The notes under the pieces: generated by a model
The model's input: the letters and a program-made list of their open reading frames with translations, nothing else
Told to the model about the DNA's origin: nothing
Database searches by the model: none
Assembly (NCBI GenBank): GCA_019136545.1
Contig: JAGVUA010000113.1
Location: 1 to 38,606 of the forward strand
Reading direction: 5' to 3'
DNA from: Betaproteobacteria bacterium
GTDB lineage: Bacteria > Pseudomonadota > Gammaproteobacteria > Burkholderiales > Rhodocyclaceae
Length of the DNA: 38,606 nt
Translations under genes and position numbers: made by a program
In this document: positions 1 to 38,606 of the stretch, piece by piece
How positions within the stretch are numbered: the first letter of the stretch is position 1
Layout: every line of letters starts with the position of its first letter

Positions 1-1569
1 GCCATCATTTCCCACCCCGACGCGGGCAAGACCACGCTGACGGAAAAACTGCTGCTGTTCGCCGGCGCCATTCAGATCGCCGGTTCGGTGAAGGCGCGCA
101 AGGCCAGCCGCCACGCAACTTCCGACTGGATGGAGATCGAGAAGCAGCGCGGCATTTCGGTGGCCAGCTCGGTCATGCAGATGGAGTACCGCGACTGCGT
201 CATCAACCTGCTCGACACCCCCGGCCACCAGGACTTTTCCGAGGACACCTACCGCGTGCTCACGGCCGTGGATGCGGCGCTGATGGTGATCGACGCCGCC
301 AATGGCGTGGAAGCGCAGACGCTGCGGCTGATCGAGGTCTGCCGCGCCCGCAACACGCCCATCCTCACGTTCATCAACAAGCTCGACCGCGAGGTGCGCG
401 ATCCGCTCGACCTGCTCGACGAGATCGAGCGCACCCTGGGCATGCCCTGCGCGCCGCTGACCTGGCCGGTCGGCCAGGGCAAGAACTTCCACGGCATCTA
501 CGACCTGCGCACCGACCGCATGCGCGTCTTCCGTCCCGGCGAGGACCGGAAAAGCGACGAGGACGAAATCGTGGCCGACGCGTCAGTCCTGGCGGCGCGC
601 TTCGGCGCCGAGTGGACGACGGCCCACCACGAGATCGACCTGGTGCGCCATGCCGGCCACCCCTTCAGCCGCGCCGATTTCCTCGCCGCGCACCAGACGC
701 CGGTGTTCTTCGGTTCGGCGATCAACAACTTCGGCGTGCGCGAAGTGCTCGACGCGCTGGTCGACCTCGCCCCCGCCCCGGCGCCGCGCCAGGCACTCAA
801 GGGCAAGGCGCAGCGTGAAGTGCTTCCGGAGGAGGACGAGTTTTCCGGCGTCGTCTTCAAAATCCAGGCCAACATGGACCCGGCGCACCGCGACCGCATC
901 GCTTTCGTGCGCGTCTGCTCGGGCAGGTTCGAGCGCGGCATGCGCCTGAAGGTGCGCCGCACCGGCAAGGAGCTGCGGCCGACCGGCGTCGTCACCTTCC
1001 TGTCGCAACGGCGCGACCGCGTCGAGGAAGCTTATGCCGGCGACATCATCGGCATCATCACCCACGGCGGCCTGCAGCTCGGCGACACGGTCACCGGCGG
1101 CGAACTGCTGCAATACACCGGCCTGCCCTTCTTCGCGCCCGAGATGTTCCGCACCGTCGAGCTCGCCGACCCGATGAAGAGCAAGCAGCTCGCCAAGGGC
1201 CTGCAGGAGCTGGGCGAGGAAGGCGCCATCCAGGTGTTCAAGCCGCTGGCCGGCAGCCTGATGCTGCTCGGCGCCGTCGGCCAGCTGCAGTTCGAGGTCG
1301 TCCAGCACCGCCTGAAGACCGAATACGGCGTCGATGTGCGCCTGTCGCCGGCCAACTTCGCCGGCGCGCGCTGGATCAGCTGCGACGACGAGACGGAACT
1401 GCGCCGCTTCATGAACGCCAACGGCTCGCGCCTGGCGCTCGACGCCGCCGACACCCACGCCTACCTGATGTCCTCGCGCTACGACCTCGAACTGACGCAG
1501 GAACGCTACCCCAAGATCCGGTTCCACCCGATGCGCGAACACGCCGGACTGACGCTGCAGGGCACCTGA
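1..1569 (+). CDS. prfC: Peptide chain release factor 3 (RF3), 5' end outside window
   Basis: This is a translational GTPase that removes RF1 or RF2 from the ribosome after peptide release, acting in the cytoplasm. The frame is already open at base 1 and starts inside the P-loop: the first visible residues read AIISHPDAGKTTLTEKLL, the G1 motif of RF3. DTPGHQDF (G3) follows and then the NKLDR G4 motif with the RF3-type wording FINKLDREVRDPLDLLDEIE split by its Asp. The C-terminal domain (VGQLQFEVVQHRLKTEYGV) is also typical of RF3. Only about a dozen N-terminal residues should be missing, since 522 codons are present against about 530 in the family. The stop is TGA at 1567-1569. The next gene lies on the other strand and converges on it with a 13-bp gap. 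Family assignment is very secure. Confidence 0.97.
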   Translation, partial: AIISHPDAGKTTLTEKLLLFAGAIQIAGSVKARKASRHATSDWMEIEKQRGISVASSVMQMEYRDCVINLLDTPGHQDFSEDTYRVLTAVDAALMVIDAANGVEAQTLRLIEVCRARNTPILTFINKLDREVRDPLDLLDEIERTLGMPCAPLTWPVGQGKNFHGIYDLRTDRMRVFRPGEDRKSDEDEIVADASVLAARFGAEWTTAHHEIDLVRHAGHPFSRADFLAAHQTPVFFGSAINNFGVREVLDALVDLAPAPAPRQALKGKAQREVLPEEDEFSGVVFKIQANMDPAHRDRIAFVRVCSGRFERGMRLKVRRTGKELRPTGVVTFLSQRRDRVEEAYAGDIIGIITHGGLQLGDTVTGGELLQYTGLPFFAPEMFRTVELADPMKSKQLAKGLQELGEEGAIQVFKPLAGSLMLLGAVGQLQFEVVQHRLKTEYGVDVRLSPANFAGARWISCDDETELRRFMNANGSRLALDAADTHAYLMSSRYDLELTQERYPKIRFHPMREHAGLTLQGT

Positions 1570-1582
1570 CGCGAGGCGTCCT

Positions 1583-2395
1583 TCAATCCTCGTCGGGGTC
1601 TGCCGACGACAGCGCTTCGAGCTTTTCCGGCCCGATGTCGAGATGAGCCTCGGCGAGCGGCGCCCAAAGCGGCCACTCCTCGCCGGGGCCGTCGCGCAGA
1701 CGACGGGCCACGGCGATGAACGCGGCCAGCGCGGCGGCGGGTGACGGTTCGCTGGCGGCGGCGGGCTTGTGGTGGATGGCCACCGCCGCGGCGACGTCGG
1801 GCGGCAGCTTCCAGTTGCGTGCGACCAAGGCGCCGACGGCGGCGTGCTCGGCGCCGGTGGTGGCGTCGAGACGTTGCGCGGCGATATCGAGCGTCAGGTC
1901 GGCGGTCTCGAACATGCCGGCGTGCTCCGGAAATCGGCGCAGCACGATGGCGATGCCGACATCATGAACCAGCGCGGCCAGATAGGCGAGGTCGGCAAAG
2001 CCGCGAACGCGGCTGACGCGGGCGGCGCGATACGCGTTATCGGCGGCGGCGGCGGATGCCGACCAGACCCGTTCGACGGCGCGCGGCGCGATGCCCGCCG
2101 TTTGCGCGCGCAGGGCATGGCTGGCGACCACCGCCATGGTGCGGGTGCGGCCGAGGACGGTGATCGCGGCTTTCACCGAGCGCACCGGCGTGCGCGTGCG
2201 AAACACCGGCGAATTGGCCACGCGCATGAATTCGCCGGTCAGCGCCGGCTCCTGGCCGATCGCGGCGGCCAGCGCTCCCGGGCCGGCGTTGTCGTCCGTC
2301 GCCAGCGCTTGCAGGCGGAGCAGCGTCGCGCTCGGCGCCGGCAGCTTGACGCCGCTGGCCAGCACCGCATCGAGTCGTGGATCGCGTTCGGACAT
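1583..2395 (-). CDS. HDOD domain protein
   Basis: A 270-residue single-domain HDOD protein. HDOD domains are non-catalytic or weakly catalytic relatives of HD phosphohydrolases and usually work as output or scaffold modules in bacterial signalling. The N-terminal part shows the family pattern LPAPSATLLRLQALATDD, then LTGEFMRVANSPVFRTRTPV and the helix SVKAAITVLGRTRTMAVV. Unlike many HDOD proteins, it keeps an HD-type pair (LVHDVG around residues 141-146) and a later HH in AIHHKP. The ATG at 2393-2395 has no Shine-Dalgarno sequence. A TAGAAT hexamer lies nine bases upstream, so the mRNA may be nearly leaderless. It converges with prfC. The signal it answers to cannot be read from the sequence. 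A second HDOD protein lies at 31053-33017. Confidence 0.88.
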   Translation of the reverse strand: MSERDPRLDAVLASGVKLPAPSATLLRLQALATDDNAGPGALAAAIGQEPALTGEFMRVANSPVFRTRTPVRSVKAAITVLGRTRTMAVVASHALRAQTAGIAPRAVERVWSASAAAADNAYRAARVSRVRGFADLAYLAALVHDVGIAIVLRRFPEHAGMFETADLTLDIAAQRLDATTGAEHAAVGALVARNWKLPPDVAAAVAIHHKPAAASEPSPAAALAAFIAVARRLRDGPGEEWPLWAPLAEAHLDIGPEKLEALSSADPDED

Positions 2396-2404
2396 GGTGG
2401 GCCG

Positions 2405-2410
2405 ATTCTA
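2405..2410 (-). promoter_or_regulatory. -10-like hexamer TAGAAT, near-leaderless HDOD gene
   Basis: On the minus strand TAGAAT lies nine bases before the ATG at 2395. Transcription usually starts about seven bases after a -10 element, so the 5' leader would be only a base or two. No Shine-Dalgarno sequence is present. No convincing -35 was seen. Confidence 0.4.
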
Positions 2411-2436
2411 GTCGACGCGGTTTTTCGGCAGCGCGG

Positions 2437-2460
2437 CGGCGTACCGCCACGCCTGACTTT
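2437..2460 (-). repeat. 24-bp dispersed repeat, copy 1
   Basis: Intergenic, between the HDOD gene start and the flavodoxin-like gene stop. Read on the minus strand: AAAGTCAG, GCGT, GGCG, GTA, CGCCG. It matches the element found 12 times in the window. Confidence 0.85.
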
Positions 2461-2469
2461 CGGCAAGCC

Positions 2470-2961
2470 TCAAAACACGCCCATGGCCAAGCCGGCCGCC
2501 AGCGTCGCGCCGAGTTCGGCGCAGCGGGCCAGGTCCCCGGCACCGATCTGCTTGGGAGCAAGGATCGCCTCGGGCGTCTGGGCGTTGGTACGAACGATCA
2601 GCGCCGGCGCCACCGCCTTGAGGCGCCAGCCGGTGGCGATGCGGGCAATCTGGCGCGCGGCGTTCTCGCCATCGCTGCCGGCGCAGATCAAAGTACCGTA
2701 AGGCCGGCCGTTGATGCGGTCGAGGCAGGCGTAATAGCTGCGATCGAAGAAATCCTTGAGCATGCCCGACATTGCCGCAAGGTTTTCCGGCGTGGCGAAC
2801 AGGTAGCCGTCGGCGGCCAGCACATCGTCGCCACCGGCGGCGGCGGCATGCAGCAGCCGCGTGGCCACGGCCGGCTCGCCGGCAGCGCCGGCGGCTGCGG
2901 CTTCGGCCATCCGGCGGGTGCCGCCGGTCAAGGAATGATGGACGATCAGCAGCGTCTTCAC
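2470..2961 (-). CDS. Flavodoxin-like / NADPH-dependent FMN reductase family protein
   Basis: A 163-residue protein with a flavodoxin fold. The N-terminus, VKTLLIVHHSLTGGTRRMAE, has the first beta strand followed by the FMN phosphate loop (S-L-T-G-G-T). A later segment, GYLFATPENLAAMSGMLKDF, matches the second FMN-contacting loop of flavodoxin-like oxidoreductases (usually P-x-Y-x-G-x-x). The start chosen is the GTG at 2961, with the strong ribosome site AGGGGGAA just upstream. A longer frame reaching 3057 would overlap the yaeQ gene and adds non-homologous residues. It lies 28 bp after the YaeQ gene on the same strand, so the two probably form one transcript. The substrate and electron partner are unknown. 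Confidence 0.85.
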   Translation of the reverse strand: MKTLLIVHHSLTGGTRRMAEAAAAGAAGEPAVATRLLHAAAAGGDDVLAADGYLFATPENLAAMSGMLKDFFDRSYYACLDRINGRPYGTLICAGSDGENAARQIARIATGWRLKAVAPALIVRTNAQTPEAILAPKQIGAGDLARCAELGATLAAGLAMGVF

Positions 2962-2989
2962 CTGCCGTTCCCCCTCGTGGCGCGGTCGG

Positions 2990-3553
2990 TCATCGGCCCG
3001 GCAATCCGGCACGCTGGCCCTGCCGGATCTCGGGAACGACATGCAGCGTCGTCCCATCCACGTCGAGCCAGAGTTCGCCTTCCTGGAGGGTGCAACTGAT
3101 CTGCATGGTCCGCGCCACCCGCGCCGCCAGCGCCTGGGTGGCTTCGGCCGGCAGGTCGACGACCGTCAGCTTCGCCTGCTTGCGCAGTTGCGCTTCGTTC
3201 TGCTCCCACCAGGTTCGCGCGACCCTGCCGCCATAAGTAAGCGCTAACACTTGCTCGGCCCGACCGCAGGCGCGCCGCAAGCGCCGCTCGTCCGGCAAGC
3301 CGACTTCGATCCAGTCGACCACTTCGCCGGTCAGGCCGCGTCGCCACAGATCCGGTTCGTCGTCGGTCGACAACCCCCGGCCGAATTCCAGCGCGTCGTC
3401 GGCCGACAAGGCAAAAGCGATCAAGCGCACCATCATGCGCTCGTCGGTTTCCGAAGGATGCCGCGCCAGCGTCAGCGCATGGGTCTGGAAATAGCCGCGG
3501 TCCAGATCGGAAACCTGTAAATCCGCCTTGAAGATCGTCGCTTTAAGTGCCAT
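2990..3553 (-). CDS. yaeQ: YaeQ family protein
   Basis: A 187-residue YaeQ-family protein. The family has a PD-(D/E)XK nuclease-like fold. E. coli YaeQ was once linked to RfaH suppression, but its molecular role is not established. The start MALKATIFKADLQVSDLDR and the following HALTLARHPSETDERMMVRL, in which the conserved E and D lie, are diagnostic. The later segments GLSTDDEPDLWRRGLTG and WIEVGLPDERRLRRACGRA carry the conserved acidic residues and match the family length of about 180. It is the first gene of a probable two-gene leftward unit with the flavodoxin-like gene. The ATG at 3553 has no clear Shine-Dalgarno sequence. Family assignment is firm and function is not. Confidence 0.9.
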   Translation of the reverse strand: MALKATIFKADLQVSDLDRGYFQTHALTLARHPSETDERMMVRLIAFALSADDALEFGRGLSTDDEPDLWRRGLTGEVVDWIEVGLPDERRLRRACGRAEQVLALTYGGRVARTWWEQNEAQLRKQAKLTVVDLPAEATQALAARVARTMQISCTLQEGELWLDVDGTTLHVVPEIRQGQRAGLPGR

Positions 3554-3715
3554 TTGACGCCAATAATTAACGAGTTACCGGAATTCGGCCCTAGAGGTGC
3601 ACCTGAAACAATCTGTTGCAAATGACGCCCTGAACTTTTACCGACGGTCGCCGTCATAGTAACCGTGTCGAGTACGAATCGTTCGACAAGGCAACGCAAA
3701 GGACTTGAAATTTCA

Positions 3716-3775
3716 ATGCAGAACCCCATTATCGAGAGGTTTCTAGCCGATTCGCGCCGTTATCTAGGCGCTTAA
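3716..3775 (+). CDS. Possible 19-residue peptide ORF
   Basis: A short frame that reads MQNPIIERFLADSRRYLGA and stops at TAA. AAAGGA about a dozen bases upstream could act as a ribosome site. It lies ahead of a C-rich tract and a terminator-like palindrome, so it could be a leader peptide or part of a small RNA. Evidence is only the start context and the position. There is no homology I can recognise. Confidence 0.25.
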   Translation: MQNPIIERFLADSRRYLGA

Positions 3776-3842
3776 GATCGGCAAAACAGGCAGCGTTTAC
3801 GATCCCCATCGGTGGCTGGTCCCCCTCCTCCCCCAGTCACCC

Positions 3843-3868
3843 GAAGGCCCCGGCATGCCGGGGCCTTC
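3843..3868 (+). terminator. Perfect 26-bp palindrome, terminator-like hairpin
   Basis: GAAGGCCCCGG, CATG, CCGGGGCCTTC form an uninterrupted 26-bp palindrome. As RNA the stem would be 11 bp with a four-base loop, followed by the weakly T-rich TTCGTCATTA. It lacks a proper T-tract, so termination may be inefficient. The symmetric DNA could also bind a dimeric protein. Confidence 0.5.
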
Positions 3869-3896
3869 GTCATTACAGGAAGAGCTGGAGCATCTC

Positions 3897-4091
3897 ATGG
3901 CCCAACAGAGCATGAGCCTGATCGACGTCCTCAGGCCCCCCGTCAATCGCTGGCTGGTCGAACTCGCCAGATCCAAATCCGCCCCGCCGACAGGCGTGCG
4001 CGTCATCCGGTTCGGCAACGGCGATGAAGAGGAACTCGATCTCCCGGAGACCGGCTCGCCGCGCAAGTCGCGGCAGAAACTCGCAGGCTAG
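3897..4091 (+). CDS. Hypothetical 64-residue protein
   Basis: A small protein that I do not recognise. The chosen ATG at 3897 gives MAQQSMSLIDVLRPPVNRWL as its start. A longer frame from 3855 would begin inside the palindrome. GGAAGAG and GGAG lie 10-20 bases upstream and could serve as the ribosome site. The middle has a basic, helix-prone part (LVELARSKSAPPTGVRVIRF). It is followed by a strongly acidic stretch, GDEEELDLPE, and a basic tail, SPRKSRQKLAG. There is no signal peptide or membrane segment. It is followed after 95 bp by the M48 protease gene on the same strand. Codon use resembles neighbouring genes, which supports it being real. Confidence 0.55.
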   Translation: MAQQSMSLIDVLRPPVNRWLVELARSKSAPPTGVRVIRFGNGDEEELDLPETGSPRKSRQKLAG

Positions 4092-4186
4092 CGCCCAGGC
4101 GGCGCTCCTGTTACGCTTGCCGAAGCCGGCGGCCGGCAAAGCCGCCCGGGCCTGGTCGCGGCATGTTTCACTTCGGACAATTGTTT

Positions 4187-5710
4187 ATGAATCAAGCGAT
4201 TGACAGGATATCGTTCCTACGCCCCCGGCGGCTGCTGGCCTTGCTGGCGGCAGCAGTCCTTGCCGCGGGCTGCGGCACCTCCGTCGTCAACCCCGTCACC
4301 GGCCGCGCCGAGCGAACGGTGATGGACGAAAAGGATGAAATCGCCGAAGGCCGCAAGGCCCACGAGAGCACCCTGAAGGAATACGGCGTGGTCAACAACC
4401 CGCGCCTGCAAGCCTATGTGAACGACGTCGGCCAACGCCTGGCCAAGCAGTCGCACCGCGCCAATCTCACCTGGACATTCACGGTGCTGGATTCGCCGGA
4501 GATCAATGCCTTCGCCCTGCCTGGCGGTTACGTCTATGTCACGCGGGGCATCATGGCCTATCTCGACAGCGAGGCCGAGCTGGCAGGCGTCATCGGTCAC
4601 GAAATCGGCCATGTCACCGCCCGGCACAGCGCCCAGCGCGCCACCCGGGCGCAGAACGCCGGCTTCGGCGTCATCGCCGCCACGGTGCTCGGTGCCGTGC
4701 TCGAGGCCCAAGGCCTGCCCGGCGCCGGGGACGTGGCCAGCCAGGTTTCGCAGGGTGTCGCCGCCGGCTATGTCGCATCGTACAGCCGCGACCAGGAATC
4801 GCAGGCCGACGAACTCGGCGCCGAATACCTGGCGCGCAACCAGTACAACCCGCAGAACATGGTCGACGTGATCGCGGTGCTCAAGAACCAGGAACGCTAT
4901 GCCGCCGAACAGGCCAAGGCCGAAGGACGCGCCGCTCCCGGCAGCGCCAACTGGTTGTCTTCGCACCCCAGCAACGATCAGCGCTTGGCCGACATCAAGC
5001 GCATCGCCGCGAAGTACCAGGGCAGTTACGCCGACGACGGGCGGGCGCGTTACCAGCAGGCCATCGAGGGCATGGCGTTCGGCGAGAGCCGGGAGCAGGG
5101 TGTCACGCGCGGTCGCAACTTCTATCACGAGGAACTCGGCATCGCCCTGACGGCGCCGCAAGGCTGGAAGGTGGACAACACCCCGGAAGCCATCGTCGTC
5201 GCCAGCAGCAACGGCGATGCCGCCCTGGTGATCAAGCTGATTCCGCCCCAGGCCGGCACCACCCACGAAGAGATCATCAAGAACACGCTGCATCCGGTCG
5301 ATGGCCGCGCCCAGCCGCGCAGCGTGAACGGGCTGGCGGCGACCCATTTCGCCGGCGTGGTGCGCAATTCGAAAGGCCAGCAGGCCAACGCCCGCGTCAC
5401 GATCGTCACGGGCCCCAACAACCGCCACTACCTGCTTCAGTACGCGGCGCGCAACGCCGCCGCCTTGCAGCAGGCGCTCGCCCAGATGGGCGAAGCGGAA
5501 GCCTCGTTCCGGCCGCTCAGCGCGGCTGAGCGCCAGGCCGCCCGCCCCTGGACCGTCCGCATCGTGCCGATGCCGGCCGGCGGCTTCGCCGAACTGGCGC
5601 GCCGTTCGCCGCTGACGTCGATGGCCGAGCAGCAGCTCCGACTGATGAACGGCGCCTACGACGGCGCCGCCGCGCCCAGCCCGGGCCAGCGCGTCAAAAT
5701 CGTGCAATGA
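4187..5710 (+). CDS. M48 family metalloprotease, lipoprotein (BepA/YggG-like)
   Basis: A 507-residue zinc protease that probably acts in the periplasm, anchored to a membrane by lipid. From the ATG at 4187 the protein has a basic N-region, a hydrophobic stretch and a lipobox LAAGC, with Cys29 as the lipidation site. The zinc motif is HEIGH at residues 138-142. The third ligand is probably the Glu in SRDQESQADELG. The sequence around it (SEAELAGVIGHEIGHVTARH) matches M48 proteases of the BepA/LoiP type, which handle outer-membrane protein assembly. The C-terminal third is a separate domain ending in a LysM-like stretch (RIVPMPAGGFAELARRS). An upstream ATG at 4163 would give a poor signal peptide. 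It converges with tpx. Confidence 0.9.
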   Translation: MNQAIDRISFLRPRRLLALLAAAVLAAGCGTSVVNPVTGRAERTVMDEKDEIAEGRKAHESTLKEYGVVNNPRLQAYVNDVGQRLAKQSHRANLTWTFTVLDSPEINAFALPGGYVYVTRGIMAYLDSEAELAGVIGHEIGHVTARHSAQRATRAQNAGFGVIAATVLGAVLEAQGLPGAGDVASQVSQGVAAGYVASYSRDQESQADELGAEYLARNQYNPQNMVDVIAVLKNQERYAAEQAKAEGRAAPGSANWLSSHPSNDQRLADIKRIAAKYQGSYADDGRARYQQAIEGMAFGESREQGVTRGRNFYHEELGIALTAPQGWKVDNTPEAIVVASSNGDAALVIKLIPPQAGTTHEEIIKNTLHPVDGRAQPRSVNGLAATHFAGVVRNSKGQQANARVTIVTGPNNRHYLLQYAARNAAALQQALAQMGEAEASFRPLSAAERQAARPWTVRIVPMPAGGFAELARRSPLTSMAEQQLRLMNGAYDGAAAPSPGQRVKIVQ

Positions 5711-5718
5711 ACAAGGGG

Positions 5719-5739
5719 CTGGGGGCAAGTCGCCCCCGG
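5719..5739 (+). terminator. GC-rich hairpin after M48 protease gene
   Basis: GGGGGC, AAGTC, GCCCCC form a 6-bp perfect stem, extendable by a T-G wobble and a C-G pair, just after the stop codon. It lies between two converging genes. No T-tract follows, so this is a weak terminator candidate. Confidence 0.35.
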
Positions 5740-5756
5740 CGTTCCGGGCATGGCCG

Positions 5757-5780
5757 AAAGTCAGTGGCGGCGGCACGCCG
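5757..5780 (+). repeat. 24-bp dispersed repeat, copy 2
   Basis: Intergenic, between the convergent M48 protease gene and tpx. Reads AAAGTCAG, TGGC, GGCG, GCA, CGCCG. Confidence 0.85.
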
Positions 5781-5827
5781 CCGCGTTCGTTGCGCCGCTT
5801 GTTTCTACGGATTCTACGCCAACGGTC

Positions 5828-6328
5828 CTACGCCAGCGCCTTCAGCGCCGCCGCGTAGTCGGGTTCCTGCTTGATTTCGGGAACCAGTTCCGAGTAGATC
5901 ACCTTGTCGTTCTCGTCGACCACCACCACGGCGCGCGCCGTAACGCCGGCCAAGGGGCCGCTGACGATCTCGACGCCGTAGTTCTTCATGAACTCGCGGC
6001 CGCGCATGGTGGACAGATGCGCGACGTTCTTCAGCCCTTCGGTCGCGCAGAAGCGGCCGGCGGCGAACGGCAGATCGGCCGAAACGACCAGCACGACCGT
6101 ATTGTTCATCTTGGCGGCTTCCTCATTGAACTTGCGCGTCGAGGTCGCGCAGACCGGCGTGTCGAGACTGGGCACGATGTTGAGCAACTTGCGCTTGCCG
6201 GCGTAGGTCTTCAGCGTGGCCTGGCTGAGGTCGCCCGCCACCAGCGAGAAATCGGGCGCCGACGCGCCCGCCTTGGGAAAATTGCCGGAAACTTCAATGG
6301 GATTGCCGCCGAGGGTCACGGTGGTCAT
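5828..6328 (-). CDS. tpx: Thiol peroxidase, 2-Cys peroxiredoxin (Tpx)
   Basis: A 166-residue atypical 2-Cys peroxiredoxin that reduces hydrogen peroxide and alkyl hydroperoxides using thioredoxin. The peroxidatic cysteine is Cys60 in [19 protein letters not shown]. The resolving cysteine is Cys94 in [12 protein letters not shown]. These match Cys61 and Cys95 of E. coli Tpx. The start is the ATG at 6328, preceded by GGAG with good spacing. A longer open frame upstream has no family similarity and was not used. The gene is monocistronic, convergent with the M48 protease and divergent from the hydrolase at 6475. I saw no clear OxyR site in the 146-bp upstream gap. Confidence 0.97.
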
Positions 6329-6461
6329 GGATCGAACTCCTATCGTTTTGTTGGGAACGGTGCTTTCTTCGAATTTTCGATGATGCGCCATATCGAGGGC
6401 GCTGTCATACTTTGCCACAGGCGGGCATGCATCGGCAAGTTCGGTCATCCCGACTCGTCTG

Positions 6462-6467
6462 TAGAAT
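6462..6467 (+). promoter_or_regulatory. -10-like TAGAAT, leaderless start of MBL hydrolase
   Basis: TAGAAT lies exactly seven bases before the ATG at 6475, where the transcription start would coincide with the start codon. No Shine-Dalgarno sequence is present. The -35 region is unconvincing. Confidence 0.45.
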
Positions 6468-6474
6468 GGGCGCC

Positions 6475-7113
6475 ATGGACTATCACATCATCCCCGTCAC
6501 CGCCTTCGCCCAGAATTGCACGCTGCTCTGGTGCGAGGAAACCCGACAGGCCGCCGTCGTCGATCCCGGCGGCGACCTCGACCGCATCACCGCTGCCGCC
6601 GCCCAGCGCGGCGTGAGTATCGTCAAGGTGCTCTTGACCCACGGCCACATCGACCATGCCGGCGGCACGGCGGCGCTGTCGAGCCAATTGTCGGTGCCGG
6701 TCGAAGGACCGCAGCGCGAAGACGAGTACTGGATCCGGCAGTTGCCCGAGCAGGGCCGGGCTTTCGGTTTTCCCGCCTGCGAAGCGTTCACGCCGGACCG
6801 CTGGCTGGACCAGGGCGACACGGTGGCCTTCGGCAATGTCGTCCTGGAAGTGCTGCACACGCCGGGCCACACGCCGGGCCACATTGCTTTTTTCCACCGG
6901 CCTTCGAAGCTGGCGCTGGTCGGCGACGTACTGTTCGCCGGCTCGATCGGCCGTACCGATTTTCCCCGCGGCGACTACGATACCTTGATCCGGTCGATCC
7001 GCAGCAAGCTCTGGCCGCTGGGCAATGACGTCGAGTTCATCCCCGGCCACGGGCCGATGTCGACCTTCGGCGAGGAACGGCGCAGCAACCCGTTCGTCGC
7101 CGACGGCGCGTAG
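6475..7113 (+). CDS. MBL-fold metallohydrolase (glyoxalase II-like)
   Basis: A 212-residue metallo-beta-lactamase-fold hydrolase of the YcbL/GloC type. Members hydrolyse thioesters such as S-lactoylglutathione, but the substrate here is not proven. The metal-binding motif is [23 protein letters not shown] supplies the next histidine, [14 protein letters not shown] the bridging aspartate, and [14 protein letters not shown] the last histidine. The whole set is intact. The start is the ATG at 6475, giving [19 protein letters not shown], the usual N-terminus of this subfamily. Another ATG at 6466 overlaps the TAGAAT hexamer and is less likely. The mRNA may be leaderless. It is a single gene, followed by the convergent mscL. 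Confidence 0.93.
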
Positions 7114-7118
7114 CGGAA

Positions 7119-7541
7119 CTACTTCTTCAGCGCGTCCCTGATCTCGCGCAGCAGCACGACGTCTTCGGGCGTCGGCGGCGGTTCGGCCGGCGCAGCGGCG
7201 GCTTCCTCGCGCTTCAGGCGGTTCATCTGCTTGACCATGATGAAAATGATGAACGCCAGGATGATGAAGTTGAGCAGGATGGTGATGAAGCTGCCGTAGG
7301 CGAACACCGCGCCGGCTTTCTTGGCCTCGGCCAGCGTGGTGGCCGTCTGGCCGGCCAGAGGAATGAAGTAATTGTTGAAGTCGAGCCCGCCGAAAATCTT
7401 GCCGACGACGGGCATGATCAGGTCGCCGACGATCGAATCGACGATCTTGCCGAACGCGCCGCCGATGATCACGCCGACGGCGAGGTCCATGACGTTGCCC
7501 TTGACCGCAAACTCCTTGAACTCCTGAACGAAACCACTCAT
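7119..7541 (-). CDS. mscL: Large-conductance mechanosensitive channel
   Basis: A 140-residue inner-membrane channel that opens when membrane tension rises and releases solutes during hypo-osmotic shock. The N-terminal amphipathic helix and TM1 are seen in [20 protein letters not shown] and [20 protein letters not shown], with the conserved [13 protein letters not shown] gate. TM2 is [20 protein letters not shown]. The basic-acidic C-terminal bundle ends in REIRDALKK. The start chosen is the ATG at 7541, with GGGAG eight bases upstream. A TTG one codon earlier is possible but unlikely. The gene lies convergent to the MBL hydrolase with a 5-bp gap. Family length is about 136, so it is complete. 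Confidence 0.97.
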
Positions 7542-7610
7542 CAATATTCTCCCATGCTGTTTTTGTTACGCTGCTCACTCTAGCAAACATCATGGAAGAA
7601 TTTGTGTGCC

Positions 7611-8873
7611 ATGAAGTGGCTTAAGTTAGCCGGAATCCTAACCGTTCTGGCGGCATTCGTCCTCGTTCTCATCGTCGCCGGCGTCGCGACCTCCCTGGCC
7701 CTGGGCAACACGGCTTGGCTCAAGGCGGAGCTGGCCAAGGCCGTGCACGAACAATGGCAGCGCACGCTGACCGTCGAAGGTGCGCTGGAGTTGTCGTTCT
7801 GGCCCGACCTCGGGTTCCAGGTCGGCAAGGCGCGCTTGTCCGAGCCCGACGGCAGCCGGACGTTCGCGGCCATCGCGGGTGCCCGGCTGTCCGTTGCGCC
7901 CTGGCCGTTGCTGGAACGGCGCATCGTCGTCCAATCCTGCGAACTCGAGGGCCTCGACATCGCGCTGAACCGCAGCAAGGACGGCAGGCTCAATGTCGCC
8001 GATCTGCTGCCGGGCGCGACCACCGGCAAGGAAGTCTCCCATGGCGCGCCGTGGCAAATCGACATCGCCGCCCTCCGGCTTGCCGATGCGCGCCTGGCCT
8101 GGCACGACGAACAGGCCGGCCAGACCACGTCGCTTTCGGCGCTGACGCTGACCACGGGCCGCATCGTCGGCGACTCGGCGGGGCGCGCATTCCATGTCGA
8201 CACGCCGCGCCTGGCCGCCCGACTGGATGGCGACACGCGCTCGGCCAGCGTGCGCGTGACGACGGCGGGCATCGGCGCCGTCGAGGGGCAGTGGACCATC
8301 GCCGGCCTCGACTTCGAGATGGACGCGCATGTCGGCGCAAGCACGCTGGCGGCACGGTTGGCTTCGGCCATCGCCGTCGATCCGGCAAAACGCAGGTTGT
8401 CGCTCGACGATATCACCGGTCGGATCGACATCGCCCACCCAAAGCTGCCGACCCGATCGCTGACGCTGCCGATCGCCGGCCGGCTGGCGGGCGACCTGTC
8501 GGGACCGTCCGCCAACGGCGCCCTGTCGAGCCGGCTCGATGGCTCCGACATGGCGCTGCGGTTCGCAGCGGCGCGATTCGCGCCGCTGTCGCTGACCTTC
8601 GCCCTCGATATCGATCACCTCGATCTCGACAAGTACCTGGCCAGGGACAAGGATGGCGATGACGGCCGCATCGATCTTGCCGCACTGAAGGACTTGGATA
8701 TCCGAGGCGACCTCCGTATCGGCCGGCTTCGGCTCGGCCGGGTGACGGCCGCCAATATCACGCTGGCGTTCGACGCCGCCGCCGGCGTGCTCGAACTCAC
8801 GCCACGCGCAATGTCTGGCGATACGGCTCGGCGGGATGGTGGAAAGCGACCGGGCCGTCCGGCCGGGCATTGA
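7611..8873 (+). CDS. AsmA family protein, probably 3'-truncated
   Basis: A 420-residue AsmA-family protein. AsmA-like proteins are large, inner-membrane-anchored periplasmic proteins thought to help phospholipid transport and outer-membrane homeostasis. An N-terminal membrane anchor (residues 8-31) is followed by VEGALELSFWPDLGFQVGKA, the typical AsmA start. Repeating beta-rich segments follow (RIVVQSCELEGLDIALNRSK, GRLNVADLLPG). The protein ends much earlier than usual (E. coli AsmA has 617 residues). AsmA-like sequence stops at about GVLELTP. The last roughly 23 codons run antisense through the 3' end of the mlaF gene and look unnatural. The C-terminal domain therefore seems lost. The start is the ATG at 7611, with GGAAG upstream. 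Confidence 0.8.
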   Translation: MKWLKLAGILTVLAAFVLVLIVAGVATSLALGNTAWLKAELAKAVHEQWQRTLTVEGALELSFWPDLGFQVGKARLSEPDGSRTFAAIAGARLSVAPWPLLERRIVVQSCELEGLDIALNRSKDGRLNVADLLPGATTGKEVSHGAPWQIDIAALRLADARLAWHDEQAGQTTSLSALTLTTGRIVGDSAGRAFHVDTPRLAARLDGDTRSASVRVTTAGIGAVEGQWTIAGLDFEMDAHVGASTLAARLASAIAVDPAKRRLSLDDITGRIDIAHPKLPTRSLTLPIAGRLAGDLSGPSANGALSSRLDGSDMALRFAAARFAPLSLTFALDIDHLDLDKYLARDKDGDDGRIDLAALKDLDIRGDLRIGRLRLGRVTAANITLAFDAAAGVLELTPRAMSGDTARRDGGKRPGRPAGH

Positions 8874-9603
8874 CGAACTGGTAGACGAAGGCGTCGCGCG
8901 AATCGAGCATCTCCCGGGCCGTGCCTTCGGCGACGACCACGCCGTCATGGATGAAATAGGCGTAGTCGACGATCTTGAGCGACTCGAAGATGTCGTAGGT
9001 GACGACGATGGACGTGACGCCGAGCGCGTCGTTGAGCGTGCGGATCAGGTTGGCGATGACGTTGAGCGAAATCGGGTCGAGGCCGGCGAAGGGCTCGTCG
9101 TACATGATCAGCATCGGGTCGAGCGCGATGGCGCGCGCCAGCGCCACCCGCCGCGCCATGCCGCCCGAAAGCTCGTTGGGCATCAGGCGGCTGGCGCCGC
9201 GCAGGCCGACCGAATTCAGTTTCATCAACACCAGCCGATGGATCAGTTCTTCCGGCAGGTCGGTCAGTTCGCGCATGGGAAAGGCGATGTTCTCGTAGAC
9301 CGAAAGGTCGGAGAACAGGCCGCCGGCCTGGAACATCATGCCCATTTCGCGCCGCAGGTCGTAGAGCGCGTCGTTGTCCAGTTCGTGGACGATCCGGCCA
9401 TCCACCTTCACCGTGCCGCGCTGGGGCCGCCGCTGGCCGCCGATCAGCTTCAGGAGGGTGCTCTTGCCGGAGCCGGAAACGCCGAGGATCGCCACCACCT
9501 TGCCGCGCGGCACGCGCAGCTTCACGCCGCGCAACACCTGGTTGGCGCCGTAGGCGAAATGAAGATCGTCGATCTCGATGAGGTATTCGCGGTTGCCTTT
9601 CAT
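8797..9603 (-). CDS. mlaF: ABC transporter ATP-binding protein, MlaF-like
   Basis: A 268-residue ATPase of the MlaF class, which powers phospholipid transport between the inner and outer membranes. Walker A is GVSGSGKST, the signature motif is LSGGMARRVALARA and Walker B is LIMYDEPFAGLDP. The tail (DGPVAFHHPAEPYRQTL) is the MlaF-type C-terminus. The usual H-loop histidine is replaced by tyrosine in SIVVTYDIFES. MlaE, MlaD and MlaC, which normally follow in the same operon, are absent: the 3' end runs straight into a truncated asmA gene on the other strand. The gene is therefore an orphan here. A GAAAAT hexamer lies seven bases before the ATG and no Shine-Dalgarno sequence is evident. Its partners may lie elsewhere. 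Confidence 0.88.
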   Translation of the reverse strand: MKGNREYLIEIDDLHFAYGANQVLRGVKLRVPRGKVVAILGVSGSGKSTLLKLIGGQRRPQRGTVKVDGRIVHELDNDALYDLRREMGMMFQAGGLFSDLSVYENIAFPMRELTDLPEELIHRLVLMKLNSVGLRGASRLMPNELSGGMARRVALARAIALDPMLIMYDEPFAGLDPISLNVIANLIRTLNDALGVTSIVVTYDIFESLKIVDYAYFIHDGVVVAEGTAREMLDSRDAFVYQFVNARPDGPVAFHHPAEPYRQTLRVA

Positions 9604-9610
9604 GGCGCCG

Positions 9611-9616
9611 ATTTTC
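9611..9616 (-). promoter_or_regulatory. Weak -10-like GAAAAT before mlaF
   Basis: On the minus strand GAAAAT lies seven bases before the mlaF ATG, the same spacing as the TAGAAT elements seen at other genes. The first base differs from consensus, so support is weak. Confidence 0.25.
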
Positions 9617-9637
9617 TCAGACTTGGCCGCGCCGTGC

Positions 9638-9643
9638 CAGAAT
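9638..9643 (+). promoter_or_regulatory. -10-like CAGAAT, leaderless start of ROK kinase
   Basis: CAGAAT lies exactly seven bases before the ATG at 9651. No Shine-Dalgarno sequence is present. It sits in the 47-bp gap with the divergent mlaF gene, which has a similar element on the other strand. Confidence 0.35.
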
Positions 9644-9650
9644 CACGGCC

Positions 9651-10547
9651 ATGACATTGCGACTCGGCATCGACCTGGGAGGAACGAAAATCGAGATCGT
9701 CGCCCTCGCCGGAGACGGCGGTGAGTTGCTGCGCCGGCGCGTCGCCACGCCGCGCGGCGATTACCTGGCGACGGTCATGGCCGTGGCCGGGCTGGTCGAG
9801 TCGGCCGAGCACGAACTGGGCCGGCGCGGCAGCGTCGGCGTCGGCATTCCGGGCGCGGAATCGCGCGTCACCGGTTTCGTCAAGAACGCCAATTCCACCT
9901 GGCTGATCGGCCAGCCGCTGCGTCGCGATCTGCAGGCCCTGCTGCATCGGCCGGTGCGCATCGACAACGACGCCAACTGCTTCGCGCTGTCCGAAGCCAC
10001 CGACGGCGCGGCAGCGGGCGCCGAAGTGGTGTTCGGCGCAATTCTCGGTACCGGGGTCGGCGGCGGCATCGTCGTGCGCGGAGCGCCCCTGATCGGCGCC
10101 AACGCCATCGCCGGCGAGTGGGGCCATAACCCGATGCCGGACGAAAGCCGCCGCCCATCGTGCTACTGCGGCCGGACCGGCTGCGTCGAAAGCTATCTTT
10201 CCGGCCCCGGTCTCGTGAGCGACCACAAAGTCAGCGGCGGCGGCGCGCCGGGGGCCGAAGCCATCGTTGCCGGCGCCGCCGCGGGCGACCCCGCCTGCGC
10301 GGCGACCCTGGCGCGCTACGAAGCGCGGCTGGCCCGGGCGCTGGCGCAGGTGATCAACATTCTCGATCCGGAGGTCATCGTGCTCGGCGGCGGCTTGTCC
10401 AACATCGACCGGCTTTACGACAATGTGCCGCGGCTGTGGGGGGCGCATGTGTTTTCCGATCACGTGGCCACGCGCCTGGTGAAAAACCGCCACGGCGACT
10501 CCTCCGGCGTGCGCGGCGCGGCCCGGCTGTGGCAGGAGGCGCCATGA
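9651..10547 (+). CDS. ROK family sugar kinase (fructokinase/N-acetylglucosamine kinase-like)
   Basis: A 298-residue ROK-family kinase that phosphorylates a hexose with ATP in the cytoplasm. The ATP phosphate motif is LGIDLGGTKIEIV at the N-terminus. The catalytic base is probably Asp107 in RIDNDANCFALSEA, and GAILGTGVGGGIV is the second phosphate motif. The zinc site comprises His159 and the cysteines of CYCGRTGCVE (171-178). The presence of EWGHNPMP and YCGRTGCVESYLSGPGL suggests the NagK/Mak subgroup, but the sugar is not certain. A copy of the 24-bp repeat encodes KVSGGGAP at residues 193-200, in a loop that normally varies. The stop overlaps the start of the MFS gene by ATGA, so the two are translationally coupled. 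Confidence 0.93.
   Translation: MTLRLGIDLGGTKIEIVALAGDGGELLRRRVATPRGDYLATVMAVAGLVESAEHELGRRGSVGVGIPGAESRVTGFVKNANSTWLIGQPLRRDLQALLHRPVRIDNDANCFALSEATDGAAAGAEVVFGAILGTGVGGGIVVRGAPLIGANAIAGEWGHNPMPDESRRPSCYCGRTGCVESYLSGPGLVSDHKVSGGGAPGAEAIVAGAAAGDPACAATLARYEARLARALAQVINILDPEVIVLGGGLSNIDRLYDNVPRLWGAHVFSDHVATRLVKNRHGDSSGVRGAARLWQEAP
10227..10250 (+). repeat. 24-bp dispersed repeat, copy 3 (in ROK kinase gene)
   Basis: Reads AAAGTCAG, CGGC, GGCG, GCG, CGCCG. It is in frame as KVSGGGAP and adds no stop. Confidence 0.85.
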
Positions 10548-11770
10548 ATCCCTGGCTGCGCGTGTTTCTGCCGTTCGCGGTGGGCTACTACCTGTCCTAT
10601 CTGCTGCGCAACGTCAACGCCGTCATCGCGCCCGAGCTCATGCGCGAACTGTCCGTGTCGGCGGCCGACCTGGGGTTGCTGACTTCGGCCTACCTGCTCG
10701 CCTTCGCCGCCTTCCAGCTACCGCTGGGTCTGCTGCTCGATCGCCTGGGCCCGCGGCGCGTCGAGGCAGGCCTGCTGGTCGTCGCCGCGCTCGGCTGCAT
10801 CATCTTCGCGCTAGGCGACAGCCTGCCGCAACTGGCCTTCGCGCGCGGCCTGATCGGCCTGGGCGTGTGCGCCTGCCTGATGGCCAGCTTCAAGGCGTTC
10901 TCGCTCTGGTTTCCGCTCGAGCGGGCGGCATCGGTCAACGCGGCGGTGATGGCGGCCGGCAGCCTGGGTGCGCTGACGGCGACGACGCCGATCGGCTGGG
11001 CGCTGCCGGCGCTGGGCTGGCGCGGCGTTTTCTTCGGCCTGGCGGCGCTGGTGCTGCTCGGCGCGGCGGCGATCTTCACCACGCCCGAGAAGCCTGCCGT
11101 CCATCAGGGCGAGGGGCTGGACAAACAACTGAGCGCGCTCGCCGGCATTTTCCGCAGCCGGGTGTTCTGGCGCTTCGTCCCGCAGACGGCCTCCATCGTC
11201 GGCGGCTTCATGGCCCTGCAGGGCCTGTGGGCCGTGCCCTGGCTCACCGAGGTCGGCGGCCATTCGCGCGAGGAGGCGGCGTTTCACCTGCTGTTGACCG
11301 GCAGCGCCATGATGATCGGCTTTTTTGCCGTCGCGGTGCTGGTGCTGCCGCTGAAACGGCGCGGCATCGCGCCGGAATCGATTCTGGGCGCCGGCATGGC
11401 CCTGGGCATTATCGCCCTGGCGCTGATTCTCGCCGGCATCGGCCCGAGCCGCCTGCTCTGGTTCTCCCTCGGGCTGGTTTTTTCGGTCAGCAACCTCGTT
11501 TATGCGCTGGTTGCGGCCCATTTCCCCGTGCATCTTTCGGGACGGGTCAATACGGCCATCAACCTCGGCGCCTTCCTCGGCGCGTTCGGCATCCAGTGGG
11601 GACTGGGCGTGCTGGTGGATGCCCTGGCGACGCGCGGCATGTCGATGGCGGACGCTTATCGCTGGGCTTTTGGCGCCCTGGTGGTCGTGCAGGCCATCAC
11701 CCACGCCTGGTTCTTGATCGAAGGCCGCCGCTCGGCCCGCGTCAAAGCCAGCGGCGATCTTCCCGCCTAG
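10544..11770 (+). CDS. MFS transporter
   Basis: A 408-residue major facilitator superfamily carrier of the inner membrane, with about 12 predicted membrane helices. The first helix is LRVFLPFAVGYYLSYLLRNV. The loop between helices 2 and 3 (GLLLDRLGPRRVE) has the MFS signature pattern D-R-x-G-x-R-R. A second half begins near residue 205 after a cytoplasmic linker, EKPAVHQGEGLDKQ. The start is the ATG at 10544, with AGGAGG directly upstream, and it overlaps the kinase stop. Coupling with a sugar kinase suggests sugar or sugar-derivative uptake, but the substrate is not visible. The stop overlaps the 3' end of priA by four bases on the opposite strand. Confidence 0.92.
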   Translation: MNPWLRVFLPFAVGYYLSYLLRNVNAVIAPELMRELSVSAADLGLLTSAYLLAFAAFQLPLGLLLDRLGPRRVEAGLLVVAALGCIIFALGDSLPQLAFARGLIGLGVCACLMASFKAFSLWFPLERAASVNAAVMAAGSLGALTATTPIGWALPALGWRGVFFGLAALVLLGAAAIFTTPEKPAVHQGEGLDKQLSALAGIFRSRVFWRFVPQTASIVGGFMALQGLWAVPWLTEVGGHSREEAAFHLLLTGSAMMIGFFAVAVLVLPLKRRGIAPESILGAGMALGIIALALILAGIGPSRLLWFSLGLVFSVSNLVYALVAAHFPVHLSGRVNTAINLGAFLGAFGIQWGLGVLVDALATRGMSMADAYRWAFGALVVVQAITHAWFLIEGRRSARVKASGDLPA

Positions 11771-13746
11771 AATTCCAGCGGGTCGACGTCCAGGTGCCAA
11801 CGCAGCTCGCGCGGCGCCTTGAGCGCGCGCAGCCGCTCGCTCCACGCCGCCAGCAGGGCCTGCAAGGCTGGCCGGCTGGTCGATTCGACCAGCAGTTGCG
11901 CCCGCTCGCGATTCTTCAGGCGGAACAGGCGCATGGGCACCGGGTCGTAGAGACTGACCTGCGCGTCGGCGAGCGGCACGGCGGCGGCACGCGCCGCCGC
12001 GAGATAGGCCAGGGCATCGCCGATCTCGGGCGCCTCGGCCGACAGCAGCGCCTGGAATGAAAACGGCGGGAAGCCGGCGGCGCGGCGCTCGTCGAGTTGG
12101 GCGCGGGCGAAAGCGGCATAGTCGTGCTCGGCCAGCGCGCGATACAGCGGGTGCGCCGGATGCTCGGTCTGGATCAGCACTTCGCCGGGCAGGTCGTGGC
12201 GGCCGCTGCGGCCGCCCACCTGCATCAGCTGCGCGAACAGGCGCTCCGGCGCGCGAAAGTCGGCGGCGAACAGCGCCGCGTCGGCGCCGACCACGCCGAC
12301 CAGGGTCAGCCGGGGAAAATCGTGGCCCTTGGCCAGCATCTGGGTGCCGATCAAAATGTCCGCCTCGCCGGCATGAATCGCGGCCAGCAGGGCCTGCCAC
12401 CGCTTCGGCGTGCTGGCCGAATCGCGGTCGATGCGCAGCACCCGGGCTTGCGGAAACCGTTCGCCCAGCGCAGCCTCGAGCCGTTGCGTGCCGCGGCCGA
12501 ACGGGTGGATGTCCTGGTTGCCGCAGTCCGGGCAGGCACGCGGGATACCGGCTTCGAGGCCGCAGTGATGGCAGCGCAGCCGCTTGTCGGCCAGATGCAC
12601 CACCCGGTTGGCGGCGCAGCGCTGGCAGCGCGAAATCCAGCCGCAAGCCGGGCAGGCCAGTACCGGCGCGTAGCCGCGCCGGTTGAGGAAGACCAGGCTC
12701 TGCTCGCCGCGCGCCAGCCGCGTGGCCAGCGCGTCGAGCAGGGCGGCGCTCATGCCGTCCTGCAGCTTCTCCTTGCGGGTATCGACCATGCGCACGACCG
12801 GCGGCGCTTCGGCAACGGCCCGATGGCGCAGTTCGAGCAAACGGTAGCGGCCGGAGATCGCGTGATGGAAGGTTTCGAGCGCCGGCGTGGCCGAGCCGAG
12901 CACGATGGGCACGTCCAGCTGCTTGGCGCGCAACACGGCGACGTCGCGGGCCGAGTAGCGCAAGCCTTCCTGCTGCTTGAAGGAAGCGTCGTGTTCTTCG
13001 TCCACCACGATCAGGCCGAGGCGCGGCAGCGGCATGAACACCGATAGCCGCGTGCCCAGCACGATGTCGGCCCGACCCGCGAGCGCATCGAGAAAACCGC
13101 GCGCCCGAGCGGCATCGGGCACGCCGCTGTGCGCGGCGACGATGCACGCCGTGGGGAAGCGCTCACTTACGCGCTGTTCTAGTTGCGGCGTCAGGGCAAT
13201 TTCCGGCACCAGCATCAGCGCTTGCTTGCCGGCCGCCAGCACGGCATCGATGGCGCGCAGGTAAACCTCGGTCTTGCCGCTGCCGGTGACGCCATGCAGC
13301 AGAAAAGCCGCAAAGCCGCCCGAGGCATGGATGGCCTGCACCGCCGCCTGCTGCTCGGGAAGCAGCGCGGGCAAGGACTTGGCGGCCGGCGTGCCGCCAC
13401 CGCTGACTTTGCGCGGCCGGGGCAGTTTGCCTCGGCGCAGCAGCGGCGGCAAGGCGAAGGCCATGACTTGGCCGAGCGGATGCTGGTAATAGCGGCTGCA
13501 GAAATCGCACAGGGCCAGCCAGTCGGCCGGCAGCGGCGGCATGTCGCGCAGGATGGCGTCGGCGGGCTTGAGTTTTTCCGTTGGCTGGTCGCTCGCGGCG
13601 GCGACCGCGACGATCAGGCCGAGCTTGCGCCCGCTGCCGAAAGGCACGCGCGCACGACAACCGATATCGCTCTCCGCGACCTCATCGGCCTGGTAATCGA
13701 ACAGGCGCGGCAGGGGAACATCGAGGGCGACTCGGACAATGCTCAT
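11767..13746 (-). CDS. priA: Primosomal protein N' (replication restart helicase PriA)
   Basis: A 659-residue 3'-to-5' helicase that recognises stalled forks and loads the replisome for restart. The N-terminal DNA-binding part starts VRVALDVPLPRLFDYQ. Walker A is GVTGSGKTEVYL (152-163) and Walker B is VVDEEHDAS with DEEH at 249-252. The zinc-binding region contains the cysteine pairs CPACGWISRCQRC and CHHCGLEAGIPRACPDC, all intact. It is shorter than E. coli PriA (732), as is normal in betaproteobacteria. A copy of the 24-bp repeat encodes KVSGGGTP at residues 113-120, in the linker between the 3'-end binding and helicase domains. The upstream gap holds DnaA-box-like sites. It converges with the MFS gene. 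Confidence 0.97.
   Translation of the reverse strand: MSIVRVALDVPLPRLFDYQADEVAESDIGCRARVPFGSGRKLGLIVAVAAASDQPTEKLKPADAILRDMPPLPADWLALCDFCSRYYQHPLGQVMAFALPPLLRRGKLPRPRKVSGGGTPAAKSLPALLPEQQAAVQAIHASGGFAAFLLHGVTGSGKTEVYLRAIDAVLAAGKQALMLVPEIALTPQLEQRVSERFPTACIVAAHSGVPDAARARGFLDALAGRADIVLGTRLSVFMPLPRLGLIVVDEEHDASFKQQEGLRYSARDVAVLRAKQLDVPIVLGSATPALETFHHAISGRYRLLELRHRAVAEAPPVVRMVDTRKEKLQDGMSAALLDALATRLARGEQSLVFLNRRGYAPVLACPACGWISRCQRCAANRVVHLADKRLRCHHCGLEAGIPRACPDCGNQDIHPFGRGTQRLEAALGERFPQARVLRIDRDSASTPKRWQALLAAIHAGEADILIGTQMLAKGHDFPRLTLVGVVGADAALFAADFRAPERLFAQLMQVGGRSGRHDLPGEVLIQTEHPAHPLYRALAEHDYAAFARAQLDERRAAGFPPFSFQALLSAEAPEIGDALAYLAAARAAAVPLADAQVSLYDPVPMRLFRLKNRERAQLLVESTSRPALQALLAAWSERLRALKAPRELRWHLDVDPLEF
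13387..13410 (-). repeat. 24-bp dispersed repeat, copy 4 (in priA)
   Basis: Read on the minus strand: AAAGTCAG, CGGT, GGCG, GCA, CGCCG. It is in frame with priA and encodes KVSGGGTP. Confidence 0.85.
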
Positions 13747-14133
13747 CGGCGATCAATGGCTTGCCAGGATTAGCTCGACTCGACTTGCGCTCTCAGCCCT
13801 AAGTCTTTGGCGTCTCGAATGAAATTTCTTACCCACAAATTCTGTGGATAAGTTTGTGGGCAACCCCACGCGAGAAAACCTAAATCACCGTGCCTTAAGG
13901 AGATTTTCATCGTTGCGCAATATTTGTGCTAAATTTAATCCATTAAAAACAATATGTTATGAAGCAAGCCGGAACGACCCTGCCGTTGTCATGGCATTTC
14001 GACTTAGCCGTATCAAACTGTGAGTAAGTCGATTGTCAACCCCTCTCTGAAACCCTTGCGGCACGGCGATCCCGGGGCGGTCCCGCCGCGATGTCGGACC
14101 CAGACTGCCTGAACGGCGCGTCTGTCGCCCGAA
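13747..14133. other. Gene-free 387-bp region between priA and hemE
   Basis: Upstream of priA and downstream of hemE. It holds three DnaA-box-like sites within an inverted repeat (13829-13863), followed by an AT-rich tract at roughly 13905-13960 (AATATTTGTGCTAAATTTAA and onward). A 22-codon frame at 13959-14027 lacks a ribosome site. No other gene is seen. Confidence 0.6.
13829..13863. promoter_or_regulatory. Cluster of three DnaA-box-like sites in an inverted repeat
   Basis: TTACCCACA lies at 13829-13837, a perfect TTATCCACA (minus strand) at 13843-13851, and TTGCCCACA (minus strand) at 13855-13863. CCCACAAA at 13832-13839 and TTTGTGGG at 13853-13860 are exact inverted repeats around them. 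The cluster is about 83 bp upstream of the priA start, so it may be a DnaA-responsive promoter. A terminator-like hairpin is the alternative. Confidence 0.5.
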
Positions 14134-15234
14134 TCAGTCGCTGCCTGCCGGCGCGGGCGCGCCGCCGTGAAAGCGCCGGCTGAACTGGTGCACGGTGTCG
14201 ACCAGTACCGAAACGCGCTCTGGAGGCGTGAATTGGGAAATGCCATGGCCGAGGTTGAAGACGTGGCCGCTATGCGGGCCGTGGGCGCCAAAGCTTTCCA
14301 GCACGCGCCTCGTCTCGCGCGCCACGCCTTCGGGCGAAGCGAACAGGGCGACCGGATCCAGATTGCCCTGCAAGGCGACGCGATCGCCGATACGGCGGCG
14401 CGCTTCGCCCAGGTCGGTGGTCCAATCCAATCCGACGGCATCGACGCCGATGGCGGCGATCGATTCCAGCCACTGGCCGCCGCCCTTGGTGAAGGCGATC
14501 ACCGGCACTCGTTCGCCGTCACGCTCGCGGATCAGTTCGTCGACGATGCGCCGCAGGTAGGCCAGCGAGAATTCCTGGTAAGCCCAGCCCGGCAGGGCGC
14601 CGCCCCAGGTGTCGAAGATCATCACGGCCTGGGCGCCCGATTCGATCTGGGCGTTGAGATAGTCGGCGACGGCGCGGGCGGTGACGTCGAGGATGCGATG
14701 CAGCAGATCGGGACGATCGAACAGCATGGTCTTGACGGTGCGGAAGTCTTCCGAGCCACCGCCTTCGACCATGTAGCAGGCGAGCGTGAACGGCGAGCCG
14801 GAAAAACCGATCAGCGGCACGGTGCCGTCGAGGGCGCGGCGAATCTCCGAAACCGCATCCATCACGTAGCGCAGGTGCGCGTGGGGATCCGGCGCGGCCA
14901 AGTCGCGGATGGCCCACTCCTCGCGCAGCGGCCGCTCGAACTTCGGACCCTCGCCCTCGGCGAAATAGAGTCCCAGGCCCATGGCGTCGGGCACGGTCAG
15001 GATGTCGGAAAACAGGATGGCCGCATCGAGGTTGTAGCGCGCCAGCGGCTGCAGCGTCACCTCGCAGGCCAGGCGCGGGTTTTTGCACAAGCTGAGGAAG
15101 CTGCCGGCGCGCTTGCGCGTCTCGCAATATTCGGGCAGGTAGCGGCCGGCCTGGCGCATCAGCCAGACGGGGGTGTAGTCGACGGGCTGGCGCAGCAGCG
15201 CACGCAAGAAAGTGTCGTTCTTCGGTCGGGCCAT
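14134..15234 (-). CDS. hemE: Uroporphyrinogen decarboxylase
   Basis: A 366-residue enzyme that removes four carboxylates from uroporphyrinogen III to make coproporphyrinogen III in haem synthesis. The start region is [20 protein letters not shown], followed by the signature [11 protein letters not shown] with the conserved Arg residues. The substrate-binding [15 protein letters not shown] contains the key Asp. The glycine-rich [17 protein letters not shown] is typical, as is [14 protein letters not shown] near the C-terminus. The start is the ATG at 15234, with AGGA upstream. A GATAAT hexamer about 28 bases upstream is a candidate -10, so this gene has a normal leader. It is monocistronic, and a copy of the 24-bp repeat lies upstream. 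Confidence 0.97.
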
Positions 15235-15260
15235 GGTCGCGATCCTGTTGGGGTCGGGCG

Positions 15261-15266
15261 ATTATC
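15261..15266 (-). promoter_or_regulatory. Candidate -10 GATAAT of hemE
   Basis: On the minus strand GATAAT is followed by a short leader with AGGA and the hemE ATG. No good -35 is found at 16-18 bases, and the 24-bp repeat overlaps where one would lie. Confidence 0.35.
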
Positions 15267-15285
15267 GCATGGCGCCCCGCGCGCC

Positions 15286-15309
15286 AAAGTCAGGCATGGC
15301 GACGCGCCG
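15286..15309 (+). repeat. 24-bp dispersed repeat, copy 5
   Basis: Intergenic, upstream of hemE and downstream of the hybrid kinase gene. Reads AAAGTCAG, GCAT, GGCG, ACG, CGCCG. Confidence 0.85.
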
Positions 15310-15344
15310 AAACCGGCGCCGAGCGACCCCGCCGGCCGCCGAGG

Positions 15345-18076
<2,732 letters not shown>

Positions 18077-18080
<4 letters not shown>

Positions 18081-18616
18081 CGCACGCCACCGATGATTTG
18101 CCGCGCCAGCCGCATCATCTGCGAACTGGGTTTCAGCCCGGCTCGCGCGAGCGCATCGGCATTGACGTTGAACTGCAAGCGTCCTTCCGCGCGGATCAGC
18201 GCGATGGCGCCGCCATCGCGGGTGAACACCTCGGCATCGCTGACCGTCAGGATCGGCTGGTTTTCCACCCAGCGCAGCACGGCGCCGAAGCGAGCCTCTT
18301 CCGTGTCGGGAATGAACAGTTCGTGGCAATCGGCCAATTGTTCGGGGCTGCTGACCTTGCGGATCCTCAATTCGCGGCCGCCGATCTGCCGGCCTTCATA
18401 GCCGGCAAGGCTGGGACCGAGGCTGTCGCGGCCGAACAGGCAAATGGTGAGATGGGCGCGCTGTACCGGCCATTCCACGTATTTCAAGAAATTCACCAGA
18501 TACGCAGCCTTGAGCTGAGCTTCCGTCGCTACCTGGCCATGACTGGCCGACGCGGCCAACGCCAAGCCGGCCGCGGCGGCACGAACGGCCCGGACCAGGA
18601 TTCTCGGCATTGCCAT
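18077..18616 (-). CDS. YfiR family protein (DUF4154)
   Basis: A 179-residue secreted protein of the YfiR family. In Pseudomonas, YfiR is a periplasmic protein that restrains the diguanylate cyclase YfiN; here it sits next to a hybrid kinase instead. It has an N-terminal signal peptide ([20 protein letters not shown], then SASHGQ). The family core is [14 protein letters not shown], then [10 protein letters not shown], and [20 protein letters not shown]. The C-terminus ([20 protein letters not shown], then [12 protein letters not shown]) is diagnostic. The start is the ATG at 18616, eight bases after the receptor stop. A second ATG at 18610 is also possible. It lies between the receptor and kinase genes in one leftward operon. 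Confidence 0.92.
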
Positions 18617-18624
18617 TTTGGTAA

Positions 18625-20760
18625 TCAGAACTTCCAGCGCGCGGTGACCGCCCAACTCGGCGCGATTTCCGTCGCGGCAGTGGGGATAAAGTCCGAAATA
18701 TACTCGAGCCGATGGCGAGCGATCAGGTTGCGTCCGACCAGCGCCAGTTCCAGGTCCTTGTTGACCCGGTACGCATAGCGCAGATCGAGGGTGACGTAGC
18801 CCGGCACATGACTATAGGTGGCCGCACCCATCGCGCCCGGAGTCAGATTGGTCAGATTGACGCGGTCGAGACCGGCAGAGCCCCGCAGCCAGGCGTCGAA
18901 CTGCTGGTTCGCGCCGATGTTCCATTGCGAGCGCAGCGATCCAAAGTGGTGTGGCGCGGATTTCTCGCTGACCGCGATGGAAGTGCGGGCGATCGGATCG
19001 TTGTTGTTGTCCATGTCGATCCGGTTCCAGGCGTAGGAAAGCTGCAGGCGCCAGCCGGGGCTCACCAGCCAGTCGACCGCCAGTTCCACCCCGCGGCTCG
19101 TGCCGGCCAGATTGTTTGCCGTCTGGCTCTGGCTGAACAGCACCGGCGAGCCCGCCGGCAGGCCGAAATGGGCGCAACTGGCCGGGTCGAAAGCGATGCC
19201 GAGGCCGGCGAACATGGGATGGCAGCCGTACATCCCCAACAGCGCGGCGCCACGCAGATCGGTGTAGCGCTGGTGATAGGCGCTCAAGTCGGCGCCGAGG
19301 TTGGCCGCAAGTTGCTTGCGATAGCCGAACTCGACGCCTTTCATTTTCTCGGGGCCGAGATCGCTGTTGTTCGTAACGTGGTTGATCAGCGGAATGTTCA
19401 CGCCCTGCTGCCCCGGCACCGGAATCAGCGACACGCCGGTCAACAGCGAGATATCGCGTTCGCCGCGCGAGGAAATGCGCGGCGAACGCGCGAGCTTGAT
19501 CCAGGCCGAGTCGGCCCGGGTGGGCGTCCACAGCAGGCTGGCATTGAGCGAAGTCTGGGTGCCGTTGGCAGTGGCCCGGTCCAGCCGTCCGCCAATGCCC
19601 AGCTTGAGGCGTTCCGGCACCAGCGTCCAGTCGTCGTGGATGAAGACGCCCGTCTGGCGCAAAGTTTTGGCTTCGCCGGCGATCTCGACATAAGGCTGGT
19701 TGGTGTCGACGTCGTCCCGAGTGCCGCGATGGCTCACGCCCCAGAGCAGATCATGTTGACCGACGGCGTGGCGCCCTTGGTAGTCGAGATCGATGATGTA
19801 GTGGTTTTCCCTGGCGAAATCGTCTACCGTGAGACTGGCATGGCCGATCGACGCCTGGATCGAGGATTCGATACCGGTGTCGGTCAACCAGCGGTAACGG
19901 GCCACCAGGTTTTCCTGGTGCAGCGCCTGCTTGGGCGTCGCCGATGTCAGGCTTACGCCGCCGGCGGGCGAAAAGCTGGGACTCACGTTCCACAGCTCCC
20001 GAATGCTGGAATGCGAAGCATTGGCCCAGACGCTCAAGTCGCGACCGCCGCCGATTTCATTGTCGAGCCGGAAATCGACCAGGCCGCTGTCGTAGCGATC
20101 GAAGCTGTCCCTCGACTGGTCGTGGAGCCGGGACGGCTCGGCGTGGCGGCCCTGCGCGGAAAGCTTCCAGCTCGGACCATCGGCGGGCGCCGCGCCGATG
20201 CGGGCGTAGACGCTGCCGGTGCCTTGGGTGCCCGCCGTCACGCTGACGGCGCCGCCGGCCTGGGTGGAGGTCGGCCTGCTGATGATGTTGATCAAGCCGT
20301 TGACGGCATTGACGCCCCACATGACGGCGCCCGGGCCGCGGATGATCTCGATGCGCTCGATGTCTTCGAGCGGAATCGGGTCGAGTTCCCACATCACGCC
20401 GGCGAACATCGGGTGGTAAAGGCTGCGGCCATCGACCAGCACCTGCAGTTTGTTGGCGAACCGGCCGTTGAATCCGCGCACCGAGACCGCATGGCGGCCA
20501 TTGTCGAGCTGCGCCACTTCCACGCCGGGCGCCATGCGCAGCACGTCGGGCAAGCTCTGGGCGCCGGAGCGGCGGATGTCCTCGGCGGTGATGACGAAAG
20601 CCGCCGCCGGCACGTCGGCCAAACTCTGGCTTTTGCGCGATACGGAGGTGATATCGGTCTTGACCAGGTCCTCGAGGCTGAGTTCGGCCGGATCTTCGGC
20701 GGCCAGGACGAGGGATGGAGCGGCGGCCAGCACCGCGCAGAAAGCCACTTTCTTGATCAT
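18625..20760 (-). CDS. TonB-dependent receptor
   Basis: A 711-residue outer-membrane receptor. A signal peptide (residues 1-20, ending VLAAEDPA) is followed by LSLEDLVKTDITSVSRKSQS, which resembles the N-terminus of receptors linked to YfiR-type proteins. The plug domain has VRGFNGRFANKLQVLVDGRS and the family motif IERIEIIRGPGAVMWGVNA. The rest is beta barrel, ending in an aromatic residue in SWAVTARWKF, as expected for BamA recognition. Overall it resembles vitamin B12 and catecholate receptors, but the ligand is unknown. It heads an operon with the YfiR protein and hybrid kinase. In such a set the receptor may serve as a sensor or carrier for the signal. Confidence 0.93.
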   Translation of the reverse strand: MIKKVAFCAVLAAAPSLVLAAEDPAELSLEDLVKTDITSVSRKSQSLADVPAAAFVITAEDIRRSGAQSLPDVLRMAPGVEVAQLDNGRHAVSVRGFNGRFANKLQVLVDGRSLYHPMFAGVMWELDPIPLEDIERIEIIRGPGAVMWGVNAVNGLINIISRPTSTQAGGAVSVTAGTQGTGSVYARIGAAPADGPSWKLSAQGRHAEPSRLHDQSRDSFDRYDSGLVDFRLDNEIGGGRDLSVWANASHSSIRELWNVSPSFSPAGGVSLTSATPKQALHQENLVARYRWLTDTGIESSIQASIGHASLTVDDFARENHYIIDLDYQGRHAVGQHDLLWGVSHRGTRDDVDTNQPYVEIAGEAKTLRQTGVFIHDDWTLVPERLKLGIGGRLDRATANGTQTSLNASLLWTPTRADSAWIKLARSPRISSRGERDISLLTGVSLIPVPGQQGVNIPLINHVTNNSDLGPEKMKGVEFGYRKQLAANLGADLSAYHQRYTDLRGAALLGMYGCHPMFAGLGIAFDPASCAHFGLPAGSPVLFSQSQTANNLAGTSRGVELAVDWLVSPGWRLQLSYAWNRIDMDNNNDPIARTSIAVSEKSAPHHFGSLRSQWNIGANQQFDAWLRGSAGLDRVNLTNLTPGAMGAATYSHVPGYVTLDLRYAYRVNKDLELALVGRNLIARHRLEYISDFIPTAATEIAPSWAVTARWKF

Positions 20761-20843
20761 GATCGCGTCGATTCGAAGTCAGGTTATCCGAAGGGTTAAC
20801 GGCCGCGATGCCGCGCGCTTGAGCGTCGCAAGGTCGCCAGCCG

Positions 20844-22298
20844 CTACTTGCGCCAGAACTCGGGGGTAAGCACGACCAGCAACGTGAAGATTTCCAGCCG
20901 GCCGAGCAGCATGGCGAAGATGCAGATCCAGGTCTGAAAGTCGCTCAGAACTTCGAAAGTGGCGGCTGGGCCGACCTGGTTGAGCCCCGGGCCGGTATTG
21001 TTGATCGAAGCGACCACCGCCGAGAAGCCGGTAACGATGTCGAGGCCGGAAAAGGACATGAGCAGGGTCAGGGCGACGATGATGCACATGTAGGCGAACC
21101 CGAAGGCCAGCACGGCGGTCAGGATGTGCGGCGGCACCACGCCGCCGCCGACGCGCACGGGCCACACCGCGGCGGGATGCATCGCCTGCACCAGCTCGCG
21201 GTACACCTGCTTGTAGAGGATCAGGGCGCGGATCATCTTGATGCCGCCGCCGGTCGAGCCGGCGCTGGTGGCGAAGCTGCACAGAAACAGCATCCACAGG
21301 GGCGCGAACATCGGCCAGGCGTTGTAGTCCACGGTGGCGAGGCCGGTCGTCGAGGCGATCGAGACGACGTTGAAGGCGGCGTGCCGCAGGGCCGTGGCGA
21401 AGTCGGGGTAGACGTCGAGCGCAAGGAGGTAGAGCGCGATGCCGAACACGCTGCCGACCATGACCAGCATCACCCAGCGGGCCTCGGGATCATGGCGGTA
21501 GGCCCGCCATCCGCGTCCGTGCAGGGCCAGGTAATGCGTGGCGAAGTTCAGGCTGGCAATCAGCATGAACATCACCGCGATGCCCTCGAGCAGCGGCGAG
21601 TCGAAATAGCCGAAACTGGCATCGTGTGTGGAAAAACCGCCGAGCCCCATGACGGAGAAGGAGTGCACGAAGGCATCGAGCCAGTTCATGCCGCCGGCCT
21701 TGAAGCTGGCGATGCATGCCACGGTGACGAGCGTGTAGATCGCCCACAGACCCTTGGCCGTCTGCGTCATGCGCGGCGTCAGCTGCGCATCCTTCATCGG
21801 TCCGGGCGCCTCGGCCTTGAACATCTGCCGGCCGCCGATGCCCAGCAGCGGCAGCACGGCGACCGCCAGGACGATCAAGCCCATGCCGCCCAGCCAGACC
21901 AGCAGGCCGCGCCAGAGATTGATCGACGGCGGCAGCTTGTCGAGATTGGGCAGCACCGAGGAGCCGGTGGTCGTCAATCCGGAGACGGCCTCGAAGTAGG
22001 CATCGGTGAACGAAATGTCCAATTGCAGGATCAGCGGCAGGCCGGCATAGGCAGGCAGCACCGTCCAGACCATCACCACCATCAGGAAGCCGTCGCGAAT
22101 CTTCAATTCGGCGCGCGCATGCCGCGCCGTCCACCAGAGCCCCAAGCCGCTCAGGAAGGAGATGGCAAACGCTTCGTCGTAGGCGGATTGCGCGCCATCG
22201 TCCAATGCCCAGGAGAGCGCCAACGGCACGAGCATGGCGACCGAGAACCCCATCAACAGGATGCCGAAAACACGGACGGTCGGATAAAAACGCTTCAT
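20844..22298 (-). CDS. trkH: Potassium uptake protein, TrkH family
   Basis: A 484-residue inner-membrane potassium channel subunit that works with the cytoplasmic gate TrkA. It has four pore repeats: selectivity-filter segments are visible in SGLTTTGSSVL, GLGGFSTHDASFG, IASTTGLATVDYN and ASINNTGPGL. The N-terminus (KRFYPTVRVFGILLMGFSVA) and the hydrophobic pattern fit the TrkH family at its usual length. The start is the ATG at 22298, with TGAGGTC upstream. It is the last gene of a long leftward run and follows trkA after 75 bp. A copy of the 24-bp repeat lies in that gap. Confidence 0.96.
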   Translation of the reverse strand: MKRFYPTVRVFGILLMGFSVAMLVPLALSWALDDGAQSAYDEAFAISFLSGLGLWWTARHARAELKIRDGFLMVVMVWTVLPAYAGLPLILQLDISFTDAYFEAVSGLTTTGSSVLPNLDKLPPSINLWRGLLVWLGGMGLIVLAVAVLPLLGIGGRQMFKAEAPGPMKDAQLTPRMTQTAKGLWAIYTLVTVACIASFKAGGMNWLDAFVHSFSVMGLGGFSTHDASFGYFDSPLLEGIAVMFMLIASLNFATHYLALHGRGWRAYRHDPEARWVMLVMVGSVFGIALYLLALDVYPDFATALRHAAFNVVSIASTTGLATVDYNAWPMFAPLWMLFLCSFATSAGSTGGGIKMIRALILYKQVYRELVQAMHPAAVWPVRVGGGVVPPHILTAVLAFGFAYMCIIVALTLLMSFSGLDIVTGFSAVVASINNTGPGLNQVGPAATFEVLSDFQTWICIFAMLLGRLEIFTLLVVLTPEFWRK

Positions 22299-22315
22299 GA
22301 CCTCAGGCCCGATCG

Positions 22316-22339
22316 AAAGTCAGCCACGGCGATGCGCCG
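22316..22339 (+). repeat. 24-bp dispersed repeat, copy 6
   Basis: Intergenic, between trkA and trkH within the same leftward run. Reads AAAGTCAG, CCAC, GGCG, ATG, CGCCG. Its last part is therefore a potential hairpin in the operon mRNA. Confidence 0.85.
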
Positions 22340-22373
22340 CGCAACGGCGAGAAATTCCGGGAACGACGCATGG

Positions 22374-23801
22374 TCAGAGGAACTGGAAGCCGACCTGGAA
22401 AAGCTTTACCACTTGCGGCACCTCGCGCTTGCGGGTGCAGAAGACGATGACGTGATCGTCCGGCTCGATGACCGTGTCGTGATGGGGAATGACGACCTGG
22501 TCGACGTAGTCGTCGACCAGGAAGCTGCCCTTGCGCACCTTCTCGGTCTCGCGGCCGCGGCGGACGATGGCGCCGATGCGCGCGCCCTTGATCTCCGGCA
22601 GTTCGTCGATGCGGCGGCCGACCGCCTTGGAGGTCTTGGCATCGCCGTGGGCGACCAGCTCCAGCGCCTCGGCGGCGCCCCGGCGCAGGCTGTGCACGCG
22701 CGCGACGTCGCCCTGGCGCACATGCGTCAGCAGCGAGCCGATCGACACCTGGGCCGGACTCAAGCCGATGTCGATCGGGCCGCCCTGAACCATGTCGGCG
22801 TAAGCGCGGCGGTTGATCAGGGCCAGCACGCGCTTGCAGCCCAGCCGCTTGGCCAGCGACGCCGCCATGATGTTGTCCTCGTCGTCGTTGGTCAGGGCAA
22901 GGAACATGTCGATCTCGTCGATGTTCTCCTGCGTCAGCAGGTTTTCATCGGTGGCCTCGCCGACCAGCACCAGCGTGTCGGACAGGCGGTGGGCAACCTG
23001 CTCGGCGCGCCGGCGGTCGCGTTCGATCAGCTTGACTTCGTAACGGCTACCCAGGGTGGCGGCGACGCGCGAGCCGATGTTGCCGCCACCGGCGATCATG
23101 ACGCGGCGCACCGGTTCCAGCATGCGCCGGAGCTCCTTGAGCACCGTGCGGATATGCGCGGTGGCGGCGAGCAGGAATACTTCGTCGCCCGGCTCGACGA
23201 CGGTCTGGCCGTCCGGATCGATCGGCTGGCGCTCGCGGAAAATGGCGGCGATGCGCGCATCGACGCCCGCCGGCAGATGCTCGCGCATGGCCCGGATCGG
23301 CTTGCCGACCAGCAAGCCGCCCTGATAGGCGCGCACGCCCACCAGCGTCACCACGCCGTTGGCGAATTCCAGCACTTGCAGCGCCTCGGGAAACTGGATC
23401 AGCTTGCAGATGTAGTCGGTGATGTCCTGCTCGGGACAGATGGCGAAATCGACCGCGAAGTTGTCTTTGGACAGCAGGTCGTTGTCGAGGAAGTCGGGCG
23501 AGCGCAGGCGGGCGATGCGGGTCGGCACGTTGAACAGGCTGCGGGCGATCTTGCAGGCCACCAGGTTGGTCTGGTCCGACTGCGTCACCGCCACCAGCAT
23601 GTCGGCGTCCTCGATGCCGGCGTCGCGCAGCACCGACGGGTAGGCGGCATTGCCGGCCAGCGTGCGCACATCGAGGCGGTCGGCCAGCTGCGCCAGGGAT
23701 TCGCGATCCACGTCGACGATGGTGATGTCGTTGGCTTCCGATGCCAGCGCCTCGGCGACGCTGGCGCCGACCTGGCCGGCGCCCAGAATGATGATGCGCA
23801 C
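22374..23801 (-). CDS. trkA: Trk system potassium transport regulator TrkA
   Basis: A 475-residue cytoplasmic NAD(H)-binding regulator that gates TrkH. It has two RCK halves. The first starts RIIILGAGQVGASVAEALAS, with acidic IVDVD at the end of the second strand, and continues DADMLVAVTQSDQTNLVACK. The second starts RVMIAGGGNIGSRVAATLGS and contains LALTNDDEDNIMAASLAKR. Each half is followed by a TrkA-C domain. The start is the GTG at 23801, with AGGGGGAAG upstream inside the end of ntrX. The ntrX stop is four bases before it, so the genes are tightly linked. Family length is 458 in E. coli. Confidence 0.96.
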   Translation of the reverse strand: MRIIILGAGQVGASVAEALASEANDITIVDVDRESLAQLADRLDVRTLAGNAAYPSVLRDAGIEDADMLVAVTQSDQTNLVACKIARSLFNVPTRIARLRSPDFLDNDLLSKDNFAVDFAICPEQDITDYICKLIQFPEALQVLEFANGVVTLVGVRAYQGGLLVGKPIRAMREHLPAGVDARIAAIFRERQPIDPDGQTVVEPGDEVFLLAATAHIRTVLKELRRMLEPVRRVMIAGGGNIGSRVAATLGSRYEVKLIERDRRRAEQVAHRLSDTLVLVGEATDENLLTQENIDEIDMFLALTNDDEDNIMAASLAKRLGCKRVLALINRRAYADMVQGGPIDIGLSPAQVSIGSLLTHVRQGDVARVHSLRRGAAEALELVAHGDAKTSKAVGRRIDELPEIKGARIGAIVRRGRETEKVRKGSFLVDDYVDQVVIPHHDTVIEPDDHVIVFCTRKREVPQVVKLFQVGFQFL

Positions 23802-23804
23802 CGC

Positions 23805-25049
23805 TTATTCTTCCCCCTTGCCGCCGCGCAAGCCGAGATCCTTGAGCTTGCGGTAAAGGTGGGTCCGCTCCAGGCCGGTCTTTTCCGCGAGGCGCGTCAT
23901 GTTGCCGCCGTCGATGCGCAGGTGATGCTCGAAATACACGCGCTCGAACATCTCGCGCGCCTCGCGCAGCGGCAGATCCATCACCTCCGGCGGCAGGCCG
24001 GACTCGGCGGCGGCATCCGGGAACAGCAGGCGGCCGACTTCCTCGCCGTCGATCTCCTCGCCGAGCGCCGCCAGCGCCAGCGACCGGATCGCGCTTTTCA
24101 GTTCGCCATAGCCGCCGGCCCAGGCATGCTGGCGCAGGGCGTTGAGCGCACCGGAGTTGAAGCGGCGCAACGGCGACTCGCCGGACTCGGCCAGCTGCAC
24201 CAGCAGATGACTGGCGATGTCCGGCACCTCGTCCTTGAGATCGGCCAGCGTCGGCAGGGCCAGCCAGACTTCCGACAGGCGGCGCAAGCCGGCCTCGTCC
24301 CAGCCCTGCTGCACCAGGCTCTGATAGTCGCTGCCGCTGCCGACCACCAGATGCAGGTTGTAACGCTCCAGCCGGTCGAGCGCGAACAGCGCGTTCTTCT
24401 GCTGCAGGCGCGTCAGCCGGGCAAGATCCTCGCAGTACAGGATGCCGCCGGATGCCGCACCGAGCATTTCCAGGCTGAGCGGTTCGGGGCTGGCGGCCAG
24501 GTCGATCCAGGCCTTGCCCGGCGGGTGCAGCGTGCGCGCCGCCAATTCGACGATGCCGCCGACGCCAGAACGCAGCAACAGCGCGCGGCTTTTCGCCGCC
24601 ATCTGCTCCAGTCGCTTCTTGAGATCCTTGAGCGGCGCCGAACGCGGAAAGGCCGCGAGCGACAAGCCGGCGACGACCCGCCGGCGGCCGCGCTCGAGGG
24701 CCCGGCCGACCGCGGCCATCAGCTTCTGCATGCCGATCGGCTTCTCGAGAAACTCCATGGCGCCGATGCGCGTCGCCTCGACGGCGGTATCGATGGTGCC
24801 GTGCCCGGACATCATGATCACCGGCATGGTCAGTTGGCCGCCGGCCGACCACTCCTTGAGCAGCGTGATGCCGTCGGTGTCGGGCATCCAGATATCGAGC
24901 AGCACCAGGTCGGGCCGCGCCGCATCGCGTGCCTCGCGCGCCGCCGCGGCGTTCTCGGCGGTGCGGACGTCATGCCCCTCGTCGGTAAGAATTTCCGAGA
25001 GCAGCTCCCGGATGCCGATTTCATCGTCAACGACCAATATTTGCGCCAT
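23805..25049 (-). CDS. ntrX: NtrX-type response regulator with degenerate AAA+ domain
   Basis: A 414-residue response regulator that pairs with the NtrY kinase next to it. The receiver has Asp52 in DLVLLDIWMPDTDG, the Thr/Ser in IMMSGHGTIDTAVEA and the Lys in MEFLEKPI, so it can be phosphorylated. The middle resembles a sigma-54 activator AAA+ domain that has lost its motifs. The Walker A position reads LRSGVGGIVELA with no GxxGxGK. There is no GAFTGA loop, and Walker B reads GGILYCEDLARL. The C-terminal Fis-type helix-turn-helix (GNMTRLAEKTGLERTHLYRK) is intact. It probably binds DNA without activating sigma-54. The start is the ATG at 25049, with GGGAAGG upstream. Confidence 0.92.
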   Translation of the reverse strand: MAQILVVDDEIGIRELLSEILTDEGHDVRTAENAAAAREARDAARPDLVLLDIWMPDTDGITLLKEWSAGGQLTMPVIMMSGHGTIDTAVEATRIGAMEFLEKPIGMQKLMAAVGRALERGRRRVVAGLSLAAFPRSAPLKDLKKRLEQMAAKSRALLLRSGVGGIVELAARTLHPPGKAWIDLAASPEPLSLEMLGAASGGILYCEDLARLTRLQQKNALFALDRLERYNLHLVVGSGSDYQSLVQQGWDEAGLRRLSEVWLALPTLADLKDEVPDIASHLLVQLAESGESPLRRFNSGALNALRQHAWAGGYGELKSAIRSLALAALGEEIDGEEVGRLLFPDAAAESGLPPEVMDLPLREAREMFERVYFEHHLRIDGGNMTRLAEKTGLERTHLYRKLKDLGLRGGKGEE

Positions 25050-25058
25050 GTGCCTTCC

Positions 25059-27155
25059 CTATGCCGCCAGCGGCAGCCTGATGGTGACTTCCGCGCCGCC
25101 GCCCTCGCGGTTGGCCAGCAGAATGTCGCCCTTGTGTTCATCCACGATCTTCTTGACGATGGCCAAGCCCAAGCCGGTACCTTTCACCTTGGTGGTCACG
25201 TAGGGTTCGCAGGCGCGCGTCAGCAACTGCGCGCCAAAACCCGGGCCATTGTCGATCACCGACAGCACTACGCGCTTGTCCTCGCCCCGGGTCACCACCG
25301 TGATGCCGGGTTCGCCTTGGGCTGGCGGGTGTTCCACCAGCGCCTCGCGGGCATTCTTGATCAGATTATGCAGCACCTGGCGCAGTTGGCTGCCATCCGC
25401 CATCGCCGGCGGCAGGTTGGCGGCGAGGTCCGCGTCCACCTTGACCGTGGCATCGGCCTCGTAGAGCTGCAGCAACTCGCGCACCAGCGCATTGACGTCG
25501 AGCGGCGCCAGTATGGGCGGCGGCGTCCTCGCGTAGTCGCGAAAATCATTGACCATGTGCTTCATGGCCTCGACCTGATTGACGATGGTGCCGATCGAGC
25601 GCTTGAGCATCGTTCGCCCGGCTTCATCGAGGCGATCGGACAACTTCAGCTCGAGACGCTCGGCCGAGAGCTGGATCGGCGTCAGGGGATTCTTGATCTC
25701 GTGGGCCAGACGGCGCGCCACCTCGCCCCAGGCGATGGAGCGCTGCGCCGAAATTAGCTGGCTGATGTCGTCGAACACCGCCACGTAACCGCCGCCGCCC
25801 ACCTCGGGCAGCGTCGAGCCGCGCAGCAGCAGCGTTTTCGGCACGTCATCCGCCCCTTCGAACTCGAGCTGGCGCTGCCATTGGGTGCCGTGATCGCGGA
25901 ATCCCTCCATGATCGCGCTGGCCAGCGCGCCGTGGCGATCCCATTCCGGCAGCGGCCGGTCGCCGAGCTTCACCAGGTCGTCCTTGAGGATGGTGTCGGC
26001 GCCCCGGTTCGAAGCCTGCAGCCGGAACTCGGCGTCGAAGGCCAGCACGCCGGCCGACAGGTTGGCCAGCACGCTTTCCAGATAGGCCTGATGGCGCTCG
26101 GCCTCGCTGCGCGCCTCGTCGAGCTGACGGGTCATTTCGTTGAACGAGCGCGTGAGGACGCCCAGCTCGTTGCGCGTCTTGGGCGCCACCAGCGGCCGAA
26201 AGTCGCCCGCCGCCACCGCTTGCGTGCCCTCGGCCAGCACCAGCAGCGGCCGCGCCATGCGCTCGGCGAGGTAGACCGCCAGCGCCGTCGCCGCGAACAA
26301 GGCCACCAGCAGGGTGAACGTCAACGTCACGGTGTAAATGCGTTTCAGACCGCTGCGCGCCAGCTGCAATTGCTGGTAGTCGCGGTAGGCGGCTTCCACC
26401 GATTCGGCGCTGCTGGCAATGGCGGCGGGCACCGGTTGGAGCAATTGCAGCACGCGCGTCTCGCCGCCCAGTTCGCGGCTGCTGACGGGCACCAGGGCGC
26501 GCAGCATCAGCCCGTTGGGGGCATCGCCCTCGATGCTGGTGACGCCCCGGCTTTGCCGCGCCTGGCGCAGTTGCACCGGCGACGGCAGCGACGGCAGCAA
26601 GTCGCCCATCTGGTCGCTGCTGTTGGCCAGCACGTTGCCGGTGCCGCTCAGGAGCGTCGCCGTGCGCACGCCGGCCTGCTCGCGCAGCCGGTGCAGCTGC
26701 GCCGGTCCCGCGCCCGGCGCGTCCGACAGATCGAATGCCAGGCCGCGCGCCTTGCCCGCCAGTTCCGCCTCCAGGGACTCGAGCACGTTGCGGCCGAGCG
26801 CCAAGCCGCCCTCGAGGGCGCGATCGACGCGCACGTCGAACCAGGAATCGATGCTGCGCACGGCGAACTGCATGGATACGCCGTAGATGAGCACGCCGGG
26901 CAGCACCGCCATCATCGCCAGTATCAGCACCAGCCGGTACTTCAGGCGCGAGCCGAACACGCGCTGGCGGTACTCGCGGCGCAGCCGGCGCAGCTGGATG
27001 GTCACCAGCACTGCCAGCGCCACCGCCGCCGTGGCGTTGACGCCGAGCAGCAGCGGGTAATGGCGCGCGAACAAGTCGGTGTCGGCGCTGGCCGACGCCA
27101 GCAGAAACAGCAGGATGGCGCCCAGCGCGGCGATGATCGGCAGCGCGATGTTCAT
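25059..27155 (-). CDS. ntrY: Nitrogen regulation sensor histidine kinase NtrY
   Basis: A 698-residue membrane kinase of the NtrY family. Membrane helices lie at about 3-21, 37-55, 73-93 and 277-296. A periplasmic region fills residues 95-275. HAMP follows (ARPLLVLAEGTQAVAAGDFR), then a PAS domain (about 360-465). HisKA has His485 in RRLAHEIKNPLTPIQLSAER. The ATPase domain has NLIKNAREA, DNGPGFG and TGLGLAIVKKIVDEH. In relatives, NtrYX regulates nitrogen use, respiration or envelope properties. The start is the ATG at 27155, overlapping the DUF4390 stop by ATGA. The ntrX gene follows after nine bases. Confidence 0.95.
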   Translation of the reverse strand: MNIALPIIAALGAILLFLLASASADTDLFARHYPLLLGVNATAAVALAVLVTIQLRRLRREYRQRVFGSRLKYRLVLILAMMAVLPGVLIYGVSMQFAVRSIDSWFDVRVDRALEGGLALGRNVLESLEAELAGKARGLAFDLSDAPGAGPAQLHRLREQAGVRTATLLSGTGNVLANSSDQMGDLLPSLPSPVQLRQARQSRGVTSIEGDAPNGLMLRALVPVSSRELGGETRVLQLLQPVPAAIASSAESVEAAYRDYQQLQLARSGLKRIYTVTLTFTLLVALFAATALAVYLAERMARPLLVLAEGTQAVAAGDFRPLVAPKTRNELGVLTRSFNEMTRQLDEARSEAERHQAYLESVLANLSAGVLAFDAEFRLQASNRGADTILKDDLVKLGDRPLPEWDRHGALASAIMEGFRDHGTQWQRQLEFEGADDVPKTLLLRGSTLPEVGGGGYVAVFDDISQLISAQRSIAWGEVARRLAHEIKNPLTPIQLSAERLELKLSDRLDEAGRTMLKRSIGTIVNQVEAMKHMVNDFRDYARTPPPILAPLDVNALVRELLQLYEADATVKVDADLAANLPPAMADGSQLRQVLHNLIKNAREALVEHPPAQGEPGITVVTRGEDKRVVLSVIDNGPGFGAQLLTRACEPYVTTKVKGTGLGLAIVKKIVDEHKGDILLANREGGGAEVTIRLPLAA

Positions 27156-27757
27156 TTCTGGCCCGCCGCCGTCGGCGCGAAGCGCCAGCGCAGCACGCGC
27201 GTCTCGACCTGCCACCCCTTGTTGGCGATGGCGTCGAGCTGGAACGGCTTGGGCAGCTGGCTCCGGTCCAGCGCCAGACGCAGCGCCGCGTCGTAATGGC
27301 TGCCGGCCTTGAGCGCCGACTTGTCGGCCACCGGCAGGTCGACGACGCGGCCGAGCACGCGCAGCGCTTCGCCCAGCGTGGCGAAGCTTCGGTGCAGCCC
27401 CCCCGACGACAGCCGGTACTGCCGGGTCAACACGTTGTAGGACAGGGCGTAATGACCGACATGGCCGGCGATGTGCTCGTCGACCCAATACCAGCGGTCG
27501 CGCGACAGCGTGAATTCGAGATTGAAATGCAGCGTCACGCCGCGCGTCAGCGCCTCCTCGAGCTGGGCGCCGAGGTCGATGTCGAATTCCGCCGACAGCA
27601 CATAGCCGCCTTCTTCGGCGAGCGACAGTTGCGCGCTCTTCGGCTCGATGCTGCCGGCCTGCGCGCCGGCGATGCAGCCCGCCCACAGCGCCAGTACCGC
27701 CAGCAGCGCCAGCGTTCGGCTAAAGGCGCTTGGCCAGCAGCGCGTAGTAGAAACCAT
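27152..27757 (-). CDS. DUF4390 domain-containing protein
   Basis: A protein of about 201 residues of the DUF4390 family, whose members nearly always lie between rsmB and ntrY in betaproteobacteria. The role is unknown. A hydrophobic N-terminal segment (TLALLAVLALWAGCIAGAQA) suggests export or membrane anchoring. The core shows the family features AEFDIDLGAQLEEALTRGVT, WYWVDEHIAGHVGHYALSYN and TRQYRLSSGGLHRSFATLGE. The chosen start is the ATG at 27757, inside the end of rsmB (38-bp overlap), because it gives a complete signal-like N-terminus. No clear ribosome site is visible, so the start is uncertain. A further ATG at 27769 is an alternative. Its stop overlaps the ntrY start. Confidence 0.85.
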   Translation of the reverse strand: MVSTTRCWPSAFSRTLALLAVLALWAGCIAGAQAGSIEPKSAQLSLAEEGGYVLSAEFDIDLGAQLEEALTRGVTLHFNLEFTLSRDRWYWVDEHIAGHVGHYALSYNVLTRQYRLSSGGLHRSFATLGEALRVLGRVVDLPVADKSALKAGSHYDAALRLALDRSQLPKPFQLDAIANKGWQVETRVLRWRFAPTAAGQK

Positions 27758-29006
27758 CGTGGTCAGCATCAGGCAGCAGTTGCCACTCGCATCCCTTGTC
27801 GTTGTCCGGCATCGGCAAGCGTTGCGCATCGCCGTGGCGGGCAACGAAGGCCGCGACCTGCCTGCCGTTCTCCTCCGGGAACAGCGAACAGGTCGCATAG
27901 AGCATTTTGCCACCCGGCGCCAGCAGCCGCCACAGCGCATCGAGGATTTCCCGCTGGCCGGCGGCGAAACGGGCCAGATCGCCGGGCCGGCGCAGCCACT
28001 TGATGTCGGGATGGCGGCGCGCGACGCCCGACGCCGAGCAGGGCACGTCGGCCAAAATGCGGTCGAACCGGCGGCCATCCCACCAGGCATCGACATCCCG
28101 GCAATCCGCGACTTTCACTGCTGCGGCCAGCCCGAGCCGGCGCAGGTTGTCGCCGATGCGCGTCGCGCGCGCCGCATCCAGTTCCAGCGCCGTCAGGTCG
28201 AGGTCGGCCCGCTCCAGCAGGTGGGCCGTTTTGCCGCCCGGCGCGGCGCAGGCATCGAGCACGCGCTGGCCGGCCTGCGCGTCGAGCAGCGGCGCGGCCT
28301 GCTGCGCCCCCCAGTCCTGGACCGACACGAGCCCCTCGGCAAAGCCGGGCAGCCGCTCCACCGGCATGGGCCGGGCCAGTCGCAGGCCGGTCTCGCCCAT
28401 GACGTCGGCCGCGATGCCGGCGTTCGCCAGCAGGCGCTGAAAGTCAGCCGTGGCGACACGCCGCCGATTCACCCGCAAGGTCATCGGCGCCCGCTGGTTG
28501 CCGGCCTCGGCCACTTCGCGCCAACGGTCCGGGCAGGTGGCGCGCAGCTCGGCCAGCCACCAGCGCGGATGCTGCCAGCGCGCCGTTTCGTCGCGCTCGG
28601 CCGCCGCCGCCAACTCGCCGCGACGGCGCAGAAAGTTGCGCAGCACGCCATTGACCAGCGCCTTGTAGCGGCCGCGCGCCAGACCGGCCGCCGCCGTCAC
28701 TGCCTGGTCGACCGTGGTGTGGGCATCCTCCGGCCGCGTCTCGAGCCGCTGCAGGGCCGCCAGCAGCAGGCTGCGGACGATGGGTTCGGCGAGCGGTCGC
28801 GCCAGCAGTTGCGCAAGAAAGAAGTCGCCGCGCCCGAAGCAGCGCAGCGTGCCGTAGGCCAGATCCATCACCGCCGGCCGCGCCGCCGCCGGCAAATCCA
28901 GCGCCGCCAGCGCCAGTTCGAGGTTGCGGCCGTCGATCACCGCCGCTATCGCGCGCGCGGCGGCATCGAGGGTGAAAGCCAGCGAATCGACCGCGGGTCG
29001 CTTCAT
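27720..29006 (-). CDS. rsmB: 16S rRNA (cytosine-967-C5)-methyltransferase
   Basis: A 428-residue SAM-dependent RNA methyltransferase that makes m5C967 in 16S rRNA. The N-terminal NusB-like domain runs from about residue 5 to 130. The catalytic domain has DACAAPGGKTAHLLE (SAM-binding), the release cysteine Cys323 in DVPCSASGVARRHPDIKW and the catalytic Cys373 in YATCSLFPEEN. The start is the ATG at 29006. A longer open frame to 29099 has no family similarity. The ribosome site is weak. A copy of the 24-bp repeat encodes RRVATADF near residues 182-189, in a variable loop. It heads the leftward run that leads to trkH. Confidence 0.95.
   Translation of the reverse strand: MKRPAVDSLAFTLDAAARAIAAVIDGRNLELALAALDLPAAARPAVMDLAYGTLRCFGRGDFFLAQLLARPLAEPIVRSLLLAALQRLETRPEDAHTTVDQAVTAAAGLARGRYKALVNGVLRNFLRRRGELAAAAERDETARWQHPRWWLAELRATCPDRWREVAEAGNQRAPMTLRVNRRRVATADFQRLLANAGIAADVMGETGLRLARPMPVERLPGFAEGLVSVQDWGAQQAAPLLDAQAGQRVLDACAAPGGKTAHLLERADLDLTALELDAARATRIGDNLRRLGLAAAVKVADCRDVDAWWDGRRFDRILADVPCSASGVARRHPDIKWLRRPGDLARFAAGQREILDALWRLLAPGGKMLYATCSLFPEENGRQVAAFVARHGDAQRLPMPDNDKGCEWQLLPDADHDGFYYALLAKRL
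28440..28463 (+). repeat. 24-bp dispersed repeat, copy 7 (in rsmB)
   Basis: Reads AAAGTCAG, CCGT, GGCG, ACA, CGCCG on the plus strand. The rsmB gene reads the other strand, in a third reading frame relative to other intragenic copies. Confidence 0.85.
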
Positions 29007-29125
29007 GACGGAAATACGCGCAAGACCGGAAGAGAAGCCGCATGCTATTGCAATCCGAGCCTCCCCTGGGCGCCATGCCGCGCCCGGATGCGTTTTCACG
29101 GGGCGCGCGGCGGCGCCGCTTCACG

Positions 29126-29131
29126 TATGAT
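29126..29131 (+). promoter_or_regulatory. Candidate -10 TATGAT of SRPBCC gene
   Basis: TATGAT lies about 37 bases before the ATG at 29169, with a purine-rich ribosome site between. No convincing -35 hexamer was seen. Confidence 0.3.
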
Positions 29132-29168
29132 CGTACTTCCCATCCAATCCGGCACGAGGGAGCGTCCC

Positions 29169-29585
29169 ATGACCCAGGTTTCGATAACCGCGCAGGTAAA
29201 CGCTTCGCCCGATCAGGTGTGGCGCCTGATCGGCGGTTTCGACGCGCTGCCCGACTGGCATCCGCTGATCACCCGCAGCGAAGCGCAGGAAGGCGGCCGC
29301 GTCCGCCGCCTGACGCTCGCCGATGGCGCGGTGGTGATCGAGCGGCTGCTGTCCTTCAGCGAAAACGACCGCACTTACGTCTACACGATCATCGGCGGGC
29401 CGATCCCGGTCGCCCACTACCGCGCCACGCTGCGGGTCGTCGCGCGGGCCGGACAGCCCGGATCGACGGTCGAGTGGTCGAGCGAATTCGAGCCGGCCGG
29501 CGCGCCCGAGGCCGATGTCGTCGCGCTGATTCGCGGCGTGTTCCAGGCGGGGCTCGATCAGCTCGGCAAGGTGTTTCCGGGCTGA
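29169..29585 (+). CDS. SRPBCC family protein
   Basis: A 138-residue START/Bet v1-like protein of the SRPBCC superfamily (polyketide cyclase/dehydrase-like). Such proteins form a deep hydrophobic pocket that binds lipids or other apolar ligands, but the ligand here is unknown. It starts MTQVSITAQVNASPDQVWRL, typical of the fold, and continues IGGFDALPDWHPLI with the conserved W-H. The rest alternates beta strands and a long C-terminal helix (VALIRGVFQAGLDQLGKVF). The ATG at 29169 has GAGGGAG seven bases upstream. Longer frames upstream are antisense to rsmB. It is followed after 32 bp by the kinase gene on the same strand. Confidence 0.88.
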   Translation: MTQVSITAQVNASPDQVWRLIGGFDALPDWHPLITRSEAQEGGRVRRLTLADGAVVIERLLSFSENDRTYVYTIIGGPIPVAHYRATLRVVARAGQPGSTVEWSSEFEPAGAPEADVVALIRGVFQAGLDQLGKVFPG

Positions 29586-29617
29586 TCGTCGCCCGCGGGG
29601 GCGCCGTCGGGTTCGCC

Positions 29618-31066
29618 ATGGCCGCTTCGCCCGCCCTGCCGCCAAGGATCCGCTCGCTGCTCGACCCGGGCCGCTACCCGCATCCGGTCGATCGCGTCGA
29701 GTTGGTCGAAACGCACATCTCCTGGGTGCTGCTCGCCGGCGCCTTCGCCTACAAACTGAAAAAACCGGTGACGCTGCCCTTCGTCGATTACGGCAGCGTC
29801 GAGCGACGGCGCGCCCACTGCGCCGCCGAACTGCGCTTGAATCGCCGCTATGCCCGCGACCTCTACCTCGAAGTGGTGGACTTCGACGGCGAGCCGGCGG
29901 TGAAAATGCGGCGCTTCGACGACGCCTGCCGCCTCGATCGTGTCTGCGCCCGGGGCGCGTTGACGCCGGCGCATCTGTCCGGCCTGGCGCGTGCTCTTGC
30001 CGAGTTCCACGCGGCGGCGGCAATCGCCCCGCCATCCTCGCGTTTCGGCGCGCCGGAACAGGTGATGGCACCGGCGCGCGCGAACTTCGACGAGCTGGAC
30101 GGCTTGCTGCCCGGCGAGTCGCCGCGGCTGACTTTGCTGCGCGCCTGGACCGAAGCCGAGTTTGCCCGTTGTCGCGACGCCTTCGCGGCGCGCAAGGCGG
30201 GCGGCTTCGTCCGCGAATGCCATGGCGACCTGCACCTGGGCAACTTGGTGCTGCTGGACGGCCAGGTGACGCCTTTCGACTGCATCGAGTTCAACGAGGA
30301 TTTCCGCTGGATCGACGTCGCCAGCGAGATCGCCTTCACGTACGTCGACCTGCTCGACCACGGCCAGCCCGGCCTGGCCTGCTGGCTGCTCAACGAATGG
30401 CTGAGCTGGCGCGGCGACCAGGACAGCGGCGGCGCCCTGGCCGTACTGCGCTTCTACGCCGTGTATCGCGCCATGGTGCGCGCCAAGGTCGCGGCCCTGC
30501 AAGGCCGCATCGAAGCGGCGGCCGCTTATCTCGCGCTGGCCGAGCGGCTCGGCGCGCCGCCGCGGCTGACTTTGACCATCACGTTCGGCCTCTCGGGTTC
30601 GGGCAAGACCACGGCCTCGTCGGCGCGGCTGCTGGCGGACCCCGCCGCCGCCACGCTCCGCTGGCGTTCGGACGTGGAGCGCAAGCGCCTGTTCGGGCTG
30701 GATGCCGACGCCGATTCCGGCGGCGCGATCTATTCGGCCGACGCCAGCGCCCGCACTTATGCCCGGCTGGCCGACCTGGCCCGGACCACCCTGGCCCATG
30801 GCTGGCCGGTGATCATCGATGCCGCCTTTCTCAGGCGCGACGAACGGCAGGCCTTCGCGGCCATCGCCGACGGCCTGGGCATTCCCTTCGACATCCTGGC
30901 TTGCACCGCGCCGCTGGACACCTTGCGCCGCCGGCTCGACGCACGCCGCGACGACGCTTCGGAAGCGACTGCGGCGGTGCTCGAACAACAACGGGAATGG
31001 CTCGAGCCGCTCGACGACGCGGAACGGGCGCGCGCGAGCGCACCGACGCCGGTCAGACCCGATTGA
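29618..31066 (+). CDS. Two-domain aminoglycoside-phosphotransferase-like / P-loop kinase
   Basis: A 482-residue protein with two kinase-like halves. The N-terminal half resembles aminoglycoside phosphotransferases: ECHGDLHLGNLVL contains the catalytic Asp and Asn, and VTPFDCIEFNEDFRW the metal-binding Asp221. The C-terminal half is a P-loop kinase of the zeta-toxin/gluconate-kinase type with Walker A GLSGSGKTT at 324-332 and a late basic lid (RRRLDARRDDASEA). Members of this fusion family occur widely, but no substrate is known. Two copies of the 24-bp repeat encode GESPRLTL (166-173) and GAPPRLTL (312-319). The latter forms the junction between the halves. The ATG at 29618 lacks a strong ribosome site. 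The 3' end overlaps the next gene on the other strand by 14 bases. Confidence 0.88.
   Translation: MAASPALPPRIRSLLDPGRYPHPVDRVELVETHISWVLLAGAFAYKLKKPVTLPFVDYGSVERRRAHCAAELRLNRRYARDLYLEVVDFDGEPAVKMRRFDDACRLDRVCARGALTPAHLSGLARALAEFHAAAAIAPPSSRFGAPEQVMAPARANFDELDGLLPGESPRLTLLRAWTEAEFARCRDAFAARKAGGFVRECHGDLHLGNLVLLDGQVTPFDCIEFNEDFRWIDVASEIAFTYVDLLDHGQPGLACWLLNEWLSWRGDQDSGGALAVLRFYAVYRAMVRAKVAALQGRIEAAAAYLALAERLGAPPRLTLTITFGLSGSGKTTASSARLLADPAAATLRWRSDVERKRLFGLDADADSGGAIYSADASARTYARLADLARTTLAHGWPVIIDAAFLRRDERQAFAAIADGLGIPFDILACTAPLDTLRRRLDARRDDASEATAAVLEQQREWLEPLDDAERARASAPTPVRPD
30112..30135 (-). repeat. 24-bp dispersed repeat, copy 8 (in kinase gene)
   Basis: Read on the minus strand: AAAGTCAG, CCGC, GGCG, ACT, CGCCG. 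The gene reads the complementary strand as GESPRLTL. Confidence 0.85.
30550..30573 (-). repeat. 24-bp dispersed repeat, copy 9 (in kinase gene)
   Basis: Read on the minus strand: AAAGTCAG, CCGC, GGCG, GCG, CGCCG. The gene reads the complementary strand as GAPPRLTL at the domain boundary, in the same frame as copy 8. Confidence 0.85.
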
Positions 31067-33017
31067 GCAGCAGCTTGCCGCCGGCGGTCAGGCAGGTGCG
31101 GTCGCGGCCGTTCTGCTTGGCGGCATAGAGGGCGCGGTCGGCGGCGACGATCAAGGCGTCGGCGTTGGCCATGCCGTCTTCCTTGCTGGCGACGCCGATG
31201 CTGATGCTGGTTTTCAGGCCGACGCCATCGACGTCGATTGCTTCGCTTCTCACCTTGAGGCGCAAGCGCTCGGCGGCATGCACGGTGGACTGGAGGTCGG
31301 CGTTGTGGCAGATGACCAGGAACTCCTCGCCGCCGATGCGGCTGACATGGTCGTCGCGGCGCGCGCTGGAACGGATGAGCTTGCCGACATGGGTCAGCAC
31401 CTTGTCGCCCACCGCATGGCCATGATTGTCGTTGATGCTCTTGAAGCGGTCGATATCGATCATCATCACCGCCACGCCCTGGCCGGACCGGCTGGCGCCG
31501 CTCCAGGCCTGGTCCAGGACATCCATGCCGGCGCGGCGGTTGGGCAGGCCGGTGAGCAGGTCGGTCATGGCGTAGTGCTCGAGCTTGCGGTTGCTGATCG
31601 CCAGTTCGGCGGTGAACTGCTTGAGCTTGGCGCGATCGCTTTCCCATGCCTCGAGCAGTTGCACGTAGTGCAGCGCGGCGCGCATGCGAGCGCGCAGCGA
31701 GCGGACATTGAGCGGCTTGGTGACGTAGTCGTCGACGCCGGCCTCGAAGGCCCGCGCCACCTCGTCTTCGGCATCCACCCCGGTCAGCATGATGACGTAC
31801 ATCGACTGGCCCCATTCGGTGGCGCGCAAGGCCTTGCAGAACTCGACGCCGTCCATGACCGGCATCAGCCAGTCGGTGACGATAATCTGCGGCATGATCT
31901 CCAGCGCCATGGCCAGCGCTTCGGCGCCGTTGCAGGCCGAGTGGACGTTCGGTCCGACCATTTTGGTCAACACCGCTTCCATCATCGTCCTCGATGCCCG
32001 CTCGTCCTCGACCAACAATACCCGCATCGACGAATGCAGGGCTTGCGACTCGGCGCTCTTGGGCACCGGCGCCGACGCCATGGCGGCGAACGAGGGCAAG
32101 GTGCCGGCCGGCACCTTGAGCATTTCGCTCCACTCCCGCCACTGGCCGACGATGCCGTCGATCAGGTTGCCTTGCTCGTTGGCGTCGAGGCCGAGCTTGC
32201 CGCCGAGCAGCATCAGTTCGGAAATGATGCCGCCACGCTCGGCCTCCGGCGCCAAACCCATGTCGGCGATGCGCTTGCCGTGATGGAACAGATGCGCCAG
32301 CTGGTAAGGCCGCGAGCCTTCGATGAACCCGGAGGCTTCCGGCGCCTCATGATGGCCGAGAGGTTCGGTCAGGACGTGCGGCAAACCGCAATCCTCGAGG
32401 ATGGCGGTGGTGAATTCGCGGTGGTCGGCGCGCAGGCGCAGGCGTTCCAGCGCCGCCAGATCGCGCTCATCCGGGCATTCCCGGAGCAGCGCGGCGTATT
32501 CGACCGGATAGAGGGTCGCCAACGCCAGGCAGCCGATGCGGGCCATCAGGCCGCAGGTAAACAACTCCTCGGGCGAGCCGATCCGGCTTCGGGCCGCCAA
32601 GGCCTGCATGGCCACCGCCATCAGCAAGGAGTGCGACCAGAAGCGGTCGTAATCGAAGCCTTCGCATTGGCCGCGCCGGTATTGGTCGACCATGGAGAAA
32701 CCCATCGCCACCTGGCGCACGGCGGTCATGCCCAGGCGCATGACGGCATCGGGCACGGCGGCCACCGGGCGGGAAGTGCGAAAGGCCACGGCATTGGCCA
32801 GGCGCAGCAGGCGCGCCGCCAGCGCCGGATCGGTCTGCACCACGTGGGTGATGGCTTCGATACAGGCGTCCTCGCGCCGGCAAAGCTCCATGATGGCCAG
32901 CGCCACGCCCTTGGGGCTCGGCAGCTGGCCGCTCAGTCGCAGCTGCTCGATCTTCGACAGCGACGCCTCGCGCCTGATGATCGTGGTGGCTTGCGCGCCG
33001 ATGGCTTCGGCATTCAT
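31053..33017 (-). CDS. HDOD-REC-GGDEF response regulator / diguanylate cyclase
   Basis: A 654-residue three-part signalling protein. An N-terminal HDOD domain (about 25-230) has QTDPALAARLLRLANAVAFR; its HD pair is missing (GLMARIG). A receiver (332-450) has Asp382 in IIVTDWLMPVMDG and the Lys in YVTKPL. A short coiled stretch leads to a GGDEF domain with DLLTGLPNRRAGMDVL, Asp521-x-Asp523 in MIDIDRFKSIND and the active-site GGEEF at 562-566. The inhibitory RxxD site (RRDD, 553-556) lies five residues before it. It should therefore make cyclic di-GMP under feedback control when phosphorylated. The ATG at 33017 has AGGGGA upstream. It converges with the kinase gene. No partner kinase is adjacent. 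Confidence 0.94.
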   Translation of the reverse strand: MNAEAIGAQATTIIRREASLSKIEQLRLSGQLPSPKGVALAIMELCRREDACIEAITHVVQTDPALAARLLRLANAVAFRTSRPVAAVPDAVMRLGMTAVRQVAMGFSMVDQYRRGQCEGFDYDRFWSHSLLMAVAMQALAARSRIGSPEELFTCGLMARIGCLALATLYPVEYAALLRECPDERDLAALERLRLRADHREFTTAILEDCGLPHVLTEPLGHHEAPEASGFIEGSRPYQLAHLFHHGKRIADMGLAPEAERGGIISELMLLGGKLGLDANEQGNLIDGIVGQWREWSEMLKVPAGTLPSFAAMASAPVPKSAESQALHSSMRVLLVEDERASRTMMEAVLTKMVGPNVHSACNGAEALAMALEIMPQIIVTDWLMPVMDGVEFCKALRATEWGQSMYVIMLTGVDAEDEVARAFEAGVDDYVTKPLNVRSLRARMRAALHYVQLLEAWESDRAKLKQFTAELAISNRKLEHYAMTDLLTGLPNRRAGMDVLDQAWSGASRSGQGVAVMMIDIDRFKSINDNHGHAVGDKVLTHVGKLIRSSARRDDHVSRIGGEEFLVICHNADLQSTVHAAERLRLKVRSEAIDVDGVGLKTSISIGVASKEDGMANADALIVAADRALYAAKQNGRDRTCLTAGGKLLLNRV

Positions 33018-33113
33018 GCATCGTCCCCTTGGCTCGACAGTTGCAATCCTAGCGCCAGGAGGCGTTCCGCGCGCAGGCGGGGCTGCCGCCGGACGGCGCG
33101 GCATTGCGGACGG

Positions 33114-33269
33114 TCATGTCGGTGGCCTTTCTTCTTTCATGTCGTTCGGCATATAGTTGAGTTGCCCGTCGCCCGACATCGGCGCGGCGGACGTCGATGG
33201 TTCCGGTATCGGCATCGACGCCCGTATATTGAGTTTCTCTTGGGTTTCGAGCTTCGTCCGGGCCGACAT
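33114..33269 (-). CDS. Small hypothetical protein, 51 residues
   Basis: A short frame in the 269-bp gap between the GGDEF gene and apbE. It begins MSARTKLETQEKLNIRASMP, continues IPEPSTSAAPMSGDGQLNYM and ends PNDMKEERPPT before TGA. The ATG at 33269 is preceded by TTGAGGGCCGA, a good ribosome site with correct spacing. Codons such as AAA, AAT, ATA and GAA are more frequent than in neighbours, so it is less biased to GC and may be a recent or weakly expressed gene. No domain, signal peptide or membrane segment is seen, and the sequence looks disordered. It is divergent from apbE and codirectional with the GGDEF gene, ending 96 bp before that gene. I do not recognise it. Confidence 0.45.
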   Translation of the reverse strand: MSARTKLETQEKLNIRASMPIPEPSTSAAPMSGDGQLNYMPNDMKEERPPT

Positions 33270-33286
33270 TCGGCCCTCAACCGGCC

Positions 33287-34309
33287 ATGAAAACGCTTCT
33301 GTTCGCCATGATCGCCCTGCTGGCCGCCGCCTGCGGCCAGCCAGCGCTGCATTCGCAGGAATCCTACGTTTTCGGCACCCGCGTCGAGGTGCTGGTCTGG
33401 GGCGAGCCCGGCGACCGGGCCCGCGCCGCCGTTGCCGAGGTGCTGCGCGAATTCGACCGCCTGCACCGGACCTATCATGCCTGGCAGCCCTCGGAGATGA
33501 CCGCCCTCAACGAGGCGCTCGCCGCCGGCCGCCAGCACGAGGTCTCGCCGGAATTCGCCGATTTCATCCGCGAGGCGCAGGCCATGTCGGCCAAGGGCGA
33601 CCACCTGTTCGACCCCGGTCTGGGCCGGCTGATCGAGCTCTGGGGTTTCCACGACGACACTTTCAAGGCCCAGCTGCCCGACCCGGTCCGTCTCGCCGAA
33701 CTGGCGCAGGCGCGGCCCTCCATCGCCGGCCTGCGCGTCGAGGGGACGAAAGTCAGCGGCGGCGACCCGCCGAACACCCGCATCGCGCTCGACTTCGGCG
33801 GCTACCTGAAAGGCGTGGCGCTCGACCGCGCCGCCGCCATGCTCAAGGCCCGGGGCATCGCCAACGCGCTGATCAACATCGGCGGCAACGTCATGGCGCT
33901 GGGCTCGAAAGGCGGCACGCCCTGGCGGGTCGGCATCCAGCACCCCCGCCAGCCGACACCGATGGCCACCCTGGAATTGCGCGATGGCGAGGCGATCGGC
34001 ACCTCGGGCGATTACCAGCGCTTTTTCGAGGTCGACGGCCGGCGCTACTGCCACCTGATCGACCCGCGCACCGCGCGTCCGAGCACGGGCACGCAGGCGG
34101 TGACGGTGCTGATTCCGGCCGGCTTCGATGGCGGCAAGGCGGGCACCTGGTCCGACGTGGCCAGCAAGCCGATCTTCATCGCCGGCACCGATTGGCGCGC
34201 GCTGGCCGGCCGGCTGGGCATCGACGGGGTGCTGCGCGTCGGCGCCGACGGCCAGGTCGAACTGACCGACGCCATGCGCGCGCGCGTCAAGCTAGAATCG
34301 CGGCCATGA
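33287..34309 (+). CDS. apbE: FAD:protein FMN transferase (ApbE family lipoprotein)
   Basis: A 340-residue enzyme that attaches FMN to threonine residues of target flavoproteins such as Nqr/Rnf subunits and other respiratory proteins. The N-terminus is a lipoprotein signal with lipobox LAAAC (Cys16), so it acts in the periplasm. Family motifs are YVFGTRVEVLVWG, FDPGLGRLIELWGF, IALDFGGYLKGVALDRA, LINIGGNVMALG and HLIDPRTARPS. The usual metal-binding Asp/Thr region near the end (GTWSDVASKPIFIAG) is present. A copy of the 24-bp repeat encodes KVSGGDPP (155-162) in a variable loop. The ATG at 33287 has no obvious ribosome site. Its stop overlaps the EIIA start by ATGA. Confidence 0.95.
   Translation: MKTLLFAMIALLAAACGQPALHSQESYVFGTRVEVLVWGEPGDRARAAVAEVLREFDRLHRTYHAWQPSEMTALNEALAAGRQHEVSPEFADFIREAQAMSAKGDHLFDPGLGRLIELWGFHDDTFKAQLPDPVRLAELAQARPSIAGLRVEGTKVSGGDPPNTRIALDFGGYLKGVALDRAAAMLKARGIANALINIGGNVMALGSKGGTPWRVGIQHPRQPTPMATLELRDGEAIGTSGDYQRFFEVDGRRYCHLIDPRTARPSTGTQAVTVLIPAGFDGGKAGTWSDVASKPIFIAGTDWRALAGRLGIDGVLRVGADGQVELTDAMRARVKLESRP
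33749..33772 (+). repeat. 24-bp dispersed repeat, copy 10 (in apbE)
   Basis: Reads AAAGTCAG, CGGC, GGCG, ACC, CGCCG and encodes KVSGGDPP in frame. Confidence 0.85.
34293..34298 (+). promoter_or_regulatory. -10-like TAGAAT at end of apbE, leaderless start of EIIA gene
   Basis: TAGAAT lies exactly seven bases before the ATG at 34306, inside the last codons of apbE. No Shine-Dalgarno sequence precedes the ATG. It could give a separate leaderless mRNA for the PTS genes. Confidence 0.4.
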
Positions 34310-34692
34310 TCGGCATCTTCCTCGTCACCCATACGACCTATGGCGAATCCCTGATTCAGTGCGCCTGCCACGTGCTCAACAAGCGGCCGCCGCAGATCGC
34401 CCAGATCGGCATCGCCGCCCAGGACGATCCGCTCGATGCCCTGCCGCTGGCGCAACAGCTGCTGAAGCTGGTGGACCACGGCCGCGGCGTGCTGGTCATG
34501 ACCGACATCTTCGGCGCGACGCCCGCCAACCTGGCGACCAAGCTGCTCAAGCCCGGCCGCATCGAAGGCATCGCCGGCGTTAACCTGCCCATGCTGATCC
34601 GGGCGCTGACCTACCGCGACAAGGATATGGACACTCTTATCGCCAAGGCGGTCGCCGGCGGTCGCGACGGCGTGCTGCACATGCATTCCTGA
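34306..34692 (+). CDS. PTS EIIA component, mannose family
   Basis: A 128-residue EIIA(Man)-type phosphocarrier. It accepts phosphate from HPr on the histidine at residue 9 (GIFLVTHTTYGESLI). The fold signature continues with VLVMTDIFGATPANLATKLL and the loop NLPMLIRALTYRD. No EIIB, EIIC or EIID is present nearby, so this is probably a regulatory PTS branch, as in many proteobacteria that lack PTS sugar import. The start overlaps the apbE stop. The HPr gene follows after ten bases. A TAGAAT hexamer seven bases before the start may allow independent, leaderless transcription. Confidence 0.93.
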   Translation: MIGIFLVTHTTYGESLIQCACHVLNKRPPQIAQIGIAAQDDPLDALPLAQQLLKLVDHGRGVLVMTDIFGATPANLATKLLKPGRIEGIAGVNLPMLIRALTYRDKDMDTLIAKAVAGGRDGVLHMHS

Positions 34693-34702
34693 AAGCGAGA
34701 TC

Positions 34703-34972
34703 ATGCCCCGGGCCGAAGTCGAAATCGTCAACAAGCTGGGCCTGCATGCGCGCGCCTCGGCGCGCCTGACCCAACTGGCCGGCAGCTACCCCTGTGAAGT
34801 CTGGATGGAGCGCAACGGTCGTCGCATCAACGCCAAGAGCATCATGGGCGTCATGATGCTGGCGGCCGGCAAGGGCGCCACGGTAGTGGTCGACTGCGAA
34901 GGCGAACAGGCCGACGAGGCGCTGGCCGCGCTGGTGAAGCTGATCGCCGACAGGTTCGGAGAAGCCGAATGA
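34703..34972 (+). CDS. ptsH: Phosphocarrier protein HPr
   Basis: An 89-residue phosphocarrier. The active-site histidine lies in NKLGLHARASARLTQLA and receives phosphate from enzyme I. The regulatory serine region NAKSIMGVMMLAAGKG is intact, which fits control by an HPr kinase/phosphorylase, usual in betaproteobacteria; no hprK is in the window. The start is the ATG at 34703, with AGCGAGA a few bases upstream. The 3' end overlaps the ptsI start by four bases (ATGA). HPr passes phosphate to the EIIA encoded just upstream. Confidence 0.97.
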   Translation: MPRAEVEIVNKLGLHARASARLTQLAGSYPCEVWMERNGRRINAKSIMGVMMLAAGKGATVVVDCEGEQADEALAALVKLIADRFGEAE

Positions 34973-36703
34973 GCTTCGCCCTGCACGGCCTGGCGGTGTC
35001 GTCGGGCATCGCCATCGGCCGTGCCCACCTGGTGTCGCACGCCACGCTGGAGGTCGCCCACTACAGGATCAAGGACCGGGACGTGGCGACCGAGCTCGCG
35101 CGCTTCGACGCGGCGGTCGCCAGCGTCAGGGCGGAACTCGATCAGCTCAAGAGCGAAGCGTCGGCGCCGGGCACGCCGTCGGAAGTCGCGGCCTTCGTCG
35201 ACATCCACGCCATGATCCTCGCCGATCCGATGCTCGCCGAACTGCCCAAGGACCTGATCCGCGAGCGCCGCTGCAACGCCGAATGGGCGCTGGTGCAGCA
35301 GATGGAACAGCTGGTCGAGCAGTTCGACGAAATCGAGGACGCCTACCTGCGCGAGCGCAAGCACGACGTGGTGCAGGTGGTCGAGCGGGTACTCAAGGCC
35401 CTGATGGGCAAGGCGCGCAAGCTATCCAGGCGCGGCAAGGACGAGGACCTGATCATCGTCGCCCACGATCTTTCGCCGGCCGACACCATTCAGTTCAAGA
35501 ACCTGAAGATCGGCGGCTTCGTCACCGATCTGGGCGGCGCCACCTCGCACACCGCCATCGTCGCCCGCAGCCTGGCCATTCCGGCGGTGGTCGGCCTGCA
35601 CCACGCCCGGTCGCTGGTGCGCGAGGACGACCTGGTCATCGTCGATGGCAGCCGCGGCGTGCTGCTCATCGAGCCCGATCCGCGCGTGCTCGAGGAATAC
35701 CGGCTCCGCAAGAGCGAGCTGGAGCTGGAGCGCTCCAAGCTCAAGCGCCTGAAGAACGCGCGGTCGGCAACGCTCGACGGCGAGGAAGTGGCGCTCCAGG
35801 CCAACATCGAGCTGCCGCAGGACATCGAGCAGGTCAAGGAAGTCGGCGCCGACGGCATCGGCCTGTTCCGCACCGAGTTCCTGTTCATGAACCGCGACGA
35901 ACTGCCCGACGAGGACGAGCAGTACGAGGCCTACAAGGCGGTGGCGAAGGCCATGGCCGGCCGGCCGGTGACCATCCGCACCCTCGACCTCGGCGCCGAC
36001 AAGGAAGTGCAGGCGCTGGCCGGCACGGGGCGGCAGGCGACCAACCCGGCGCTCGGCCTGCGCGCCATCCGCTATTGCCTGGCCGAACCGCAGATCTTCC
36101 TGACCCAGTTGCGCGCCATCCTGCGCGCCGCCCACTACGGCAACATCCGCATCCTGATTCCCATGCTCGCGCATGTCGCCGAGATCGAGCAGACGCTGGC
36201 GATGATCGCGCAGGCCAAGGCCCAGCTGCGCGCCACGCGCCACAAGTTCGACGAAAACATCCGCATCGGCGGCATGATCGAGATTCCGGCGGCGGCGCTG
36301 GCGCTCGGACCCTTCGTCAAGCGCCTGCACTTCCTGTCGCTGGGCACCAACGATCTCATCCAGTACACCCTGGCGATCGACCGCTCGGACGAGACGGTGG
36401 CGCATCTCTACGATCCGCTGCATCCCGCCGTGCTGCGCCTGATCCACCAGACCATCGCCGCCGGCGCGCGCGCGGAGATTCCCGTCGCCGTCTGCGGCGA
36501 AATGGCCGGCGATCCGGCCATGAGCCGGCTGCTGATCGGCCTTGGGGCTGCGCCAGTTCTCGATGCACCCCTCGCTGATTCTCGAGGTCAAGCAGCAGGT
36601 CGTCACGGCCGACGCCGAGATGCTGGCCATGAAAGTCGGCCGGCTGCTCCGCTTCGAGGAACCGGACCGGCTGCGCGAGCACGTCGAGAAACTCAACGCC
36701 TAG
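34969..36703 (+). CDS. ptsI: PTS enzyme I, frameshifted near the 3' end
   Basis: Enzyme I takes phosphate from phosphoenolpyruvate and passes it to HPr. The swivel-domain His194 lies in GGATSHTAIVARS. The PEP-binding domain has GIGLFRTEFLFMNR, TIRTLDLGADKE, FLSLGTNDLIQYTLAIDR and the catalytic Cys in CGEMAGDP. All match the family until about residue 525. There the GGGG run at 36544-36547 appears to carry one extra G. In the uncorrected frame the protein ends in an unrelated basic tail, with a stop at 36754-36756. In the corrected frame it reads LRQFSMHPSLILEVKQQ and onward to EHVEKLNA, stopping at TAG 36701-36703, for 577 residues (E. coli 575). A sequencing error or a real mutation are both possible. 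Confidence 0.93.
36544..36547 (+). other. Suspected one-base insertion in ptsI (GGGG run)
   Basis: Removing one G restores the enzyme I C-terminus to full family length. This is the likely point of the frameshift. Confidence 0.75.
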
Positions 36704-36704
36704 C

Positions 36705-36728
36705 AAAGTCAGCCGTGGCGGCGCGCCG
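36705..36728 (+). repeat. 24-bp dispersed repeat, copy 11
   Basis: Intergenic, one base after the true ptsI stop. Reads AAAGTCAG, CCGT, GGCG, GCG, CGCCG. Confidence 0.85.
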
Positions 36729-36730
36729 AA

Positions 36731-36752
36731 CACGCCGAGCACGCCGAGCACG
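36731..36752 (+). repeat. Short tandem repeat of a 9-mer
   Basis: CACGCCGAG occurs twice in tandem, followed by CACG, just after repeat copy 11 and just before the metX -35 element. Confidence 0.6.
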
Positions 36753-36781
36753 TTGACGTAGCGCGGCAAGCAAGGTAAGTT
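36753..36781 (+). promoter_or_regulatory. Promoter of metX
   Basis: TTGACG at 36753-36758 and TAAGTT at 36776-36781 are separated by exactly 17 bases. The -35 matches consensus at five of six bases, the -10 only at three. The predicted start, near 36788, coincides with the 5' end of the riboswitch aptamer, which supports it. Confidence 0.5.
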
Positions 36782-36787
36782 GCTTCC

Positions 36788-36846
36788 CGTGGCGCCAATT
36801 TGAACTCAGCTTGCGGGCGCTTGATAAATTCGGCTAAAGCGAGGAA
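36788..36846 (+). ncRNA. SAM-II-type riboswitch aptamer upstream of metX
   Basis: The segment contains, in order, the pieces conserved in SAM-II (metA/SAM-alpha) aptamers. A P1 strand GCGCC (36792-36796) pairs with GGCGC (36816-36820). The loop has AATTTGAAC and GCTTGCGG. A joining segment TTGATAAATT is followed by GGCTAAAG (36832-36839). CTC (36804-36806) can pair with GAG (36841-36843) as the pseudoknot. These match what I recall of SAM-II sequences, notably the TGATAAAT and GCTAAA blocks. It sits directly upstream of metX, a methionine gene, as SAM-II switches do, and it is followed by a terminator. Excess SAM should switch off metX. Confidence 0.82.
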
Positions 36847-36851
36847 TCCGG

Positions 36852-36887
36852 AACCCGGTCCCGCTTTCGCAGCCGACCGGGTTTTTT
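36852..36887 (+). terminator. Intrinsic terminator, riboswitch expression platform
   Basis: AACCCGGTC (36852-36860) and GACCGGGTT (36875-36883) form a perfect 9-bp stem with a 14-base loop. A run of six T follows (36882-36887), and the metX ATG lies only seven bases further on. The position between the aptamer and the gene implies transcription attenuation. Confidence 0.85.
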
Positions 36888-36894
36888 ATTGCAC

Positions 36895-38007
36895 ATGAGC
36901 AGCTCGAACAACGGTATCGGCATCGTCAAGGCGGAACGCGCTCGCTTCGAAGCGCCGCTGGCGCTCGCCTCGGGCGGCACGCTGCCCGGCTTCGAGCTGG
37001 TTTACGAAACCTACGGCAAGCTCAACGCGGCGGGAAGCAACGCGATCCTGGTCTGCCACGCACTGTCCGGCCATCATCACGTCGCCGGACATTACGCCGA
37101 CGAACCGAAGAATGTCGGCTGGTGGGACAACATGATCGGGCCCGGCAGGCCGATCGACACCGAGCGTTTCTTCGTCGTGGGGGTGAACAATCTCGGCGGC
37201 TGCCACGGCTCGACCGGACCGGCGTCGATCAATCCGGCCACCGGCAAAGCCTGGGGCGCCGACTTTCCGGTGGTGACCGTGACCGATTGGGTCAATGCCC
37301 AAGCTCGGCTGGCCGACCGCCTGGGCGTTTCGCAGTGGGCGGCAACTGTAGGAGGAAGTTTGGGCGGCATGCAGGCCCTGCAATGGACCCTGCAGTTTCC
37401 CGAGCGCGTCCGCCACGCGCTGGTCATCGCCGCCGCGCCCAACCTGACCGCCGAGAACATCGCCTTCAACGAAGTCGCGCGACAGGCCATCCTCACCGAT
37501 CCCGAGTACAAGGCCGGCCGGCGGCCGGTGACCGGCCTGCGCCTGGCGCGCATGCTCGGCCACATCACCTACCTGTCGGACGACCAGATGGCCGAGAAGT
37601 TCGGTCGCAAGCGCCGGCCGAACGCCGCTTCCTTCGGCTTCGGCGTCGAGTTCGAAGTGGAGTCCTACCTGAACTACCAGGGCGACAAGTTCGCCGAGTG
37701 GTTCGACGCCGACACTTACCTGCGCATGACCCGGGCGCTCGACTACTTCGACCCCGCCGCCGAATATGGCGGCGACTTGCAAGCGGCGCTGGTGCGGGCG
37801 CAGGCGAAGTTCCTGGTGGTGTCGTTCTCCACCGACTGGCGCTTTTCGCCCGAGCGGTCGCGCGAAATCGTCGATGCCCTCGTGCACAACGGCCAGAATG
37901 TCGCCTATGCCGAGATCAAGAGCGTGCACGGCCACGATTCCTTCCTGATGCAGGACGCGCACTACCACGCCATCGTGCGCGCCTATCTCGACGGCGTGTC
38001 GCCATGA
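36895..38007 (+). CDS. metX: Homoserine O-acyltransferase (MetX)
   Basis: A 370-residue alpha/beta-hydrolase-fold enzyme that acylates homoserine as the first committed step of methionine synthesis. The acyl donor (acetyl- or succinyl-CoA) cannot be decided safely from sequence. The nucleophile is Ser155 in [15 protein letters not shown]. The catalytic Asp is in [16 protein letters not shown] and the His in [27 protein letters not shown] and YETYGKLNA are also diagnostic. The start is the ATG at 36895. A TTG two codons earlier is possible. No Shine-Dalgarno sequence lies between the terminator T-run and the ATG, which is unusual. The stop overlaps metW by ATGA. It is probably controlled by the SAM-II-type switch. 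Confidence 0.97.
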
Positions 38008-38015
38008 CTGACTTT
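37992..38015 (-). repeat. 24-bp dispersed repeat, copy 12 (metX/metW junction)
   Basis: Read on the minus strand: AAAGTCAG, TCAT, GGCG, ACA, CGCCG. It contains the metX stop and the metW start codon. Confidence 0.8.
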
Positions 38016-38603
38016 TCGCTGACCCGCCCCGACTTCGACGTCATCGCCGGCTGGGTGCAGCCCGGCGAGCGCGTGCTCGACCTGGGTTGCGGCGACGGCT
38101 CCCTGCTGCGCCGCCTGATCGAAGCGCGCGGCGTGGTCGGCTGGGGCGTCGAGCTCGACGACGCCAAGGTGCTGGCCGCCATCCGGAACGGCATCAACGT
38201 CATTCAGGGCGACCTCGAAGGCGGGCTGGCCGATTTCGAAACGGATGCTTTCCAGCACGTCATCCTGTCGCAGACGCTGCAAGCCATGCGCCACACGGAA
38301 AACATCATCAACGAGATGCTGCGCGTCGGCCGCGAGGCGGTGGTGAGCTTCCCGAACTTCGGTTACTGGAAGCATCGCCAAGCCATCCTCAACGGCCGCA
38401 TGCCGGTCTCGGAAAGCCTGCCGCACCAGTGGTACAACTCGCCCAACGTGCGCTTCTTCACCATCGCCGACTTCGACGCTTTTTGCGCCGAACGCGGCAT
38501 CGTGGTGCGCGAGCGCAAGGTGTTCGACGAGGGCCGGGAAATTACCGAGGAACACAACTTCCTCGGCAGCACCGCGGTCTACCGGCTGGGCCGCCCCAGG
38601 TAG
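38004..38603 (+). CDS. metW: Methionine biosynthesis protein MetW
   Basis: A 199-residue SAM-dependent methyltransferase-fold protein that accompanies MetX and is needed for its full activity in several proteobacteria. The SAM-binding motif is [17 protein letters not shown]. Family wording follows in [54 protein letters not shown] and [17 protein letters not shown]. The ATG at 38004 overlaps the metX stop. The N-terminus [11 protein letters not shown] is a little longer than usual, and its first codons lie within repeat copy 12. The stop is TAG at 38601-38603, so it is complete at the edge of the window. Confidence 0.96.
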
Positions 38604-38606
38604 CCC

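What the first reader, a model, noticed from the sequence alone, without database searches (positions are those of the whole stretch)
2437..38015. A 24-bp dispersed repeat present 12 times, with an invariant head and a small hairpin
Twelve sites fit one pattern without gaps: AAAGTCAG, then B-S-R-Y (no A at the first, C/G, purine, pyrimidine), then GGCG, R-Y-N, CGCCG. They lie at 2437, 5757, 10227, 13387, 15286, 22316, 28440, 30112, 30550, 33749, 36705 and 37992. Seven are on the plus strand and five on the minus. The octamer AAAGTCAG would be expected less than about once in such GC-rich DNA, and each exact copy I found has the full second half. GGCG and CGCC can pair around a three-base loop; the outer position is Y opposite G, so C-G or U-G pairing is kept. 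Five copies are intergenic though gaps form only a small share of the window. Possible explanations are a REP-like element moved by a RAYT transposase, a DNA uptake signal, or a site for a nucleoid or chromosome-segregation protein. I know of no named element with this sequence.
Basis: partly seen in the sequence, partly recalled or inferred. Interest (0 to 1): 0.85.

Follow-up and report, generated by a model that had tools for sequence, protein, structure and literature searches.

The report
Likely DNA uptake signal in Rhodocyclaceae
A 24-letter DNA word is scattered hundreds of times through the genomes of one group of bacteria and looks like a self-recognition tag for taking up DNA from kin, something known so far in only two bacterial families; uptake itself has not been tested.

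Summary
In detail: all 12 AAAGTCAG octamers of the window carry the full 24-mer. The window lies in a Rhodocyclaceae genome (G000) with 132 exact copies and 473 within two mismatches, balanced by strand; reversed-pattern controls give 0. Four of six genomes of the genus carry it; of 398 others sampled from the order, two hold one match each.

REP/RAYT does not fit: no Y1 transposase in the four carriers, most copies lie in genes, in five of six frames, a hairpin gets little support, and none of 64 measurable absent-site pairs shows a 24-bp deficit. Among carriers the core is kept at 93 of 148 aligned site pairs (control octamers 22%); in the two non-carriers at 3 of 37 (controls 18% and 14%).

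Best reading (0.6): a DNA uptake sequence with an invariant 8-bp core and a looser GC half. A 2025 paper knows such signals only in Neisseriaceae and Pasteurellaceae (PMC12616744). The receptor is unidentified, uptake is untested, and most stretches used for detailed statistics came from contigs already known to hold copies.

The parts
2437..2460 (-). element, intergenic between two minus-strand genes; no alignment to kin across it
5757..5780 (+). element, intergenic between M48 peptidase and redoxin genes; no alignment to kin across it
10227..10250 (+). element inside ROK family (fructokinase-like) gene 9657-10547, sense frame 0 (KVSGGGAP); core kept in G002
13387..13410 (-). element inside priA 11767-13746 (-), sense frame 0 (KVSGGGTP); not kept in the other five genomes, where the alignment is gapped or diverged
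15286..15309 (+). element, intergenic upstream of a uroporphyrinogen decarboxylase gene; homology to G004 C20 ends at the element and G004 has an exact copy at that end (C20:9287-9310)
22316..22339 (+). element, intergenic, in a spacer of 61 bases of which G002 has about 3; no element in the matching gaps of G001 and G002
28440..28463 (+). element inside rsmB 27720-29006 (-), antisense; core kept in G002; core kept in G001 but element split by an insert; ungapped without motif in G003 and G005
30112..30135 (-). element inside AAA_33 gene 29618-31066 (+), antisense; ungapped without motif in G001, G002, G005
30550..30573 (-). element inside the same AAA_33 gene, antisense; one-off core AGAGTCAG in G002; ungapped without motif in G005
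33749..33772 (+). element inside apbE-like gene 33287-34309, sense frame 0; core kept in G002 and G004, one-off in G001, core with diverged second half in G003
36705..36728 (+). element near the 3' end of the ptsI-like gene 34969-36756, sense frame 2; core kept in G002
37992..38015 (-). element across the metX/metW junction; the alignment to all five kin needs a gap here (kin 15 bases longer in G001, G002, G003, G004)

Best explanation
The element is a DNA uptake sequence of a Rhodocyclaceae genus: a word of about 24 bp with an invariant core AAAGTCAG and a degenerate part BSRYGGCGRYACGCCG. It is read as double-stranded DNA by a surface receptor, probably a type IV minor pilin, so that DNA of the own kind is taken up preferentially. 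Alleles that carry the word are taken up and recombined in more often, so it accumulates by point change and recombination over the genome, on either strand and in any tolerated frame. Shown: enrichment, genus restriction, core invariance, retention at orthologous places in carriers but not in non-carriers, no sign of clean 24-bp insertions, presence of comEC, dprA and pilin genes in three of the four carriers. Inferred: the receptor, the uptake bias and the drive.
For: Copies with at most 2 mismatches: 473, 341, 382, 404 in G000, G001, G002, G004 against 5 and 7 in G003 and G005; reversed control 0 in all six. Among octamers seen at least 20 times AAAGTCAG has the highest ratio to base composition in 430 kb of G000 (114 vs 4.6) and 372 kb of G001 (62 vs 3.9); by a Markov expectation the overlapping AGTCAGCC ranks first in both. 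Motif limited to about 26 bp. Of 194 elements 140 are coding, 14 on edges, 40 intergenic; spacing CV 0.82 against 0.94 +/- 0.06 for random placement, P = 0.025. Five frames used (antisense 16, 48; sense 40, 15, 19), none in the frame that would bring TGA. Core kept at 93 of 148 site pairs among carriers (46 of 76 and 47 of 72 by direction) vs 4502 of 20035 control octamers; to G003 3 of 20 (control 572 of 3095), to G005 0 of 17 (control 413 of 3038). Of 46 pairs among carriers without the core, 26 are ungapped across the 24 bp, 14 of these one base from the core. ComEC in G000, G001, G002, G005; DprA over its cut-off in all but G003; 9-26 pilin-like matches per genome. G003, which lacks the word, groups with G001, G002, G004 against G000+G005 (99% on 3756 aa) and has no ComEC hit and no DprA over the cut-off.
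Against: No uptake experiment exists. No receptor was found: the orphan pilin that looked promising is missing from carrier G001 and present in G050 and G057, which lack the word. ComEC was not found in carrier G004 (85% complete). G005 has comEC and dprA but no word (compatible with non-selective competence, not predicted). One-off core variants are rare, 21 against 157 with a good second half, sharper than I recall for H. influenzae USS. Close pairs, often terminators in DUS/USS genomes, are rare (5 of 170 spacings under 300 bp, any orientation). The element-free stretches on C29 and C8 looked at (3 of the 8 gaps over 11 kb) hold metabolic genes by eye, not obvious foreign DNA. 20 of the 46 absent pairs among carriers have gaps inside the 24 bp; net length is unchanged in 36 of 69 absent pairs in all and differs by 30 bp or more in 5; window site 22316 lies in a spacer that G002 largely lacks. 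Most pieces were picked from contigs already known to hold exact copies.
Confidence: 0.6

Rival explanations
1. A dispersed binding site of an intracellular DNA protein (nucleoid organiser, recombination hot-spot or segregation protein) unrelated to DNA uptake, kept in place by selection.
For: Core invariance and orthologous retention fit any specific DNA-binding protein; slightly even spacing; intergenic copies 40 of 194 against 8.8% of 24-mer positions.
Against: No strand asymmetry (234/239; 95 same and 75 opposite neighbours), which speaks against KOPS or Chi types; copies on many contigs, against regional matS or parS types; 140 coding copies in 0.86 Mb that change amino acids in five frames would be a heavy cost for a structural site (the cost is inference).
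Confidence: 0.24
2. A short mobile or self-copying repeat (REP, MITE or an unknown element) spread by a transposase-like enzyme.
For: Many copies with an invariant head and a GC dyad on paper, genus-specific. A small excess of paired cells in the dyad (1728 vs 1718 +/- 4; 11 of 1000 shuffles reach it; outer pairs 12/24 and 13/23 show dependence at P = 0.002 and 0.03). Window site 22316 lies in a spacer that G002 largely lacks; 33 of 69 absent pairs show some net length change.
Against: No PF01797 gene in the 4 carriers. A control with partners slid by two bases shows a similar excess (22 of 1000), and only 4 of 1960 cells are double-changed standard pairs. None of the 64 absent pairs with net change under 30 bp lacks 22-26 bp. 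Ungapped alleles in non-carriers differ from the core by 1-4 bases (mean 3.1, n = 8) where random octamers differ by about 6.2. Variation is confined to certain positions.
Confidence: 0.12
3. Chance or a shared amino-acid motif.
For: Sense frame 0 gives a repeated KVSxGxTP peptide.
Against: Five frames, both strands and intergenic copies; 0 by shuffling; 0 with the reversed pattern.
Confidence: 0.01

Closest known systems
Uptake signal sequence (USS) of Pasteurellaceae (Hin-USS AAGTGCGGT)
   Same: Short conserved core plus less conserved, discontinuous downstream part (USS extends up to 32 nt); hundreds of copies or more (PMC12616744 introduction)
   Different: Different core; the second part is GC-rich where that of USS is AT-rich; Betaproteobacteria; few close pairs
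DNA uptake sequence (DUS) of Neisseriaceae
   Same: Also Betaproteobacteria; abundant repeat of the genome; no frame preference noted in S. muelleri (PMC3630211 passages); the reverse strand CTGACTTT contains CTG, the DUS inner core, which may be coincidence
   Different: DUS is continuous and up to about 13 nt, about 1900 copies in N. meningitidis and N. gonorrhoeae; no ComP counterpart identified here
REP sequences with RAYT transposases (definition from recall)
   Same: Short dispersed repeat with a dyad on paper
   Different: No Y1 transposase in carriers, mostly inside genes, little hairpin covariation, no 24-bp deficits
KOPS, Chi, matS (named from recall)
   Same: Over-represented short sites
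   Different: No strand bias, not regional, longer and bipartite

Membership tests
DNA uptake sequences (DUS/USS) | Short motif strongly enriched in the genome, hundreds to thousands of copies | tested here: met
   132 exact, 473 with <=2 mismatches, reversed control 0
DNA uptake sequences (DUS/USS) | Both strands, coding and non-coding, no single frame | tested here: met
DNA uptake sequences (DUS/USS) | Maintained at orthologous places in the shared genome | tested here: met
   93 of 148 vs 22.5% control among carriers; 3 of 37 in non-carriers
DNA uptake sequences (DUS/USS) | Arises without insertion of a repeat unit | tested here: inconclusive
   26 of 46 absent pairs among carriers ungapped; net length unchanged in 36 of 69, no 24-bp deficit in 64 with change under 30 bp, 5 larger; site 22316 in a spacer G002 largely lacks
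DNA uptake sequences (DUS/USS) | Inverted close pairs used as terminators (often, a secondary function by PMC12616744) | tested here: not met
   5 of 170 spacings under 300 bp, any orientation
DNA uptake sequences (DUS/USS) | Competence machinery (ComEC, DprA, type IV pili) | tested here: met
   met in G000, G001, G002; carrier G004 has DprA and pilins but no ComEC hit
DNA uptake sequences (DUS/USS) | Sequence-specific receptor pilin | tested here: inconclusive
   none identified; orphan pilin candidate rejected
DNA uptake sequences (DUS/USS) | Preferential uptake of DNA bearing the motif | not testable with these tools
   needs competent cells
REP/RAYT | RAYT (Y1 HUH) transposase in the genome | tested here: not met
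   PF01797: 0 in G000, G001, G002, G004; 1 in G003; 2 in G005; assemblies 85-95% complete
REP/RAYT | Conserved hairpin | tested here: inconclusive
   slight excess of pairing (11 of 1000 shuffles), similar in a slid control (22 of 1000); 4 double-changed standard pairs in 1960 cells
REP/RAYT | Mainly extragenic | tested here: not met
   140 of 194 inside genes
KOPS/Chi-type polar sites | Strand bias along the replichore | tested here: not met
   234/239 overall; 95 same vs 75 opposite neighbours, P = 0.14; replichores themselves unknown

The most novel reading that the evidence does not exclude
A third, independently evolved DNA uptake signal system, with a bipartite 8 bp + GC-rich recognition word, in a genus that also holds a species without it (G005) and a species that appears to have lost it together with comEC and dprA (G003), so that birth and decay of self-recognition can be compared among close relatives.
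Probability: 0.45. Interest if true: 0.85.

Novelty: new variant of a known kind. Interest (0 to 1): 0.74.

Why it matters
[quoted passage not shown] A third lineage, in Rhodocyclaceae known here only from metagenome assemblies, would show that such signals evolve repeatedly, and would give carrier and non-carrier species within one genus in which the origin of the signal, its cost to proteins and its receptor can be compared.

Tried and rejected
Hairpin covariation: at first read as plainly negative; on recheck there is a slight excess that a slid control also shows. RAYT search (none in carriers). Orphan PilE-like pilin near an iron ABC transporter as receptor: missing in carrier G001, present in G050 (62%) and G057 (42%), rejected. 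A second pilin cluster found in 4 of 4 carriers and 0 of 2 non-carriers was kept only as a lead. The TIGR00368 model (YifB/ComM) does not separate carriers from non-carriers. The idea that the window is an unusually dense cluster came from counting the fitted 24-mer (12 here, about 1.5 expected) and fell when octamers were counted. Viral contigs: 7 stretches with one match each, not examined further. Rfam: nothing in the window. Literature: the octamer as a string gave 950 papers, the 15 listed unrelated. Uptake sequence with Rhodocyclaceae: 0 papers; with Betaproteobacteria and 'overrepresented': 1, on Neisseria; with metagenome-assembled genomes: 1 review; three more searches on uptake sequences, listings only. 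None of these listings showed such a motif in Rhodocyclaceae; the library holds open-access papers only.

Limits. Ascertainment: the G000 pieces come from 22 contigs, 21 of which were in the list of exact copies, and the G001 stretches were chosen likewise; so 25-fold enrichment, density and 'copies in all 24 pieces' lean upwards (1 per 6.0 kb with core and <=2 mismatches in the pieces, against 1 per 7.2 kb genome-wide with <=2 mismatches anywhere). The whole-genome counts are free of this. Gene calls come from a home-made codon-usage finder. Site pairs are counted in both directions and over several genomes, so they are not independent. The tree is unrooted, from 10 window proteins (G004 with 2095 of 3756 positions); the split named has 99%, the inner nodes 61 and 43; a DNA tree gives the same split 100 and inner nodes 67 and 62 with a different inner order. 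Reading G003 as a secondary loss assumes the root on the G005 branch. MAG completeness is 80-95%, so single missing genes are weak evidence. Rows left out before counts: 17 loci of other organisms (six of uncertain kin stayed in), elements with more than 4 mismatches or more than 5, alignments under 300 bits.
Full report
What was checked. The twelve sites are exact, and every AAAGTCAG of the window has the full second half. The window is contig 93 of a 3.40-Mb assembly in 162 contigs. Named relatives that share the motif are Rhodocyclaceae MAGs: EFPC_121 (JAEHDA), fen_999 (PMIH) and NC_groundwater_1816 (JACRIZ).

How many and where. With two mismatches allowed the counts are 473, 341, 382, 404, 5 and 7 for G000, G001, G002, G004, G003, G005, with 0 for the reversed pattern in all six. 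A looser pattern in 399 genomes drawn from the order gave 246 in G000 and one match in each of two others. Among octamers seen at least 20 times AAAGTCAG has the highest ratio to base composition in 430 kb of G000 (114 vs 4.6) and 372 kb of G001 (62 vs 3.9); a Markov expectation puts the overlapping AGTCAGCC first; in 213 kb of G005 it occurs 8 times (2.3 expected). Most G000 and G001 stretches were chosen from contigs with known exact copies, which inflates these ratios somewhat.

Anatomy. In 194 G000 elements the information sits in positions 0 to 25 (33 bits); T is avoided just before and after, and C is mildly preferred two bases upstream (0.2 bits) (165 contexts of several genomes look alike). 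The core is nearly invariant: with a good second half 157 perfect cores stand against 21 with one change, 17 of them at positions 1 and 2, and 0 of 1896 permuted-core octamers have such a second half. The GGCG-CGCC dyad: in 261 elements the paired counts are close to expectation, with dependence at the outer pairs 12/24 (P = 0.002) and 13/23 (P = 0.03); in 392 elements there are 1728 paired cells of 1960 against 1718 +/- 4 shuffled (reached in 11 of 1000), a slid control reaches 22 of 1000, and only 4 cells are double-changed standard pairs. I read the motif as duplex DNA; a minor role of pairing is not excluded.

Distribution. In 858,841 bases of G000, 140 of 194 elements are within genes, 14 on edges and 40 intergenic, where 8.8% of 24-mer positions are wholly intergenic. 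For 138 placed in a single gene, five frames are used (antisense 16 and 48; sense 40, 15, 19); the unused frame would put TGA in the gene. Neighbouring elements point the same way in 95 of 170 cases (P = 0.14). Spacing is slightly more even than random (CV 0.82 vs 0.94, P = 0.025). Eight gaps exceed 11 kb; the genes of three of them (C29, C8) look metabolic by eye. Depletion in foreign DNA was not shown.

Orthologous places. Of the window's sites, 10227, 28440, 33749 and 36705 keep the core in G002, and 33749 also in G004; 30112 and 30550 align without gaps to motif-free alleles in G005, and 30550 is one base off the core in G002. Site 22316 lies in a 61-base spacer of which G002 has about 3 bases, and the matching gaps of G001 and G002 hold no element. 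Sites 2437 and 5757 could not be aligned; G004 has an exact copy at the place of 15286. Over all held sequence the exact core is found at the aligned place in 93 of 148 pairs among carriers, while 4502 of 20035 random octamers of the same alignments are identical. Towards G003 it is 3 of 20 (one site seen from three genomes; control 572 of 3095), towards G005 0 of 17 (control 413 of 3038). Where carriers lack the core at a partner's site, 26 of 46 pairs are ungapped over the 24 bp and 14 of these 26 are one base from the core. Counting towards non-carriers too, net length is unchanged in 36 of 69 absent pairs, changed by 30 bp or more in 5, and in none of the other 64 is the partner shorter by 22-26 bp. 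This fits point change in place better than insertion of a unit, but does not settle each case.

What it is not. The Y1 family is absent from the carriers' assemblies and present in the two non-carriers. Polar chromosome sites would show strand bias. An amino-acid motif would keep one frame.

Competence. ComEC: G000, G001, G002, G005 yes; G003, G004 no hit. DprA above cut-off: all but G003. Pilin-like matches: 21, 26, 20, 9, 19, 13 in G000 to G005. G003, small (1.4 Mb, 80% complete) and without ComEC hit, DprA over cut-off or the word, groups with G001, G002, G004 against G000 and G005 with 99% support on 3756 aligned residues. If the root lies on the G005 branch this is a loss of the word along with loss of competence genes, as an uptake signal predicts; the rooting is assumed, and both genes could be missing by incompleteness alone (about 4% if independent, my arithmetic). 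No receptor was found; one orphan pilin was examined and rejected.

Mechanism. I commit to a DNA uptake sequence: core and GC half bound at the cell surface, probably by a type IV minor pilin, biasing transformation to own DNA, the word accumulating by biased recombination. That USS has a 9-nt core and looser discontinuous parts, that DUS is continuous, that such motifs number hundreds or thousands per genome and that only two families are known to do this is from the introduction of PMC12616744 (its abstract and passages also seen). DUS counts are from passages of PMC3630211; PMC5217627 was seen in passages only; all other papers in search listings. Membership is claimed only as a fit; the defining test, uptake, was not possible.

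Verdict.

Noticed in passing
G001:C130:70714, G002:C9:4995, G004:C68:4671 (loci L217, L231, L240): In three carriers the leader of an orthologous pseudopilin shows the element's frame-1 peptide (ESQSWCYA, KSQSWRYA, KSQSWWYA) just before the pilin motif; in G002 an exact element lies there (C9:4966-4989).
   Followed up: no
G000:C55:29654-36066 (L209), G001:C56, G002:C106, G004:C285: A second pilin cluster (MSHA-like by recall) was found in 4 of 4 carriers and in neither non-carrier; a lead for the receptor, weak because of shared ancestry and incomplete assemblies.
   Followed up: partly
L314 (G001:C61), place aligned to window 28440: The G001 copy is split after its first half by an insert of about two dozen bases.
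   Followed up: no
G003 (1.4 Mb, 80% complete): Much smaller genome than its kin; no ComEC hit, no DprA over the cut-off, almost no copies of the word, yet it has pilin genes.
   Followed up: partly
G005:C252:8200 and 16363: Two of the seven near-matches of G005 (2 and 1 mismatches) lie on one contig; possibly acquired DNA or relics.
   Followed up: no
G004:C139:3492-3543: Two exact elements face each other with four bases between them, like the inverted uptake-sequence pairs that act as terminators.
   Followed up: no
G000:C106:47510-48013 (L329): Orphan PilE-like pilin beside iron ABC transporter genes, 71% identical in G002, 65% in G004 and 62% in G050 of another family of the order.
   Followed up: yes
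window 22302-22362: Intergenic spacer with the element at 22316 is almost missing in G002, where the flanking matches nearly abut.
   Followed up: partly
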